Shown: positions 1 through 64,000 of the stretch, piece after piece
Position numbering within the stretch: the first letter of the stretch is position 1
Layout: each line of letters opens with the position of its first letter
DNA from: Streptomyces sp. CG1
GTDB lineage: Bacteria; Actinomycetota; Actinomycetes; Streptomycetales; Streptomycetaceae
Direction of reading: 5' to 3'
Length of the DNA: 64,000 nt
Assembly (NCBI RefSeq): GCF_041080625.1
Contig: NZ_CP163518.1
Span: forward strand, 3,658,001-3,722,000
Position numbers and translations under genes: made by a program
The notes under the pieces: model-generated
Databases searched by the model: none
Told to the model about the DNA's origin: nothing
What the model saw: only the letters and a program-made list of their open reading frames with translations

Positions 1-106
1 CCAGCTGGGGCTCCTCGTCCAGGCCGAACCGCTCCCCTAGCGCCTCGGCCGCCTCCTCGGCGGCATCCCGGTCGGGCAGCACCAGCACATGTCTCACGTC
101 GCTCAC
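1..106 (-). CDS. Hypothetical protein, N-terminal part only
   Basis: The first 35 codons of a minus-strand gene run off the left edge. It starts with GTG and has a purine-rich GGAG-type ribosome binding site in the preceding 15 bases. The visible peptide begins VSDVRHVLVLPDRDAAEEAA and is acidic and helical, with no recognisable motif. It follows the N-acetyltransferase gene in the same orientation after about 115 bases. Too little is visible to assign a family. Confidence 0.55.
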   Translation of the reverse strand, partial: MSDVRHVLVLPDRDAAEEAAEALGERFGLDEEPQL

Positions 107-222
107 GGCTCCATTCTCCGGCACCGAACCGCCAGGTCAGGCCTTGAGGCCTTGGGCGCGATCCGCACGTCCAGGAAGTCCGCCGACCGCAGACGGTCGT
201 CCCGCGCGGATGCTGTTCCGAA

Positions 223-1059
223 TCAGGAGTTCGGATTGCGGCTTCGGGCAGTCGGCACACAGCCCAGCTCGATCCCGAACCACTCCCGGTACGCCGTCAG
301 CACCTCCTCGTCCGCCCCCAACTCCCGTGTCTCACGCTTCCCGTCGGCACCCGTCGTCGTCAGCGACCGCCCGCTGAGCGTGACCCTCCCTCCGTCCTCG
401 GTGACCCGGGAGCAGACCAGCGACCGGGTGAAGTGCGACAGCGGCGAGGTGCTGTGCCACCAGGCCCCGGCCGCGAAGTCCCCGAGCGCCCGGGGCCGCG
501 TCTCCAGCCGGTACTGCGGCCTGCCGTTCCGTACGACATCCAGGTCCCCGACCTCGGCCGAGCCGCCACCGCGCACCCCGGCCGCGTCGGGCCCGGCCTC
601 CACCACCCGGAACACCCCGCCGGGGTCGGCCTGCTCCCCGCGTTCCGCACAGGCCAGGGGATAGTGGCTGTGCGCCCCGAACCCGACGTCCGCGAGCCAG
701 GTGTCACCCTGCACCGTCCGCACCCGCAGGGCGAGATGGTCGTACGGGATGCCGAGCCGTCCCTCGTCGCCGTAGACGCGTCCGGCGAGCAGTTCGACCT
801 CGTAGCCGAGAGCAGCGAGCAACGCGCCGAACGCGCCGTTCAGTTCGTAGCAGAAGCCACCTCGCCCCCGTCCGATCACCTTGTCCAGCAGCCGATCCTC
901 CTCCAGCACGATCTCCTCGCCGAGGTGGATCGACAGATTCTCGAAGGGGACGGTTCGCAGATGACGCAGCTGCAGCTCGCGCAGCGCCGGGCCGGTGGGC
1001 CACTGTGGGCGCCCGGCCCCGATCCGGCGGAGGTAGGCGTCGGCCTGGCTCGAGTTCAT
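223..1059 (-). CDS. Arylamine N-acetyltransferase
   Basis: Cytosolic enzyme expected to transfer an acetyl group from acetyl-CoA to arylamine, hydrazine or related acyl-acceptor nitrogens. The protein of about 278 residues shows the complete family catalytic triad in order: Cys70 in RGGFCYELN, His108 in YDHLALR and Asp124 in WLADVGFG. The early PFENLS segment is also typical. I start at the ATG of MNSSQADAYLRRIGA; an in-frame GTG 21 bases upstream (1080) has a GAGGA sequence before it and is an alternative, lying 7 bases after the comEC stop. Its physiological substrate cannot be told from context. The family call is firm. Confidence 0.88.
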   Translation of the reverse strand: MNSSQADAYLRRIGAGRPQWPTGPALRELQLRHLRTVPFENLSIHLGEEIVLEEDRLLDKVIGRGRGGFCYELNGAFGALLAALGYEVELLAGRVYGDEGRLGIPYDHLALRVRTVQGDTWLADVGFGAHSHYPLACAERGEQADPGGVFRVVEAGPDAAGVRGGGSAEVGDLDVVRNGRPQYRLETRPRALGDFAAGAWWHSTSPLSHFTRSLVCSRVTEDGGRVTLSGRSLTTTGADGKRETRELGADEEVLTAYREWFGIELGCVPTARSRNPNS

Positions 1060-1087
1060 GGCCCCAGTCTGAGCGAACACCGCGTCC

Positions 1088-3811
1088 TCAGTCCCTCGTC
1101 ACCGTCACCTTCCCTCCCGCCCCGCCCGTCCCGCCGACCGCGAGCTCTCCGTCCCGGTCGGTGCGCAGCACCAGCGCCCCGCCCGCCCGCAGCGCGGCCA
1201 CGGTCGCCGGTGCCGGATGGCCATAGGGGTTTCCGGCACCGCAAGAGATGAGCGCCACCCGGGGAGCCGCGAGCCGTATCAGCCCCGGATCCTGGTAGGC
1301 CGAACCATGATGGGCCACCTTCAGCACATCCACACCGGCCAGCTCGGCCGCCGCCGGCGACCGCACGAGCGCCTGCTGGGCCGGCGGTTCGAGATCGCCC
1401 AGCAACAGCAGCCGCAGTCCGCCCGAGCGGACCAGCATCGCGACACTGGCGTCGTTCGGATCCTCCGGCACCGGCACCGGTGCAGGCAACGGGCCCGGCC
1501 ACGCCGGGGCCTCGGGGTCCGAGGGCGGCAGGGTGCCCGGCGGGGGCCACAGGACCCGCCAGGAGACCGGTCCGGTACGCCGTTCCTCTCCCGCGACGGC
1601 CCGCGTGACGGGGATGTGCCGCGCCGCCGCCTCCCTGCTGACGAACGCGGCCTGGTCGGCAGGTTCCTCGAAGCCCGTGGTCTCGATCGCGGCCACCGAG
1701 CGGCCCCTCAGGACACCGGACAGTCCCGCCACATGGTCGGCGTGGAAGTGGGTCAGAACGAGGAGCGGGACACGCGTGATCCCCAGCTGGCGCAGACAGT
1801 GGTCGACCAGATCCGGATCGGGTCCCGCGTCCACGACCACCCCGGCTCCCGCGCCCGTCGCCAGGACGGTCGCGTCGCCCTGCCCGACATCGCACATCGC
1901 GAACCGCCAGCCCGGCGGCGGCCAGCCCGTGATGACCCGGGTCAGCGGCGCCGGCCGCACCACCGCCAGCAAAAGCAGTGCCCCGAGCAGTCCGGACCAC
2001 CACGGGTGCCGTGCCAACCGCCGGGCGGCCAGGACGACGGCCACGGTGACCCCCGCCAGCGCCAGCGCCCCCGGCCAGCTGCCCGGCCATGCCACACCGG
2101 CGCCGGGCAGCCCCGCCCCCGTCCGGGCCACTGCGGCGATCCACCTGGCCGGCCAACCCGCGCACCAGGCCAGCGCCTTGGCCGGGATCATGGCGACCGG
2201 CGCCGTCACGAGCGCCCCGAACCCCAGCACCGTGGCCGGCGCCACCGCCACCTCGGCCAGCAGGTTGCACGGCACCGCCACCAGGCTCACCCGCGCCGAC
2301 AGCACCGCCGTGACCGGGGCGCACACCGCCTGCGCCGCAGCGGCCGCCGCCAGCGCCTCCGCGAGCCTCGGCGGCACCCGGCGCCGCCGCAGCGCCTCGC
2401 TCCAGCCCGGTGCCAGGACGAGCAGGGCGCCGGTGGCCAGCACGGACAGCAGGAAGCCGTAACTTCGGGCCAGCCACGGGTCGTAGAGCACCAGCAGCAG
2501 GACGGCCGTGGCCAGTGCCGGGACCAGGGATCTACGGCGCCCCGTGGCCAGGGCGAGCAGTGCGACCGCGCCGCAGGCGGCGGCCCGCAGCACACTGGGA
2601 TCGGGCCGGCTCACGACCACGAATCCCAGCGTGAGCACCCCTGCGGTCAGCGCGGTCGCCCGCAGCGAGAGCCCCAGGCGGGGGGCCAGACCACGGCGCT
2701 CGACCTGCTGCGCCAGTCCGGGCGGCCCGATCAGCAGCGCGAGCAGGATGGTGAGGTTGCTGCCGGACACGGCGAGCGTGTGCGCCAGGTCCGTCTCCTT
2801 GAACGCCTCGTCCAGCTCGGGCGTGATCCGTGAGGTGTCCCCGACGACCAGCCCGGGAAGCAGTGCCCGCGCGTCCCCGGACAGACCGTCGGTCGCCTCC
2901 CGCAGTCCGGCCCTGAGCCGTCCCGCCAGCCGTTGCGGCCCGCTGGGTCCGGCCACGACCTGCGGGCCCGCCCGGCCGCGCACCCGCAGCACGGCCGCGG
3001 TCCGGTCCCCACCCGTGAGCGGGGGCGCAAGCCGCCCGCTGACCCGCAGTCGCGTGGACGGCAACACACCGAGCCAGGCGGCACGAGTCCCCTGACCGCC
3101 ACGGGCAGCGGACCGTCTTTCTGCCGGAGAACTTCCGCTCCGAGCGGCCCTCCCCTGCGGCGCCGGACCGTCCGCATCGACGACCAGCAGCACCGGAGTC
3201 CGGGTCCGCACGCTCGTCCCGTCGCTGTGCTCGACGCGCCGCACCTCCGCCCGGGCCAGTACCGCCGTCGGCGCCGCGTGATCGCCACGCACCCGTGGCC
3301 GGCTCAGCCAGGGATCGCCGCTCATCTCGACCTCCGCGGTCACGGTCGCGTACCGCCGGGCCAGTTCGGGCACCGGCCCGCGCCGTACGTCCGCCCCGTG
3401 CAGCCCGGCCGACGCGGCCGCAGCGGCAACGCAGAGCAGCACGGCGGCGACCGAAGCACGGGCCCACACGAACCGTCCGAGCACCCCCTCGGCTCGTCCC
3501 TCCCGTCCGGCCTGCCGCGCCGCCAGAAGCCCGGCCCCGCCCACCAGGCAGACGACTGCGATCCCGGCCGTCCATCCCGCCGGTGTGTCCAGCGTCAGGG
3601 CCGCCGTGGCCCAAGCGGCGAGCGCGGGCGGAACCAGGCGCAGGTCCAGAGGTCCCGCCCGGTCGCCGTGCATGGGCCCGCGCTCCTCGGGGTCGCTGCC
3701 CGGCACGCCACCGGACCTCAGCTGCTCCGGCCGGTCGTCGCCGTGCCGGGCACGCACGCGTGCACCGGTCCTTCGGCGCCCCGGCAGCTCGCCGTCGGTC
3801 ACGCGGCTCAT
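1088..3811 (-). CDS. comEC: ComEC/Rec2-family DNA uptake membrane protein
   Basis: Polytopic membrane protein of about 907 residues, expected to form the inner-membrane channel for single-stranded DNA in natural-competence-type systems. Its N-terminal third has hydrophobic segments of the DUF4131 type. The middle is the competence domain, with many Ala/Leu/Val-rich helices and the conserved HTLAVSGSNL. The C-terminal part is a metallo-beta-lactamase-like domain with THFHADH and a later VAHHGS. The chosen ATG (3809-3811) overlaps the comEA stop as ATGA, so the two are probably translationally coupled. Streptomyces are not classically competent, so the in vivo role in this host is unknown. Confidence 0.9.
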   Translation of the reverse strand: MSRVTDGELPGRRRTGARVRARHGDDRPEQLRSGGVPGSDPEERGPMHGDRAGPLDLRLVPPALAAWATAALTLDTPAGWTAGIAVVCLVGGAGLLAARQAGREGRAEGVLGRFVWARASVAAVLLCVAAAAASAGLHGADVRRGPVPELARRYATVTAEVEMSGDPWLSRPRVRGDHAAPTAVLARAEVRRVEHSDGTSVRTRTPVLLVVDADGPAPQGRAARSGSSPAERRSAARGGQGTRAAWLGVLPSTRLRVSGRLAPPLTGGDRTAAVLRVRGRAGPQVVAGPSGPQRLAGRLRAGLREATDGLSGDARALLPGLVVGDTSRITPELDEAFKETDLAHTLAVSGSNLTILLALLIGPPGLAQQVERRGLAPRLGLSLRATALTAGVLTLGFVVVSRPDPSVLRAAACGAVALLALATGRRRSLVPALATAVLLLVLYDPWLARSYGFLLSVLATGALLVLAPGWSEALRRRRVPPRLAEALAAAAAAQAVCAPVTAVLSARVSLVAVPCNLLAEVAVAPATVLGFGALVTAPVAMIPAKALAWCAGWPARWIAAVARTGAGLPGAGVAWPGSWPGALALAGVTVAVVLAARRLARHPWWSGLLGALLLLAVVRPAPLTRVITGWPPPGWRFAMCDVGQGDATVLATGAGAGVVVDAGPDPDLVDHCLRQLGITRVPLLVLTHFHADHVAGLSGVLRGRSVAAIETTGFEEPADQAAFVSREAAARHIPVTRAVAGEERRTGPVSWRVLWPPPGTLPPSDPEAPAWPGPLPAPVPVPEDPNDASVAMLVRSGGLRLLLLGDLEPPAQQALVRSPAAAELAGVDVLKVAHHGSAYQDPGLIRLAAPRVALISCGAGNPYGHPAPATVAALRAGGALVLRTDRDGELAVGGTGGAGGKVTVTRD

Positions 3812-5070
3812 AGCCGTACCAGGTTTCGCAGATCGCTGAAGCGGCGATCGCCGATGCCACTGATCTCGCGCAGTTCGTCCACCGAGCGGAAGCCGCCGTG
3901 CTGGGTGCGGTAGTCGATGATGTGCCGAGCGAGCACCGGGCCGACTCCGGGCAGCATGTCGAGCTGATCCGCCGTGGCCGTGTTGAGGGAGACAGACGCC
4001 GCGGGGCCCGCGCCAACCGGTCCAGAGGCCGCGCCGGCCGATCCGGAAGCCGGCCCGGCCGCCGGGCCGGGTGGAGCCACCGCCCCTGCGGGCCCACCGA
4101 CGACGACCTGTTCGCCGTCGACCAGGAATCGGGCCTGGTTGAGCCCCTCGGTGTTCACTCCCGGACGGACACCGCCGGCCGCCCGCAGCGCGTCGGCCAC
4201 CCGGGAACCCGCCGGCAACCGCCGGATCCCCGGTTCGCGGACCTTGCCGCTGACGTCGACGACGATCTGTCCAGCCGGCGTCGGCGAGGCAACCGCGCCA
4301 GCACCAGTACCGGCACCCGCACCCGCCTTCGCGCCGCCCTCCTGCTTGGCGTAGGGCCTGTCCGCGCGCACCACTTGGGGGGCGCTCACGGACTCGGTCC
4401 GCGCGGCCCAGAAGTGCTGTACGGCCAACGCGGCGGCGGCCACGAGCACCACGGTGAGCGCCACGACTCCCCGCCGCTCCACACCGCACCGAGCCTGCAG
4501 CCACACCGGCATCCGCTCCCGCACCGCCAGTCCGACCCGCTCCCACCAACCGGGACGTTCGGGTGCGGACAGCTCCAACGGGCGGACGGCCTCGGCTGGT
4601 TCAGAGACTTCGGCAGCACTCACTACCGGTGCCGACGTCAGCGTCGGAGCCCGCCCCTCAGCCGGCGCGGCGCTCGGCAGCCCGGCCGAGTCAGGTTCAA
4701 CGTCCGGTGGAACGGTCGGACCAGCCACGTACTTCGGCCGCGGGGCCGCGTCGGGCCCGGCCGTGACCGTTGCCGTCCTCGCCGCCCTCAGCCCAGGCGC
4801 CCGCCCCGTGCCCCATTCCGTTGCCGTCTCGGTCGCCCGATCCGCAGGACCCCCGTCCGGCGGTCCGTTCCCCGACTCCCGCCACCGTACGGCTCGTTCA
4901 CCGAAGAGGAGTTCCGCTCGGCGGCGCAGTTCGTCGGCCGGTGCGGGCGGGCGGTGGCGGGCTTGTCGGTGGTGGATGCCGCGCCGGTGACGGAGGCGGC
5001 CGTCGGAGGTGGGACCGCGGCCGGGGCCGCTGGTCGGAGTGGCTGCGCGTGAACGTGATCGAAGTGCCAT
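3808..5070 (-). CDS. comEA: ComEA-family helix-hairpin-helix DNA-binding protein
   Basis: Membrane-anchored DNA-binding protein that would deliver double-stranded DNA to ComEC. A long low-complexity cytoplasmic N-terminus (about 200 residues) is followed by one transmembrane helix (VVALTVVLVAAAALAV), an SLBB-type segment (IVVDVSGKVREPG onward) and a C-terminal double helix-hairpin-helix with VSLNTATADQLDMLPGVGP and FRSVDELREISGIG. The N-terminal extension is longer than in Bacillus ComEA. The start is uncertain: ATG 5070, or ATG 5088 which has GGCGGG just ahead. It lies immediately upstream of, and overlaps by four bases, comEC. Confidence 0.88.
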   Translation of the reverse strand: MALRSRSRAATPTSGPGRGPTSDGRLRHRRGIHHRQARHRPPAPADELRRRAELLFGERAVRWRESGNGPPDGGPADRATETATEWGTGRAPGLRAARTATVTAGPDAAPRPKYVAGPTVPPDVEPDSAGLPSAAPAEGRAPTLTSAPVVSAAEVSEPAEAVRPLELSAPERPGWWERVGLAVRERMPVWLQARCGVERRGVVALTVVLVAAAALAVQHFWAARTESVSAPQVVRADRPYAKQEGGAKAGAGAGTGAGAVASPTPAGQIVVDVSGKVREPGIRRLPAGSRVADALRAAGGVRPGVNTEGLNQARFLVDGEQVVVGGPAGAVAPPGPAAGPASGSAGAASGPVGAGPAASVSLNTATADQLDMLPGVGPVLARHIIDYRTQHGGFRSVDELREISGIGDRRFSDLRNLVRL

Positions 5071-5172
5071 GCGACGAGGGTGGAACATCCCGCCGATTCG
5101 CGATGATCTTGGTCAATTCCCGGGGATGGCAGCCCAGTTGTGGATAACTCCGCCACCCATACGAGTGAGGGG

Positions 5173-6018
5173 TCAGCGCGGTGAGACCACCGCGCCGAGC
5201 AGCCCGGGACCGGTGTGTGCACCGATCACCGCCCCGACCTCGCTGACATGGAGATCGGCCAGGCCCGGCACACGTGCCCGCAGCCGGTCGGCGAGCGCGG
5301 CGGCGCGGTCGGGGGCGGCGAGGTGATGGACGGCGATGTCGACTTCGGCGCTGCCCGCTCGCTCCGCGGTCAGCTCTTCCAGACGCGCGATGGCCCGGGA
5401 CGCCGTACGGACCTTCTCGAGCAGTTCGATGCGGCCGCCGTCCAGTTGGAGCAGGGGTTTGACGGCGAGTGCGGAGCCCAGCAGGGCCTGCGCGGCGCCG
5501 ATGCGGCCGCCGCGGCGGAGATAGTCGAGGGTGTCGACGTAGAAGTAGGCGGATGTGCCCGCTGCGCGCTTCTCGGCGGCCGTGACGGCTTCGTCCACTG
5601 TGCCGCCGACCTCCGCGGCCTCGGCCGCGGCGAGCGCGCAGAAGCCGAGGGCCATCGCGACCATCCCGGTGTCCACGACCCGCACCGGCACCGGCGCCTC
5701 GCGCGCCGCGAGGACCGCCGCGTCGTACGTGCCGGACAGTTCGGCGGACAGGTGCAGGGAGACGATGCCGCTCGCGCCGGACTCGGCGACCCTGCGGTAC
5801 GTTTCGGCGAACACCTCGGGGCTCGGACGCGAGGTCGTGACGGGGCGTCGTTTCTGCAGCGCCTGGGCCAGCGAGCGGGTCGAGATCTCGGTGCCCTCTT
5901 CGAGGGCCTGGTCGCCGAGGACCACGGTCAGGGGTACCGCGGTGATGCCGTGCCGCTCCATCGTCCGCGGCGGCAGGTAGGCCGTTGAATCGGTGACGAT
6001 CGCGACATGACGGGACAT
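5173..6018 (-). CDS. DegV family fatty-acid-binding protein
   Basis: Soluble protein of 281 residues in the DegV/FakB family, whose members bind a fatty acid between two domains; in Firmicutes FakB presents it to a FakA kinase. The start MSRHVAIVTDSTAYLP carries the family DSTA motif, and later ETSRPSPE-like (VTTSRPSPEVF), LSAELSGTY and VDTLDYLRRGGRIG segments match the fold. No fakA-like kinase is visible in the window. It stands alone between comEA and a membrane protein gene. The ATG chosen is the only one that gives the conserved N-terminus. Confidence 0.88.
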   Translation of the reverse strand: MSRHVAIVTDSTAYLPPRTMERHGITAVPLTVVLGDQALEEGTEISTRSLAQALQKRRPVTTSRPSPEVFAETYRRVAESGASGIVSLHLSAELSGTYDAAVLAAREAPVPVRVVDTGMVAMALGFCALAAAEAAEVGGTVDEAVTAAEKRAAGTSAYFYVDTLDYLRRGGRIGAAQALLGSALAVKPLLQLDGGRIELLEKVRTASRAIARLEELTAERAGSAEVDIAVHHLAAPDRAAALADRLRARVPGLADLHVSEVGAVIGAHTGPGLLGAVVSPR

Positions 6019-6088
6019 GAGCTGGAGGTTACCTGCCGTAGCTCTCGCGCGGCAGCCCGGCCCCCGTGGTGCGGGCCGGGAGCGGCCC

Positions 6089-6820
6089 TCAGGTGGTGCT
6101 CTCGGGCCGGGGCTTCTTCTGCCAGGGATAGGCGGGGCGCGGCGACGGCGGGGTGAGCGCCTGCGGCGGCTCCTCAGCGGGGCGGGACGTCCGGGAGCGG
6201 GCCGGCTGTCCCGTCGGGCCGTCGGCACTTGAGGCGGGCGGGTCGGTCCGCTGTCCCGGCGCCGGCGCGGGTCCTGCCGGGGTCCAGTGGCGCAAAGCGT
6301 CGGCCTCGATGTCTATCTGGTCGCTGAGCGCGCCCAGATCGTCGTCGACGAAGCGGCGCGCCCGGTCGCGGACGGCCCGGCGCAACGAGCCCGCGGACTT
6401 GGTGATGCGTTCGGTGCGGCTGCGCAGCTCGGGCAGGCGGGCGGTGAGTTCGGACCGGTCCGGCTCCGACTCCAGGCGCCTGAGGTCGGCCTCCAGTTCG
6501 TGCCCGTGCGCGCTGAGTCGCTCGAAGAGGCCGAGGGACTCCTTCAGCGACTCGTCCTCGGCCACGCCCGCGTGCAGCGCGTCCTGGGTGGCGCGCATCG
6601 ATGTGCGCAGCGCGAGCCGGAGCTGGGCGATCTCTGCGGCCGGGCCGGCCTGGACGAAGGACTTGGCGCGCAACGTGTGGTCCTCGACCGTACGGCGGGC
6701 CTGCTCGATCGTCCGGTCCACTCCGCGCCTGGCGGCGCCGACCGCCTTGACGGTGGCGTACGCGCCGAGGCCGACGAAGAGCAGGAAGAGCACGGCGAAC
6801 ACGGCGATCACGGCTTCCAC
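6089..6820 (-). CDS. Single-pass membrane protein with coiled-coil cytoplasmic domain
   Basis: A protein of 243 residues that I do not recognise as a named family. It starts at GTG (6818-6820), six bases after a strong GGAGGAGG site. Residues about 1-22 form a transmembrane helix (VVEAVIAVFAVLFLLFVGLG). The next 150 residues are charged and heptad-like, rich in Arg/Glu/Leu, suggesting a coiled coil. The C-terminal 60 residues are Pro/Ser-rich and disordered. It sits between degV-like and leuS, each with its own spacing, so co-transcription is uncertain. A structural or cell-envelope role is possible but unsupported. Confidence 0.75.
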   Translation of the reverse strand: MEAVIAVFAVLFLLFVGLGAYATVKAVGAARRGVDRTIEQARRTVEDHTLRAKSFVQAGPAAEIAQLRLALRTSMRATQDALHAGVAEDESLKESLGLFERLSAHGHELEADLRRLESEPDRSELTARLPELRSRTERITKSAGSLRRAVRDRARRFVDDDLGALSDQIDIEADALRHWTPAGPAPAPGQRTDPPASSADGPTGQPARSRTSRPAEEPPQALTPPSPRPAYPWQKKPRPESTT

Positions 6821-6984
6821 GACGCTCCTCCTCCGGCCGGTGCGGCACACGCCGCTGCGCTCTCCACGGTAAACGCTGCGGGCAGGCCCGGAGTTCCAGA
6901 AGAACCCCGAACCTGCCCGTAGGGGACTCCCCCGATGCCGGTCGCGGCCGGCGTCCGGTCCTCACACCGGAACGCGTCCGGTCA

Positions 6985-9867
<2,883 letters not shown>

Positions 9868-9921
9868 GATCCTCAAAGCTCCATCGATCGTCTCTGCCTG
9901 CGGCTGTGACATTCAAAGAAA

Positions 9922-9948
9922 CGAAAAATCCCCTCACACAGGAGGGGA
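9922..9948 (-). terminator. Attenuator hairpin in the leuS leader
   Basis: On the minus strand CCCCTC, a six-base loop, GAGGGG and then ATTTTTCG form a Rho-independent terminator between the leader peptide and leuS. Just upstream, CCGACC and GGTCGG (about 9959-9985) can pair as an alternative structure. The terminator lies about 55 bases before the leuS start codon, so transcription must read through it for leuS expression. The presence is directly visible; the regulatory role is inferred. Confidence 0.7.
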
Positions 9949-9993
9949 CGCCGCGCCGATGCCGACCTCAGGTTCGACCAGGGTCGGTACTGA

Positions 9994-10032
9994 TCAGCGC
10001 GGCCCGCTAAGCAGAAGGCGTACGGCACGCAT
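9994..10032 (-). CDS. leuS leader peptide (12 aa, three consecutive Leu codons)
   Basis: A 12-codon open frame, MRAVRLLLSGPR, ends 46 bases before the attenuator hairpin. Codons 6-8 are CTT CTG CTT: three leucines, two with the CTT codon that is rare in high-GC Streptomyces genes. That composition is what a ribosome-stalling leader for leucine starvation would need. No ribosome binding site is seen; TACCCT eight bases upstream of the ATG looks like a -10 box, so the transcript may be leaderless. The family knowledge is that actinobacteria use such leaders for several amino-acid genes. Confidence 0.6.
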   Translation of the reverse strand: MRAVRLLLSGPR

Positions 10033-10218
10033 GGCGTTAGGGTACCGCAGGCCCTGAGCGAGCGGCGACGGCCTTGGCCGAGCCGCGACGGCCTTGAGCA
10101 AGCCGCAACGCGCTTCCGTATCCCTTGTGGACATGCCACGAACCAAGGCGGGAGCTGAACCAAGGTCAACAATTTCTTCGCGTACCGTCCCCTAAGGGAC
10201 ACCCCGTAATCAGATCAT

Positions 10219-10263
10219 CCGTTGATAACAACGGAATAACGCAAACCCCATACTGATCAGTAT
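10219..10263. promoter_or_regulatory. Two palindromes upstream of the cytochrome b/NuoF-like pair
   Basis: CCGTTGATAACAACGG (10219-10234) is an inverted repeat with five-base arms, and ATACTGATCAGTAT (10250-10263) is a perfect 14-base palindrome. They lie 60-105 bases upstream of the downstream gene's start and within a comparatively AT-rich stretch. They look like binding sites for a dimeric regulator, which is inference; no promoter hexamers are convincing. Confidence 0.45.
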
Positions 10264-10323
10264 TGGCGCCACTTAGAGTTCGGCAGCGGGACCGCTTTCC
10301 CGAAACTGCTCGGAGTTGCCCCC

Positions 10324-11595
10324 ATGAACCCTCGTCGTAGTACCCGCTCCCTCCCCAAACCAGGCCGTTCGGCCTACGGGGTGGCGTCGGCTGTCGTTCT
10401 GCTGCTCATACCCGTGGTCGTGCTGGTCGGAGGCAACCAGTTCCGCGACTTCCTGAACTTCGGCGCGGGCGTACTGTCCCTGGTCTCGCTCAGCTGCTCG
10501 GTGATCTGGGGCCTGTTCGCGCAGGACCGGATCTTCCTGAACACACGGCAGCGGATCGTCGGCCAGGCGGTGCACCGGACCACCGCGGTCGCCTCGATCG
10601 CGTTTCTGCTGCTGCACATCACCACGAAGATCGCGCTCGGCCACACCCAGCTGATCGCCGCGGTCATTCCGTTCTCGCTGGGCGTCACCGGAATCGGCGG
10701 CCTGATCGGACTGGGCTCGCTGGCGGGCCTGCTGATGATCTTCGTGGGTATCACCGGCGCCCTGCGCAGTAATTTCGCCGCCCCGGCCCCCGTCGCGGCC
10801 CGCTGGCGCGCCATGCACATGCTGGCCTACCCGGCCTGGTGCGCCGCGCTGGTCCACGGCCTGTACGCGGGCCGCTCGGCCAAGCCGATCTTCGTGATCC
10901 TCTACAGCTTGTCCCTGCTCGGCGTGATGGGCGCCCTCGCGCTGCGCGCGGCCCCGCGCCCGGTCAAGCGCAGGGTCGCCGACCGGCTGGTGGCGCTGTT
11001 CGGCAGCTCGGAGCGGCCGCGGCTCGAAGAGCTGGACGCAAGCCGCTCCCGGATGGCCGAGGCTGCGCCGTCGGGCTTCGAGGGCGGGCGCGAGCCCAGG
11101 GCGGCCGCGCCGTCCGCGCCGCTGTACCAGTCCCCCGCCACCCCCGCCACAGAGCCCGTGTCGGGCTTCGCGGCCGCCTACCGCGCCGTCTCCACGCCGG
11201 GACGCTCCCAGCAGCCGTACGCGGCCGGCCAGACCGCCCGCATGGACCTGCCGCTGGGCATGCAGGCCACGGAGGCCATCCCGTACATGGACAGCCCCTC
11301 CGGCAGCTCGGGCAGCTGGCCGATCCCGTCCCCGCCGCCGGTCGGCGAGGCCCCGCCGTCCTCCTACGACCCGCTCCAGGACACCGGACACACGATCCCG
11401 GTCTACGACAATTCGGTCGCCAATGGCTACGGCGGAAGTGACATGTACGACAACGGTGAGACAAACGGCCTCTATGGCACGTACAACGCCAGTGACACGT
11501 ACAACGACGGTCCCGCTACCGAAACGCTGCCCGGCATGTCCTACGACACACCGAGTTCGGGCGAACCTTGGAACACGCCGTCCGGAGGCTTTTAA
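10324..11595 (+). CDS. Membrane cytochrome b-like protein
   Basis: A protein of 423 residues. The N-terminal 220 residues contain about six hydrophobic helices, with histidine pairs placed as in bis-heme b proteins: VHRTTAVASIAFLLLHIT and MHMLAYPAWCAALVHGL. This suggests a transmembrane electron carrier related to ferric-reductase or cytochrome b561-like folds. The C-terminal 200 residues are Ser/Pro/Gly/Tyr-rich and disordered, ending with Tyr-Asp-Asn repeats. GGAG lies seven bases before the ATG. Its TAA is followed directly by the GTG of the NuoF-like gene, so the two are an operon and probably one electron-transfer unit. Heme binding is inferred. Confidence 0.8.
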   Translation: MNPRRSTRSLPKPGRSAYGVASAVVLLLIPVVVLVGGNQFRDFLNFGAGVLSLVSLSCSVIWGLFAQDRIFLNTRQRIVGQAVHRTTAVASIAFLLLHITTKIALGHTQLIAAVIPFSLGVTGIGGLIGLGSLAGLLMIFVGITGALRSNFAAPAPVAARWRAMHMLAYPAWCAALVHGLYAGRSAKPIFVILYSLSLLGVMGALALRAAPRPVKRRVADRLVALFGSSERPRLEELDASRSRMAEAAPSGFEGGREPRAAAPSAPLYQSPATPATEPVSGFAAAYRAVSTPGRSQQPYAAGQTARMDLPLGMQATEAIPYMDSPSGSSGSWPIPSPPPVGEAPPSSYDPLQDTGHTIPVYDNSVANGYGGSDMYDNGETNGLYGTYNASDTYNDGPATETLPGMSYDTPSSGEPWNTPSGGF

Positions 11596-13206
11596 GTGAA
11601 CGAGGCCCTGCCCGACGTCCCCGAAGTCCGCGTGGTCGGCCTTCCGCAGCTCACGTCGGGCTTCGACCTTGTGGAACGACTCGATCTGCCCATGCACCTG
11701 AAGGTGCACGGTCCGCTCGACCCGCTCGGCGGCGAGCAGCTCGCGCAGCTCGCCGAACGCATCAACCTCAAGGGCCGCGGCGGCGCCGGCTTCCCGTTCC
11801 ACAAGAAGCTGCGCTCGGTCGCCGAGTCGGCGATCAAGCGCGGGGTGCGGCCGGTCGTCGTGGTCAACGGCAGCGAAGACGAACCGGCCTGCCGCAAGGA
11901 CACGGTACTGATCAACCGCGCCCCGCACCTGATCCTGGACGGCGCGCTGCTGTGCGCGGAGGCGCTCGGCGCGCGGACGCTCGTGATCGGTGTCACGCGT
12001 GAGTCCACGCAGCGCTCCATGGAGGCCGCGCTCGCCGAACGCGGGCTGAGCAACAGCCGTAGATCGGCGCTCCGCGCATGGGTGCAGCGCAACCCGGTAC
12101 GCATGGTCACCGGCGCCGCCGCCTCGCTGATCCGCTCGATCGACGGCGGCCCGGCGATCCCGCCCGGCCGCAAGATCAGCGCCTCGCAGAGCGGTGTCGG
12201 CGGCGCGCCCACGCTGCTGTCGAACGCGGAGACGTTCGCGCAGCTGGCCATCGCCGCCCGTATCGGCCCCGAGCGCTACGGCAACACCGGCCTGTACGAC
12301 GAGCCGGGCACCGTCATGCTCACCGTCTCCGGCGCGGTCGCCCGCCCGATGGTGATCGAGGTCCCCACGGGCGTGCCGCTGCGGTACGTGCTGCAGCTGG
12401 CGGGCGCCCCGCCGGTGCCGCAGGGCGTGCTGACCGGCGGCTACCACGGCAAGTGGATCGACGCGGCGACCGTGAACGAGGCGATCGTCTCCCGGAACTC
12501 GCTGGACGCCGTGGGCGGTTCGCTGGGCGCGGGCGCGATCCTGCCGATCAGCCAGGACACCTGCCCGCTGGGTGAGTCGCTGCGGGTGGCGCAGTGGCTG
12601 GCCGAGGAGAGCGCGGGCCAGTGCGGCCCCTGCTACCTCGGACTGCCCGCGGCCGCGCGCGGCCTGGAGGACATCCTCAACGGCGGCGGTCCGGCCGCCC
12701 TGGAGGCGCTGAAGCAGGTCGCGAAGAACGTGAAGCGGCGCGGTGCGTGTTCGCATCCGGACGGCTCGGCGATGTTCCTGGAGTCGACCATCAAGGCGTT
12801 CACGGACGACCTGGCCGCGCATGTCCTCGGAAACGGCTGCGGACGGCCCGTGGAGGGCGTTCTGCCGCTCTTCGAGGGGGGCAGGGCCCCTGCGGGCATC
12901 GCGGGCGGCGGAGAGCCCGAGGAGACCGGCGCCAGCCGCCAGAAGATCTACGTCGACTGGACGCTGTGCCGGGGCCACGGACTGTGCGCCGACATCCTCC
13001 CCGAGGTGTTCGAACTCGGCGCCGACGGTTTCCCGACCGTCGCCCAGGCACAGGTGCCGCGGTACGCGGAGGCGAAGGCGCTGCGCGCGGTGCGCCGCTG
13101 CCCGGCGCTCGCCCTGCGCATCGAGGAGGACACGCGCGGGCAGGCGCCGTCCCGCAATCTGCCGGTCGTCTCCCAGGGCCGCGGCCGGCGCGCGCTCGGT
13201 CGCTGA
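11596..13206 (+). CDS. NuoF-like flavin/iron-sulfur protein fused to a ferredoxin
   Basis: Cytosolic redox protein of 536 residues. It has the Gly-rich FMN/NADH region of complex I subunit F (LKGRGGAGFPFHKK), an SLBB segment (VSGAVARPMVIEVPTGVPL), the 4Fe-4S binding region of NuoF (SAGQCGPCYLGLP then RRGACSHPDGS) and a C-terminal ferredoxin domain with CRGHGLCADILPEVF and a later RRCPALAL. It starts at GTG directly after the upstream stop, with GGAGGC in place. The likely role is to pass electrons between NAD(P)H or a carrier and the membrane cytochrome encoded just before. Its physiological substrate is unknown. Confidence 0.85.
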   Translation: MNEALPDVPEVRVVGLPQLTSGFDLVERLDLPMHLKVHGPLDPLGGEQLAQLAERINLKGRGGAGFPFHKKLRSVAESAIKRGVRPVVVVNGSEDEPACRKDTVLINRAPHLILDGALLCAEALGARTLVIGVTRESTQRSMEAALAERGLSNSRRSALRAWVQRNPVRMVTGAAASLIRSIDGGPAIPPGRKISASQSGVGGAPTLLSNAETFAQLAIAARIGPERYGNTGLYDEPGTVMLTVSGAVARPMVIEVPTGVPLRYVLQLAGAPPVPQGVLTGGYHGKWIDAATVNEAIVSRNSLDAVGGSLGAGAILPISQDTCPLGESLRVAQWLAEESAGQCGPCYLGLPAAARGLEDILNGGGPAALEALKQVAKNVKRRGACSHPDGSAMFLESTIKAFTDDLAAHVLGNGCGRPVEGVLPLFEGGRAPAGIAGGGEPEETGASRQKIYVDWTLCRGHGLCADILPEVFELGADGFPTVAQAQVPRYAEAKALRAVRRCPALALRIEEDTRGQAPSRNLPVVSQGRGRRALGR

Positions 13207-13210
13207 GCAC

Positions 13211-13253
13211 ACGGAGGGGCGGGTCACCCGACTCGGGTGACCCGCCCCTCCGT
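13211..13253 (+). terminator. Terminator after the NuoF-like gene
   Basis: Perfect 19-base arms ACGGAGGGGCGGGTCACCC and its complement around a five-base loop, starting five bases after the stop codon. There is no long U-run, as is usual in Streptomyces. Confidence 0.85.
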
Positions 13254-13278
13254 TCGACCGTGTCTTTCCGCAACACGC

Positions 13279-13313
13279 CGAAGGCGGACCACCTTTCGGA
13301 TGGTCCGCCTTCG
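13279..13313 (-). terminator. Hairpin next to tRNA-Ala
   Basis: Inverted repeat CGAAGGCGGACCA / TGGTCCGCCTTCG with a nine-base loop, lying just 3' of the minus-strand tRNA-Ala gene. It could stop transcripts from both directions. Confidence 0.7.
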
Positions 13314-13320
13314 ACTTCTG

Positions 13321-13393
13321 TGGAGCTAAGGAGAATTGAACTCCTGACCTCCTGCATGCCATGCAGGCGCTCTACCAACTGAGCTATAGCCCC
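13321..13393 (-). tRNA. tRNA-Ala (anticodon GGC), copy 1
   Basis: A 73-base tRNA with acceptor stem GGGGCTA/TAGCTCC, D arm, anticodon stem CCTGC/GCAGG with loop ATGGCAT (GGC at positions 34-36) and T arm with TTCAATTC. The A32-U38 pair in the loop is a known feature of bacterial tRNA-Ala(GGC). CCA is not encoded. An identical copy lies 1.3 kb to the right. Confidence 0.97.
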
Positions 13394-13672
13394 TTGTTTT
13401 CTTGTTTCGCCCGGTTCCCCCGGCGACGACGTAAACATTACAGGCACGGCGACGCAGCACCAAATCCGTTTCGGGTTCGCCCCCATACGGCCGCGAATGT
13501 CGGATTTTGTGACAGTGGTCGTTCCGTCAGCAGCCCATCGTCGGGTGCCCGTCCTGCCGGGCGTCGGCCGTGTGGTGGGAACCGGTGTGGACGACCCTGC
13601 GCGGGCGTCGACACCTTTCTCCTCGCACCGCGTCGGACATCGTTGCCGCGGCGTGGTGGCGTGCGGCGCGCG

Positions 13673-13906
13673 TCAAGCCGTCACGAAGGAGTAGAACCGC
13701 TTGAGTGTGCAGTGCTCTTCCAGGAGGCGGCCGTAGATCGGCTCGCCCTCCAATTCCCGGTACGTCTCGATCGGGTCGCCCTTTATGATCAGCGCCCGCG
13801 CGCATTCCTCGCACCAGTACTGGTAATCGGGGTTGATCGGCTCCATGTCGCGGACGATCGGGGTACCGCTCCCGCACCAGTCACACTTTCGCCTGTGTGC
13901 ACCCAT
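13673..13906 (-). CDS. Small zinc-ribbon protein, 77 aa
   Basis: Hypothetical protein with an N-terminal CDWCGSG and a central YWCEECARAL, giving a CxxC...CxxC pattern that can bind one zinc ion. The remainder is charged. ATG 13906 follows GGAGCTGATCG, which overlaps the end of the upstream zinc-ribbon gene (three bases apart), so both are probably one transcript. No enzymatic motif is visible. A regulatory or structural role is possible but not shown by sequence. Confidence 0.72.
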   Translation of the reverse strand: MGAHRRKCDWCGSGTPIVRDMEPINPDYQYWCEECARALIIKGDPIETYRELEGEPIYGRLLEEHCTLKRFYSFVTA

Positions 13907-13909
13907 CGA

Positions 13910-14083
13910 TCAGCTCCAGCTGTGGCCGCAGGCCGTGCACACGTAGGAGATTCCACCGTTGTCGCCGAGAACTTGGGCGACATGCGCGGAACCGCAGGAA
14001 GGGCAGCTCAGCCGGGTGGTCGTGTCCCGTATCAACGCCGCACCGAGGAGGTGGCCGACCTCCCCAAGGATGCTCGCAGGCAT
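13910..14083 (-). CDS. Small zinc-ribbon protein, 57 aa
   Basis: Hypothetical protein MPASILGEVGHLLGAALIRD followed by LSCPSCGSAHV and VCTACGHSWS, two CxxC knuckles making a rubredoxin/transcription-factor-like zinc ribbon. The ATG is preceded by GGAGGGAGTAGCG. An earlier in-frame start at 14107 would cover the ribosome binding site and is less likely. It is the first gene of a two-gene unit with the 77-residue zinc-ribbon protein that follows. Confidence 0.7.
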   Translation of the reverse strand: MPASILGEVGHLLGAALIRDTTTRLSCPSCGSAHVAQVLGDNGGISYVCTACGHSWS

Positions 14084-14152
14084 CGCTACTCCCTCCCGTC
14101 GGGCCACGCCCCCTTCCGGCCGTTTGATTCTGCCACGGCCGGAGCAATACGG

Positions 14153-14515
14153 TCAGCGACGCCTCAGTACCAGTCCGGACACGGCTCCCGCCGCGGCCGT
14201 TGCGGCCGGCACCCAGGCACACACCGAGAACGCCTCCGCAGAGGTATACGAGCCCAAAGCCCCGAGTGACTCAAGCCGGTTCAGGAACAGTGTGCCGAAT
14301 GACGCCACACCGATCAGCTGACCGAGCCGGGTGACCGTCGCCCGCGCGCGCCCGATGCCCAGACCCGCGCGGACGGCGTACAGGACCACTCCTCCGTCAC
14401 CGCCGCCATGGAAGGCCGGCCCCACGACGCCCACGGACAGCGCGGTCAGCGCGAGGCCGGCCGGGGTGAGCGCGCTGTAGCCGAGGCTGCCCCTTGCGGG
14501 GCCGCGGGTGAAGAC
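14153..14515 (-). pseudogene. C-terminal remnant of an MFS drug-efflux transporter
   Basis: An open frame without a plausible start encodes the last transmembrane helices of an EmrB/QacA-type major facilitator: GLGIGRARATVTRLGQLIGV, ASFGTLFLNRLE and a final WVPAATAAAGAVSGLVLRRR. The first 350 or so residues of the family are missing. Upstream sequence does not continue the family in any frame. It lies between two identical tRNA-Ala genes, consistent with debris from an integration or recombination event. Confidence 0.65.
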
Positions 14516-14559
14516 GTTCCGAGCACCGGATCGTGGTCCACGCGTGCGACTGGAATGCA

Positions 14560-14593
14560 GAAGGTCCCGCCCCCTGACGGGGACGGGACCTTC
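14560..14593 (-). terminator. Hairpin downstream of tRNA-Ala copy 2
   Basis: Inverted repeat GAAGGTCCCG / CGGGACCTTC with an inner C/G-rich extension, 38 bases past the 3' end of the second tRNA-Ala on the minus strand. Confidence 0.65.
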
Positions 14594-14631
14594 ATCACCG
14601 ATCTTTGACAACTCTACAGAGTGTCGATCAG

Positions 14632-14704
14632 TGGAGCTAAGGAGAATTGAACTCCTGACCTCCTGCATGCCATGCAGGCGCTCTACCAACTGAGCTATAG
14701 CCCC
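14632..14704 (-). tRNA. tRNA-Ala (anticodon GGC), copy 2
   Basis: Identical over all 73 bases to the tRNA-Ala(GGC) at 13321-13393, in the same orientation. Flanks differ apart from a few bases. Two copies of this isoacceptor could be normal gene dosage or a duplication left by site-specific integration. Confidence 0.97.
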
Positions 14705-14797
14705 TCGCGTTCTTCCCGCTCGGCGGGGCGAACAAGAAGAACTTTAGCCTGTGACCTGCCGGAAAGTGAAATCCGGGGTCCGGGAGCCTGCTGGGGC

Positions 14798-15466
14798 TCA
14801 GTCGTCGTCGCCGAGGACGGGCTCCGGGAGGGTGCCCGCGTTGTGCTCGAGCAGACGCCAGCCGCGCGCGCCCTCGCCGAGCACGGACCAGCAGCAGTTG
14901 GAGAGGCCGCCGAGGCTCTCCCAGTGCCGGGCCTCCAGGCCGAGGAGCCGGCCGATGGTGGTGCGGATGGTGCCGCCGTGGCTGACGACGACGAGGGTGC
15001 CGTCCTCGGGCAGCTTCTCGGCGTGCCGCAGGACGACGGGTGCGGCACGTTCGGCGACCTCGGTCTCCAGTTCGCCGCCGCCGCGGCGGACCGCCTCGCC
15101 GCGCTTCCAGGCGGCGTACTCCTCGCCGTAGCGGGCGATGATCTCGGCGTGCGTCAGCCCCTGCCAGACGCCCGCGTAGGTCTCGCGCAGGCCCTCTTCG
15201 CGGGTGATGTCGAGACCGGTGAGGGCGGCCAGCTCGGCGGCCGTGTTCGCCGCCCGCTGCAGGTCCGAGGAGATGATCGCGTCGGGCCCCAGGGAGGCCA
15301 GCAGCCGGGCGGCGCGGCGGGCCTGGCCGATGCCGGTCTCGGTCAGCGCGACGTCCGTGCTGCCCTGGAAGCGGCGCTCCACGTTCCAGGCGGTCTGGCC
15401 GTGCCGCCACAGGATGATGCGGCGGCCGCGGTCCTTGCGGTCGGTGACCTCTCCGGTGGAGCTCAT
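14798..15466 (-). CDS. Histidine phosphatase (phosphoglycerate mutase-like)
   Basis: Cytosolic enzyme of 222 residues in the histidine phosphatase superfamily. The catalytic RHG motif is in IILWRHGQTAWNVE and the second histidine in VVVSHGGTIRTTIG; the acidic LRETYAGVWQGLT segment between them is typical. Streptomyces paralogues dephosphorylate small sugars or nucleotides, and the substrate here is not determinable. The ATG overlaps the rsfS stop by one base (TGATG), so translation is coupled to rsfS, continuing the nadD-LCP-rsfS gene block. Confidence 0.88.
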   Translation of the reverse strand: MSSTGEVTDRKDRGRRIILWRHGQTAWNVERRFQGSTDVALTETGIGQARRAARLLASLGPDAIISSDLQRAANTAAELAALTGLDITREEGLRETYAGVWQGLTHAEIIARYGEEYAAWKRGEAVRRGGGELETEVAERAAPVVLRHAEKLPEDGTLVVVSHGGTIRTTIGRLLGLEARHWESLGGLSNCCWSVLGEGARGWRLLEHNAGTLPEPVLGDDD

Positions 15467-15909
15467 CACCACTCCCCGCCCGGCTCCTGCTCGGCCTCGG
15501 CGGCCTGCAGCCTGGCGTGCTCCGCCGCCTTGCCGCGGGTGGCCTTGGCATCGGCGGGCAGCTCCAGCTCGGGGCAGTCCTTCCACAGCCGCTCCAGCGC
15601 GTAGAAGACCCGCTCCTCGCTGTGCTGGACGTGGACGACGATGTCGACGTAGTCGAGCAGGATCCAGCGGGAGTCGCGGTCTCCCTCACGGCGCACGGGC
15701 TTGGCGCCGAGTTCCTTCAGCAGGCGCTCCTCGATCTCGTCGACGATGGCCTTGACCTGGCGGTCGTTCGGCGCGGAGGCCAGCAGAAAGGCATCCGTGA
15801 TCGACAGCACGTCGCTGACGTCGTAGGCGATGACGTCGTGGGCGAGCTTGTCGGCCGCTGCCTGGGCGGCGGTGTTGATGAGGTCAAGAGAACGATCGGT
15901 GGCGGTCAC
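15466..15909 (-). CDS. rsfS: Ribosome silencing factor RsfS
   Basis: Protein of about 147 residues of the RsfS/Iojap/YbeB family, which binds ribosomal protein L14 on the 50S subunit and blocks subunit joining in starvation. The conserved core is visible: ITDAFLLASAPNDRQVKAIV, SRWILLDYVDIVVHV and FYALERLWKD. A GTG start (15907-15909) fits the family N-terminus. A C-terminal Ala/Glu-rich tail of 30 residues is an extension. It sits downstream of the LCP gene and nadD, the arrangement common in actinobacteria. Confidence 0.93.
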   Translation of the reverse strand: MTATDRSLDLINTAAQAAADKLAHDVIAYDVSDVLSITDAFLLASAPNDRQVKAIVDEIEERLLKELGAKPVRREGDRDSRWILLDYVDIVVHVQHSEERVFYALERLWKDCPELELPADAKATRGKAAEHARLQAAEAEQEPGGEW

Positions 15910-16010
15910 TAGCAAGCTTTCGGTCGGCGGTCACTAGACCTCAAGGGTCTCACGGACCGCCCGGCGCACCCCACGTGATTACGGTGCCACGTGGGGTGCC
16001 CGGGACCTGG

Positions 16011-17741
16011 TCACGAGCTGCCGGGCTGGTAGTCCCGGCCGAGGACGACCGAGATGTCGGCGCCCGAGGAGACCGTTCCCTCGGCCACCGAGCCGGCGGG
16101 CAGGCCGAGGGTCTTGGCGACCTCGGCGGCGTCGGACTTGTGGGAGGCGGCCGAGTACGTCACCTTCGAGGTGGCCTGGGTGCCGGAGTCGCTGCCGCCC
16201 TCGAGGAAGGTGAAGCCGCCGTTGAGCAGCACCACGCGGGCCTTCTCGGTGTCGTCCTTCACGCCGGTGGCGTTCTGCACGGAGACCCGGACCGCGGAGC
16301 CCGCGTCGGGGCTCTTGGCGGTGCCGCCGAGGATGTCCTTCACCACACTGTCGCTGGTCTTCGCGCTCAGCGTGCCGTCGGGCTGCACGGGCAGCAGGGC
16401 GGTCTTGTAGGCGCCGCCCTTGGCGAGTTCGGCGAGCTTGGCGAGGAAGGCGCCGAGATCCCGGTCGGTGAGCGGCGGGTCGAGAATCTGCGCGAGGGTC
16501 TGCACGGTGGTCGTGGCCGCCGACGGGTCGGAGGACAGCTTGCGCAGCACGCCCTGCATGACCTGGCCGAACCGCTCGAGCTGGGCGTCCTCGGACTCGC
16601 CGGGGGCGCGGTAGGTGGCGTAGGCGACGGCCATCTTGCCGCTGAGGGTCTGCTCGCTGCCCTTGTGGACGAGCGGCTCGGTGCCCTTCTTCCTGACGTC
16701 CGGGTCGGGCACGTCGGTGTTGGTGCCGAGGTCGATGTTGCCGACCAGGTCGACGAGGTTCTGCAGATAGGGGGTGTCGAGGCGCCAGGTGCCCTGGATG
16801 CTGGTGCCGAGGACGGTGCCGAGCTGGTCACGGGTGCCGGAGGAGCCGTCGCCGTCCACCGACTTGGCGAGGGTCGTGGTGGAGCCGTCGTCACTGCTCA
16901 GGGCGAGGGAGTTGGGCAGCAGCACGGTACTGCCCTGTTTGGTCGTGGTGTTGTCGACCAGCAGCGCCGTGGAGGTGCCGCCCTTGGCGGTGTTGTGCAG
17001 GTGGACGACGATCACGTCGCGCTTCTGGGCGCCGACCGGCGTGCCCGCGCCGGGCTTGGCACCGGACGAGGACAGGCCCGGCAGCTTTCCGGCGTACCAG
17101 AGGTAGCCGACGCCGCCGGCGGCGACGAGGGCGAGGACGACGAGCAGGGCGATGATCCGGCTGCGGGCGCGGCGGCGGGCTTCCTCGCGGCGCTCGGTGC
17201 GGTTCTCGGTGAAGTTCAGCCAGTCGATGACGTCCTCGGAGTTGCCGTTCGGCTCCTCGACGAACGCGAACTGCTCGGTGTGGTAGTCCCGTTCGTCCCC
17301 GTCCCGCGGTTCCTCGGGCCGTGCCGGGGCGTGCGGACCCTCCGCCGGGCCGGCCTGCTGCGGGATGTAGGCGGACTGCTCGGTGACCCGGGGCTGCTGC
17401 CCGCTGCTCGCGGCCTGCCCGTAGGGGTCGTAGCCGGAGGTCTGGTGGGTTCCGGTGCCGTAGGGGTCGTACGGGGCCTGGGCACCGTACGGGTCGTACC
17501 CGGACCCGGGTGCGGGCCGGCCGGAGTCGTAGGGGGGCACCGGCGGCTGCTGGCCGGTGGCGTACGGGTCGTAGCCGTAGCCCTGTTGCTGGGCGTACGG
17601 GTCGTAGGCGGCCTGCTGGGCCTGTGGCGACTGCTGTGCCGGGATCTGCCGGTACACGGGCTGGCCATGCTCGTCGTAGCCGACGAGTTCGTACGGGCCT
17701 GCGCCGTAGCCGGCGTCACCCACGTCGTATCGGTTGTTCAC
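16011..17741 (-). CDS. LytR-CpsA-Psr (LCP) family protein with LytR_C domain
   Basis: Membrane-anchored extracytoplasmic protein of 576 residues, of the family that transfers anionic glycopolymers to peptidoglycan. A cytoplasmic region of about 200 residues, rich in Tyr-Asp-Pro-Tyr repeats and Gln, precedes a transmembrane helix (IIALLVVLALVAAGGVGYLWY), a diverged LCP core (DVIVVHL, STALLVDN, YLQNLVDLVGNIDL) and a C-terminal LytR_C domain (VRVSVQNATG). The usual strongly conserved Arg/Asp cluster of LCP transferases is poorly kept, so enzymatic activity is uncertain. The GTG start follows GAGAGGGG. It lies 16 bases after nadD. Confidence 0.8.
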   Translation of the reverse strand: MNNRYDVGDAGYGAGPYELVGYDEHGQPVYRQIPAQQSPQAQQAAYDPYAQQQGYGYDPYATGQQPPVPPYDSGRPAPGSGYDPYGAQAPYDPYGTGTHQTSGYDPYGQAASSGQQPRVTEQSAYIPQQAGPAEGPHAPARPEEPRDGDERDYHTEQFAFVEEPNGNSEDVIDWLNFTENRTERREEARRRARSRIIALLVVLALVAAGGVGYLWYAGKLPGLSSSGAKPGAGTPVGAQKRDVIVVHLHNTAKGGTSTALLVDNTTTKQGSTVLLPNSLALSSDDGSTTTLAKSVDGDGSSGTRDQLGTVLGTSIQGTWRLDTPYLQNLVDLVGNIDLGTNTDVPDPDVRKKGTEPLVHKGSEQTLSGKMAVAYATYRAPGESEDAQLERFGQVMQGVLRKLSSDPSAATTTVQTLAQILDPPLTDRDLGAFLAKLAELAKGGAYKTALLPVQPDGTLSAKTSDSVVKDILGGTAKSPDAGSAVRVSVQNATGVKDDTEKARVVLLNGGFTFLEGGSDSGTQATSKVTYSAASHKSDAAEVAKTLGLPAGSVAEGTVSSGADISVVLGRDYQPGSS

Positions 17742-17757
17742 CGGTGCCCCTCTCGGC

Positions 17758-18429
17758 TCACTCGCCGCGGTACAGCTCGCGCTTGTCGATGTAGCGCACG
17801 ACTCCGTCCGGCACCATGTACCAGATGGGGTCTCCCTTGGCGACTCTCGCACGGCAGCCTGTGGAGGAGATGGCGAGCGCCGGGACCTCGACGAGCGACA
17901 CACCGCCCTCCGGGAGACCCGGGTCGGTCAGATGGTGCCCGGGCCGGGTGACGCCGATGAAGTGGGCGAGGGAGAACAGTTCCTCGCTGTCCCGCCAGGT
18001 CAGCAGCTGGGCGAGGGCGTCGGCGCCAGTGATGAAGAACAGGTCGGTGTCGGGGTTGAGGGCGCGCAGATCGCGCAGGGTGTCCACGGTGTAGGTGGGA
18101 CCGCCGCGGTCGATGTCGATGCGGCTGACGGAGAACTGCGGGTTCTCGGCGGTCGCGATGACCGTCATCAGATAGCGGTCCTCGGCCGGAGAGACCTTGC
18201 GGTGGGACTTCTGCCACGGCTGGCCGGTGGGCACGAACACCACCTCGTCCAGGTGGAACTGCGCGGCGACCTCACTGGCCGCCACGAGGTGCCCGTGGTG
18301 GATCGGGTCGAAGGTTCCGCCCATGACGCCCAGGCGACGCTTGCCCGTGTTGGCGGGGCCCTGGCCCGGCCGGTACTGCGGGTGCTTCACCGTGTCGTCG
18401 GCGCTCTCGTACGCCGGACCGGTAGGCAT
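17758..18429 (-). CDS. nadD: Nicotinate-nucleotide adenylyltransferase
   Basis: Converts nicotinate mononucleotide and ATP to deamido-NAD in NAD synthesis. The protein has 223 residues with [14 protein letters not shown] (nucleotidyltransferase HxGH at 44-47) and the C-terminal ISSTGCR signature. ATG 18429 has GGGAGAGCAGGAC ahead of it; ATG 18444 is an alternative five codons upstream. The N-terminal 30 residues before the fold are an extension. It opens the block nadD, LCP protein, rsfS, phosphatase. Confidence 0.95.
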
Positions 18430-18499
18430 GTCCTGCTCTCCCATGCGTGCAGACCCTACCGGCCCGGTCTCGGGCGTCCGGCCGGGGACGGGGTCCGGC

Positions 18500-18655
18500 T
18501 CAGCGGTCGCGGTTGAAACGGGTGGTGATCCACAGCAGGAGCAGCAGGACGGCGAGGGCGCCGCCACCGGTGATGGCCGGGTTGAGGCTGTTGTGGTGGC
18601 CGCCCTCGGCTTCGGCGAGGGTGACCAAGTGGGCTGCGGTGCTGTGAAGGCTCAT
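18500..18655 (-). CDS. Small membrane protein, 51 aa
   Basis: A short gene, [20 protein letters not shown]..., with one hydrophobic helix near the C-terminus ([13 protein letters not shown]) followed by RFNRDR. The topology suggests an N-terminus outside or in the membrane and a short basic cytoplasmic tail. Codon positions keep the GC3 bias, supporting it as a real gene. It lies just upstream of nadD. Family unknown; the length is below usual gene-finder limits. Confidence 0.6.
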
Positions 18656-18776
18656 CTTCGGCAGGACCTAACGCGTGTGGGCGGGATAAAGATGTCGGCT
18701 CATCGTATGCGGGCGGCCCGGCGGCGATCACGCCGACTCCGCCGTTGGGGACGGCAGGCGGAACTTCCGCCGGCTG

Positions 18777-18941
18777 TCAGTCGTCTTTCTTCTTGTAGCC
18801 GCGCAGCAGGAACCAGGCGGTCAGTGCACAGCCCAGGATCATGACGATCAGGACGATGCGGAGCAGATTCCCCGCCCCGTGATGCTGGACGGCGCTCGCG
18901 GCGGCCTGGGTCAGCCAGGCGGCTGCGGGGTGATGCTCCAT
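18777..18941 (-). CDS. Small membrane protein, 54 aa
   Basis: MEHHPAAAWLTQAAASAVQH..., with a transmembrane helix (LLRIVLIVMILGCALTAWFLL) and a C-terminal basic/acidic tail RGYKKKDD. ATG 18941 is preceded by AAGGAG at good spacing. It faces the M48 peptidase gene divergently, with about 100 bases between starts. Similar in design to the 51-residue protein that follows it; no function is evident. Confidence 0.68.
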   Translation of the reverse strand: MEHHPAAAWLTQAAASAVQHHGAGNLLRIVLIVMILGCALTAWFLLRGYKKKDD

Positions 18942-19042
18942 GAGTGGACTCCTTCGGCTGTACTGCCCGTCCACGGTATCTCCGCCTAGGCTGGGCTCCG
19001 CCTCGGGGGCACAGTGGGCACTCATACACACTGGGGGAACAC

Positions 19043-20134
19043 ATGTCCGACGACGGCCAGCAGCACACGGGGCACGAGCGCGTGCCGAGCAGGCAGCGCA
19101 GGCGCTTCCCGGGGATCTCCTCGCGTGCCTACGAGCACCCGTCCGACCGCTCGGCCCTGGTGGCGCTGCGCAAACTGAGCGGATTCGACACCGTCTTCAA
19201 GGCGCTCAGCGGGCTGCTGCCCGAGCGGAGCCTGAGACTGCTGTATCTGTCCGACTCGGTGCGCGTCTCCGAGCGGCAGTTCCAGCACCTGCACGACATG
19301 CTGCTGGACGCCTGTTACATCCTGGACCTGAAGAAGGTCCCGCCGATGTACGTCACGCAGGATCCGCAGCCGAACGCGATGTGCATCGGCCTGGACGAGC
19401 CGATCATCGTCGTCACCACGGGGCTGGTGGAGCTCCTCGACGAGGAGGAGATGCGGGCGATCGTCGGACACGAGGTGGGACACGCGCTGTCCGGGCACTC
19501 CGTGTACCGCACGATCCTGCTGTTCCTGACCAGCCTCGCGCTGAAGGTGGCCTGGATCCCGCTGGGAAACCTCGCGATCATGGCGATCGTCACGGCGCTC
19601 AGGGAGTGGTTCCGCAAGTCGGAGCTGTCCGCGGACCGGGCGGGTCTGCTGGTGGGGCAGGACCTGCAGGCCTCGATGCGCGGCCTGATGAAGATCGCGG
19701 GCGGCAACCATCTGCACGAGATGAACGTGGACGCGTTCCTGGAGCAGGCCGAGGAGTACGAGTCCGGGGGCGACCTGCGCGACTCGGTGCTGAAGATCCT
19801 GAACGTGCTGCCCCGCTCGCATCCGTTCACCGCCGTGCGGGCGGCCGAGCTGAAGAAGTGGGCCGAGTCCCGGGACTTCCAGCGGATCATGGACGGCCAC
19901 TACCCGCGGCGCGACGAGGACAAGGACACCTCGGTCAGCGACTCCTTCCGCGAGTCGGCGGCCAGCTACGCCAGCGATGTGAAGACCTCCAAGGACCCGC
20001 TGATGAAGCTGGTCACGGACCTCGCGGGCGGCGCGGGCGACCTGGGCGGCCGGGTCCGCCGCGGCTTCGACGGCTTCCGCACCCCGCCCGCGCCGAAGGA
20101 GGGCCCGACGGACACTCCGCGGGACGAGGAGTAG
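19043..20134 (+). CDS. M48-family zinc metalloprotease (HtpX-like)
   Basis: Protein of 363 residues with the HExxH zinc motif at H143-E144-V-G-H147 (AIVGHEVGHALSG) and a downstream acidic ligand region (SELSADRAGLLVG). Hydrophobic stretches around residues 160-190 suggest membrane association. The family removes misfolded membrane proteins or acts as general peptidases. The C-terminal 60 residues are charged. Start ATG is preceded by GGGGGAAC. It is transcribed alone, divergent from the 54-residue membrane protein gene. Confidence 0.88.
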   Translation: MSDDGQQHTGHERVPSRQRRRFPGISSRAYEHPSDRSALVALRKLSGFDTVFKALSGLLPERSLRLLYLSDSVRVSERQFQHLHDMLLDACYILDLKKVPPMYVTQDPQPNAMCIGLDEPIIVVTTGLVELLDEEEMRAIVGHEVGHALSGHSVYRTILLFLTSLALKVAWIPLGNLAIMAIVTALREWFRKSELSADRAGLLVGQDLQASMRGLMKIAGGNHLHEMNVDAFLEQAEEYESGGDLRDSVLKILNVLPRSHPFTAVRAAELKKWAESRDFQRIMDGHYPRRDEDKDTSVSDSFRESAASYASDVKTSKDPLMKLVTDLAGGAGDLGGRVRRGFDGFRTPPAPKEGPTDTPRDEE

Positions 20135-20322
20135 GCCCGCCCTCTTTCCCCACCGCAACTGTGGTCGCCCGCCACTCTCCCGCCGCTACGGCGCTCGGCC
20201 CCGACGGCGGGATCCGGCGGTGCCGAACTCTCCTCAGCCCGGGTGCCCGATCCCGCGTGGCCGGTCCCAGGGGCCTGGAAAGCCGCCGCACCCTCGCCCC
20301 GGGCCGGCACTGAAAACGCCGC

Positions 20323-21393
20323 TCACACCTTCGGCTCGGCCCCAGCGGCCAGCGTCCCGCACAGGGCCGCAGGGCTGTCCGTCTCGTACGGGTCGGTGCC
20401 CGCGGGTCCGCCGGTGTGGGCCGTCTGACCGGCCAGGAGGGGGCGGAGGTAGGCGGTGGAGTTCTCGGCGCAGGCGAGGGGGCCCGCCTGGGCGTAGGAC
20501 GTGATCAGCTGAACCTGGTGGGTGCGCAGGTCGTCGCGGGTGAAGCGGAAGGTCACCTCGCGGCGGACCGTGAACAGCGACACGGCGGCGCCCGCCGCGG
20601 CACCGGTGGGGCGCAGGGCGTAGACGAAGGTGTGGTCGGCGGTGACCTCCAGCGCGCTCGAGTCGGTCTCGACGGCCTGCAGATCGCCCTGGACGCGGAT
20701 CCGGTCGTCGGCGAGCCGGGCGCGGGAGGGGTCGAGACGGACCAGCCAGCCGGTGGGGGCGTGCCGGCCGTCCGCCGCCGGGTGGTCGAAGCTCTGGTCG
20801 AACTGGTCGAGCTGGTCGGAGTCGATGAGGGACCGGACGGGGCTGACCTCGCGGCCGCTCAGCACCTCGGGGTAGAGCGAGGAGCGGACTATGTAGTCCT
20901 TGGCGGTGGTGAGCGCGGTCACGACCTCACTGTCGGAGAAGTGGGCGGTGCTGCGGGCGGCCGGCAGCGGTATCCCCTCGGCACCGACATCGAACGGGGC
21001 GGCGTGACTGTGCGCGTACAGGTACTCGGGATCGGCGGCGCCGGGCACCTTGTCCGTCGGGGCGAGCGGGATCACCGTCATCCGCAGCGGCTCGGCGGGG
21101 CTCCGGGTCTGCGGGGTGCCGTAGGGGTGGCGGACGCCCATGTAGACCGCGGCGCCGAAGGCTACGGCGATCAGCAGGACGAGGGCCAGGGCCTGCCGGG
21201 TGAGTCCGCGGTGCAGGGGCGGGCGGCGGCGTACGGCGGGCGCGTGGTCGGTCATCCGCTCCTCGGCGGAGTACTCCTGGAGGCGGGCAGCGCGGACGAA
21301 CGACTCGTCGAACACGACGGATCGGTACTCGTCCTCGCCACCTCCGGGGCCGCCCTCGGGTGTGCCCTCCGGTGGGTCTCCAGGCCCGCCCAT
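20323..21393 (-). CDS. Membrane-anchored hypothetical protein with SVVFDESFVRAA motif
   Basis: Protein of 356 residues: an N-terminal cytoplasmic segment with EYRSVVFDESFVRAARLQEY, a transmembrane helix at about 65-85 (LALVLLIAVAFGAAVYMGV) and a 270-residue outer domain without known catalytic motifs. It shares the short VVFDE(S/A)FV(R/Q)AA peptide with the next gene upstream, so the two are probably related or work with a common partner. I do not recognise a named family. The ATG lies just after the VVFDE-paralogue gene, in the same orientation. Confidence 0.75.
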   Translation of the reverse strand: MGGPGDPPEGTPEGGPGGGEDEYRSVVFDESFVRAARLQEYSAEERMTDHAPAVRRRPPLHRGLTRQALALVLLIAVAFGAAVYMGVRHPYGTPQTRSPAEPLRMTVIPLAPTDKVPGAADPEYLYAHSHAAPFDVGAEGIPLPAARSTAHFSDSEVVTALTTAKDYIVRSSLYPEVLSGREVSPVRSLIDSDQLDQFDQSFDHPAADGRHAPTGWLVRLDPSRARLADDRIRVQGDLQAVETDSSALEVTADHTFVYALRPTGAAAGAAVSLFTVRREVTFRFTRDDLRTHQVQLITSYAQAGPLACAENSTAYLRPLLAGQTAHTGGPAGTDPYETDSPAALCGTLAAGAEPKV

Positions 21394-21482
21394 ACTTTCA
21401 GAGTAGGTCTCGTGGGCCTCAGGTAAACGCCCTGCTACACGACAACTTCTGACAGGTGCTCACCAAAAGTGGGGGCGGGCGC

Positions 21483-22034
21483 TCAGGGGGAGCGCGGGAT
21501 GGCCGAGGCGGCCGGCGGGGAGGAGTCGGCGGCCGCGGAGGGCGCGGCGGCGCTGCCCTGTTCCAGGCCGGTCGAGGCGGGCGTGGGGACCCCGTCGCGG
21601 GTGCCGGCGGAGCCGCCCCGGTAGACGGCGGCGAAGGCCAGGGCGACCATGCCTATGCCCATGACGACGGCGAGCAGCCAGGCCACGGGGCGGTGCCAGC
21701 GGACCTGTTTGCCGTAGTGACCGAAGGGGCTGTGGCGCTCGTCGAGGACGTAGCTGTCGTCCAGCTCGTCGTCGTCCCGATCTTGGCTGAGATCGGTCCC
21801 CTCGGGGGAGTACTTGTCGTCGTAGCGGTCGCCTCGGGCGTGGGCGCGGCGGGCCTCCGCCTCGGAGGCCTCGGCTCTGGCCTGTGCTGCGGCCAGGAGG
21901 CGTTCGACGGCGGTCGGCTCATGGACCGCGGCCGCCTGCACGAAGGCCTCGTCGAAGACCACGGAGGCGAACTCTTCGTCCGACACCCCGTGGTCGTGGT
22001 CGTCGTCGGGCTCCCAGCCGTCAGGGAACGGCAT
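21483..22034 (-). CDS. Membrane protein, paralogue sharing the VVFDEAFVQAA motif
   Basis: About 183 residues. The N-terminus carries EFASVVFDEAFVQAAAVHEP, matching the peptide in the neighbouring 356-residue protein, then a charged Ala/Arg/Asp segment, a transmembrane helix (VAWLLAVVMGIGMVALAFAAVY) and a Ser/Ala/Pro-rich tail. Start chosen at ATG 22034 with a GGAGG 11 bases ahead; a TTG at 22082 is possible. It lies between proA and the paralogue. Function unknown. Confidence 0.7.
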   Translation of the reverse strand: MPFPDGWEPDDDHDHGVSDEEFASVVFDEAFVQAAAVHEPTAVERLLAAAQARAEASEAEARRAHARGDRYDDKYSPEGTDLSQDRDDDELDDSYVLDERHSPFGHYGKQVRWHRPVAWLLAVVMGIGMVALAFAAVYRGGSAGTRDGVPTPASTGLEQGSAAAPSAAADSSPPAASAIPRSP

Positions 22035-22175
22035 GCCCCCCACGTCCTCCGGCACGGGTCCAGAGTAGACCTGGGGGGTCAATTTGGGCAGACGGTATGG
22101 AAATTCGTCTGACTGGTGAGACGTCTTTTCGGCCGCACGCCCGCATCCCAGGACGTACGGCCGAAGAGGTGAATC

Positions 22176-23462
22176 TCAGGGGCGCACGTGTCCGTCGCCA
22201 GTGACGATGTATTTCGTGCTGGTCAGCTCCGGCAGGCCCATCGGGCCGCGGGCGTGCAGCTTCTGGGTGGAGATGCCGATCTCGGCGCCGAAGCCGAACT
22301 GGCCGCCGTCGGTGAAACGGGTGGAGGCGTTCACGGCGACGGTGGTGGAGTCGACCAGCTGGGTGAAGCGTCGGGCGGCCTGCTGGGAGGTGGTGACGAT
22401 GGCCTCGGTGTGCCCGGAGGTCCACAGCCGGATGTGCTCGACGGCCTTGTCCAGCGAATCCACCACCGCAGCAGCGATGTCGTAGGAGAGGTACTCGGTC
22501 TCCCAGTCCTCGGCCACGGCCTCCACGACGGTCGCCGTGGAGCCCTTGGCGTAGGCCATGACCCGCTCGTCGGCGTGCACGGTGACGCCGGCCTCGGCGA
22601 GGGCGTCCAGGGCGCGCGGCAGGAACTCGGGGGCGATGTCCTGGTGGACGAGGAGGGTCTCGGCGGCGTTGCAGACACTGACCCGCTGGGCCTTGGAGTT
22701 GATCAGGATGTCGATCGCCATGTCGATGTCGGCGGTCGCGTCGACGTAGACGTGGCAGTTGCCGGTGCCGGTCTCGATGACGGGCACGATGGACTCGCTG
22801 ACCACGGTCTGGATCAGGGATGCGCCGCCGCGCGGGATCAGGACGTCGACCAGGCCGCGGGCGCGCATCAGCTCGCGCACGGAGTCGCGGCTCTCGCCGG
22901 GCACCAGCTGGACAGCGTCGGCGGGCAGCCCGGCGCCGCCGACGGCGTCCCGGATGACGCGGACGAGGGCAGTGTTGGACTCGTAGGCGGAGGCGGAGCC
23001 GCGCAGCAGGACGGCGTTGCCGGACTTGAGGCAGAGGGCGGCGGCGTCGACGGTGACGTTCGGGCGGGCCTCGTAGATGATGCCGACGACGCCGAGCGGG
23101 ACGCGGACCTGGCGCAGATCGATGCCGTTGGGCAGGGTGGAGCCGCGGACGATCTCGCCGACCGGGTCGGGCAGCTTCGCGACGTCTCGGACGTCGGAGG
23201 CGATGGCGCGGACACGCTCGGGGGTGAGGGTGAGCCGGTCGACGATGGCCTCGCTGGTGCCGTTCTCCCGGGCCTTGGCGATGTCCTTGGCGTTGGCCTC
23301 GACGATCTCGCTGGTCCGGACCTCCAGGGCGTCGGCGATGGCGAGCAGCGCGTCGTCCTTCACGGCGCGCGGGAGCGGCGCGAGGTCGGCGGCGGCAGCC
23401 TTGGCCCGGTAGGCGGCCTGGGTGACCGGGGACATGGAGTCGTACGGCGAGAGCGTGGTCAT
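22176..23462 (-). CDS. proA: Gamma-glutamyl phosphate reductase
   Basis: Second step of proline synthesis: NADPH-dependent reduction of gamma-glutamyl phosphate to glutamate semialdehyde. The 428-residue length is standard. The catalytic Cys lies in [18 protein letters not shown], and [20 protein letters not shown] and [19 protein letters not shown] are hallmark segments. It is transcribed after proB with one unknown gene between them, the arrangement usual in streptomycetes. Confidence 0.97.
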
Positions 23463-23534
23463 GAGGGAAGGGTAGTGCGCGGTGCCGCGCGCTCACCGCT
23501 CATCCCGAACCGCGAGACAAGCTCTCAGGACCAC

Positions 23535-23960
23535 TCAAAAGGGATGGACCCCGACCGGCGTCGCAGGTGCCGGGCCGTATCCCTCGGCGATGCGGTGGTG
23601 GTAGGTCTCGCGGTCGATGACCTCCAGGCCGACGATCTCCCAGGCCGGCAGGCCGGCGCTCTGCCGGTGCTCACCCCACAGGCGCAGGGCCACGGCGGCG
23701 GCGTCGTGCAGATCGCGGGCCTCTTCCCAGTACCGGATCTCGGCGTGGTCGGGCGCGTATCTGCTGGTGAGGAGGAAGGGGTGGTCGTGGGCCAGTTGTT
23801 CCAGGGCCCGCCGCAGCTCGGACAGGGGGACCTGGGCCCCGGAGACGCTGAGGGTGACGTGCCACAGCCGAGGCAGATCCTTGGGCTCTTCGTAGACGTC
23901 CCCGGCCGCGACGCTCGTCAGAGCACCGCGCGACGTCGCCCCAGGGCGCGCTCGTCTCAC
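23535..23960 (-). CDS. Conserved hypothetical protein between proB and proA
   Basis: Protein of 141 residues starting at GTG 23960, six bases after AAGGAGG. It has a ferredoxin-like alternation of strands and helices: LWHVTLSVSGAQVPLSEL, LEQLAHDHPFLLTSRY, AEIRYWEEARDLHDAAAVAL and WEIVGLEVIDRETYHHR. I do not know its function. Its position inside the pro cluster is suggestive only. Confidence 0.78.
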   Translation of the reverse strand: MRRARPGATSRGALTSVAAGDVYEEPKDLPRLWHVTLSVSGAQVPLSELRRALEQLAHDHPFLLTSRYAPDHAEIRYWEEARDLHDAAAVALRLWGEHRQSAGLPAWEIVGLEVIDRETYHHRIAEGYGPAPATPVGVHPF

Positions 23961-24128
23961 GACGGCCTCCTTCACGCTTGGCTCGCATGGCCCCTTGACG
24001 GAACGTGTTCCTTCACATGTCCCAGACACAAAGTTGAGCAGGCCTTGGAGCTCCGCGTGGTGGTTTTACGGAACGTCCCCCACCGGGGGCGGTCCTTACG
24101 CCCCGTTTTACGAGCGGTTTTGCGAGTG

Positions 24129-25256
24129 TCACGGGTGCAGGAGCACCAGGTCGTCCCTGTGTACGACCTCGCGTTCGTACGCCGGGCCCAGCTCTCGGGC
24201 CAGCTCGCGGGTCGAACGCCCGATCAGCCGCGGGATCTCCTTGGCGTCGAAGTTGACCAGCCCCCGGGCCACCGCGCGTCCTGTCGTGTCGCGCAGTTCG
24301 ACGGGGTCGCCGGCGCTGAACTCACCCTCCACGGCGGCGATTCCGGCGGGCAGCAGGGAGGTGCGGCGCTTGACGACCGCGTCCACCGCGCCGTCATCCA
24401 GGGTCAGTGCGCCCTGCGGGGTGGAGGCGTGCTGCAGCCACAGGAGGCGGTCGGCGGAGCGTTTGCCGGTGGGGTGGAAGTAGGTACCGGTGTCGCCGCC
24501 GCTCAGCGCGTCCGCCGCGTGCACGGCGCTGGTGAGGACCACGGGGATGCCGGCGCCGGCCGCGATCCGGGCGGCCTCGACCTTGGTGACCATGCCGCCG
24601 GTGCCGACGCCGGCCTTGCCCGCGCTGCCGATCTCGACGCCCGCGAGGTCCTCGGGGCCCTTCACTTCCGCTATCCGCGAGGTATCGGGCCTGCTGGGGT
24701 CGCCGTCGTAGACACCGTCGATGTCGGAGAGGAGGACGAGCAGGTCGGCGTGGACGAGGTGGGCGACGAGGGCAGCGAGGCGGTCGTTGTCGCCGAAGCG
24801 GATCTCGTCGGTGGCGACCGTGTCGTTCTCGTTGACGATCGGGAAGGCGCCCATCGCGAGGAGCTTGTCGAGGGTGCGGGAGGCGTTGCGATGGTGGGCG
24901 CGGCGGCTCATGTCGTCGCTGGTCAGCAGGACTTGGCCGACGCGGACGCCGTAGCGGGCGAAGGAGGCGGTGTAGCGGGCGACGAGCAGGCCCTGGCCGA
25001 CGCTGGCGGCGGCCTGCTGCCGGGCGAGGTCCTTCGGACGGCGGCGCAGCCCCAGCGGGGCGAGCCCGGCGGCGATGGCACCGGAGGAGACGAGGACGAT
25101 CTCCCGCTCTCCCCCGCTGCGGATCTTGGCGAGTACGTCGACCAGTGCGTCGACGCGGTCGGCGTCCAGGCCGCCGGCGGCGGTGGTCAGCGACGAGGAG
25201 CCCACCTTGACGACGATCCTGCGGGCCTCACCCACGGCCTGCCTAGCCCTTGCCAC
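24129..25256 (-). CDS. proB: Glutamate 5-kinase with PUA domain
   Basis: First step of proline synthesis: ATP-dependent phosphorylation of glutamate. The amino-acid-kinase domain shows IVVKVGSSSL, VLVSSGAIAAG and NENDTVATDEIRFGDND (substrate site); the C-terminal 75 residues form a PUA domain (ALTLDDGAVDAV onward). It is 375 residues, the usual length for the PUA-containing form, which is normally feedback-inhibited by proline. GTG start with AGAGGGCAAG ahead. Confidence 0.96.
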   Translation of the reverse strand: MARARQAVGEARRIVVKVGSSSLTTAAGGLDADRVDALVDVLAKIRSGGEREIVLVSSGAIAAGLAPLGLRRRPKDLARQQAAASVGQGLLVARYTASFARYGVRVGQVLLTSDDMSRRAHHRNASRTLDKLLAMGAFPIVNENDTVATDEIRFGDNDRLAALVAHLVHADLLVLLSDIDGVYDGDPSRPDTSRIAEVKGPEDLAGVEIGSAGKAGVGTGGMVTKVEAARIAAGAGIPVVLTSAVHAADALSGGDTGTYFHPTGKRSADRLLWLQHASTPQGALTLDDGAVDAVVKRRTSLLPAGIAAVEGEFSAGDPVELRDTTGRAVARGLVNFDAKEIPRLIGRSTRELARELGPAYEREVVHRDDLVLLHP

Positions 25257-25379
25257 CTTGCCCTCTGTTCCCCTCGTGTTCCCGCGCGCGGTTCCGGCCG
25301 CCTCTTGGCAATCTACGCGAAGGGGATCGCCCTGTGCCCACCGGTCCAGCCTCCGGACAGGCGGTGCGTAGCCGAACGC

Positions 25380-25904
25380 TCACGATGTGCGTACGGCGAG
25401 AGGGCGTGAAGAGGTCGTATTGGTTGCTGTGGAAATCGCTGAGGAAATCAAGGCCTCGCGGTAGCCGTGGATGACGCGGGCCTCGGGGGGCTCGGGGGGC
25501 TCGACGAAGTACATGTCGTCCGGGAGGCCCGCCGCCTTGGACCGGCAGTGCGGGGAGACGAGGCAGACGCGGGTGCCGCGCTTCTCCAGGGTCGCACCGG
25601 CCTGCTTCTTCGCCTTGACGAACTCGACGACGTCCAGCAGCAGATCGGCTCGCTGCAGGGCGGCCAAGTGCAGTCGCAGCCGCTCGTGGACCATGCGCGG
25701 AAGGGTCTCGGGGCCGAGCCGGTCGTCGGCGTCGAAGAAGAAGACGTACCGCCCGCCCGCTTGGCGAGGCCGACGTTGCGGGCTTCTCCAGACACTCCCC
25801 GGTGCCGTCCGTCGAGCCGTCGTCGACCGCGATGACCTCGAGGCATGCCGGGTCGCACATCCGGCTGCGGCACGGCGGTCATACCTCCCCCTTACATCGG
25901 ACAT
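25380..25904 (-). pseudogene. Broken family 2 glycosyltransferase
   Basis: Pieces of a GT-A glycosyltransferase occur in three reading frames. CLEVIAVDDGSTDGTGECLE is in one, ARNVGLAKRAGG in another and GGRYVFFFDADDRLGPETLP with about 70 following residues in the third. The VDDGSTDGT and DADDxL motifs bind nucleotide-sugar and metal. At least two frameshifts and loss of both ends make it non-functional. It lies in a decayed stretch between proB and obg. Confidence 0.75.
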
Positions 25905-26115
25905 TCCCTGTGATTTACCTTAATCGCAACCCTTAGACCGTCTTACCTTGCAAACGGATGCCCTCTACCAGGCCAGGAGTGGCCGAGGTCAGAAGAGGTA
26001 AGGGCTACTCACCTTCGCTCGGCGGCTCCGGGTAAGAGCGATCTGTAGGGAATCTGAACGTAAGGCGAACGAAAAAGGGCCGGTGCGTGGGCCGGCTCTC
26101 TCTCACCCGCGAGGG

Positions 26116-26345
26116 TCAGCCCGCGTTCACGTCGGGGCGTCGGCGAAGAACTCGCTGCTGACCACCGAGGTCCGCCAACCGGTGGCCGCCACCTGGTCCA
26201 GCAGTCGGGTCCAGTGCCGGTCGGTGGGCAGGGTGTCGCCCGTCATCGCGGGCCGGGCACCGGCGACGAGGGCCGCCTCCGGGCCGATGTGCAGCAACCG
26301 GGTGCCGGCGGGCAGGGGCTCTGGGGGTGACTCTCGTAGGTTCAG
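26116..26345 (-). pseudogene. Remnant of a sulfotransferase-like protein
   Basis: About 70 residues resembling the N-terminus of Streptomyces sulfotransferase-like proteins: GTRLLHIGPEAALV, then ARPAMTGDTLPTDRHWTRLL and GWRTSVVSSEFFADA. The P-loop-like TGTT that should follow LHIGP has been deleted, and the remaining 200 or more residues are absent. It abuts and is read in frame with the phoD remnant, showing that deletions joined two unrelated genes. Confidence 0.55.
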
Positions 26346-26349
26346 ACGA

Positions 26350-26800
26350 CCTGGACGCCCGGCTCGTCCGGCTCCACCCGCAGGCGCGCCGGTGTGCTCG
26401 CGGCGCGTCGGCCGGACCACCGTGTCGACGACGCGGACCGTCGCGTCGATGCCGTCGCGCCGGATGACGGACAGGTGGTGGCCGCGGTGGCAGCCGATCA
26501 CCCTCCAGTGCGGGTTGTCCGCCTGCAGCGGGTCTCACTGGGCATGGAAGGCGGCCTCGTCCTGGTCGCCGTTGCCGGAGACGGACGCACCGACGAACTC
26601 GGCGCCGACGACGTAGGAACCGGGGTCGGCGAAGTCCTCCTCGAGGCCGCTGATCATCGTCAGATGCCGGTCGCCACTGAGCACGACCAGGTTGCGGGAG
26701 GCCGCGGGGCCGAGCACGGCGGCCCCGCGGTCGGCGAGCGGCGACCATCGGGCGATGGTGCGGCCATACGCTACTCCCTTGCCTCGGTGGCCCCTGCGGA
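26350..26800 (-). pseudogene. C-terminal remnant of a PhoD-type alkaline phosphatase
   Basis: In one frame NLVVLSGDRHLTMISGLEED and GSYVVGAEFVGASVSGNGD match the metal-binding GGDRH region and the following VVGTEF segment of PhoD phosphodiesterases. After a frameshift near 26535 the end continues as IGCHRGHHLSVIRRDGIDAT. The N-terminal 350 or so residues are missing. A non-functional fossil of a secreted phosphatase gene. Confidence 0.65.
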
Positions 26801-26887
26801 CAGGGGGAAACTCCCACGGGCGGAGGGGCGACTCACCCAACGAACACCAGTCGCGAGCATCACAATGCAGGCCCCGGGGAAGCGGGG

Positions 26888-26911
26888 GTCCGGGGGCGGC
26901 AGCCCCCGGAC
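26888..26911 (-). terminator. Terminator after obg
   Basis: GTCCGGGGGC / GCCCCCGGAC with a four-base loop, 22 bases past the obg stop on the minus strand. Confidence 0.75.
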
Positions 26912-26933
26912 CGCGGCAACAGCAGACCGAGCC

Positions 26934-28382
26934 CTACTCGAACGGGTCGAACTCGTCGTACTCCCGCAGCGACTCGTCCCGCTCCGCCTGCTTGTCCTTA
27001 CGGCGCTGCGTCGCAGGCCGGGCCGCGTCGAAGCGGTGGTCCTCGCCACGGCGGCCGAGCATCTCCGCGCCGGCCATGACCGTCGGCTCCCAGTCGAAGA
27101 CGACCGCGTTCTCCTCGGGGCCGATGGCGACGCCGTCGCCGCTGCGGGCGCCCGCCTTCATCAGCTGCTCTTCCACACCAAGGCGGTTGAGCCGGTCGGC
27201 GAGATAGCCGACGGCCTCGTCGTTGTTGAAGTCGGTCTGGCGCACCCAGCGTTCGGGCTTCTCGCCGCGCACCCGGAACAGCGGCTCGCCGCCGATCTCC
27301 TCGCGGGTGACGGTGAAGCCCGCGTCGTCCACGGCCTTGGGCCGGATGACGATGCGGGTCGCCTCCTCCTTCGGCCTGGCCGCGCGCGCCTTGCCGACCA
27401 GCTCACCGAGCGCGAACGACAGCTCGCGCAGCCCGATGTGGGCGACGGCCGACACCTCGAAGACACGGTAGCCGCGGGCCTCCAGGTCGGGTCGGACCAT
27501 CTCGGCGAGGTCCTTGCCGTCCGGCACGTCGACCTTGTTCAGGACGACAATCCTGGGCCGGTTGTCGAGGCCGCCGTACTGCCGCAGTTCCTCCTCGATG
27601 ACGTCGAGGTCGGAGACGGGGTCGCGCTCGGACTCCAGGGTCGCGGTGTCCAGCACGTGCACCAGCACGCTGCACCGCTCCACATGCCGCAGGAACTCGA
27701 GGCCGAGGCCCTTGCCCTGGCTGGCGCCCGGGATCAGACCCGGCACGTCGGCGATGGTGTAGACGGTCGAACCGGCCGTCACGACACCGAGGTTCGGCAC
27801 GAGCGTCGTGAAGGGATAGTCGGCGATCTTCGGCTTGGCCGCGCTCAGCACCGAGATCAGCGAGGACTTGCCGGCGCTCGGGTAGCCGACGAGCGCCACG
27901 TCGGCGACGGTCTTCAGCTCCAGGACGATGTCCTGGAGGTCACCGGGCACGCCGAGCAGCGCGAAGCCGGGCGCCTTGCGGCGGGCGGAGGCCAGCGCCG
28001 CGTTACCGAGACCGCCGCGGCCGCCCTGCGCGGCGATGTACGAAGTGCCGTGGCCGACGAGGTCCGCGAGCACATTGCCCGCCTCGTCCAGCACGACCGT
28101 GCCGTCCGGCACCGGCAGGACCAGGTCCTGGCCGTCCTTGCCGGAGCGGTTGCCGCCTTCGCCGGGCTTGCCGTTGGTGGCCTTGCGGTGCGGCGAGTGG
28201 TGGTAGTCGAGCAGCGTCGTCACCGACTGGTCGACGGTGAGGATGACATCACCGCCCCGCCCGCCGTTGCCGCCGTCGGGGCCGCCGAGCGGCTTGAACT
28301 TCTCTCGGTGTACGGAGGCACAGCCGTGACCTCCGTTACCCGCGGCGACATGCAGCTCGACGCGGTCCACGAAGGTGGTCAT
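26934..28382 (-). CDS. obg: GTPase Obg
   Basis: Essential GTPase of late 50S assembly and, in Streptomyces, of the switch to aerial growth and sporulation. It is 482 residues. The Gly-rich N-terminal Obg domain ([32 protein letters not shown]) precedes the G domain with P-loop GYPSAGKSS and [14 protein letters not shown], and then the OCT domain (about residues 340-420) and a charged C-terminal tail. It follows rplU-rpmA in the canonical order. Confidence 0.97.
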
Positions 28383-28445
28383 GGTTCGGTGCCTCCAGAA
28401 AAGTACGGATATATCTCGTCGTCGACACAGTGGTCAACACGCGAA

Positions 28446-28485
28446 AGGCGGACCCGCCTTCCCGACCGGGAAGTGAGGTCCGCCT
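28446..28485 (-). terminator. Terminator after rpmA
   Basis: Outer arms AGGCGGACC / GGTCCGCCT and inner arms CTTCCCG/CGGGAAG form a stable hairpin 30 bases past the rpmA stop. It separates the ribosomal protein genes from obg at least partly. Confidence 0.75.
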
Positions 28486-28516
28486 CGCGAAAGCGTTCGG
28501 CGCTGAATCAGGCGAT

Positions 28517-28771
28517 TCAGGCGACCGGAACGATGTTCACGACCTTGCGGCCACGGTGGGTACCGAACTCCACCGCACCGGCCTGCAGGGCGAACAGCGT
28601 GTCGTCGCCGCCACGGCCGACGCCGGCGCCGGGGTGGAAGTGGGTGCCGCGCTGACGGACCAGGATCTCACCCGCGTTGACGACCTGACCGCCGAAGCGC
28701 TTCACGCCGAGCCGCTGGGCATTGGAGTCGCGACCGTTCCGGGTGGACGATGCGCCCTTCTTGTGTGCCAT
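28517..28771 (-). CDS. rpmA: 50S ribosomal protein L27
   Basis: 84 residues, full length: [20 protein letters not shown] with the KKG N-terminus that reaches the peptidyl transferase centre, then LGVKRFGGQ and [20 protein letters not shown]. No Firmicutes-type N-terminal cleavage extension. It starts 14 bases after the rplU stop, so the two are co-transcribed. Confidence 0.98.
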
Positions 28772-28785
28772 GTCTCCTCAGTCCC

Positions 28786-29106
28786 TTACTTCGCAGCCGT
28801 GGGGATCGACGTGACCTTGATCGCCGTGTACTGCTGGCGGTGGCCCTGCCGACGGCGGTAGCCGGTCTTGTTCTTGTAGCGCAGAATGTCGATCTTCTGG
28901 CCCTTGTGGTGGTCCACGACCTCGGCCTGGACCTTGATGCCGGCCAGCACCCACGGGTCGCTGGTCACGGCGTCGCCGTCGACAACGAGCAGGGTCGAGA
29001 GCTCGACCGTGTCGCCAACCTTGGCAGTGGAAATCTTGTCAACCTCAACGATGTCGCCGACAGCAACCTTGTGCTGGCGACCACCGCTGCGCACGATGGC
29101 GTACAC
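28786..29106 (-). CDS. rplU: 50S ribosomal protein L21
   Basis: 106 residues: [20 protein letters not shown] and the C-terminal signature [21 protein letters not shown], which contacts 23S rRNA. GTG start. First gene of rplU-rpmA. The 190 bases upstream carry a hairpin-rich leader, but I cannot assign a known autoregulatory element. Confidence 0.98.
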
Positions 29107-29295
29107 GCGGATCTCTCTTTCGCTCGTTCAGAACCGGCACCCCCGCAGGCCAGCCGCCCTTTGTTGCATGAGCGACCTCTCCCGGCCCGTCTTGCGCCCG
29201 GGAGGATGAGGTTTACGGGGATGTGGCGCGCTCAGTGACACGCCGACGGTCAAGATTACGGGGCGGGGCCGAGGGGGTCAAACCGGGCCCCGGGC

Positions 29296-29331
29296 GGTGT
29301 GCGGCCGGTCACTCGGGACCGGCCGCACACC
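29296..29331 (-). terminator. Terminator after the RNase E/G gene
   Basis: Perfect 15-base arms GGTGTGCGGCCGGTC / GACCGGCCGCACACC with a six-base loop, seven bases past the stop of the RNase E/G gene. Confidence 0.85.
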
Positions 29332-29338
29332 CAGGGCG

Positions 29339-32300
29339 TCAGCCCTCGTCGCCGGTGGCGGAGACCGTGGTGGTCTTCTTCGCCGTCGACTTCGCGGCGG
29401 CCGTCTTGGCCGCCTTCTTGGCCGTCGTCTTCTTCGCGGCCGTCTTCTTGGCCGCGGTCTTCTTGGCCGTCGTCGTCTTGGCGGCGGCCTTCTTCGCCGT
29501 GGCCTTCTTGGCGGTCTTGCGGGCCGCCTTCTTGGCCGGAGCGGCCTCCTCGGCCGGCACCTCGGCCGCTTCCGCGGCCACCGGGGCCTCTTCCGCCGCG
29601 GCCGACGGTACGACCAGGACGGCCGCTTCCTCGGTCGCGGCCGGCGCGCCGACCTTGCGCACGGCACGACGGCGCGGGCGGGCCGGGGCGGCGCTCTCAG
29701 CGGGCGCCTCCTCGACGGGAGCGACCGGAGCCGGTGCCGCAGCCTCCGGCTGTGCCACCGGTGCCTCGGCCGCGGGAGCGGTCTCGGGCACCGTCACCAC
29801 GGTCGCCTCGGCTCCCGCGGGGGAACCGGCCGGCGCCGACACCTTCCGGGTCGCACGACGGCGCGTACGGCCCTTGGGCGCGGCCTCCTCGACGGCCTCG
29901 GCCTGCGGTGCCGCAACCTCCTGGTCGGCGGCGGCCACATGGGCGACCGCTTCCCCGGCGGCGGCCACCGGGGCGGTCGGCGCCACGGCTGCCTCTTCCT
30001 CCGGCGCCTCGGCAGCCGACTCAGCCACGGCGACAGCCTCGACGGCGGCCTTCTCGGCCTTCTCCGCCCTGGGAGCCTTCTCCGCCTTCGGCGCGCCCGC
30101 CGGAGCCGAGGCCCGGCGGCTCGCCCGACGGCGGGTACGGCCGCGGGTGGCCGCCGCCTCCGCCTCGGCGACGCTGCTGTACAGCTCCTCGTCCGGCGCG
30201 AATTCGGGCGCGGGGAGGGCGGCCGGCACGGCGACCTCGGCGGCCACCTCGGCAGCGGTCTCCGCCTCCGGCTCGACGGCCTCGCCCGTCTCGACGGCCA
30301 CGGCGGCGGTCTCGTGCACATGCTCGTGCACGTCACCGCCCCGGCCGCGCTTCTTGCGCTTGCCGGCGCCAGCGCCGCCGACGGCCGTCGGCTGCTCCAT
30401 GTGCACGATGACACCGCGGCCGTTGCAGTGGACGCAGGTCTCGGAGAAGGACTCCAGCAGGCCCTGGCCCACCCGCTTGCGGGTCATCTGCACCAGGCCC
30501 AGCGAGGTCACCTCGGCCACCTGGTGCTTCGTACGGTCACGGCCCAGGCACTCCAGCAGGCGGCGCAGCACCAGGTCGCGGTTGGACTCCAGGACCATGT
30601 CGATGAAGTCGATGACGACGATGCCGCCCAGGTCTCGCAGCCGCAGCTGACGCACGATCTCCTCGGCCGCCTCCAGGTTGTTCCTGGTCACGGTCTCTTC
30701 GAGGTTGCCGCCCTGGCCGGTGAACTTGCCGGTGTTGACATCGATCACGACCATCGCCTCGGTCTTGTCGATCACCAGCGAACCACCGCTCGGCAGCCAG
30801 ACCTTGCGGTCCAGCGCCTTGGCGAGCTGCTCGTCGATCCGGTACGTGGCGAAGACGTCGACCTCGGAGGTCCACTTGGACAGCCGCTCGGCGAGGTCCG
30901 GCGCGACGTGCGAGACATACCCGTGGACGGTGTCCCAGGCCTCGCCACCGCTGACGATGACCTTGGAGAAGTCCTCGTTGAAGATGTCGCGCACGACCCG
31001 GACGGTCATGTCCGGCTCGCCGTACAGCAGCGTCGGGGCGTTGCCGTTCTTGGACTTCTTCTGGATGTCCTCCCACTGCGCCTGCAGCCGCTCGACGTCC
31101 CGGCGCAGCTCCTCCTCGCTCGCGCCCTCGGCGGCGGTGCGCACGATGACGCCCGCGTCCTCGGGGACGATCTTCTTGAGGATGGTCTTCAGCCGGGCCC
31201 GCTCGGTGTCGGGCAGCTTGCGGCTGATGCCGGTCATCGAGCCCTCGGGGACGTACACGAGGTAGCGGCCCGGGAGGGAGACCTGGCTGGTCAGGCGGGC
31301 GCCCTTGTGTCCGATCGGGTCCTTCGTCACCTGGACGAGGACCGACTGGCCGGACTTCAGCGCGGACTCGATGCGGCGCGGGCCGTTGGCCATGCCCAGC
31401 GCCTCGAAGTTGACCTCGCCGGCGTACAGGACGGCGTTGCGGCCCTTGCCGATGTCGATGAAGGCGGCCTCCATCGACGGCAGCACGTTCTGCACCTTGC
31501 CCAGGTAGACATTGCCGACGTACGACGTCGACTGCTCCTTGTTGACGTAGTGCTCGACGAGTACACCGTCCTCGAGCACGCCGATCTGGGTGCGCTCGCC
31601 GTGCTGGCGCACGACCATCACGCGCTCGACGGCCTCGCGGCGGGCCAGGAACTCGGCCTCGGTGATGATCGGAACGCGGCGCCGGCCCTGCTCACGGCCT
31701 TCCCGGCGGCGCTGCTTCTTGGCCTCCAGCCGGGTCGAGCCCTTGATGGACTGCACCTCGTCGGACGGCTCGCTCGGCTTGCGCGGCTCGCGGACCTTGA
31801 CGACCGTGCGCTCGGGGTCGCCTTCGCCGGGCTCGGTGTCCGCGGACGTGTCACCCGCCCGACGACGACGGCGCCGGCGACGCCGGCTGCTGGAGGTGGA
31901 GCCGCCGGCCTCGTCGCGGGCCTCGTCGGCGTCCTCTTCCTCCTGCTCGGCGGTGTCCTCGGCGTCCTGCTCGGCCTGCTCGGCGGCCAGCTCCTCGGCG
32001 TCCGCGCCCTCGCCCTCGGCGGCGTCACCGCGACGGCGGCGGCGGCCGCCACGACGGCGACGGCGGCGCGAGCCGGACTCCTCGAAGCCCTCGGCGCCCT
32101 CCGTCTCCTCGGCCTCCTCGCCCTCGGCGAGGTCCTCGGCCGTCTCGGGCTCCTCGGCCTCCTGCTCCTCGTCCTCGGCGGCGGCCTCGACGGCGCGCGT
32201 CTCCTCGGCGACGGCGCCCTTGCGGCGACGGCGGCGGCGCGTGCCGGTCTCGGCGCGCTCCTCCGCGTACTCCTCGGGCTCCTCCGTCTCGGCGGCCTCC

Positions 32301-33640
32301 GCGGCGGCCTCGGCGGCGGCACGCTCCGGGGTCTGGAACTTCGGCTCGGCGAACACCGGCGCCTGGAAGACGGCGACGGCGGGGCGGGCCGGGCGACGCT
32401 TGCCCTCGGCCTCGGGGGCCTCGGTCTCGGCGGCCTGCGCGGGCTGCGCGGGCTGCTGGGCGGGCTCGGAGAACCCGAACACCGGACGCACGGCCCGGCG
32501 CCGGCTGCGGCGCGGAGCGGCCTCCTCGGCCGCCTGCGGCTCCTGGGCGGCGCTGGACGCGGTGACGGGAACCTCCGGGGTCTGCGCCCCGGCACCGGCC
32601 TCGGCGGGCTTCTCGGCCTCGGCGGCGGGAGCGGCGGGAATCTCGGCAGCCGCGACCGGCTCGGCGGCCGGGGCCTCGGTGGCGTCGGCCTCGGCGCCCT
32701 TCGGCGCACCGGTCGGCGCGGACGCGCGGCGGGCGGCCCGGCGGCGGGTACGACGCGGAGCGGCCTCCTCGGCGTCACCGCTCACCTCAGCGGGAACGGC
32801 GGCCTCGGCGGCGGGAGTTCCAGCAGTGGGAGTCTCCGTGGCGGCAGGCTCGGCGGCCTCGGGCGCACCGGCGGGCGCGGATGCCCGGCGGGTCGCACGA
32901 CGGCGCGGACGCGCGGCGGGCGCGGCTTCTTCTGCTTCTTTTGCGACGGCGGGCGTCTCGACGGTGGGCTGTTCCTGGGCCGGCTCGGCCTCGGCGGTGG
33001 CCGGGACCACGGTCTCGGTGGCCTCGGCGGCCGACAGCCCAGCGGGCGCGGACGCACGGCGCGTGGCCCGGCGGCGCGTACGAGCGGCGGGCGCGGCCTC
33101 CTCGGCGGGGGCAGCAGCCGCAGCGGCCTCCTCCGTCACGGGAGCCTCGTCGGCCCCGGGCGCGAGAGCGGCCGGTGCGGACACGCTGCGCGTGGCGCGG
33201 CGGCGGGCCCGGCGCGGAGCGGCCTCCTCGCCGACGACGACCTCGCCGCCGTCGGCGACGGCAGCGGGCTGCCCGGTCTCGGCGACGGCGGACCCGGCCG
33301 GTACGACGGTCTCGGTGGCCTCGGCGGCCGACGGCCCAGCGGGCGCGGACGCGCGGCGCGTGGCGCGGCGGCGCGGACGCCCGGCGGGAGCGGTCTCCTC
33401 GGCGGGCGCGACAGCCGTCGTCTCGGCGGCCTCTTCGATCTCTGCTTCGATCTCTGCGGCCTCGACGATGTCGTCGGACTCCGCGGCCGGTATGGCCGGG
33501 AGGGTCACCTCGGTGAGCGCCTCGGCCGCGGCCGGCGGGCCGGCCGGGCGTGAGGCGGCACGGCGACGCCTGCGCGGCGGCAGGGTGTCGCTCGGAGTGT
33601 TCAGTTCGGAACCCTCATTGGGTTCGGTCGGCTCGAGCAT
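29339..33640 (-). CDS. rne: Ribonuclease E/G family endoribonuclease (RNase ES type)
   Basis: Very large protein, 1433 residues. The catalytic core (about 640-1100) has an S1-like RNA-binding region (LEDGVLVEHYV, GNVYLGKVQNVLPSMEAAFI), the DNase I-like acidic metal site (VVIDVNTGKFTGQGG near 963, GGIVVIDFIDM near 1007) and a zinc-link CVHCNGRG near 1070. Both flanks are low-complexity: the N-terminal 600 residues hold repeated units of the form R-x-RRRATR-x-(A/S)-SAPAG, separated by Ala/Glu-rich acidic spacers; the C-terminus has three further such units and a histone H1-like Lys/Ala tail. In Streptomyces RNase ES the flanks bind polynucleotide phosphorylase. RBS GGGAG precedes ATG 33640. Confidence 0.95.
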   Translation of the reverse strand: MLEPTEPNEGSELNTPSDTLPPRRRRRAASRPAGPPAAAEALTEVTLPAIPAAESDDIVEAAEIEAEIEEAAETTAVAPAEETAPAGRPRRRATRRASAPAGPSAAEATETVVPAGSAVAETGQPAAVADGGEVVVGEEAAPRRARRRATRSVSAPAALAPGADEAPVTEEAAAAAAPAEEAAPAARTRRRATRRASAPAGLSAAEATETVVPATAEAEPAQEQPTVETPAVAKEAEEAAPAARPRRRATRRASAPAGAPEAAEPAATETPTAGTPAAEAAVPAEVSGDAEEAAPRRTRRRAARRASAPTGAPKGAEADATEAPAAEPVAAAEIPAAPAAEAEKPAEAGAGAQTPEVPVTASSAAQEPQAAEEAAPRRSRRRAVRPVFGFSEPAQQPAQPAQAAETEAPEAEGKRRPARPAVAVFQAPVFAEPKFQTPERAAAEAAAEAAETEEPEEYAEERAETGTRRRRRRKGAVAEETRAVEAAAEDEEQEAEEPETAEDLAEGEEAEETEGAEGFEESGSRRRRRRGGRRRRRGDAAEGEGADAEELAAEQAEQDAEDTAEQEEEDADEARDEAGGSTSSSRRRRRRRRRAGDTSADTEPGEGDPERTVVKVREPRKPSEPSDEVQSIKGSTRLEAKKQRRREGREQGRRRVPIITEAEFLARREAVERVMVVRQHGERTQIGVLEDGVLVEHYVNKEQSTSYVGNVYLGKVQNVLPSMEAAFIDIGKGRNAVLYAGEVNFEALGMANGPRRIESALKSGQSVLVQVTKDPIGHKGARLTSQVSLPGRYLVYVPEGSMTGISRKLPDTERARLKTILKKIVPEDAGVIVRTAAEGASEEELRRDVERLQAQWEDIQKKSKNGNAPTLLYGEPDMTVRVVRDIFNEDFSKVIVSGGEAWDTVHGYVSHVAPDLAERLSKWTSEVDVFATYRIDEQLAKALDRKVWLPSGGSLVIDKTEAMVVIDVNTGKFTGQGGNLEETVTRNNLEAAEEIVRQLRLRDLGGIVVIDFIDMVLESNRDLVLRRLLECLGRDRTKHQVAEVTSLGLVQMTRKRVGQGLLESFSETCVHCNGRGVIVHMEQPTAVGGAGAGKRKKRGRGGDVHEHVHETAAVAVETGEAVEPEAETAAEVAAEVAVPAALPAPEFAPDEELYSSVAEAEAAATRGRTRRRASRRASAPAGAPKAEKAPRAEKAEKAAVEAVAVAESAAEAPEEEAAVAPTAPVAAAGEAVAHVAAADQEVAAPQAEAVEEAAPKGRTRRRATRKVSAPAGSPAGAEATVVTVPETAPAAEAPVAQPEAAAPAPVAPVEEAPAESAAPARPRRRAVRKVGAPAATEEAAVLVVPSAAAEEAPVAAEAAEVPAEEAAPAKKAARKTAKKATAKKAAAKTTTAKKTAAKKTAAKKTTAKKAAKTAAAKSTAKKTTTVSATGDEG

Positions 33641-33902
33641 GCGGGCGTTTCTCCCGTCAGGCTCCCGGGCGCCGCGCCTGGTCCGGCGTCGGTCTCGATG
33701 GACCGTCCGCCGTTGACGTCCACGGCCCGCGTGATCCGCGATGGCCGCCGTCCGGGGCGCGGGCGCCGCACGGGAGCACTATGTGTCCTGTCTCGCCGGT
33801 TCCGTACACCTTGTCGGTACGGCCTGGCGAAAGTCTTCTGGTCGGTTCGCTGCCCGACCCAGGTGGCTCCCGAGTACAAGGGCTGCGCTACGACGTCCGT
33901 CC

Positions 33903-34679
33903 CTACGCGGGACCTTCCGGCGTCGGCGCCGTCGCGACGGCTGCCGGTGCGGCCGTCAGGGCCCCGGCTGCCTCGCGGTCGGGCGCGAGCGGGTCGGTCA
34001 CCGTGCCGGTCTCTTCATCGAACAGCCCCTGCGCCAGCCTGGTCACCGCTGCGGGGACCGGCGGCGCCAGGTCGGCCACGGCGCGGAGACCGGACAGGAC
34101 GTCGTCGGGTCGTACGGCAGGCGTCACGTGCCGAACAACCAGCCGCAGTATCGCACAGGGCTGGTCGGTCGGCCTATCAGCCGGTGAACCGTGCGTTTCC
34201 AGGCTCACCACGGCGGGGCGGGCGTCGAAGGTACGGACGCCGTTCTTGGTCATCCGCTGCACCTCGACGGTCTCGGCCCCGTTGAAGGCCGCGACCGCGC
34301 GCTCGGCGTCGGCCGGGGCGACGCCGTCCAGCCGCAGCTCCCAGACGGAAGCCGTGAGCCGGTCGGCGAGGCCCGAGGTCCGTGCCTCGACCGCGTCGAC
34401 GATGTCGAGCCCGGTGGGCAGCGACTCGTCGAGGAGGACGCGCAGCGTCTCCGGGTCGCGCGGTGTGGTGAGCGCGATCTCCAGATATTCCGCCTCACTG
34501 CCCGTGCCGGTGGGTGCGGCATTGGCGTACGACACCTTCGGGTGCGGCGTGAACCCTGCCGAGTACGCCATGGGCACCTCGGCGCGGCGCAGCGCCCGCT
34601 CGAAAGCGCGCTGGAAGTCTCGGTGGCTGGTGAACCTCAGGCGGCCGCGCTTGGTGTAACGCAGTCGGATGCGCTGCAC
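33903..34679 (-). CDS. DUF2344 (TIGR03936) radical-SAM-linked protein
   Basis: Protein of about 258-285 residues beginning (V)QRIRLRYTKRGRLRFTSHRD and containing MAYSAGFTPHPKVSYANAAP, the family's hallmark. In many bacteria it is fused to or adjacent to the B12-binding-type radical SAM protein TIGR03960; here the two are separated by the 27-kb island, which is key evidence for insertion. The function of the pair is unknown. The start is uncertain: GTG 34679 matches the conserved core; a longer form from a CTG near 34721, with AAGGAC ahead, or from TTG 34760 would add GKRQPEGPPPAPA. Confidence 0.85.
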   Translation of the reverse strand: MQRIRLRYTKRGRLRFTSHRDFQRAFERALRRAEVPMAYSAGFTPHPKVSYANAAPTGTGSEAEYLEIALTTPRDPETLRVLLDESLPTGLDIVDAVEARTSGLADRLTASVWELRLDGVAPADAERAVAAFNGAETVEVQRMTKNGVRTFDARPAVVSLETHGSPADRPTDQPCAILRLVVRHVTPAVRPDDVLSGLRAVADLAPPVPAAVTRLAQGLFDEETGTVTDPLAPDREAAGALTAAPAAVATAPTPEGPA

Positions 34680-34725
34680 CGCGGGTGCGGGCGGCGGGCC
34701 TTCGGGCTGTCGCTTGCCCAGTGTC

Positions 34726-35571
34726 CTAGTCCTTCGTGAGTGCGGTCGTACTGCTACCAAGAGTACGTGCAGCGGGCCCCTGAGGTTCCCGCCGGTCCAT
34801 CGCGACCGGCTGCCCGGGTTCGCCGAACAGCATGCGCCGGAAACGGCCCGGGCCTGCCGTACCGTGTCGAGCGCTGGTCAGTGCCTCCCGGACGGCCCGG
34901 CCCACCACCCGGGCGCCCTGCGCGACGGGCCGCAGGACGGCGGCGCGGACAGCGTGGGCGACCGGGGTGAGGACCGTCCGGTACACCCAGCGCACCGGCT
35001 CCACGAAGATCCGCCGGAAGAGGGCCGCGAGCGGCCGGCCGACGGCCCGCGAAATCCGTCCGGCGACCCGCCACGCATGCCCGAGGGCGTCCCCCGCCTC
35101 GCGCGCCAGTACGGCGAGGACCCGGCCGACGGGCGCGAGAACCCAGCGCCACAGTGCGAGCGCGGGCAGGACGAGGAGGACCCGGAGGGTCCGGTACAGG
35201 GCGAGCCCGATGCCGGTAGCGATCATGCCCAGCAGCCGCCCCAGCCTCCGTACACGCCAGGCGACGGCACGCCCAACGCGCGCGGGGACCCGGTCGTAGA
35301 GCCATCGCGCGGGGACGACGAGCAGATAGCGCGCCAGCCAGGCGACGGCGTGCCCGACCGGAGTGAGGACGTACCGGTAGCACCACACGGCCGGTACGAC
35401 CACGAGGACGGTGCCGAGCCAGGCGACGCCCTTGCCGACGGAAGCCAGGACATAGCGTCACAGACCCACGAACGGTCGGACGAACAGGGCCTTTCCGGTC
35501 CACAGCAGCGCCCGGCCGAGCGGCCTGAGCACGGTGTCTCGCACCAACTTTCCGATAAGGAGGACAGCCAT
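34726..35571 (-). pseudogene. Repetitive membrane protein interrupted by TGA
   Basis: The reading frame MAVLLIGKLVRDTVLRPLGR continues to FVRPFVGL, meets TGA at 35458-35460, then resumes in the same frame as RYVLASVGKGVAWLGTVLVV and on to YRYVLTPVGHAVAWLARYLL and many further arginine/tryptophan-hydrophobic repeats. The repeat unit (W/Y)RYVLTPVG predicts Trp (TGG) exactly at the stop, so one G-to-A change inactivated the gene. Repeats spaced 35-45 residues apart suggest short amphipathic membrane hairpins. It overlaps or abuts the DUF2344 start. An opposing 23-codon ORF (35570-35641) with a strong AAGGAGG exists on the plus strand. Confidence 0.6.
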
Positions 35572-35703
35572 GGCTGCCCTGAATCCACTGCGCAGAGTCG
35601 TGCTGATCGCCGTCACCAGCGTCGCGGCACTGATCGGCTAGCGCGCGGTCGAGGAGCTGTCGTTCTTCCACCCGGACCGCTGGCTCGGCCGCGTCGAGTC
35701 TGC

Positions 35704-37039
35704 TCAGGCGCCGAGGTCCGCCAGCCAGCGCAGCGCGCTGAGGCTCGGCAGGAAGAAGTACTCTCCGCCGCGGGTGATGACAAAACGCTCCACGCCGTGC
35801 AGGCGGCGCCGGATGGGGTGCTGCGGGATCGTGAAGTCGCCCGTGCCGTCGTTGTCGCCGGTGAGCAGGTCCTTCTCCTGGTCGAGGCCGGTGAAGTTGC
35901 CGTCGTTCAGCCATTGCGACTTCACGAATTCAAACTGACGGTCGAGGTGTGAGCCGATGAAGACGAAGACGATGCCACGGTCGGCGCCGTCGTCGTCCAG
36001 GATGCCGGCCGGCAGCGGCGGGCCGTAGTTGGTGCCCCGTCGAATCATGCGGTGCAGGCGAACGTCACCGATGATCTCCGAGTCGCGCGGGTTGGCTCGC
36101 CTGGCGAGGGCACCGTGCGGGCAGATCACGCCGGGCGGATCGGACTCGTAGCGGAAGTCGTTGTTGCGCCGGTCGTCCGCCCCCCAGGGCCGGGTCGTCG
36201 CGCTCGGGCGCCAGGATCAACGGGGCGCCGCTCGGCCGGCGAGCCACGATCTTGGCGGCGAGCAGCGACTCCTCCTCCGGACTGCCGGAGTTGTCGCGGA
36301 TGTACCGGCGGAAGGCCGCGACGCGCGTGTGCAGCTTCCGCCAGGCCACGAAGGTGCCGTTGCGGCCCAGCTCGGCCGGCTGCGGCATCGGCGGAAGGTT
36401 TCCGGTCTCGTCGGGATAGCCGAGCACGAATTCGCCCGCCTTGAGCACGGAACCGTCACCGGGCAGGCTCTCGGCGCCACTGCCTTCGATGGTGGGGTTG
36501 CCGATGCCGTCCTTGTAGCCGAAGCTGGTGCGCCCGCTGGACAGCTGGTAGAAGTCCTGCCGATGGACGACCTGAAGGCCGGCGAGCCGCGCGTGGGCCT
36601 TGCGCGCACGTTCGAGGACGACCGCCAATGACTCCTGGTCGGCGGCCAGGAGGGACAGCACGACATGCACCTGGCGGGAGCCGAAGGGCGGCTCCCAGTG
36701 TGCGGGCGCGCTCTCGGCGGTGTCGCCCACGAACTCGGCGCGTGCCGCCATGCCCTGCCGAAACTCCTCAGGGAAGGTGTTCAGGGAGGCCGATGGGACC
36801 TGGAGCGCTTCGAGCCCCAGATACGTCAGTCCGACGTTGAGGAGCGCGGGCAGGTCCGGTTGCCACCAGTTGGCGGCGGAGTCGACCAGCTCGGCCAGGC
36901 GCCCCATCAACTGACGTCCGGCGCCGGGATCGTCCACACGCAGCAGGATGTAGGTGCCGACGTACGGTGACGGCCGGTCTCGGAGCGCGATGCCCTGGAT
37001 CTCGTCCAGCTGCAGCGGTGGGGCTTCCGTCGCTGTCAT
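35704..37039 (-). pseudogene. DyP-type peroxidase, frameshifted and lacking the proximal His
   Basis: The first part, MTATEAPPLQLDEIQGIALR to LAPERDDPALG, carries the DyP motif GYKDG (GxxDG). A run of six G (minus strand, near 36190) shifts the frame; removing one G restores ADDRRNNDFRYESDPPGVIC and the remaining 150 residues to LSALRWLADLGA. The heme-ligand position, AHIRRTNPRD in the second DyP of this window, reads ALARRANPRD, so the proximal His is replaced by Leu (codon CTC). Either defect would abolish peroxidase activity. The homopolymer shift could be a sequencing error, the substitution is less likely to be. Confidence 0.8.
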
Positions 37040-37079
37040 GTCGTGCTTTCGGTCAGGTACCGGCCGAATTTGCACCAAT

Positions 37080-37330
37080 TGCGAGTTCTACCGGCGCTGT
37101 CCGACACGGCACATCGCGCGATGGACGAGCGCGTGGGCGCGTGGGGTCGCTCGAAGCGCGAGGTTCTGCCGCGCGAGCCGAAGCGCTCGCTGGGGATCGC
37201 CGCCGACGGTCAGCCAGAACTCCGCCGCATGATCGGCGTACGCCTCGGGGTGGCGCGCCATCAACTCCTCGTAGCGCACGGCAGCGTGGGCACGCCAGAA
37301 CCGGGCCTCCGCCGAGGCCTCGAACCCGAA
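37080..37330 (-). pseudogene. Fragment of a TPR-repeat protein
   Basis: About 75 residues, EASAEARFWRAHAAVRYEEL to LALRATPRAHALVHRAMCRV, match the helix-turn-helix pattern of tetratricopeptide repeats in Streptomyces secreted or regulatory proteins. No start, no N-terminal part and no continuation are found. Debris next to the broken DyP gene. Confidence 0.45.
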
Positions 37331-37553
37331 CCCGCCCAGGAGGCAGGCAAGCAGGAATCAACCGCTCCCAGGCGATGGAGAGACGGCCTCCCAAGCCCTC
37401 GCTCCCGGTTTGCGAGCCGCTCTGAAGGAGTCGATCCTGAGGGAGAGGCATGCCATCCGATCATGTGGACCGAGCGCAGGGGCTGCGGAGCTTGCGGCGT
37501 AGGCCGCCGACGCGCTGGGGGACCGCGGCCTGTGCGGGGAGCGGGTTCCAGAT

Positions 37554-37781
37554 ATGAGGCTTGTCGTCGATCTCAACCGGTGCCAGGGATTCGCGCAGTG
37601 CGTCTTTCTCGCCCCGGACGTCTTCTCCCTGCACGGGGAAGAAGCGCTGCTGTTCTCCCCTCGCTTCGACGAGGCACAACGTGACCGGGTGGAGAAGGCC
37701 GCGGCCGCCTGCCCGGTCCAGGCCATCCTTGTCGACTACTCCGACGAGCCGACGAAGCGGGTGGAACCCCATGTCGGCTGA
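37554..37781 (+). CDS. [3Fe-4S] ferredoxin
   Basis: 75-residue electron carrier of the type that serves bacterial P450s. Cys10 and Cys16 (NRCQGFAQCVFLAPDVF) and Cys53 (AAACPVQAI) give the three-ligand spacing of single-cluster 3Fe-4S ferredoxins. It overlaps the start of the ferredoxin reductase gene by 11 bases, and the P450 gene follows that: a complete electron-transfer chain in one operon. It is directly downstream of debris, so the promoter is probably in 37330-37550. Confidence 0.88.
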   Translation: MRLVVDLNRCQGFAQCVFLAPDVFSLHGEEALLFSPRFDEAQRDRVEKAAAACPVQAILVDYSDEPTKRVEPHVG

Positions 37782-39165
37782 CACGGACGTCGAGGTCCTG
37801 CGGCGCCAGGGCCGCATCGTCGTCGTCGGTGCCTCGCTGGCCGGTCTGCGCGCGGCGGAGACCTTGCGTGACCAAGGCTTCACCGGATCGCTGACCATGA
37901 TCGGCGATGAGCCGTACGAGCCCTACGACCGGCCGCCGCTGTCCAAGCAGGCGTTGCTCGGGCGGGCGCGGCCCGAGGACACTGCGCTGCCGCGGCGGCG
38001 CGACATCGACGCCGAATGGCGTCTGGGCGTCGCCGCCGAGAGCCTGGACCGCGCCGCCAAGCAGGTACGGCTGACGAACGGTGACAGCGTCCCCTACGAC
38101 CGCCTGCTGATCACCACCGGGACCAGAGCGCGGCCCTGGTTCCACCCGGAAGAGGCCGCGCTGGACGGGGTGTTCGTGCTGCGCACCCGGGACGACTCCG
38201 CACGGCTGACCCGGAAGCTGGCCGGGGGCGTGTCCCGGGTGCTGGTGATCGGCGCCGGTTTCACGGGCTCCGAGGTCGCCTCCGCCTGCCGGGAGCTGGG
38301 CCATGAGGTCACGGTCGCCGAACGCGGCCCGGCACCGCTGGTGGGCGCACTCGGCGGGGTGATCGGCGCGGTCGCGGACCGGCTGCAGCGCAGGCACGGA
38401 GTCGACCTGCGCTGCGGCATCAGCGTCACCGCCCTGGAGGGCGACTACGGGGGACGGCTCAGGCGCGCCCATCTGTCCGACGGTTCCGCCATCGACGTGG
38501 AGGTGGCGGTCGTCTCGCTCGGTGCCGTCCGGAACACGGACTGGCTCGCCGGCTCGGGGGTGGCCGCGGGTCCCCGGGGGATCGCGTGCGACGCCGGGTG
38601 CCGGGTGTTCGACGTCAATGGCATCGTCACCGACGACATCTACGCCGCCGGCGATGTCGCACGCAGCCCCCACCCGCTGTTCGACTACCAGTTCCTGTCA
38701 CTGGAGCACTGGGGCAACGCCGTCGAACAGGCCGAGATCGCCGCCCACAACATGATCTGTGCGGGTCCCGAGCGCCGTCCGCACCTGTGGCTGCCGATGT
38801 TCTGGTCCTCCCAGTTCGGCGTCAACATCAAGTCCGTGGGTGTGCCCTCGCTGGGCGACCAGTTGGTCGTCGCCCAGGGGACGCTCGCCGAGGAGCGGTT
38901 CGTAGCGGTGTACGGGTACCGCGGCCGCGTCATCGCCGCGGCGTCCTTCGACGGAGCCAAGTGGCTGGGGTTCTACGAGCAGCAGATCGCGGCCGGCGCG
39001 CCCTTCCCGCCGGAGTACCGCACGGTCGACCGCCGGACCGAGACGCTGCAGCCGGTCGACCCGGCCTTCCCCGACCCCCATCTGCCCACCCACGGGGCCA
39101 CGGTCACGCTCACGGGTCACTCACCGAGCGAACGGCGGGTCCAGTTCGTTCCGTCGCATGCCTGA
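37771..39165 (+). CDS. NAD(P)H-ferredoxin reductase (FAD-dependent)
   Basis: 464 residues of the class that reduces ferredoxins for P450s. N-terminal FAD site VVVGASLAGLRAAETLRDQG, central NAD(P) site VLVIGAGFTGSEVASACREL, and the late FAD-contacting DDIYAAGDVA. The C-terminal reductase domain ends with an unusual 60-residue tail. ATG 37771 lies inside the ferredoxin gene; longer in-frame starts would overlap it entirely. Partner genes on either side fix the role. Confidence 0.92.
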   Translation: MSADTDVEVLRRQGRIVVVGASLAGLRAAETLRDQGFTGSLTMIGDEPYEPYDRPPLSKQALLGRARPEDTALPRRRDIDAEWRLGVAAESLDRAAKQVRLTNGDSVPYDRLLITTGTRARPWFHPEEAALDGVFVLRTRDDSARLTRKLAGGVSRVLVIGAGFTGSEVASACRELGHEVTVAERGPAPLVGALGGVIGAVADRLQRRHGVDLRCGISVTALEGDYGGRLRRAHLSDGSAIDVEVAVVSLGAVRNTDWLAGSGVAAGPRGIACDAGCRVFDVNGIVTDDIYAAGDVARSPHPLFDYQFLSLEHWGNAVEQAEIAAHNMICAGPERRPHLWLPMFWSSQFGVNIKSVGVPSLGDQLVVAQGTLAEERFVAVYGYRGRVIAAASFDGAKWLGFYEQQIAAGAPFPPEYRTVDRRTETLQPVDPAFPDPHLPTHGATVTLTGHSPSERRVQFVPSHA

Positions 39166-39204
39166 TCACCGGCCCTGTGCCACCCGGAGCCCTCAGGAGA
39201 CACC

Positions 39205-40413
39205 ATGACGCCCGGCACCATCACTGCGCAGATCACCGACTACGCCAATCGGGCCGATCCGTACCCGCTCTACGCGGAACTGCGCAAGACACCGGTGAGG
39301 CGGGAGGACGACGGCACCTACCTGGTCAGCACCTACTACGAGGTGCGGAGCCTGGCCAACGACCCCCGGCTGAGCAACGACACGAGCAACCGTCCACCCG
39401 GCTACGCCCGCACCGGGCAACCGGCGGAGGAGACCGGTCTGCCGCCCAGCTTCATCTTCACCGACCCACCCGTGCACGACCGGCTGCGCGACACCATCAA
39501 CCGGCCGTTCGGTCCCCCGCACAGCCCCAGATTCCTCGACGGCCTGCGCGGAGACCTGGCCAAGGTCGTCACCGAGCTACTCGACGCCTTCGACGGCAAG
39601 GAGCAGGTCGACATCGTCGAGGACTTCGCCTATCCCCTGCCCGTCACCGCCATCTGCAAGGTCCTGGGTGTGCCGCGCGAGGACGAGCCGCGTTTCCACG
39701 GCTGGGCCGATGCCCTGGCGTCGTCACTCGATCCCCAGTCCGGCGGCGACAACGACCCGGAGAAGGGGCAGCGGGCGCGCCAGGAGCTGGGCGCCTACCT
39801 GTCCGGCCTGATCGAGACCAAACGCCGCCACCCCGGCCCCGGGATGCTCAGCGCGCTCGCCCCCGACATGACACCGGCAGACCTGGAGGCCACCGCGGTC
39901 CTGCTCCTGGTCGCCGGCCACGAGACCACCGTCAACGCGATCACCAATACGACCCTCACCCTGCTGCGCCACCGCGACGTCCTCCAGCGGTTCCAGAAGG
40001 ATCCGGACCTGGCCGTCCCGCTCATCGAGGAAGTGCTGCGGTACGAGCCCCCGGTCCAGTTCGTCCCGTGGACCACCGCCCTGGCCGACATCGAGGTCGC
40101 CGGCACCACGATCCCCAAGGGCTCGCCGGTCTGGCTCATGCTGGCCGCGGCCAACCGCGATCCGCGGCGCTTCGAGGACCCCGACCGTTTCGACCCCGAC
40201 CGCAAGGACAACGAGCACCTGGGCTTCTACACCGGCATCCACTACTGCTTCGGCGCCCCTCTCGCCCGCATAGAACTCCATGTGGCCGTGCCCGAACTGT
40301 TCCGCAGGGTCAAGTTCTCCGAGCTGCTCGAGGACCCGCCGCCGTACCGTGCCAACGCGGTACTGCGCGGCCCCCGCCACCTTCCCGTGGCGATCGAGGG
40401 CCTCACGGCCTGA
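39205..40413 (+). CDS. Cytochrome P450
   Basis: 402-residue soluble bacterial P450 monooxygenase. Oxygen-activating I-helix AGHETT (237-242), K-helix ExxR E276-R279 (EEVLRYEPPV) and the heme-thiolate loop GIHYCFGAPLAR with Cys348. GGAG lies 10 bases before the ATG. Its dedicated ferredoxin and reductase are encoded immediately upstream. The substrate cannot be read from sequence; no adjacent biosynthetic genes are present, so a xenobiotic or fatty-acid role and a tailoring role are both open. Confidence 0.93.
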   Translation: MTPGTITAQITDYANRADPYPLYAELRKTPVRREDDGTYLVSTYYEVRSLANDPRLSNDTSNRPPGYARTGQPAEETGLPPSFIFTDPPVHDRLRDTINRPFGPPHSPRFLDGLRGDLAKVVTELLDAFDGKEQVDIVEDFAYPLPVTAICKVLGVPREDEPRFHGWADALASSLDPQSGGDNDPEKGQRARQELGAYLSGLIETKRRHPGPGMLSALAPDMTPADLEATAVLLLVAGHETTVNAITNTTLTLLRHRDVLQRFQKDPDLAVPLIEEVLRYEPPVQFVPWTTALADIEVAGTTIPKGSPVWLMLAAANRDPRRFEDPDRFDPDRKDNEHLGFYTGIHYCFGAPLARIELHVAVPELFRRVKFSELLEDPPPYRANAVLRGPRHLPVAIEGLTA

Positions 40414-40519
40414 GCGCCGCGGAAGCTCACAAGAGCGGAAGCTCACAAGGAGAGATGCGGCTGCGCCCGCGTTCAGCGACTGCCGAGACCTGCGATCCGG
40501 TGCGGACGGGACGACGCTG

Positions 40520-41032
40520 TCACCACTCGCCGTGGTGGCTGACCACCCGGAAGCTGCCCACGACACCGTCGTCACCGAATACGCCCCCGAGGTCGGTACG
40601 GGTCACCGTGCCAAAGGTGTCGCCGTGGGGACCCACGGTGGTGACCGGCGGGCCGTCGTCACAGGAAAAGCCCCGGAAGACCTCGATGGTCCTGCGGCTG
40701 TCATTGAAGACGCTGAAGCTGCTGGAGCCGGTCACAGCGATGCAGCCCTCGGCGGAGGCGGAGTACATACGCTCGTTGAAGTAGATCTTCCCGTCTCTGC
40801 CATGGCCGTGATCGCCCCCACCACCGCCGCGGCCCTCGTTCTTCTCTCCGCCTGGACTCCGGCCGCCCACGGGAGCCGCCGGAGGAGCGGCTCGTTGCAC
40901 AGGCCGGGCCGCCTGGTGGACAGCAGGGGAAGCCGGGGTGGAACCGACGGCCGAGGCGTAGATGATGCCGGCCGCTACAAGGCCGGTCACGCCTACTCCC
41001 GTGCCGACCACAGCAAAAGTACGCGGAGACAT
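40520..41032 (-). CDS. Secreted or anchored protein with Gly/His-rich linker
   Basis: 170 residues. An N-terminal signal anchor (FAVVGTGVGVTGLVAAGIIY) is followed by an Ala/Pro linker, a Gly/His run (GRGGGGGDHGHGRDG) and a compact C-terminal domain (KIYFNERMYSASAEGCIAVT, ending VVSHHGEW) with two Cys that may form a disulfide. I do not recognise the domain. It converges with the P450 gene and is the last intact gene before the leftmost repeat fragment. Confidence 0.7.
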   Translation of the reverse strand: MSPRTFAVVGTGVGVTGLVAAGIIYASAVGSTPASPAVHQAARPVQRAAPPAAPVGGRSPGGEKNEGRGGGGGDHGHGRDGKIYFNERMYSASAEGCIAVTGSSSFSVFNDSRRTIEVFRGFSCDDGPPVTTVGPHGDTFGTVTRTDLGGVFGDDGVVGSFRVVSHHGEW

Positions 41033-41208
41033 GTCACTTCCCTCTGTCGCACGGACGTCGGCCGGTGACCGACCTGCGATGAACGTACCGACAGCCCCGA
41101 TGACCGGCATTTCGGAGAAGCCTCCGGTGTGACGGCATGAGTCCAAACGGGTATCGCGGGTCCGGATCCCGCGGTCCCCGTCACCATCCGGCTGCGCAGC
41201 CTGCGACG

Positions 41209-41347
41209 ACCCACTCCACCTCGGAATCGAAGTGCGGGGAACGCCCAGGGCCCGGCAGCGGCGTCCGAAAGGACGCTCGCGGCACCAGCGGACGAGAACT
41301 CGAAGCAGCGACCGCCGCCAACGCAGCAGCCACCTCCTCCTCGCTCC
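41209..41347 (-). repeat. Split piece of the island repeat (3' part of small gene copy)
   Basis: Matches the 3' two-thirds of the small gene next to the radical SAM gene: on the minus strand it encodes EEEVAAALAAVAASSSRPLV and ends RTPLPGPGRSPHFDSEVEWV before its stop. Homology stops abruptly at about 41347 within CACCTCCTCCTCGCTC. The missing 5' part is found at 42672, with about 28 bases present in both pieces. Confidence 0.75.
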
Positions 41348-41446
41348 CCTCCCCGCACATGGAGAAATACGCTTGCAGGGAGCGCAAATGCGAGGTGACC
41401 GCTTCATACAGGGCGCGCGCCTGGACATGCGGCCTGTCGTTCGCAG

Positions 41447-42043
41447 TCAGGAGTCGCCCGTCGCGTAGCCCGCGTCCGTCACGCGGCGGGCCGACGCCTC
41501 CGCCCGATCGGCTCGGGCCAGCAGGCGGGCTCGACTGCGGGGCCACCACATCAGGTCGGCCAGGAGGAGCACAACCACCAGCCACGAGGCGATGGTCTCG
41601 CCCGTGGAGCCCATCACGGTGTCGTACACGGCGAGAGCGACCGCGAGCGCGGTGACAAGCAGGACAACCCAGCGGCGCAGCCGGTCTTCCTCGGCAGTCC
41701 GGCGCAGTGCGGCGGCGTACTCGACGACCGAAGGAGCCAGCCGAGGATCGTCGATGGCCTCGCCTCGCCGGGTGGCACGTACCACGGCCGCGCGGTCGGC
41801 GCGGTTCATGTCCTTGGCCGCAGGCCAGATCCTGCCCATCCGGCGCGCCACTCGGGTCCCGTAGAACGGGCTCAGCACCACGAAGACCACCATGGCGCCC
41901 GCCCATGAGTTCGACTCGACGAGAACGAAAGCCCCGAAGAAGACGCCTGCGGCGAGGCCGGCGCCCACGGCTCGGCCAACCGACCCACGCTGCCACATCC
42001 AGCCCGGAACGAGAATCACCCGTTCACGTTGGCCATCACCCAT
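41447..42043 (-). CDS. Hypothetical membrane protein, 198 aa
   Basis: Two N-terminal hydrophobic helices (VGRAVGAGLAAGVFFGAFVL, AGAMVVFVVLSPFYG), a charged middle, then two further helices (WVVLLVTALAVALAVYDTVM, SWLVVVLLLADLMWW) and an Arg-rich tail. Similar proteins of unknown role are frequent in streptomycetes. It starts at MGDGQRERV; no strong ribosome binding site is seen. It lies in the 1.3-kb segment that splits one copy of the island repeat. Confidence 0.65.
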   Translation of the reverse strand: MGDGQRERVILVPGWMWQRGSVGRAVGAGLAAGVFFGAFVLVESNSWAGAMVVFVVLSPFYGTRVARRMGRIWPAAKDMNRADRAAVVRATRRGEAIDDPRLAPSVVEYAAALRRTAEEDRLRRWVVLLVTALAVALAVYDTVMGSTGETIASWLVVVLLLADLMWWPRSRARLLARADRAEASARRVTDAGYATGDS

Positions 42044-42340
42044 CAAGGACGCAACCACCGCACCGGCACGCCGACCCCAGCACACGCACACGGCGCACCA
42101 GATGACTGCGGCCCTGGATCGCTACGGCCGCACGCGGCACCTACTCCGACGAGAACGGGGCGATCCGGTGGTGTCCGGCTCTGGTTGATGTCAGGCGTGG
42201 ATGTCAGGCATGGATGTCAGCCGGTCTCTCGATGCCTGTGGTCGCTCGTATTGCTCGTTCGGGTGCGTATCTCGTGCAGGTTCCGCCCCAGATGCCAAGG
42301 CTTGACTTCGCGATGTGTCTCCTCGTGAAGGTGGAAGAAC

Positions 42341-42637
42341 ATGCCGACGTACGTCGCCTTGCTGAGCTGGACCGAACAAGGGGTCCGAAACTACAAAGAC
42401 ACCACGAAGCGCGCCGAGACCTTCAGCTCAGCGGTACAGAAGCTCGGGGCGAAGCTCCTGACTATCTACTGGACCGTCGGTCCGTATGACCTCGTAGCCG
42501 TCGTCGAGGCGCCCGACGACGAAACCGCCTCAGCAGCACTCCTGCAACTCGGCGGAGTGGGCAACGTCCGTTCCACGACGCTTCGGGCGTTCGGCCGAGA
42601 GGAGATGGAGCGCATCATCGCCAAGGCTGCTGGCTGA
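42341..42637 (+). CDS. GYD domain protein
   Basis: 98 residues of the GYD family (dimeric alpha/beta barrel fold): MPTYVALLSWTEQGVRNYKD and the name motif in TIYWTVGPYDLVAVVEAPD. Function of the family is not established. GTGAAGGTGGAAGAAC precedes the ATG. It shares the 1.3-kb insert with the 198-residue membrane protein. Confidence 0.85.
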   Translation: MPTYVALLSWTEQGVRNYKDTTKRAETFSSAVQKLGAKLLTIYWTVGPYDLVAVVEAPDDETASAALLQLGGVGNVRSTTLRAFGREEMERIIAKAAG

Positions 42638-42671
42638 CGACCATCACACAGCCAGCGATGGCGTCCGGCAC

Positions 42672-42856
42672 GACGGCCAACGCAGCGGTCACCTCGTCCT
42701 CGCTCACCCCGGCCAAAGCCTCAACCACCCGATCGAGTGCCTCACTCACCTCAGTGCGCGTGACCACTCGAAGCAGGCGTCGGACCAGCGTTCTTGACCG
42801 TCAGAGGCAGCAACTTCTTGCCGGTCGGGCCGATCTGGATCTGGGTGTCCATCTGG
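42672..42856 (-). repeat. Island repeat copy A (radical SAM 3' end plus start of small gene)
   Basis: On the minus strand it encodes QMDTQIQIGPTGKKLLPLTV and ends in GPTPASSGHAH, the last 34 residues of the radical SAM protein, then the first 25 or so codons of the small gene (start GTG, VTRTEVSEALDRV). Compared with the in-place copy the protein differs by a single residue. Homology to copy B runs to TCCATCTGGGG. Probably the oldest displaced gene end. Confidence 0.85.
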
Positions 42857-43025
42857 GGGCAGCGAGCCATTCACAACGACACGGACCACAGACGGCATCA
42901 CCGCGAGGTGCTACCCATACAACCGAAGCCACGTACGCCAGGCCCATGTCGGCACATCGCGCAGGGATTGTGATCGGGGTCGCCTGCTTGCCGTTACATC
43001 ACTAGGCCTCATACATCACTAGGCC

Positions 43026-44156
43026 TCATTGGGCCGGGCCAAGTACTTCGTCGGCGCTTCGGGGCTCTGTGCGCGGTTGCCGGTTGAGTTTGTGGCGTGC
43101 GATGGAGGACCGCCGGTAGACCTCCTTGCGGGCCCGCATGATGTTGCCCAGGGGTGCGTGCTCGGCGGTGACCCGCCAGGGCGTGAAGGACAGTGCGTCC
43201 ATCTTCTCCAGGTTTTCCGGGCCGGAGATGTCCTGCTGCGGCAGCCGCAGCTTCGCCACGGTGACGGCCGGCGAGAGCTGCTCGGGCCACTCCACGGTCG
43301 TGTCTTCCACCGGCATGCGCTCCAGGTCGGTGCAGAGCTGGACCTGGATGTCGTAGGCGTAGGGCCGCTCCTGCAGCTCGGCCTCCAGGGCCGGTCGGAA
43401 GACCTCGGCCGCCGAGGTCGGATCGATGTCGCGCCGGACCACCGCGGCGGCGCAGTCCGGGTCGGGGGTGATACGCACCTTGGCGATGTAGTCCCCGTGC
43501 CGGACCGCACCCATCGTCCAGTAGCTCGACAGCAGTACGTTTGCCGGGGGGATCTTTGACAGGCGTAGGAAAGCCAGGAACTCGTCCCACGCCCAGCTGT
43601 CCTGGTCCAGCGTTCCCTTTCCGGTCACGAAGTCGGTGTAGAAACGATGTGCTCCAGGTCGGCCCTGAGAGAAGTAGGCCGGCGCGTTCAGGAACAGTTC
43701 CTGGATGAACAGGTAGTGCTCAACCGTGTTGCAGAAGAAGATCGGTCCATTGATGTTGGCGTAGTCGAAGGTGCCCGTGTCCGGTTCGTCTTCCAGCAGG
43801 GTCGGGCCGGGGATGTCGAACATCTTCAGTGCCAGTCCGGTGGCGGCGCCCAGCCGTGCGTCGGCTCCGGCGTGAGGCGAGCCGTTGGAGAAGCGGATGA
43901 GGGCATCATGGGTTCCCGGAGTCGCGTAGATGCCTTGGGCGTACTCAGGGGGTAGGCCATCCAGGATCTCCACTTCCCCTCGGACGAGCCCGTAGCCCTT
44001 GGCATGGGCGTCACGCAGAGCCCGGCCGGTGCCACCGGCCTCGACGGAGTCGGCGATGTAGCTCTCGGTCTTGTCGATCACCGTCTGCAGGGTGCGCTCG
44101 AAGTGCGGATCGTCGGCTTCAACGTCAGGCGTATAGCGGACGAACTGTGCTGCCAT
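43026..44156 (-). CDS. Catalase-like heme protein
   Basis: 376 residues, shorter than monofunctional catalases (about 480 or more). The N-terminal half keeps the core barrel pattern: AHAKGYGLVRGEVEIL, IYATPGTHDALIRFSNGSPH, GAATGLALKMFDI. The C-terminal half continues with SYWTMGAVRHGDYIAKVRI and a cysteine-containing strand. Such small catalase-core proteins act as peroxidases or lipid-peroxide enzymes rather than true catalases; I cannot identify the proximal Tyr with certainty. ATG follows GAGGAGG. It is the third gene of the ABM-like, DyP, catalase-like operon. Confidence 0.85.
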   Translation of the reverse strand: MAAQFVRYTPDVEADDPHFERTLQTVIDKTESYIADSVEAGGTGRALRDAHAKGYGLVRGEVEILDGLPPEYAQGIYATPGTHDALIRFSNGSPHAGADARLGAATGLALKMFDIPGPTLLEDEPDTGTFDYANINGPIFFCNTVEHYLFIQELFLNAPAYFSQGRPGAHRFYTDFVTGKGTLDQDSWAWDEFLAFLRLSKIPPANVLLSSYWTMGAVRHGDYIAKVRITPDPDCAAAVVRRDIDPTSAAEVFRPALEAELQERPYAYDIQVQLCTDLERMPVEDTTVEWPEQLSPAVTVAKLRLPQQDISGPENLEKMDALSFTPWRVTAEHAPLGNIMRARKEVYRRSSIARHKLNRQPRTEPRSADEVLGPAQ

Positions 44157-44196
44157 GGTGTCGAACCCTCCTCGAAGACCGTGGTGCGAACTGCCC

Positions 44197-45549
44197 TCAG
44201 TCCTCCAACTCCGCGAGCCAGCGCAAGGCGCGCAGCCCAGGGACGAAGCAGTACTCACCGCCCCGGGTGACCACGAAGCTGGGCAGGTTCTGCAGACGAC
44301 GCCGGACCGGCTTCTCCGGGATGGTGACGGTGCCGGTTCCGCCGTGATGCCCGGCTACCGCGTCCTTCTCGCCGGGGTAACCGATGAAGTTGCCGTCGTT
44401 GATCCACTCGGCCTTGATGAACTCGAACTGCCGTTCCAGATGGGCACCGAGGAACACTCCGACCAGACCGCGGTCAGCGCCGTCGTCTTCCAGCACGCCC
44501 TCCGGTAGCGGCGGGCCGTAGGTGGTGCCGCGGCGGATGAGGCGATGCATCCGTGCGTCGCCGATGATGGTGGAATCGCGGGGGTTGGTGCGCCGGATGT
44601 GCGCACCGGCGGGGCACCGGTAGCCACGATCGTCGTTCTCCCGGTACAGGAAGTTGTTGACGCGGTGCGGATCGGCCGCCAGCTCCGGATCGTCGTGCTC
44701 CGGCGCCAGCGTCAGTGGTGCTCCGCTCGGCCAGCGCCCCACCATCTTCGCCGCCAGGAGTGCCTCCTGCTCGGCGCCGGAGCTGTTCGCGCGCAGGTAC
44801 CGGCGCCAGGCCGCCACGTTGGTGTGTACCTTGCGCACGGCCGCGTAGGTGCCGTTGCGGCCCAGCACATCGGGGGTGGGCATGGGCGGCAGGCTGCCGG
44901 TTTCGTCGGGGTAGCCGAGGATGAACTCCCCGGCTTTGATGGGGGTTTCCTGCGGGTTGGAGCCGGGCAGTCCGACGCCTTCGATGTTCGGATGGCTGAT
45001 GCCGTCACGGAAGCCGAAGGTGGTGCGCCCGGTCGGGAGCTGGCGGACCTCCTGCTGCCAGATCACCTGGACACCGGGCGTGTCCTCGAAGGCGACACGG
45101 GCCCGCTCCAGCTCCTTGCCCAGCTGCGCCGCATCGGAGGCGAGGGCACTCAACGCGATATGGACATCGCCCGTTCCGAACGGTGCCTCCCAGCGGTCCG
45201 GGGCGCTCTCGCCCACGTCGCCGATCAGCTCCGCCCGGGCGGCCATGCCCTCACGAAACGCCCGTGGAAAGCTGTCCAGCGACTCCTGAGGCACCCCCAG
45301 GGCCCTCAGCCCCTGGTAGGTGAACGCCACAGCCACCCAGGCATCCTGGCTTCGGTCCGCACTGGGCAGGCCACCCGAGGTCACCGGAAGCAGCCGCCGC
45401 AGCAGGGCGCGCCCGGCATGACGGTCATCGACACGCAGGAAGATGAACTTTCCCTCGTAGGGCACGGGCCGCGGGCGTAGGGCCCCGCTCTGCACGTCGT
45501 CTATCTCGACGCGCACGCCGGCCGCGCTGCGGCTGTCCGCGGTGCTCAT
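44197..45549 (-). CDS. DyP-type peroxidase
   Basis: 450 residues, intact. Distal-site GxxDG motif G179-FRD-G183 (TTFGFRDGISHPN) and proximal heme ligand His317 in CPAGAHIRRTNPRD. DyP enzymes oxidise dyes, phenolics or lignin fragments, or process peroxides with broad specificity. No Tat or encapsulin-targeting tag is clear. It is 40 bases upstream of the catalase-like gene. The second, broken DyP at 35704-37039 is a diverged paralogue, not a recent copy. Confidence 0.93.
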   Translation of the reverse strand: MSTADSRSAAGVRVEIDDVQSGALRPRPVPYEGKFIFLRVDDRHAGRALLRRLLPVTSGGLPSADRSQDAWVAVAFTYQGLRALGVPQESLDSFPRAFREGMAARAELIGDVGESAPDRWEAPFGTGDVHIALSALASDAAQLGKELERARVAFEDTPGVQVIWQQEVRQLPTGRTTFGFRDGISHPNIEGVGLPGSNPQETPIKAGEFILGYPDETGSLPPMPTPDVLGRNGTYAAVRKVHTNVAAWRRYLRANSSGAEQEALLAAKMVGRWPSGAPLTLAPEHDDPELAADPHRVNNFLYRENDDRGYRCPAGAHIRRTNPRDSTIIGDARMHRLIRRGTTYGPPLPEGVLEDDGADRGLVGVFLGAHLERQFEFIKAEWINDGNFIGYPGEKDAVAGHHGGTGTVTIPEKPVRRRLQNLPSFVVTRGGEYCFVPGLRALRWLAELED

Positions 45550-45661
45550 GATCGCTTGTGCCTCCGTATCGGTCTCTGCCTGGGCAGCCTCGCAGCGGCC
45601 GACCCGCCCGCCGGCGCGGCCCGACGTCGGGTCTGTTCCGAGGGTCGGTTGTGTCCGGGTT

Positions 45662-46252
45662 CTAGGCCGAGGCTTCCTCCAGCAGCTTCTGGAAGGAAGG
45701 CGTGGCCACCAACTCCGCATTGGCCGGATTCTCCAGCGCCGCCCGGAACTCGGGAGTGTCCAGCACCTCTTCGAACGCCTCCTCCACGCGATGGTCCTTG
45801 TAGATCTGCTGAACGGTCAGATCCGGATAGGCGCTGACGAAGACCCCCGCGGGCTCCTGGTGGGCGATGAACCAGTCCTTCACCCCCGGGTCCTTGACGC
45901 CGGGGAACCCCTCGCTGTGAGAGAAGACCCTGTCGAAGCGCTCCCCGACCACCGTCTGGGCGAAGTCGTCGATGTAGGCGTCCCAGGAACCGTCGAAGAC
46001 ACTTGCGAACATGAACCGGGTGTCGTTGTCGAAGATCACGTGCCGTGCATCATGCAGGGTGCCGATCTGGCGCACCGCCGCATGCACCCTCTCGTCATCC
46101 GCCGCGTCGGCAAGCGTGGCGAGATCCTCACGCAAAGCATCCGCATGGCCCGGCTTGATCTTGGTGAAGACGGTGAACTCGCTGCAGACTCCATCCGACT
46201 TGCCTGGCCGCTCAGGGTGAGCTGTCTGGGGTGCACCTGTCGTCGCAGTCAT
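45662..46252 (-). CDS. ABM-like alpha/beta barrel protein linked to peroxidases
   Basis: 196 residues with the dimeric-barrel pattern of antibiotic-biosynthesis-monooxygenase-like proteins: EFTVFTKIKPGHADALREDL, then IGTLHDARHVIFDNDTRFMF and a Phe/Val-rich second half ending LEEASA. Genes of this type occur beside DyP and catalase genes in other bacteria, so it may be a partner or itself bind heme; this is inference. First gene of the three-gene operon. Confidence 0.65.
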   Translation of the reverse strand: MTATTGAPQTAHPERPGKSDGVCSEFTVFTKIKPGHADALREDLATLADAADDERVHAAVRQIGTLHDARHVIFDNDTRFMFASVFDGSWDAYIDDFAQTVVGERFDRVFSHSEGFPGVKDPGVKDWFIAHQEPAGVFVSAYPDLTVQQIYKDHRVEEAFEEVLDTPEFRAALENPANAELVATPSFQKLLEEASA

Positions 46253-46547
46253 CGTGAGACTCTCCTAGCACGGATCGGTGCGAGGGCCGCTCAGCACCCG
46301 AAGATGAGGCGCCATCGCCCTCACCTGCCCATCGTCACTGCGGATGCGCTGGCTCGCATCTCGGTCCCTGGGCGTTGTGTTCACCTGGGGAGGAGTTCGA
46401 CCGGAAACTCGACGAGGTCCGCAAGCCTGTCCGGGATCGCCCGCACGGCGAGGGCGATGCGATCATCAAGATCGACAAGAGCGAGGAGACATCCGTAGTG
46501 CGCGGACGCGCAGGCCAAAGGGTACGAACGTCCGCGCTGCCCGGCAT

Positions 46548-47264
46548 TCAGCGCGCACGGTGAAGAACGCCCGGCCAGCGGCGACGGGGCCTCGGTGCCG
46601 ACGCCGCGCGGCCTCTCTCCATCCACATGGGCGGGTACGCCGTTGTCAGCAGGAACGCGTAGGCGAAGATCTGTAGCACCCAGCGATCGAACCGGATGGT
46701 CCAGTCGAACTGCCGCTGCGGGTACCGACCGGTCACCATGAGGACACCGGCGGGACCGGTGAAGATCAGGAGTACGAGGGCGACCTCCGCCAGGAGGGCG
46801 GGGATCCCGCCGAGCCACGAGCAGATCGTGAAGCTGAAGAGGCCGATCGCGATCAGGAGGTATTGCGGGGTCGCGCGCAGCCACCACTGCACCAGCGCCG
46901 GGCCCCGTGGCAGCCGGTGCGGGTAGGGGATGTGCAGCCGCGTCGGGTAACCGGGGGCGTCGCCGAGTGTGAAGGGCGGATAGCGGTCCGTGGCGAGTGC
47001 TCCGTACGAGTAGTAGGCGACTCGCCACGTCCAACGGACCACGCCGGAGGTGAAGGCGAACAACGTGCGCGGATAGCGGCCGGTCAACAGGGTCGCGAAG
47101 AACGCGATCACGCTCGCCACGAGGAAGGCGATCCACAGGTGCACAAGCACGAGATGGTGCGGGAGGAGGATGGCCCACTTCACCAACCACAGCCAGCGGG
47201 AAAGCGGCTCGTCGAGCGTTGCCTCGACACGGATCGGCTGGTCCGGCGCCGTGATCGTTGCCAT
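46548..47264 (-). CDS. DUF4389 membrane protein
   Basis: 238 residues with about five transmembrane helices. Family features visible: RWLWLVKWAILLPHHLVLV, LFAFTSGVVRWTWRVAYYSY, TDRYPPFTLGD and TGRYPQRQFDWTIRFDRWV. The tail after residue 215 is Arg/Pro-rich. The biological role of DUF4389 is unknown. ATG is preceded by GGAGCTGACCGTC. Confidence 0.85.
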   Translation of the reverse strand: MATITAPDQPIRVEATLDEPLSRWLWLVKWAILLPHHLVLVHLWIAFLVASVIAFFATLLTGRYPRTLFAFTSGVVRWTWRVAYYSYGALATDRYPPFTLGDAPGYPTRLHIPYPHRLPRGPALVQWWLRATPQYLLIAIGLFSFTICSWLGGIPALLAEVALVLLIFTGPAGVLMVTGRYPQRQFDWTIRFDRWVLQIFAYAFLLTTAYPPMWMERGRAASAPRPRRRWPGVLHRAR

Positions 47265-47760
47265 GACGGTCAGCTCCTTCCCGGTGGTGACCCGGTCGGA
47301 GATCCGTGGGCATCAGGCTCCCGTGCCTCACAAGCTACGCCCCGATGACGGCGGCGACCTCGCCACGAGGCGTCGTCCAACCGGAGCCACCCCCGCCCCC
47401 AGTCCGCGCATCGGACCCGATCGGAGCCAAGCTGTCGCGGTGACACACGTCAAAGCCCTGCGGGCACTCCAGGCGGCGAATCCCACCAGATGAAGTGCAC
47501 AGTCAGAAGCTCCGGCACCGCATCCAGTCTGATCACTTCGTACCCTCCCCGACAAGGGGCGATTACATTACGTGGCTCTTCTCCAACGGTACCCAGAACG
47601 ATCGGGTGCCAGCTCGCCGTCCGGCCCCGCACGGCGGCAACGCCAGCACCGCAGGCCCATCCCAGAACCCTCGCATCCAGAAAGGCCCCGAGGACAGATC
47701 TGACCAGGCGCAGCACGATGGGACTGGTGGAACATTGTCGAGAACGCCACGGAGGCAACC
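47265..47760. other. Intergenic stretch without a convincing gene
   Basis: About 500 bases between DUF4389 and GAP genes. Several short open frames exist on both strands, but none has the codon-position GC bias, a ribosome binding site and a recognisable product together. It presumably contains the divergent promoters. Confidence 0.5.
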
Positions 47761-48438
47761 ATGGGCAAAGTTCTCGGTGACGTACTGGGTTTCGCCGCAG
47801 CCGTCGCGGTCAGCCCCCTCCCGGTCATCGCGATCATCCTCATCCTCGCCACGCCTCGAGGACGTCTCAATGGAATCCTCTTCACCGCTGGCTGGATCCT
47901 CGGACTCTCGGTACTGGGCGCCTTGATGCTGGCGATCGCCTCCCCGGCGGGTGCCTCCGCGCACAAGCACCCGGCCACCTGGGTCGGGGCTCTCAAGCTC
48001 GCTCTCGGTCTGCTCCTCGTCTTCTTCGGCGCCCGGCAGTGGCGGCGGCGCCCAAAGGATCCTGCGCAGGCAAAGCTGCCGAAGTGGATGGGCGCGATCG
48101 ACCGCCTCACCCCGGTCAAGGTCTTCGGGCTCGGAACGGCGCTGGCCGCGCTCAACGCCAAGAACGCCCCGCTGACCATCGCCGCGGGCGCCGCAATCGG
48201 CTCGGCCGGTCTTCCGGTCGGGCAGCAGATCGCATCACTGGCGATCTTCGTCGTGATCGCCACGCTCGGCCTTCTGGTCCCGCTCGGCGTTTTCCTCCTC
48301 GGAGGAGAACGGGCCAGGACGACGCTCGGGAACTGGAAAGACTGGGCAGCTCAGCACAATGTCGCCGTGATGGCCGTCCTGTTCTTCGTCCTCGGGCTGA
48401 AGCTGCTCGGAGACGGCATCTCCATCCTCGTCTCCTGA
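47761..48438 (+). CDS. GAP family (Sap-like) membrane protein
   Basis: 225 residues with six predicted transmembrane helices, of the LysE-like GAP/Sap group that includes the mycobacterial sulfolipid-addressing protein. Helices include LGFAAAVAVSPLPVIAIILI, WILGLSVLGALMLAIA and VMAVLFFVLGLKLLGDGI, with the mid-loop GTALAALNAKNAPLTIAAGA. Start ATG follows GGAGGCAACC. A strong terminator, part of repeat copy B, follows. Confidence 0.85.
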   Translation: MGKVLGDVLGFAAAVAVSPLPVIAIILILATPRGRLNGILFTAGWILGLSVLGALMLAIASPAGASAHKHPATWVGALKLALGLLLVFFGARQWRRRPKDPAQAKLPKWMGAIDRLTPVKVFGLGTALAALNAKNAPLTIAAGAAIGSAGLPVGQQIASLAIFVVIATLGLLVPLGVFLLGGERARTTLGNWKDWAAQHNVAVMAVLFFVLGLKLLGDGISILVS

Positions 48439-48461
48439 CAGACAGACGTGCAACAGACCAA

Positions 48462-48493
48462 CGAGCCCCCTCCCCATCAGGGAAAGGGGCTCG
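48462..48493 (+). terminator. Terminator hairpin within repeat B
   Basis: CGAGCCCC / GGGGCTCG with partly paired interior; serves the GAP gene in its present place and corresponds to the terminator after the small gene at 61529-61558. Confidence 0.7.
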
Positions 48494-48820
48494 GGGCCAT
48501 GCAGTCGCGCACAGACCTGGAATGGACCTCAGACCCACTCCACCTCGAAGACAATGTGCGGAGTACATCCAGGGCCCGGCAGCGGCGTCCGAGAGAACAC
48601 CGGCGGCGCCGACGAACGAGGGATCGAAGCACCGGCGGCAGCCAACGCCGCAGTCACCTCCTCCTCACTCACCCCCGCCAGCGCCTCAACCACCCGATCG
48701 AGTGCCTCGCCCACCTCAGTGCGCGTGACCGCTCGCAGCCGGCGTCGGACCTGAGTTCTTGACCGTCAGCGGCAGCAACTTCTTGCCGGTCGGGCCGATC
48801 TGGATCTGGGTGTCCATCTG
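48462..48820 (-). repeat. Island repeat copy B (gene end, small gene, terminator)
   Basis: A 350-base homologue of 61529-61887: terminator CGAGCCCC...GGGGCTCG (48462-48493), a copy of the small gene (61 residues from ATG at 48714, ending HIVFEVEWV; the native GTG start is GCG here) and the last 34 codons of the radical SAM gene (KNSGPTPAASGHAH). On the plus strand homology ends at TCCATCTG, followed by element sequence. Confidence 0.85.
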
Positions 48821-48846
48821 GGGCCATATACCAACGGGGCCATATC
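48811..48846. other. Proposed attL junction of the integrative element
   Basis: TGTCCATCTG ends the gene-derived part; GGGGCCATAT occurs twice directly after it (48820-48829 and 48836-48845), 17 bases before the integrase ATG. The left half matches the radical SAM gene end, the right half does not. Confidence 0.6.
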
Positions 48847-48862
48847 CGCTACGGTGCTGGTC

Positions 48863-50482
48863 ATGGCGAAGCGAACGAGGACGCGAGGGACAACTGACCG
48901 CACTCAGTACTCAGTTGAGGCCGAGTGGACCAGGGCGGACGTAGCCCTCTTGGAGGAGCTGAAGAGGGCCGAAGCGCTCTTACCCGACGACGCCCCACGG
49001 GCCCTGTTGTCTGTGCGGCTGTCCGTGCTCACCGACGACACGACGTCACCCGTCCGTCAGGAACTCGATCTCCGGAAGCTGGCCCTGGACCGCGGCAGCC
49101 GAGTCATTGGCGTGGCCAGCGACCTGAACGTGTCGGCTACGAAGGTTCCGCCGTGGAAGCGCAAAGAACTCGGCGACTGGCTGAACAACAGGGCGCCGGA
49201 GTTCGACGAGATCCTGTTCTGGAAGCTGGACCGCTTCGTGCGGCGGCTCAGCGACCTCAGCACCATGATCGACTGGTGCCTGAAGTATGGGAAGAACCTC
49301 GTCTCCAAGAACGACTCGATCGACTTGACCACCACGGCCGGGAAGATCATGGTCACGATCATCGGTGGTATCGCGGAGATCGAGGCGGCCAACACGAGCA
49401 CGCGCGTCGCCAGCCTGTGGAACTACGTCAAGACACAGACTGACTGGCTGGTGGGTAAGCCCGCCTACGGCTATGAGACGGCGGAGAACGAGGACGGCAG
49501 GGTTGTTCTCGTCATCGACCAGGATGCGTACCGGGCACTGCGTTGGTGTCGCAACGCCGCCATGAGGCCGAAACCCGCTTCAGCTCGTCGCATGGTGAAG
49601 GTGCTGGTGCGAGCCGGCCTCTGCGGACCGGGGCTGACCGCGTCGACGCTGCTCCGACGCCTCAGGAACCCAGCACTCATGGGCTACCGCGTAGAAGAGG
49701 AGAAGAACGGTGGCGTGCGCCGCTCGAAGATGGTCCTCGGTAGCGACGCTCAGCCCATCCGGGTGGCCGACCCGATCTTCACCGAGGAAGAGTACGACAG
49801 CCTTCAGAAGGCCCTGGACCACAGAGCGAAGGACCAGCCCACACGGCGTCCCGGTGGCGCGACCAAGTTCCTCGGTGTGCTGATCTGCCACGACTGCCGC
49901 TCGAACATGACCGTGCAGAAGAACCGGGTCAATGGACGCTCGTACGCGTACCTGCGGTGCGGTAAGTGCAAGGCCGGAGGCCACGGCGCCCCTAACCCCG
50001 ATGAGATCTACGACAAGCTCGTGGACGACGTCCTGAAGGTCCTAGGTGAAGAGCCAGTCATGACACGCGAGTACCGGCAGGGCGCCGACGCGCGCAAGGA
50101 GCTACAGCGGCTGGAACAGTCCATCAGCTACTACATGACGGGCTTGGAGCCCGGGGGCCGATTCACGAAGACCCGCTTCACCAAGGAACAGGCCGAGAAA
50201 ACGATGGACGACCTAATCAAGCAGTTGGAGGCCATCGACCCGGACTCCACGAAGGACCGATGGGTAGCCGTACACAACGGCAAGACCTTCCGGCAGCAAT
50301 GGGAAGAGGGCGGTATAGAGGCCATGGCCGCCGATCTACTCAGGGTCGGCGTCAAGTGCGTGATCAAGCGGAGCAAATTGGAGGGGGTTCGCGCCCCACA
50401 CATCCATATGAAGCTCATGATCCCTAAAGATGTGCGCGACCGGCTGATCATGAAAGAGGACGACTTCGCCGAGGCGTTCTGA
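48863..50482 (+). CDS. Large serine recombinase / integrase
   Basis: 539 residues. N-terminal resolvase domain with nucleophile Ser54 in VRLSVLTDDTTSPVRQ, the helix region FWKLDRFVRRLSDLS and IIGGIAEIEAANTSTRVAS. This is followed by a recombinase domain (GKPAYGYE onward), a zinc ribbon with Cys342, Cys345, Cys366 and Cys369 (ICHDCRSN, RCGKCK) and a charged coiled-coil region. The ATG is about 45 bases from the proposed junction, as expected for an attP next to int. No ribosome binding site is seen; CATATC/TACGGT upstream may give a near-leaderless transcript. It should catalyse integration of the element at the radical SAM gene end. Confidence 0.93.
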   Translation: MAKRTRTRGTTDRTQYSVEAEWTRADVALLEELKRAEALLPDDAPRALLSVRLSVLTDDTTSPVRQELDLRKLALDRGSRVIGVASDLNVSATKVPPWKRKELGDWLNNRAPEFDEILFWKLDRFVRRLSDLSTMIDWCLKYGKNLVSKNDSIDLTTTAGKIMVTIIGGIAEIEAANTSTRVASLWNYVKTQTDWLVGKPAYGYETAENEDGRVVLVIDQDAYRALRWCRNAAMRPKPASARRMVKVLVRAGLCGPGLTASTLLRRLRNPALMGYRVEEEKNGGVRRSKMVLGSDAQPIRVADPIFTEEEYDSLQKALDHRAKDQPTRRPGGATKFLGVLICHDCRSNMTVQKNRVNGRSYAYLRCGKCKAGGHGAPNPDEIYDKLVDDVLKVLGEEPVMTREYRQGADARKELQRLEQSISYYMTGLEPGGRFTKTRFTKEQAEKTMDDLIKQLEAIDPDSTKDRWVAVHNGKTFRQQWEEGGIEAMAADLLRVGVKCVIKRSKLEGVRAPHIHMKLMIPKDVRDRLIMKEDDFAEAF

Positions 50483-50506
50483 TCCTTGCTGGTCGGCATA
50501 CGATCA

Positions 50507-50540
50507 GAGCCGCCCACCCATGCGACTGGGTGGGCGGCTC
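50507..50540 (+). terminator. Terminator after the integrase gene
   Basis: Perfect 14-base arms GAGCCGCCCACCCA / TGGGTGGGCGGCTC with a six-base loop, 24 bases past the stop; it also lies at the end of the converging small ORF. Confidence 0.85.
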
Positions 50541-50544
50541 CATG

Positions 50545-50709
50545 TCACGAGAACCACGACGCGGGGTCGAACGGCTCTTCTGTTCCGTCATCATCGACGA
50601 TCACGATTTCACTCTCGATCAGTGGCATCACTCTGTCGTCGGAGCGTTGGAGATGTGACACACGCTGAGGCTGCTGCAAGGCACGTTCAGGCAGAGCAGT
50701 TACCGGCAC
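50545..50709 (-). CDS. Small acidic protein (54 aa) coupled to RepSA-like gene
   Basis: GTG 50709 overlaps the last codons of the RepSA-like gene and is preceded by GAGGGGGAGTG. The product VPVTALPERALQQPQRVSHL continues to IESEIVIVDDDGTEEPFDPA and ends SWFS. In pSAM2-like elements this position, between repSA and int, holds the excisionase gene, but no helix-turn-helix is evident here. It could be a recombination directionality factor for the serine integrase, or an unrelated remnant. Confidence 0.45.
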   Translation of the reverse strand: MPVTALPERALQQPQRVSHLQRSDDRVMPLIESEIVIVDDDGTEEPFDPASWFS

Positions 50710-51923
50710 CACTCCCCCTCTTGCAGCGTGACCAGTGCCAACCGTCGGGACTCCGCAAGGTCGTCTGCGATGCCAGCGGCGATGAGTGCTGCACCAGGTG
50801 TGTGACCGGATCCGACGTATCGCCAGTGCCGTTCAGTGATCGCGTCGGGTAGTTCGGTGTGGCCCTGGTGGTGGGCACGTTCAGCTCGGAGTGCTGCGTA
50901 GGTGGTGGAGTAGGCGCGGGACTTGGTGAGGATGTGACCCCGGTAGCCGAGCGTGTGGGCCCAGGCGCGTAGGCGGAGGGGCGTGTACTCGGGAAGGCCC
51001 CCGAGTCGCCAGCAGGTCCGCATGAGGGCACGGGTGTGTTCGCTCACCGGCGCCGCGTCGACGTCGCCCCAGGTCGAGAGCGGGTAGTCAGTGCCGGCTC
51101 CTGTGTCACTCGCTCCCTTGGTGACGTACTTGGCGACGTACGCGGCCACCGCGTCATCATCCGGGCCGTCACCGTCGGTTCGTAGGGGCCGTGCGTCGAT
51201 CTGGGCGCCCCAGCACAGGCTCAGCTCACCTACGGCCGGACTGTAGGGCGTGTGGATCAGGACCCGCCGGGCGGAGGCACGTACGGCGTCTATGAGGAGT
51301 TCGGGCGTGCCCCAGGCCGGGGGTTCGTCTTCGGTTCCGTTCGGTCCGTCGAGGCGGACGACGGCATGCACGTGGACGGCAGCCCGCCTCTGGTACTCAG
51401 CGACGCGTGCGAAAGACAGCCGGGCGTGCCGGGCGAAGCGGGACTGCACCAGGCCGGCTGACGATGCGATGCGCCGCCGGACGTCGATGACGAAGCGGTC
51501 CCACAGCTTGGAGGCGTGTGCGTGCCACAGCACGTGGGCTGCGTAGTCGTAGCAGTCGGGACAGAGCGGTTGTCCGACACTCGGTGCGTCCGGCGTGTGG
51601 ACGAGGCGGCAGCCGAGGTAGCGCCCGTGTTCGCAGGTGCCGCCGTCGCGGCGGGGACGACACGGCTCCCCGGCGCGGTGGACGGGTCTGAAGGACGGAG
51701 CGGTCAGGGTGACAAACAGCCGAGCGTGGTGGCGGACAGTGTCGGGGACGTTCTTGCCGCCGAGGAGGCCCGCGCGGACGAGGTGGTAAGTGTCCCCGGC
51801 GTGGAGGCGGGAGCAAGCCGGGCAGACGGTTGCGCGGCGGTTGCGGCAACGGACGAGGAGCCGTTCGCCAGGTTCGGTTCGGGTGTCGTAGTGGTGGAGG
51901 ATCTCGCCGGTTGCGCCGTCCAC
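50700..51923 (-). CDS. repSA: RepSA-like replication initiator, N-terminus frameshifted
   Basis: At least 407 residues of the AICE replication initiator family (rolling-circle type): CRNRRATVCPACSRLHAGDT, LFVTLTAPSFRPVHR, then VHVHAVVRLDG (HUH-like) and AAYVAKYVTKGA with the Tyr typical of initiators. The same frame continues upstream of GTG 51923 for about 80 codons with family-like sequence (TITPDLTPADRRAALDRAAC, DPKFPRWREQITATGGCSHP) but has no start codon. An ATG at 52183 with an excellent GGAGGTGATC is in another frame. Thus the 5' end appears frameshifted within 40 bases of the ATG, by mutation or sequencing error. Confidence 0.85.
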   Translation of the reverse strand: MDGATGEILHHYDTRTEPGERLLVRCRNRRATVCPACSRLHAGDTYHLVRAGLLGGKNVPDTVRHHARLFVTLTAPSFRPVHRAGEPCRPRRDGGTCEHGRYLGCRLVHTPDAPSVGQPLCPDCYDYAAHVLWHAHASKLWDRFVIDVRRRIASSAGLVQSRFARHARLSFARVAEYQRRAAVHVHAVVRLDGPNGTEDEPPAWGTPELLIDAVRASARRVLIHTPYSPAVGELSLCWGAQIDARPLRTDGDGPDDDAVAAYVAKYVTKGASDTGAGTDYPLSTWGDVDAAPVSEHTRALMRTCWRLGGLPEYTPLRLRAWAHTLGYRGHILTKSRAYSTTYAALRAERAHHQGHTELPDAITERHWRYVGSGHTPGAALIAAGIADDLAESRRLALVTLQEGEWCR

Positions 51924-52217
51924 GGTCGTGGTGGAGCCGGAGAGGTGGACGGGGTGGGAGCAGCCGCCGGTGGCGGTGATCTGCTCCCGCCAGCGGGGGA
52001 ACTTCGGGTCTTGTGCGAGGCGGATTGCGTCGCGGTCGGCTTCGGGAAGCTGACGCAGGCACGCCGCGCGGTCGAGGGCGGCGCGCCTGTCAGCCGGGGT
52101 GAGGTCCGGGGTGATGGTGGTGACCTTCCGGGGTGGGCCGCCGAAGCGGCACGGTGGTTGGTGGGTGGCGTGCCGTGGGTCATGGGGATCACCTCCGTGT
52201 CGGGGGCGGGTTGGTGG

Positions 52218-52331
52218 TCAGCGGATGGTTCCGGTGCCCCGGCAGACGCGGCAGCGCCGCAGTCGTCCGGTCCAGGTCTTGCGGGCTCCGTCGCCCTTGC
52301 AGTGGGGGCACCTGACGCGAGGCATGGGCAT
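52218..52331 (-). CDS. 37-aa zinc-finger peptide of the transfer region
   Basis: MPMPRVRCPHCKGDGARKTW continues to RLRRCRVCRGTGTIR: two CxxCxGxG knuckles like those of DnaJ. AAGGACA lies 10 bases upstream of the ATG. Small zinc-finger ORFs at this place are frequent in pSAM2-type elements; the role is unknown. It sits between the Spd-like gene and the RepSA-like gene. Confidence 0.65.
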   Translation of the reverse strand: MPMPRVRCPHCKGDGARKTWTGRLRRCRVCRGTGTIR

Positions 52332-52351
52332 GCGCGTTGTGTCCTTCCTGA

Positions 52352-52549
52352 TCAGAAGTGGTGGAAGCCGCTGAGGAACCAGGTGAGGAAGCCGTTGACC
52401 GTCAGGGCCACGGGCGTCTCGCCCAGGTACATGCCGAACAGGGCGATGCAGGCCGCTTCCCAGATCCGCACGTCGCGGGCGCGGACGAGGAGGAAGCTGA
52501 TGATCCCGAAGACCACGACGAGCGAGACGGCGGTACCGGTGCTGATCAC
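52352..52549 (-). CDS. Small membrane protein (Spd-like), 65 aa
   Basis: GTG overlaps the stop of the TraB-like gene (GTGA), showing coupling. The product ISTGTAVSLVVVFGIISFLL, VRARDVRIWEAACIALFGMY and a C-terminal LTVNGFLTWFLSGFHHF has two hydrophobic helices. Spd proteins of Streptomyces plasmids and AICEs assist intramycelial spread of transferred DNA and are small membrane proteins like this one; the assignment rests on position and topology. Confidence 0.7.
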   Translation of the reverse strand: MISTGTAVSLVVVFGIISFLLVRARDVRIWEAACIALFGMYLGETPVALTVNGFLTWFLSGFHHF

Positions 52550-53847
52550 TTGGCGTCTCCTTCCAGACCGGCGATAGCGCGGTCTATGGCGGGCAGTTCC
52601 GGGGTCGTTGCGGCGTACTTCCGGGACGTGGACACGGCCTCGTCGGTGGGGGTGAGGTGGGAGCGGGCGCGGCTCCAGCCGCCGTCCGGGCCGGTGCAGA
52701 CGGCCACGCCGCGTTCCTCCGCCGTGATCGACTGAGCGACGGCCACTGCGTCCTTGTTCAGGTCGCCGAGGGTCATCTCGGCGGTGCCGGGGTCGTTGAC
52801 GCGGTGGCAGATACGGCCGCCGAGCTGGGCGCGCAGGGCGGTGACGCCGGGGCCGAGGTCGGAGCCGACGCGCTGTCCGGCGACGACCAGGTGCAGGCCG
52901 AGCGCGGCCCCGAGCTGCCCGATCCTGAGCAGGAGCGTGGAGCACTGCTCCGCTTCCGCCTTGCTCTCGCGAGTGCCGTCGGAGAGGTACAGTTCCGCGA
53001 TCTCGTCCACGATCACGACGACCGGCACCGGCCGCACCTTGTCCGGCAGTTCCCAGATGGAGCGCACTCCGGCCGCGCGGCAGGCGCTCATCCGGTCCTG
53101 CATGTCGACCACGAGTGCCGAGAGCACGGCGACCGCTTCACGCCGACAGGTGGCCAGCGCGCTCAGCCGCCGGGCGAACAGGCCCAGTTCCATGCCGCCC
53201 TTGCAGTCGATGCCGACCAGGGCGACCGGCTGAGGAGCGAGCTGGGTGATCAGCCGGGCCAGCAGCGTGGACTTGCCCGAGCGGGTGGCCCCGACGATGA
53301 GCCAGTGGGGCACGAGCCGCACGTTCATCACCCAGGCTCCGCCGCTCTCCAGGACCCCGATGAGAGCGGACAGCAGCTCCGTGGGGGCCGAGGCTAAGCC
53401 GGGCCGCTGGAGCGGATCCGTGGCCGTCGCGGTCAGCAGCACGAGCCCGCGTTCCGGGGAGGTGACACGGACCGCGTGAACCTTCCACGCGTGCACCAGC
53501 GCGTCCGCCGCCTTCAGGAAGGTGGCCGGGGTCTGGCCCGCGTGCAGCCGCACCATCACGGTCAGGCCCGTGCGGGTGGCGCGCGGGAAGGAGATCCGGG
53601 GAGACACCGGCCGCAGCGGGTCACCCTTGACGACCAGGTCCCCGAGCAGCCCGCGCGGCGGCCGCTTGGCCACGGCGAGGTCGTTGAGCTGGGCGACCTT
53701 GCGCCAGGTGAACACCACCCTCCATGCGGTCGCCGGGTAGCCGACCAGGTACCAGTGCCAGGCCGGGCGGTGCCGGCGGACCAGGTCACCGAGGACGAAC
53801 ACCCACGCCAGCATGGCGATGACGAGCACGAACAGGATCGGTGCCAT
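52546..53847 (-). CDS. TraB/FtsK-SpoIIIE-type DNA translocase
   Basis: 433 residues. One N-terminal membrane helix (PILFVLVIAMLAWVFVLG), then a RecA-like motor with Walker A GATRSGKST (186-194), ID(C)KGG motif after it and Walker B VVIVDEIAEL (Asp281-Glu282), and the FtsK-like VAGQRVGSDLGPGV. These proteins pump double-stranded DNA between mycelia in Streptomyces conjugation and need no relaxase. It lacks an obvious C-terminal winged-helix clt-binding domain. Start overlaps the previous gene's stop by one base. Confidence 0.92.
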   Translation of the reverse strand: MAPILFVLVIAMLAWVFVLGDLVRRHRPAWHWYLVGYPATAWRVVFTWRKVAQLNDLAVAKRPPRGLLGDLVVKGDPLRPVSPRISFPRATRTGLTVMVRLHAGQTPATFLKAADALVHAWKVHAVRVTSPERGLVLLTATATDPLQRPGLASAPTELLSALIGVLESGGAWVMNVRLVPHWLIVGATRSGKSTLLARLITQLAPQPVALVGIDCKGGMELGLFARRLSALATCRREAVAVLSALVVDMQDRMSACRAAGVRSIWELPDKVRPVPVVVIVDEIAELYLSDGTRESKAEAEQCSTLLLRIGQLGAALGLHLVVAGQRVGSDLGPGVTALRAQLGGRICHRVNDPGTAEMTLGDLNKDAVAVAQSITAEERGVAVCTGPDGGWSRARSHLTPTDEAVSTSRKYAATTPELPAIDRAIAGLEGDAK

Positions 53848-54194
53848 CAGGCGTCACCGCCCTTGACGTGCGCCGGACTGCCGGTGACGGGGGTGATCGC
53901 GTCGGCGCGGAAGCTGACGCCGTGCCGGTCGCCCATCGACCAGGTGAACGCCGTCAGACCGGTGACCTTGACGATCTGCCCTTCCTCGATGCCCTTCGGC
54001 TGTCCGCTCACGGCGATCTCGATGACGGAGATCCGCCGTCGGTCCTGCCGCACGGTGACGGCCACGGTCCAGACCGGGTTGCCGTCCCGGTCCGTCTTCA
54101 CCTCCTGCGTCTCGGGGTTGCTGAGCTTTGCTTCCGGCGCGATGGCGCACCGCAGTACGCCCAGTCGCGTCGTGTCCACGGGAATGGACTGCAT
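53847..54194 (-). CDS. Conserved AICE protein upstream of traB
   Basis: 115 residues: MQSIPVDTTRLGVLRCAIAP, VWTVAVTVRQDRRRISVIEI and KGIEEGQIVKVTGLTAFTWS, a predicted beta-rich fold that resembles small OB-like domains. ATG is eight bases after GGAGGCC. The stop overlaps the ATG of the TraB-like gene (TGATG). Homologous genes commonly lead the transfer operon of pSAM2-type elements; the function is not known. Confidence 0.78.
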   Translation of the reverse strand: MQSIPVDTTRLGVLRCAIAPEAKLSNPETQEVKTDRDGNPVWTVAVTVRQDRRRISVIEIAVSGQPKGIEEGQIVKVTGLTAFTWSMGDRHGVSFRADAITPVTGSPAHVKGGDA

Positions 54195-54359
54195 TCTGTT
54201 TGGCCTCCCTGGCCGATCAGGACGCCAGACACATCCTGACGTCACTTGTCCTTATGAGTTACGACTATGAAGCCCTGTACGGCGAGAGCGCAAGTACTTA
54301 TGCTGACGAGTGATGTCGCGCGTGCGACGTGACTATGACCTCAGACCGGAGATGCCGAC

Positions 54360-55139
54360 ATGTCGGAGATCCAGCGCCCAGGAGCCCTCTACCAGCAGGT
54401 GGCCGCAGCGATCCGTGCAGCGATCCTGTCCGGCGAGTTCGCACCGGATTCTCTGTTGCCGTCCGAAGCCCAGCTCATGGAGAAGTACGGCGTCTCCCGC
54501 CCGACCGTCCGCAACGCCATCGCGGCTCTGCGAGCCGAGGGCCTCATCGACGTCCGGCACGGCAAGGGCAGCTTCGTACGCTCCAGCGGACAGCCCACCC
54601 TCACCCTCGAACGGCGCATCAGCCGCACCCCGGACGACAAGTTCGTGATGCCTAACGGCGACGTCTGGCAGGAGGCCGAGGAACCGAGCACCTACCGCAG
54701 CCGCACCACGAAGGACACCGGCCGACTCCTCCACCTCGGCGAAGAGGAAGCCCTGTTCGGCTGTGACCGACTGCTGATCGACCCCAGCACCGGCACGCGC
54801 GCCATGCACAGGACGCTGATCCCGTTCGAGGTCGCCGACGCCGTTCCGTTGCTCGGCAAGGAGCCGTGCAAGCCGCCGGCGGCGATCTACTGGGTGCTCA
54901 CCCAAGCCGGACACAAGCTGTCGTGGACGGAGACGGTCCGGGCGCACATGCCCCTGCCCGACGAGCGGGCGACGCTGCGCCTGCCGGACGCGACACCGAT
55001 CCTGCACGTGGCACGCGTCACGCACGACACCGACGACCGCCCCCTGTTCCTCGAAGAACTTCGCTTCGGCGCGGACCGTGCCGAACTCGCCTACCGGATC
55101 ACCGCCGACAAACAGCCCGCACGACGCACCCGCGCCTGA
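54360..55139 (+). CDS. GntR/UTRA-family repressor (KorSA-like)
   Basis: 259 residues: an N-terminal winged helix-turn-helix (ALYQQVAAAIRAAILSGEFA, LPSEAQLMEKYGVSRPTVRN, IDVRHGKGSFV) and a C-terminal UTRA ligand-binding domain, ending in an Arg-rich tail. In pSAM2 the equivalent KorSA represses its own gene and pra, thereby replication and transfer. It is divergent from the transfer operon. The 165 bases between contain several ACTTATG/ACTTGTCC-like half-sites (54245-54305), candidate operators, and a 19-codon ORF from ATG 54254. Confidence 0.88.
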   Translation: MSEIQRPGALYQQVAAAIRAAILSGEFAPDSLLPSEAQLMEKYGVSRPTVRNAIAALRAEGLIDVRHGKGSFVRSSGQPTLTLERRISRTPDDKFVMPNGDVWQEAEEPSTYRSRTTKDTGRLLHLGEEEALFGCDRLLIDPSTGTRAMHRTLIPFEVADAVPLLGKEPCKPPAAIYWVLTQAGHKLSWTETVRAHMPLPDERATLRLPDATPILHVARVTHDTDDRPLFLEELRFGADRAELAYRITADKQPARRTRA

Positions 55140-55376
55140 GCGCCGAGGGCGCCGAGGGCAATCGGTCGAAACAGCCTTCACTTCCTCAAGGGCGCGCCTG
55201 CGGCGCGCCGGGGCGCCCGGCCGCCCCGGCCGGGCGTGCGGCGTGGCCGCCGATCCCGTCCGGTCGCCCGACGCCCCCGCCCGCAGCACGCCCAAGGAGA
55301 CGAGGCGTCGACCGACCGACGCAGGCCGGGGCGTGGTGGGCTGGGGGTCGACGGCCTCCGAGACTTTAGGCAGCCA

Positions 55377-55486
55377 CCATGGGGCGAGCCTCGAAGAACA
55401 GGGGGCCGATCGGGCTATTGCGGGCAGTTCCAAAGACTGCCCGATCCGCTGGCGAGCGTAAGGCCCCCTGTTCACTCGCCCCATGG
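55377..55486. repeat. Long interrupted inverted repeat (candidate origin or transfer locus)
   Basis: Arms CCATGGGGCGAG / CTCGCCCCATGG and AACAGGGGGCC / GGCCCCCTGTT enclose a centre that can form two mutually exclusive hairpins: GATCGGGC / GCCCGATC or CGGGCAGT / ACTGCCCG. The 415 bases between the repressor gene and the 98-residue protein gene hold no other gene. Streptomyces plasmid origins and clt loci are noncoding with such structures; the assignment is inference. Confidence 0.6.
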
Positions 55487-55555
55487 CAGCTCCCGCCCAA
55501 AGTCTCTGCGGCCGGCGACGTGCCCACGTGCACCGCTCACCAGCGAAAACCCGCT

Positions 55556-55852
55556 TCACGCCGCACCACCGCCGCCGTTCGCAGACCGCCACAGAAGCCC
55601 GGCGAGTCGGATCACGGCACCGGGCTGGCCCACCAGTCGCACGACCCCACGGCCGTCATCGTTCGTTGCCGCAACGGCCCGCAACTCGGAGGGTTCAAAG
55701 CCGGATCCGAGAAACGCAAGGTTGACTTCGTCGGCAGCCTCACGGGCCTCACGCCAGCCCGCCATGTAGTCGACGCCGCGCACCCACAGTCCGAAGTCTT
55801 CGCCCGCCAGCTCCGGGCCATCCAAGGGCCATTCAGCCTCTGCGCCGGTCAC
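55556..55852 (-). CDS. Hypothetical AICE protein, 98 aa
   Basis: Start GTG 55852 after GGGAG. Sequence VTGAEAEWPLDGPELAGEDF, then GLWVRGVDYMAGWREAREAA and a Gly-rich C-terminus. The WVRGVDYMAGWREAREA helix is a segment I associate with small conserved proteins of Streptomyces elements. The last residues, WRSANGGGGAA, are low-complexity. No function known. It follows the ATPase gene on the same strand, separated by a terminator hairpin. Confidence 0.65.
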   Translation of the reverse strand: MTGAEAEWPLDGPELAGEDFGLWVRGVDYMAGWREAREAADEVNLAFLGSGFEPSELRAVAATNDDGRGVVRLVGQPGAVIRLAGLLWRSANGGGGAA

Positions 55853-55915
55853 GTTGCCACTCCCGCCCTTGTAACTGTTCGTCAACTCTCTTGGCACCAG
55901 GGCGAATGCACAGCA

Positions 55916-55952
55916 CAACGACCCCGGTACCATCAGGCACCGGGGATCGTTG
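55916..55952 (-). terminator. Hairpin between ATPase and 98-aa genes
   Basis: CAACGACCCCGGT / ACCGGGGATCGTTG with one mismatch and a short loop, about 200 bases past the ATPase stop on the minus strand. Confidence 0.65.
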
Positions 55953-56154
55953 CGTCCCCTCCCGGACCACCCCGGTTGCTGCCAGGCGCAGGGGTGGTCC
56001 GGTCTCGGTCTTCGGTTGTGAAGCGCAGCCTCCCGGGGCTGAGTGGGGATCCCATCCCCAGGAGGCTGACGCCCCGGCCGGTCAGCAACCGGCCAGCCGG
56101 GCCGCCGCGCACGTGCGCGATGTCGAGAGAACGCGAGCGGCGACCCGGGGTCAG

Positions 56155-56721
56155 TCAGGGCGAAGAGCTGTCCGCCCCTTCGTCGAGGTCGAAGCGGCAC
56201 CACACGGTCTTGCCGCCCTCGTCTTCCGGCGTCCACCAGACCGCCGCCGCCAGCCGCTGAACGATCAGCAACCCTCGGCCACTGTCGGGCAGGATCGCTT
56301 CCGACATCGGCCCCACAAGCCCCGGCGAGAAGGTGTCGCCGAGGGGGAGCAAAGGCGGCGTCGAGTCCTCGTCACCGACACCGATGAACAGCCACCTCGG
56401 CCAGGCCTTGAACGTCACGTCGATGCGACGACTCGCACCCGGCCGGGCCAATCGCCCATCCGGAACCGCGTGGTTCACGACGTTGCCGACCAGCTCCGAC
56501 ACGACCGTCCGGGCATCATCGACGACCGCTTCCGCAGTGCAGTCCCCGAGGAACTGAGCCGTCATGTCCCGGGCGACGCGCGCTGTGTCCTGGAACTCGG
56601 CGAAGAGCGTCAACGCCAGAAAGCGCCCGCCCGTCGACGGATCCGGAGCCGCGAACCAGTGAGCGTACGCATCTAACTCGCTCTTCACCCGTTCATGCCG
56701 CCGCGCCTCTCTCGCGTTCAT
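56155..56721 (-). CDS. ATP-binding regulatory protein (HATPase_c_2 / RsbW-like)
   Basis: 188 residues of the GHKL fold used by anti-sigma factors and their relatives: N-box VVSELVGNVVNHAVPDG, G1 box VGDEDSTPPLLP, and SGRGLLIVQRLAAAVWW as the G2 region. Streptomyces encode many such small ATPases, often beside HTH regulators or DUF397 proteins. It is divergent from the HTH-TPR gene, with 210 bases between them that hold tandem GGGGACCCC sites. A partner-switching role is inferred. Confidence 0.85.
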   Translation of the reverse strand: MNAREARRHERVKSELDAYAHWFAAPDPSTGGRFLALTLFAEFQDTARVARDMTAQFLGDCTAEAVVDDARTVVSELVGNVVNHAVPDGRLARPGASRRIDVTFKAWPRWLFIGVGDEDSTPPLLPLGDTFSPGLVGPMSEAILPDSGRGLLIVQRLAAAVWWTPEDEGGKTVWCRFDLDEGADSSSP

Positions 56722-56815
56722 GACACGAACCACCGTCTCTGGTCACGTCTGCCGAGGCCCTCCCGGCAGGGTGACCCGAGGGTGCACCACGCATCCCTGC
56801 CTGGACTCCCCCCAC

Positions 56816-56852
56816 TTGGGGACCCCCCTCTTGGGGACCCCCTGGGTAGACT
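56816..56852 (+). promoter_or_regulatory. Tandem TTGGGGACCCCC operator and -10-like box
   Basis: TTGGGGACCCCC occurs twice, at 56816-56827 and 56831-56842, each with a GGGGACCCC palindrome, 15 bases apart. TAGACT (56847-56852) follows as a possible -10 box for the HTH-TPR gene. The layout suggests a repressor or autoregulator binding over the promoter. Confidence 0.55.
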
Positions 56853-56933
56853 CGCCGGACAGGCAGGGCACGATGATCGAGAGAGAAGACAAAGCAGGAT
56901 CAGACGTCAGGTCAATCACGATGGGGAAGTGAG

Positions 56934-58286
56934 ATGACCACAGCTGCACCGACACCGGCAGCTCTTCCGCCTCACGTGCTGGAACGCGCGGACGTGCGGT
57001 CGGCAATCGCCAACCACGACTTCGGCGAAGTCTTCAGACTCGCCAAGATCCACGGAAACGTCAGCTACGCCAAGATCGCCGAAGCCGTCGGCTACAAGCG
57101 CGAGCACATCGGCAAGATGGCCCGCCCAGAGACGGACGGCAAGGGCGTCCGCCCACGGATCACCCAGTTCCACAAGATCCTCGAAGTGGTCGACGGCCTA
57201 CGCATCCCCGGCCATCTCGCAGGACTCGCCCCCCGCCCGTGGGAGCTGGACCGACCTGCCAGCAGCACGCAGCCGGAGGACCCGAGCACCCTGATCGCAC
57301 AGGGTGGCGCAGGCATATGGGACGTCGCGGAGATGCTGCGCCGCACGGAGATGTCCAGCATCAACAGTGCCGCCCTGGAGTCGATCGAGAAAGGCATCGA
57401 TCAACTGGCCCGCGCCTACCCGTACGCCGACGCCGACTACCTCCACGAGCGCACCCGCAACGGCCTGCAATACGTCACCGAGCAACTCGAACGCCGCATG
57501 ACCCTGCGCCAGCACCAAGAACTGCTGGTCGACACCGGCTGGCTGTTCCTGCTCAACGCCTGCGTCCAGTACGACCGGGGCCAGCGCGAAGCCGCCAACC
57601 TCAGCAAGGCCGCCGCACTCCGCATCGGCGAGGAGGCCGGACACGGCGAGATCAAGGCATGGGCATGGGAGATCGAGGCATGGTTCGCCCTCACCCAGAG
57701 CCGATGGCAAGACATGCTCAACGCCGTCGAGGCCGGACACACGGCGGACCAGACGCACTCGGTCGGCGTCCAGCTCTACGCACACAAGGCCCGAGCCGCC
57801 GCACGCATGGGTGACGCCCGCCTCGTACGTGACTCCCTGGATGCCGGCCGCGCCAGGCTTGACCGACTCCCCAAGCCCGACCACCCCGAACACCACTTCA
57901 TCATCGACCCCGACAAGTGGGACTTCTACGAGATGGACGCCTACCGTCTCCTCGGAGACGACGAGCGCGCCGCCGCCCACGCCCGCTCAGTGATCCGCAT
58001 CAGCACCGGCCCCGACGGCACAGAGATCTCACCCATGCGCGCCGCAGAAGCCCGCCTCACCCTCGGAGTGGCCGCCGCCCGCATGGGCGAGATCGAAGAG
58101 GCCATCGGCATGGGCACCAGGGCACTGGAAGCCGACCGCAAGTCCCTCCCGTCCCTGCTTTTAGTCGCTGACGAGTTGGACAAGGAACTCAGGTCCCGGT
58201 ACCCACGCGAAGCCGCCAGCCGCGACTTCCACGAGCAGGTCATGACCATCAAACGGGGAGCCGCCAGGCCAGAACTTCCGTTCTGA
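56934..58286 (+). CDS. HTH regulator with TPR-like helical repeats
   Basis: 450 residues. Residues 30-75 resemble a helix-turn-helix (VFRLAKIHGNVSYAKIAEAV, GYKREHIGKMARPE). The remaining 350 residues are alpha-helical repeats of TPR type (ELLVDTGWLFLLNACVQYDR, GEIKAWAWEIEAWFALTQSR, AAEARLTLGVAAARMGEIEE). Such regulators are widespread in Streptomyces and sense unknown ligands or peptides. GGGAAG precedes the ATG. It is divergent from the ATPase gene. Confidence 0.82.
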   Translation: MTTAAPTPAALPPHVLERADVRSAIANHDFGEVFRLAKIHGNVSYAKIAEAVGYKREHIGKMARPETDGKGVRPRITQFHKILEVVDGLRIPGHLAGLAPRPWELDRPASSTQPEDPSTLIAQGGAGIWDVAEMLRRTEMSSINSAALESIEKGIDQLARAYPYADADYLHERTRNGLQYVTEQLERRMTLRQHQELLVDTGWLFLLNACVQYDRGQREAANLSKAAALRIGEEAGHGEIKAWAWEIEAWFALTQSRWQDMLNAVEAGHTADQTHSVGVQLYAHKARAAARMGDARLVRDSLDAGRARLDRLPKPDHPEHHFIIDPDKWDFYEMDAYRLLGDDERAAAHARSVIRISTGPDGTEISPMRAAEARLTLGVAAARMGEIEEAIGMGTRALEADRKSLPSLLLVADELDKELRSRYPREAASRDFHEQVMTIKRGAARPELPF

Positions 58287-58394
58287 TCCAGCCATCGGCC
58301 CCGCCGCAACCAGCGCGGCCCAACGCATGCTCTCTGGGTGCGAAAGCCCGTGGCCCACGCTAGGGTGAATTTGGGATAGATAGCTATAGCACAT

Positions 58395-59423
58395 GTGATG
58401 GCAACGATGACCAGTTCACGATCACAGCGAGAGCCACATAGACGGCGCCGGATGGGCACTCATCAGCCGATGTCAACCCACCAACGGCGTACCCATCGCG
58501 CTGAAGCAACTGATCACACCGCAGCCCCTGAACCGCTCATCTCTAGACTTTGGACGGCACTGCGGAAAAAGCGATTCTACATCCCTGCCGCACTAGCCGC
58601 CATAGCCCTGATAGGGACAGCAATTAGCAACTATCAGACGATCGGCAATTTTATTTCATCGGTCACCCGGCATAAACTAACCGATATTGAGCGCGTCCAA
58701 GCCATCCACCTAAATGAGGGCATTGACGCTTTCGATCGAGAACTTGGCCAACCCGTAACTACGTATGGCGGGAGCGACGCAAGAACGTTCGGTATATACG
58801 TGCCGGACCCGAGTGCCGCATCAATGAGTGTGCGCATATACAGGTTGAAGAGCAACATCTTTGTGCAGGCCGGCTACAACACCTCGGGAAATGTCCAAGA
58901 GATGGTTGTTCAAGATTGCAACCCTCACATCAAGCTCACCTTGAGTCGCGCACAGCCAGACCAACACATAACGCTGAACTCTGACACATTCTCCCAGGTA
59001 TCCCCTCAACGCCCGAGTCGCGCCTTTTACAACATACCGATGACCAACCCGGCAGATTTCCTGGAATTCTCCACACCCATCGGCGTAGACTCGGGAATAG
59101 GGGAAGTTTGGGGAGTTGGCCCCGGATGCGACAGCAAGTGGTCGGGCGGCGGAGTTCAACCCCACCCAGAATGGCTAGGAGGGAACCATACAATATTTAC
59201 GAGTTTTGGAGATTTGGACAAGTTCCGCAACGGTAAAATGGTGAACCTGTACGGCCAGGCCACGCCTGTTTACAATGCATCAGATTTTCCACTTCTACCA
59301 GGGCACGGAACTCCTGTTCAAATAACCAATCGCTACCTAAACCCCAGCTACCCGGATCAGCCGCCGGTGCGATCTCCGTCGCCTCCCTCCGAAACGAGCG
59401 GACACGCTAAGAAACCAGGCTAG
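58395..59423 (+). CDS. Membrane-anchored hypothetical protein of low-GC cargo
   Basis: About 342 residues. A basic cytoplasmic N-terminus (55 residues), a transmembrane helix (FYIPAALAAIALIGTAISNY) and a 250-residue extracellular or cytoplasmic domain: IERVQAIHLNEGIDAFDREL, VRIYRLKSNIFVQAGYNTSG, WGVGPGCDSKWSGGG. Codon use has many A/T third positions, unlike neighbours, so it was acquired recently. A resemblance to ETEC_3214-type domains is possible but unverified. The start is uncertain (ATG ATG at 58395 or inner ATGs). It precedes the DUF262 gene tail to tail. Confidence 0.65.
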   Translation: MMATMTSSRSQREPHRRRRMGTHQPMSTHQRRTHRAEATDHTAAPEPLISRLWTALRKKRFYIPAALAAIALIGTAISNYQTIGNFISSVTRHKLTDIERVQAIHLNEGIDAFDRELGQPVTTYGGSDARTFGIYVPDPSAASMSVRIYRLKSNIFVQAGYNTSGNVQEMVVQDCNPHIKLTLSRAQPDQHITLNSDTFSQVSPQRPSRAFYNIPMTNPADFLEFSTPIGVDSGIGEVWGVGPGCDSKWSGGGVQPHPEWLGGNHTIFTSFGDLDKFRNGKMVNLYGQATPVYNASDFPLLPGHGTPVQITNRYLNPSYPDQPPVRSPSPPSETSGHAKKPG

Positions 59424-59544
59424 TTACCCATGTCAAGGGGCCCTGTCCGCCTCAGGGGAAGCCATCCATCCATTGCGGATCAATTATTACTGAGTGCACT
59501 CGACCTGCTGTCTCACAGAGTCTTTAGAGAATCCGCCATGTGAA

Positions 59545-61347
59545 TCAATTTGGGAATCGGCGCACCAACTCAACCACCGCCATGGGGTCAGCCACTTCAA
59601 CCGTCTTCGGCCCCTGTCGATCGTGAAACTTCCCGTCGAAAGTGACGGGTGAGCGTCCAGACGCCGGCTCCAGCTTCCACAACAGAAAATCTTTATACCG
59701 AAATGGACTGAGCGTAGAAGCCAGTGAATCCGCGAAGCTCCTTTGAAGCTTGGAGTTCTGGATTCGGTCGACTAGCCATCGGAATTGCTCATCCAGCGAT
59801 TTTCCAGCAGCGGTGAGCTCATGCTGCGTGCCAGTAACATGAAACCGGTCAATCCGGTGCGTCTTTATCCCAGAGAATCGCTGAACGGCCTCGGCATCCG
59901 CTTCGTCGTCCGCGACACCAATGAAGATTACGCCTCTTACAGCGGGTCCAATATTCGCCATGGCGCTAGCAGTGCGCAGGATCTTATCGAAGCTCCTATC
60001 ATCAAAAGCGCCCGCACTATCGATTCGACAGAAGCCCTGCTTCAACTCGAAGAGCGCATCCTCCGTGAGTGCCATGCGAAGGGTTGACTCAAACTGAAGC
60101 GCCTGAGCTTTTAGTCGGACCTCATGCTCATCCGTTGTCGGTTCGAAATGTGGACGCAGATGGCCTTTCACTGAATTAATAAGTGCAGACTTTCGCTCAC
60201 TCCCCCAGTTACCACCGCCCGGTACACTAAGATCCTTATCCCAGAACCCCTTAAGTGCGTTAGCGAAGATTTTGATATCTTTCGGGCGCAGGTTCTCCTC
60301 TAGAGTAAGCTGCGCAACAGCAATAAAGAGTGCGTGGAAGTGCCTAGGTACTCCGCGCGGATTCTGCTGCGTCATCGTCCACGTCGCAAACGGCGCTCCA
60401 GCTTTTGAGAAAGTTTCCTCCAGAAGGTCGAGCGTGGTCGCGAAGCGGCGCTCAACTTCCTCTCTGCCGATTGTAAGTAGGCGCGTCCTCACAGTCCGGA
60501 TAGAGGTGGAGGCGCTTCCGCGTTCGTCTCCATACGCAGCGTTCCTGTACTCCGTTCCACTACTTGCCAGGGGGCTCAAGATTAGGTCGAGGAGAAGATC
60601 AAGTACGAGCTCTTCGTCACGGGATTCTCGTACTGCTTCACGCGACAGAATCCCCTGCTTCACCCAGAAGATCCCTGCATCGTGGATTCCATAGCCAAGA
60701 TCACGGTTCGTAATACTGATCTTCGGCATATCTTGGAGCTTGACGTAGTCCGTAAGTGAGGCATCACCCCGGATAGATGCACTAATTCTCCGAACGAGAA
60801 CAGAAATATCCGCAGTAGAGCCGGCTTGCCGGATTTCTTGCGAGCTTAGATGGCGACCCGACGAATTAATTCTACGGAAGACTTCATCAACCGATGATTC
60901 GCTGGCTGACCTATAAGTGGAGACTGGGAGCTGATAGTTGGCAAAGTCTCGACAGGAAGCCCGCTGGAGGACAGGCTCTTTTTGAATAAGAGTGCCACTA
61001 TCTTTAAGATATTTCGTGTCTGCAAGCGTCTCAAGGTCAAAATATTGACCGTCGAGCGCGAATTCATTTTCAATGAACGAGAACAGTGCATTCAGTCGCT
61101 GCAACCCGTCAATTACCTCAAACCGTGGGACATTTTCATAGATGTTTTCGGCAAGTAGGATGAGGGGAATCGGAAGACGCTTCAAGACCGAGTCGATCAA
61201 ACGCTCCTTCTCTTCCACCGCCCAAACGAGCTTGCGCTGGTATCGACGGTTCACGAGAAATCGGTCTTGCACGTACTGACTGTAAAGGCGCTGCAGGCTT
61301 TCACCCTGTACGGAAAGCTCAGTTGTCGTGTCCACGGCTTCAGTCAT
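59545..61347 (-). CDS. DUF262 protein with Schlafen/AlbA_2-like C-terminal domain
   Basis: 600 residues. N-terminal DUF262 (ParB/GmrS-like) region: RRYQRKLVW at 34-42, DGLQRLNAL at 81-88 (family form DGQQR), and FRRINSSGRHLSSQEIRQA at 157-175. After a helical middle, residues 433-490 read FELKQGFCRID, ILRTASAMANIG and GVIFIGVADDEAD, the pattern of AlbA_2/Schlafen-type ATP- or nucleic-acid-binding domains. DUF262 proteins include GmrSD modification-dependent nucleases and other anti-phage factors, so a defence role is a reasonable inference. GC3 is much lower than in the backbone. The gene lies in the cargo position, next to the attachment site. Confidence 0.82.
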   Translation of the reverse strand: MTEAVDTTTELSVQGESLQRLYSQYVQDRFLVNRRYQRKLVWAVEEKERLIDSVLKRLPIPLILLAENIYENVPRFEVIDGLQRLNALFSFIENEFALDGQYFDLETLADTKYLKDSGTLIQKEPVLQRASCRDFANYQLPVSTYRSASESSVDEVFRRINSSGRHLSSQEIRQAGSTADISVLVRRISASIRGDASLTDYVKLQDMPKISITNRDLGYGIHDAGIFWVKQGILSREAVRESRDEELVLDLLLDLILSPLASSGTEYRNAAYGDERGSASTSIRTVRTRLLTIGREEVERRFATTLDLLEETFSKAGAPFATWTMTQQNPRGVPRHFHALFIAVAQLTLEENLRPKDIKIFANALKGFWDKDLSVPGGGNWGSERKSALINSVKGHLRPHFEPTTDEHEVRLKAQALQFESTLRMALTEDALFELKQGFCRIDSAGAFDDRSFDKILRTASAMANIGPAVRGVIFIGVADDEADAEAVQRFSGIKTHRIDRFHVTGTQHELTAAGKSLDEQFRWLVDRIQNSKLQRSFADSLASTLSPFRYKDFLLWKLEPASGRSPVTFDGKFHDRQGPKTVEVADPMAVVELVRRFPN

Positions 61348-61528
61348 GTGCCCCCCTGCCCCCAGATCGTGACGCGGAGCTTAGCGTCTGAAACACACCG
61401 TCGCTAGGGCGTCGCACGAATGAACGACTAGAACTCGCGAGCTAGTTTGGAAGGAGCACCTTTCAAAAGCCTCTACGAGGGGCTCGGCGGCGTCAAAGCT
61501 ACGACAGCGCCCACGGCACGGAGGCCAA

Positions 61529-61558
61529 TGAGCCCCTTCCGGTCAGGGAAGGGGCTCA
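61529..61558 (-). terminator. Terminator after the small gene next to radical SAM
   Basis: TGAGCCCCTTCC / GGAAGGGGCTCA with a six-base loop. A diverged copy of it is in repeat B. Confidence 0.8.
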
Positions 61559-61595
61559 ACACGCCACGCAGCCGCACACAAGCCTGGAACAGACC

Positions 61596-61799
61596 TCAGA
61601 CCCACTCGACCTCGGTGACGATGTGCGGCGCGCTTCCAGGGGCTGGCAGCGGCGTCCGATCGGGCGCCCGCGGCGCCGACGGGCGGGGGCGTGAGGCTCC
61701 AACCACAGCCAATGTCGCGGCTACCTCGTCCTCACGCACCGCCGCCAGCGCCTCAATCACCCGATCGAGTGCCTCGCCCACCTCAGTGCGCGTGACCAC
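61596..61799 (-). CDS. Small conserved protein after the radical SAM gene, 67 aa
   Basis: GTG start within the last 17 bases of the radical SAM gene (overlapping frames), so translation is coupled. VVTRTEVGEALDRVIEALAA is helical; the C-terminus RTPLPAPGSAPHIVTEVEWV is conserved among the copies at 41.2 and 48.5 kb. The fold and role are unknown. The existence of three diverged copies that keep the C-terminal EVEWV argues that the ORF is real. Confidence 0.65.
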   Translation of the reverse strand: MVTRTEVGEALDRVIEALAAVREDEVAATLAVVGASRPRPSAPRAPDRTPLPAPGSAPHIVTEVEWV

Positions 61800-63744
61800 T
61801 CGAAGCCGGCGTCGGACCCGCGTTCTTGACCGTCAGAGGCAGCAACTTCTTGCCGGTCGGGCCGATTTGTATGGTCGTATCCATCTGCGGGCAGACGCCG
61901 CAGTCGAAGCACGGGGTCCAGCGGCAGTCCTCGACCTCGGTCTCGTCGAGGGCGTCCTGCCAGTCCTCCCAGAGCCAGTCCTTGTCCAGGCCGGAGTCGA
62001 GGTGATCCCAGGGCAGGACCTCCTCGTAACCGCGCTCGCGCGTGGTGTACCAGTCGACGTCCACGCCGAAGGGGGCGAGGGCCTTGTCGGCGCAGGCCAT
62101 CCAGCGGTCGTAGGAGAAGTGTTCGCGCCAGCCGTCGAAGCGGCCGCCGTCGTCGTACACCGCGCGGATCACCGCCCCGATACGGCGGTCGCCGCGGGAC
62201 AGGAGGCCTTCAACGATGCCGGGCTTGCCGTCGTGGTAGCGGAAGCCGATCGAGCGGCCGTACTTCTTGTCGCCACGGATCTTGTCCCGCAGCTTGGCCA
62301 GACGCGTGTCCGTCTCCTCCGCCGACAGCTGGGGCGCCCACTGGAACGGGGTGTGGGGCTTCGGGACGAAGCCGCCGATCGAGACCGTGCACCGGATGTC
62401 GTTCGAGCCCGAGACCTCGCGGCCCTTCTGGATGACGTGCATCGCCATGTCGGCGATCTGCAGGACGTCGTCGTCGGTCTCGGTCGGCAGACCGCACATG
62501 AAGTACAGCTTCACCTGGCGCCAGCCGTTGCCGTAGGCCGTCGCGACGGTGCGGATCAGGTCCTCTTCCGAGACCATCTTGTTGATGACCTTGCGGATGC
62601 GCTCGGAGCCGCCCTCCGGGGCGAAGGTGAGACCGGAACGGCGGCCGTTCCTCGTCAGCTCGTTCGCCAGGTCGATGTTGAACGCGTCGACGCGGGTGGA
62701 GGGCAGGGACAGGCCGATCTTGTCGTCGGTGTAGCGGTCCGCCAGGCCCTTGGCGATGTCACCGATCTCCGAGTGGTCCGCCGAGGAGAGGGAGAGCAGG
62801 CCGACCTCCTCGAAGCCCGTCGCCTTGAGGCCCTTGTCGACCATCTCGCCGATGCCCGTGATCGAGCGCTCACGCACCGGGCGCGTGATCATGCCGGCCT
62901 GGCAGAAGCGGCAGCCTCGGGTGCAGCCGCGGAAGATCTCCACCGACATGCGCTCGTGCACCGTCTCGGCCAGGGGGACGAGGGGCTGCTTGGGGTACGG
63001 CCACTCGTCCAGGTCCATGACGGTGTGCTTGCTGACCCGCCACGGGACGCCGCTCTTGTTCGGTACGACGCGGGCGATCCGGCCGTCCTGCAGGTACTCG
63101 ACGTCGTAGAACGCCGGGATGTACACCGCGCCCGTCTTGGCCAGGCGGAACAGGACCTCCTCGCGGCCGCCGGGGCAGCCCTCGGCCTTCCACTCGCGGA
63201 TGATCCGGGTCATGTCGAGCACGGCCTGCTCGCCGTCGCCGATGATCGCCGCGTCGATGAAGTCGGCGATCGGCTCCGGGTTGAACGCCGCGTGGCCGCC
63301 GGCCAGGACGATCGGGTCGTCCAGCCCACGGTCCTTGGACTCCAGGGGGATACCCGCCAGGTCCAGGGCCGTCAGCATGTTCGTGTAGCCCAGCTCCGTG
63401 GAGAAGCTGAGGCCGAACACGTCGAAGGACTTCACCGGGCGGTGGGTGTCGACGGTGAACTGCGGGACGCCGTGCTCACGCATCAGCGCCTCCAGGTCCG
63501 GCCACACGCTGTAGGTGCGCTCGGCGAGGACGCCCTCCTGCTCGTTGAGGACCTCGTAGAGGATCATGACGCCCTGGTTGGGCAGACCCACCTCGTACGC
63601 GTCCGGGTACATGAGCGCCCAGCGGACGTCGCACTCGTCCCAGTCCTTGACGGTGGAGTTGAGCTCTCCGCCCACGTACTGGATCGGCTTCTGCACGTGG
63701 GGGAGCAGAGCTTCGAGCTGCGGAAAAACCGACTCGACAGGCAT
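61783..63744 (-). CDS. B12-binding-type radical SAM protein (TIGR03960)
   Basis: 653 residues. An N-terminal cobalamin-binding-like region (ALMYPDAYEVGLPNQGVMIL, GDGEQAVLDM) precedes the radical SAM core with Cys274, Cys278 and Cys281 (FRGCTRGCRFCQAGMITRPV), LTFAPEGGSERIRKVINKMV and a C-terminal Cys cluster (CFDCGVCPQ) followed by IQIGPTGKKLLPLTVKN. It is normally linked with DUF2344; the reaction is not known. ATG 63744 has GAAGG eight bases upstream. Its last 34 codons are the integration target of the island and appear rebuilt by the element. Confidence 0.92.
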   Translation of the reverse strand: MPVESVFPQLEALLPHVQKPIQYVGGELNSTVKDWDECDVRWALMYPDAYEVGLPNQGVMILYEVLNEQEGVLAERTYSVWPDLEALMREHGVPQFTVDTHRPVKSFDVFGLSFSTELGYTNMLTALDLAGIPLESKDRGLDDPIVLAGGHAAFNPEPIADFIDAAIIGDGEQAVLDMTRIIREWKAEGCPGGREEVLFRLAKTGAVYIPAFYDVEYLQDGRIARVVPNKSGVPWRVSKHTVMDLDEWPYPKQPLVPLAETVHERMSVEIFRGCTRGCRFCQAGMITRPVRERSITGIGEMVDKGLKATGFEEVGLLSLSSADHSEIGDIAKGLADRYTDDKIGLSLPSTRVDAFNIDLANELTRNGRRSGLTFAPEGGSERIRKVINKMVSEEDLIRTVATAYGNGWRQVKLYFMCGLPTETDDDVLQIADMAMHVIQKGREVSGSNDIRCTVSIGGFVPKPHTPFQWAPQLSAEETDTRLAKLRDKIRGDKKYGRSIGFRYHDGKPGIVEGLLSRGDRRIGAVIRAVYDDGGRFDGWREHFSYDRWMACADKALAPFGVDVDWYTTRERGYEEVLPWDHLDSGLDKDWLWEDWQDALDETEVEDCRWTPCFDCGVCPQMDTTIQIGPTGKKLLPLTVKNAGPTPASSGHAH

Positions 63745-63814
63745 CTCGCGAACCTTCATGAGCTGACAGGGGTGACCATCAAGCGTAACCCGCCCGGCGG
63801 TGTCCCCCGTACGC

Positions 63815-64000
63815 TCAGCCGGCCGCCGTGGAACTGATCTCCTTCCACAGTCCGGGCAGCTCGGCCTCCGCCTGCGCCGCCCGTGCCTCCTCACGCCCGT
63901 ACAGCACCCCGTATGTGAACGTGCTCTCCCCCGCCGCGTGTGCCACCGCGGACAGCTCGCACAGGGTCAGCCGGGTCATGACGCTGTCCTGGTGTTCACC
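63815..64000 (-). CDS. C-terminal end of a possible CHAD-domain protein
   Basis: 61 codons continue from beyond the right edge: MTRLTLCELSAVAHAAGEST, FTYGVLYGREEARAAQAEAE and LPGLWKEISSTAAG before TGA. The FTYGVLYGRE segment and helical character fit the end of CHAD (often CYTH-CHAD) proteins, but the diagnostic His residues are outside the window. It is 70 bases upstream of the radical SAM gene. Confidence 0.5.
   Translation of the reverse strand, partial: GEHQDSVMTRLTLCELSAVAHAAGESTFTYGVLYGREEARAAQAEAELPGLWKEISSTAAG

Follow-up and report, generated by a model that had tools for sequence, protein, structure and literature searches.

Probable accretion of at least three elements at the phiJoe/SCO2603 attachment site in a radical SAM gene of Streptomyces sp. 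CG1

In Streptomyces sp. CG1, a gene for a B12-binding radical SAM protein (TIGR03960; 61783..63894, minus strand; identified with Pfam and NCBIfam) raises the question of why its last 34 codons are present three times in the window, which is the whole stretch of 64,000 nucleotides analysed (contig NZ_CP163518.1, positions 3,658,001 to 3,722,000). In addition, its host partner, the DUF2344 gene (TIGR03936; 33903..34760, minus strand; Pfam and NCBIfam), is separated from the radical SAM gene end by 27.0 kb, in agreement with the 27 kb given in an earlier note on this DNA. That note proposed that elements had integrated serially at one site, each rebuilding the gene end. The array is best read, with a probability of about 0.88, as accretion at the attachment site of phiJoe and the SCO2603-type elements, where at least three elements (A the oldest, then B, then C the youngest) each re-ended the radical SAM gene.

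Repeated gene ends and the elements between them

The gene ends lie at 42.75, 48.72, and 61.79 kb (hereafter c42, c48, and c61), and the right end of each is TCCATCTG-N-GG. On the plus strand of the window, TCCATCTG occurs three times (42848, 48813, and 61880), always at the right end of a copy. A repeat search gave one 300-nt family in a single orientation (42531-42830, 48496-48795, and 61563-61862) with an identity of just 62-84%, and it also returned a partial relative at 41208-41352. The claim of three same-orientation copies ending at one core is thus confirmed by both the repeat search and the core-word positions. When the radical SAM protein was compared with the whole 11.1-Mb genome, its own gene and two further places were matched, both of them gene ends in the array (81% over residues 656-702, E 3e-17; 85% over residues 664-702, E 4e-15). 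Since the matches are confined to the gene and these two ends, the repeat is far beyond chance. The displaced 35-residue tails are 97% (c42; 42751..42858, minus strand, including the GG at 42857-42858) and 91% (c48; 48716..48821, minus strand) identical to the tail of the gene itself, and c42 and c48 are identical over the 50 bp adjoining the core. The crossover falls at about residue 668 of 703, and the domain match stops at residue 667. The last 34 codons of the present gene (61783-61888) are the contribution of element C.

Element C (48824..61888) measures about 13.07 kb from GG to GG and was delimited by its att sites and by related DNA at the same core elsewhere (87.6% over 6.6 kb in genome G098; 83% over 7.8 kb in G275). 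Its attL crossover GG (48822..48823) has a host-type arm on the left, as assigned by att comparison and arm type, and its attR crossover GG (61889..61890), placed from the annotated GG of phiJoe attP, has a P-type arm on the left and host B' on the right. Beside attL is a large serine integrase of the phiJoe type (48854..50482, plus strand; Pfam), which shares 64% identity with the phiJoe integrase over 525 residues and matched 254 phage records. This is followed by a RepSA replication initiator of the pSAM2 type (50700..51923, minus strand; PF20199, E 3.6e-139), an FtsK/SpoIIIE-type transfer protein (52546..53847, minus strand; PF01580, E 9e-25) that matched the NCBIfam TraB model weakly and below its cut-off, an SCO3933-family regulatory protein (53847..54245, minus strand; NF051478, above cut-off), and a GntR/UTRA regulator (54360..55139, plus strand; Pfam). 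Judged by its predicted genes, which include the site-specific integrase, the RepSA initiator, and the FtsK/SpoIIIE-type protein of an AICE, element C is an AICE carrying a phiJoe-type serine integrase. It also shares with phiJoe and SCO2603 a related integrase, the central GG in attB, a recombination directionality factor (RDF) gene by attR, and int by attL. The SCC recombinases CcrA, CcrB, and CcrC gave only 16-30 bits in the window against curated cut-offs of 700-900.

Element B (42859..48821) was recognized from pieces 87-91% identical that immediately adjoin the radical SAM gene of G380, where it is found without element C. It encodes a 410-aa protein (43026-44258) for which no Pfam family was found and, by family search, a DyP-type peroxidase (44197-45720) and SfLAP (47761-48438). 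Element A (35692..41342) has lost its left end, where no ancestral gene end remains, and begins where similarity to its relatives at the same site in G388, G286, and G255 begins. Family searches identified a broken DyP-type peroxidase (35704-37078), an FAD reductase (37561-39165), and a P450 (39205-40413) within it. The two DyP-type peroxidases are not products of one duplicated element, as they are only 55% identical to each other and have closer relatives at the same site in other genomes (80-91% for the 35.7-kb gene and 94% for the 44.2-kb gene). Elements A and B gave no match to an integrase, and neither Rep nor TraB was present among the subset of their frames run against Pfam. Thus, their mobility is inferred from their position and from their relatives elsewhere.

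The site was compared across 98 Streptomyces loci in which the radical SAM and DUF2344 genes lie on one contig (G016, G036, and G096 were dropped). Eleven loci are empty, none of them with an RDF or integrase, where RDF matches with E above 1e-5, seen at several loci, are not scored as RDF loci; 15 have two or more gene ends; and 10 carry an integrase, which adjoins a displaced gene end in nine. Among the named loci, the displaced end lies about 150 bp or less from int in 22 of 25, lies 0.8-1.0 kb away in two, and is missing in one. Exceptions include G029, with an integrase and no displaced end, and G040 and L162, where the integrase accompanies a host-type junction and the search for an RDF was negative; no RDF was found at the G056 locus either. 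The gap between DUF2344 and the radical SAM gene is below 250 bp in 11 of the 98 loci and at most 3 kb in 65, with a median of 1.7 kb, so that describing the two genes as normally adjacent was roughly right. In other species, relatives of A, of B, and of C are each found apart from the others at this core, the cargo differs from species to species, and homology breakpoints coincide at TCCATCTG-N-GG. Together with the empty sites, these comparisons, which the earlier note had put forward as checks, support serial integration with a rebuilt gene end. A hotspot of the tRNA type was rejected because both tRNA genes in the window are at 13-15 kb.

The small gene and the coding attP arm

The small gene that follows each gene end had been taken for a member of the host pair. 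This is ruled out by its absence from all 11 empty sites, and it belongs instead to the elements. A profile built from 12 element copies, run against 772 frames, some real and some shuffled, matches a protein of four phages (E 3e-7 to 2e-10; next match E 0.035), and phrog_11213 is common to the small gene and phiJoe gp52. By these profile matches, the small gene is a homologue of gp52 and a predicted RDF. The RDF gene of element C (61596..61781, minus strand; 61 aa; RDF profile, phrog_11213, codons checked) has its GTG start one base past the radical SAM stop TGA. The displaced RDF gene joined to c48 (48529..48714, minus strand; 61 aa) is open, with its codons checked, and matches at 73% over query residues 2-67. 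At c42, a truncated RDF retains the N-terminal part only (42669..42749, minus strand; 82% over query residues 1-33), and a fourth partial copy, c41, retains the C-terminal part only and has no gene end (41208..41342, minus strand; 64% over residues 23-67). Strong hairpins lie 3' of the element C RDF (61529..61558, minus strand; -28.4 kcal/mol, z -3.7; terminator-like) and of the c48 RDF (48462..48493, minus strand; -35.0 kcal/mol, z -4.6). Of the terminators earlier described in two copies, the hairpins hold, but neither has a U-run, and consensus terminator scans behind the RDF copies returned nothing.

Twenty-nine phage records contain a match to the radical SAM tail, and attP, read in four phages, encodes the tail with a TGGCC P-type arm in each. 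In phiJoe attP, the in-frame tail has a stop overlapping the gp52 start, as is also observed in Endor2, Lannister, and SarahRose, so that a GTGA/ATGA overlap is present in 4/4 phages read. Among integrated copies, the TGA-N-GTG junction was found in 33/48, a count that took the RDF start nearest the stop and so favours short distances. Over tail codons 14-22 of 24 P-type ends, 574 pairwise differences are synonymous and 46 are nonsynonymous.

From this arrangement, a path of integration can be proposed. The serine integrase would join the circular element, through attP, to attB at the GG about 35 codons before the radical SAM gene end. The P arm carries a replacement C-terminus for the radical SAM protein, followed by the RDF abutting or overlapping the new stop, and then the hairpin. 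Sequence comparison shows the replaced gene ends, along with the common core, the RDF identity, the arm types, and the separate relatives of A, B, and C at that core. Because this arm is coding, integration would re-end the host gene, set the RDF as its last cistron, and move the old end away. The old gene end, along with the RDF of any earlier element, would come to lie on the far side, adjoining the new integrase. Since its start abuts or overlaps the new radical SAM stop, the RDF probably rides on host transcription, with expression from the host promoter.

Junction arms, attB resetting, and alternative explanations

The arm at the gene junction differs with the presence of the integrase. 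At RDF-linked junctions among the 98 loci, the arm is P-type in 8/8 int-bearing elements and host-type, often identical to the displaced copy, in 9/9 int-less elements, one of which (G065) has an RDF match of E 3e-3 (P-type 8/8 versus 0/9, p 4e-5). A wider comparison with 15 int-less host-type loci gave p 3.1e-6, or 3.2e-6 without G201, which is not joined to host B'. Among the int-bearing named loci that extend to the gene and have an RDF, the arm is again P-type in 8/8. Both arm types occur among relatives of one element: for A, the junction is P-type in G286 and host-type in G388 and G255, and for B, it is P-type in G380 and host-type (c48) in the window. Of 17 host-type pairs from within one genome, a set that retains G081, G061, and G201 despite indels or N in their arms, six agree at every position of the 32-bp arm, versus 1.8% of 7858 between-genome pairs. 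Among the six, the two G075 copies each retain host B' and could reflect simple duplication; in the G032 pair, some bases past the GG are common as well. Some int-less loci have a P-type arm (G286, G380, G207, G220, and G293), and the intermediate arms of G006, G240, G326, G302, and one G098 relic fit drift rather than conversion.

The split between int-bearing and int-less elements suggests an in situ restoration of attB that locks in the resident element and makes the site available again. Once an element has settled, the host-type arm could be restored at the gene junction by conversion from the displaced copy or by synonymous drift, which would strand the resident and offer a usable attB to the next element. 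More speculatively, the locus may be a self-resetting trap, a proposal considered somewhat doubtful. The gene-ending codons of the element would double as an attP half-site, which would later be overwritten, either through selection against foreign codons or by conversion templated on the displaced native end, with loss of attR, stranding of the element, and restoration of attB. Host repair of its own protein end would then act as a one-way ratchet that piles up islands, with the excision factor as the last cistron of the host gene.

Alternatively, no resetting took place, and host-type arms by an RDF come from other elements, in which the attP arm was host-like from the start. The arms comprise several P types (TTGTAT, TTGTGG, and TTGTACCC) and the integrase side shows more than one sequence family, so specificities differ among elements, as this explanation would have it. 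It is nevertheless considered unlikely given the uniformly P-type arms of int-bearing elements in both sets of loci and of the four phage attP stretches, the two arm types within relatives of A and of B, and the excess of identical same-genome pairs.

Accretion itself could be mimicked if the gene end and small gene had been duplicated in place by unequal crossing-over, with unrelated DNA inserted afterwards. The tail and RDF tree, which leaves out copies of G043 and G091, is weakly resolved, and an AU test allows c48 and c61 as sisters (p 0.19); the identical 50 bp of c42 and c48 and the two G075 gene ends, both followed by host sequence past the core, point the same way. Nonetheless, c48 clusters with the G237 and G302 copies rather than with c61 (support 89/79), and other species match c61 as closely (G002 85%, G326 84%) as c48 does (84%). 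For every interval, other genomes have related DNA at this core, integrase-side sequence rather than host B' lies right of the core, and the 11 empty sites lack the small gene, all of which leaves local duplication very improbable. Long direct repeats can also mislead an assembly, but the genome was assembled in two contigs, the copies diverge too far from one another over 300 nt, and similar arrays are present in other genomes, making a sequencing or assembly artefact the least credible explanation of all.

Comparison with known systems

Accretion of elements that bring their own gene end explains how many islands can occupy one Streptomyces protein gene without breaking it, as phages and AICEs supply a gene end that works in place of the old one. 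The accretion also links excision control to a host gene, within a system that already serves for vectors, and the relic gene ends form an ordered record of past integrations. If true, resetting would provide a way for directional serine integrases, which need attB and not attR, to stack elements at one site.

The hotspot itself was already known. The earlier note did not know it as established, but insertion 74 bp from the radical SAM gene end has been published for phiJoe and SCO2603-type elements, and its position near the gene end was proposed as the reason for tolerance (Fogg et al., 2017, PMC5311408). The phages phiOZJ and phiWTR are said to share the phiJoe attB (PMC12924846). The array resembles phiJoe and SCO2603 at the SCO2606-like gene in attB, crossover GG, integrase type, gp52-type RDF, int by attL, RDF by attR, and variable cargo, whereas the coding P arm, the stop/start junction, stacking, and resetting are absent from the available part of that account (PMC5311408). 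In literature judged largely from titles and the opening lines of abstracts, nothing was found that describes a coding P arm, the stop/start junction, or resetting of attB for this locus. Within that literature, what is new is that the attP arm encodes a replacement radical SAM C-terminus, that the RDF start abuts the new stop, and that arm type splits by integrase presence.

With pSAM2-type AICEs, the array shares RepSA, the FtsK-like transfer protein, and the GntR regulator, and AICE accretion at tRNA genes likewise leaves successive elements and decayed remnants at one site; those AICEs use a tyrosine integrase and a tRNA gene, whereas a serine integrase and a protein gene are used here (PMC3218068, PMC9513070). 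With its asymmetric attB and attP, the array differs from pSAM2-type AICEs, since its attR does not in turn amount to a new attB. SCCmec and composite SCC elements at the 3' end of rlmH/orfX use large serine recombinases and form tandem elements with att repeats between them. The array is similar in its large serine recombinase, its conserved protein gene 3' end, and its tandem elements. SCC elements differ in that they use another recombinase family, are not known to have a gp52-type RDF, and have short att repeats where the array has a 35-codon end and an RDF. In streptococcal CIME/ICE accretion, int-less islands lie between att sites beside an int-bearing relative, and the att sites can still serve for mobilisation in cis. 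In the array, by contrast, the junction left behind the older element seems to have been changed to attB.

Stacked elements at the end of the radical SAM gene

The recurring radical SAM gene ends described in an earlier note are real: a repeat search of the window finds a 300-nt family with copies starting at 42531, 48496 and 61563 and a partial relative at 41208, and the core TCCATCTG occurs on its + strand solely at 42848, 48813 and 61880. A genome-wide search with the radical SAM protein yields, besides its own gene, two gene ends, both within the repeat interval. As to the terminator claimed for two copies, folding shows that a strong hairpin closes them, without a U-run, and consensus terminator scans find none. 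The displaced copies at 42.7 kb (c42) and 48.5 kb (c48) are fully identical over 50 bp and 88% identical thereafter. The target gene belongs to the TIGR03960 radical SAM family; its domain match stops at residue 667, with the crossover at about residue 668 of 703.

Three elements, A (35692..41342), B (42859..48821) and C (48824..61888), are stacked here. Element C is closest to the gene, and its integrase and recombination directionality factor (RDF) genes are open. DNA related to C is found in G098 (87.6% over 6.6 kb) and also in G275 (83% over 7.8 kb), both times at the same core. In G380, pieces of element B (87-91%) directly adjoin the radical SAM gene, the state expected prior to the arrival of C. 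Three genomes, G388, G286 and G255, have the peroxidase end of element A at the core (84-93%), and G388 has its reductase-P450 part as well, at 68%. In the window, the left end of element A is missing, the element's peroxidase gene is broken, and both of the oldest relics (41.2 and 42.7 kb) are truncated. Since C lies nearest the gene with open integrase and RDF genes, B adjoins the gene in G380, and A and the oldest relics are decayed, age rises away from the gene. The relatives of all three elements at the same core in other genomes bear out the serial integration at one site that had been proposed. The 41.2-kb and 42.7-kb relics could stem from two events or from one split cassette.

The core-side ends of A and B, which lack an integrase, carry DyP-type peroxidase genes (35704-37078 and 44197-45720) that are 55% identical; the gene is placed likewise in other species, an odd cargo common to two different elements. 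A GYD-domain gene (42341-42637), inside the 1.3 kb separating the relics c41 and c42, may be the trace of another element that has largely disappeared. Elsewhere in the window, two tRNA-Ala(GGC) genes (13320-13393 and 14631-14704, - strand) lie 1.3 kb apart, identical at 74/74 bases with unlike flanks, and are possibly another integration trace.

The integrase gene at 48854 encodes a protein with 64% identity to phiJoe Int that is matched by 254 phage records, with 64-66% identity among the 30 matches listed. Given RepSA and an FtsK-like transfer protein besides the integrase, element C fits an AICE with a serine integrase. A GmrSD-type restriction protein with a Schlafen/AlbA-like part (59545-61347, - strand) adjoins attR in element C and is possible phage-defence cargo.

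The locus across Streptomyces

The radical SAM gene was found in 101/101 genomes of the genus and its host partner, the DUF2344 gene, in 100/101. Both are on one contig in 98 genomes, the window's own included, and all 98 stretches were read. The median gap between the two genes is 1.7 kb (below 250 bp in 11 loci, at most 3 kb in 65, above 5 kb in 28). At least two gene ends occur in 15/98 loci, with three in G098 and in the window's own genome (G000) and four in G010. A phiJoe-type integrase is present in 10/98, preceded by a displaced gene end in all except G029 (9/10). The genome collection adds 25 named loci, of which L139 and L149 are probably the same genomes as G002 and G275. In 22 of them the displaced end is no more than about 150 bp from the integrase, and in L141 and L142 it is 0.8-1.0 kb away; L162 has none beside its integrase.

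In many Streptomyces, for example G063, G050 and G054 (L043, L076, L079), the two genes are about 1.3 kb apart, with neither integrase nor RDF between them. G039 has a second RDF with a gene end, behind which comes a decayed piece of radical SAM gene (L127, G039:C1:334000-338000), 3.4 Mb from the radical SAM/DUF2344 locus.

A gene end supplied by the element and the proposed resetting of attB

The small gene behind the radical SAM stop is an RDF: a profile of 12 element copies picks out the protein of four phages, namely Joe, Endor2, Lannister and SarahRose (E 3e-7 to 2e-10), and the next match in the set of 772 real and shuffled frames is at 0.035. One PHROG is matched both by phiJoe gp52 (3e-29) and by the protein from the window (4e-4), and gp52 is the demonstrated RDF of phiJoe (PMC5311408). 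The annotated phiJoe attP (36556-36605, GG at 36580-36581) reads in frame as PQMDTWPQ... until it reaches a stop codon sharing bases with the start of gp52 (GTGA); this overlap is GTGA in Endor2 and ATGA in Lannister and SarahRose. The tail peptide is weakly matched (E 0.03-1) by 29 phage records, at one place in each. Of 48 RDF-linked tails in integrated elements whose RDF frame is readable, 33 have the junction TGA-N-GTG/ATG, with the RDF starting four bases past the initial base of the radical SAM stop; the distance is five bases in 4 tails, minus one in 2 and another value in 9. These counts take the RDF start closest to the stop, and probably include one genome twice, as G002 and L139. 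As this start abuts the stop, the RDF is positioned for co-transcription with the host gene, which we infer to occur. Codons 14-22 of 24 P-type ends, those from an element attP, hold 574 synonymous and 46 nonsynonymous pairwise differences, and the two variant residues there fit one displaced copy, G039x. The in-frame attP tail and the synonymous excess indicate that the gene end comes with the element and is under constraint.

Among gene junctions with an adjacent RDF in the 98 loci, the arm on the left side of the crossover GG is P-type (TTGTAT, TTGTGG) in 8/8 with an integrase and host-type (TGGAT), resembling attB, in 9/9 without (Fisher p 4e-5, in a test devised after the arms were seen). 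In a wider set, assembled by hand from the 98 loci, two-copy stretches and named loci so that the same genome may recur, RDF-linked junctions are P-type in 17/17 with an integrase, and 5 P-type and 14 host-type without (p 3e-6, post hoc). Exceptions that have no RDF are G040 and L162, which combine an integrase with a host-type junction. Displaced arms beside the integrase are host-type in 9/9 among the 98 loci and in 24/24 named loci with a displaced end, as well as in G266 and G275, by a rule that counts the intermediate L158 (CTGTAT) as host-type. In G000 (c48), G266 and G275 this end already bears an RDF, and thus the older element's junction had acted as attB. Relatives of element A show both states (P-type in G286, host-type in G388 and G255), as does element B (P-type in G380, host-type at c48 in the window).

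Conversion and drift would each restore attB, and both may have contributed. Within one genome, 6/17 pairs of host-type arms show no difference across 32 bp (G000, G255, G388, G032, G075, G097), against 1.8% of 7858 between-genome pairs; for related genomes and a slightly shifted arm window, the counts are 5/14 within and 16/932 between (binomial p 3e-6), both tests being post hoc, devised once the arms had been seen. The G075 pair may be a plain duplication, because both copies retain host B', the side beyond GG, and in the G032 pair shared bases extend past GG. Intermediate arms in G006, G240, G326, G302 and one G098 relic fit single changes.

Relation to known integration sites

The earlier view of the radical SAM 3' end as an unestablished hotspot is superseded, since the site was published in 2017 (PMC5311408), and that report also describes the hotspot's integrase-RDF pair and varied cargo. 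The same attB is said to be used by phiOZJ and phiWTR (PMC12924846), and phiJoe-like attP sites are reported in three phiScoe phages (PMC10276819). The strings 'restor', 'stop codon' and 'C terminus' are absent from the main text of that 2017 paper (Fogg et al., PMC5311408), where 'tandem' appears in other senses only. No description of the coding P arm, the stop/start junction or attB resetting was found in the literature searched, within which these three are new, whereas the hotspot itself was already known. Accretion of AICEs has been described at a tRNA-Arg gene (PMC9513070), and serine recombinases were reported in 19/144 AICEs of an earlier survey (PMC3218068).
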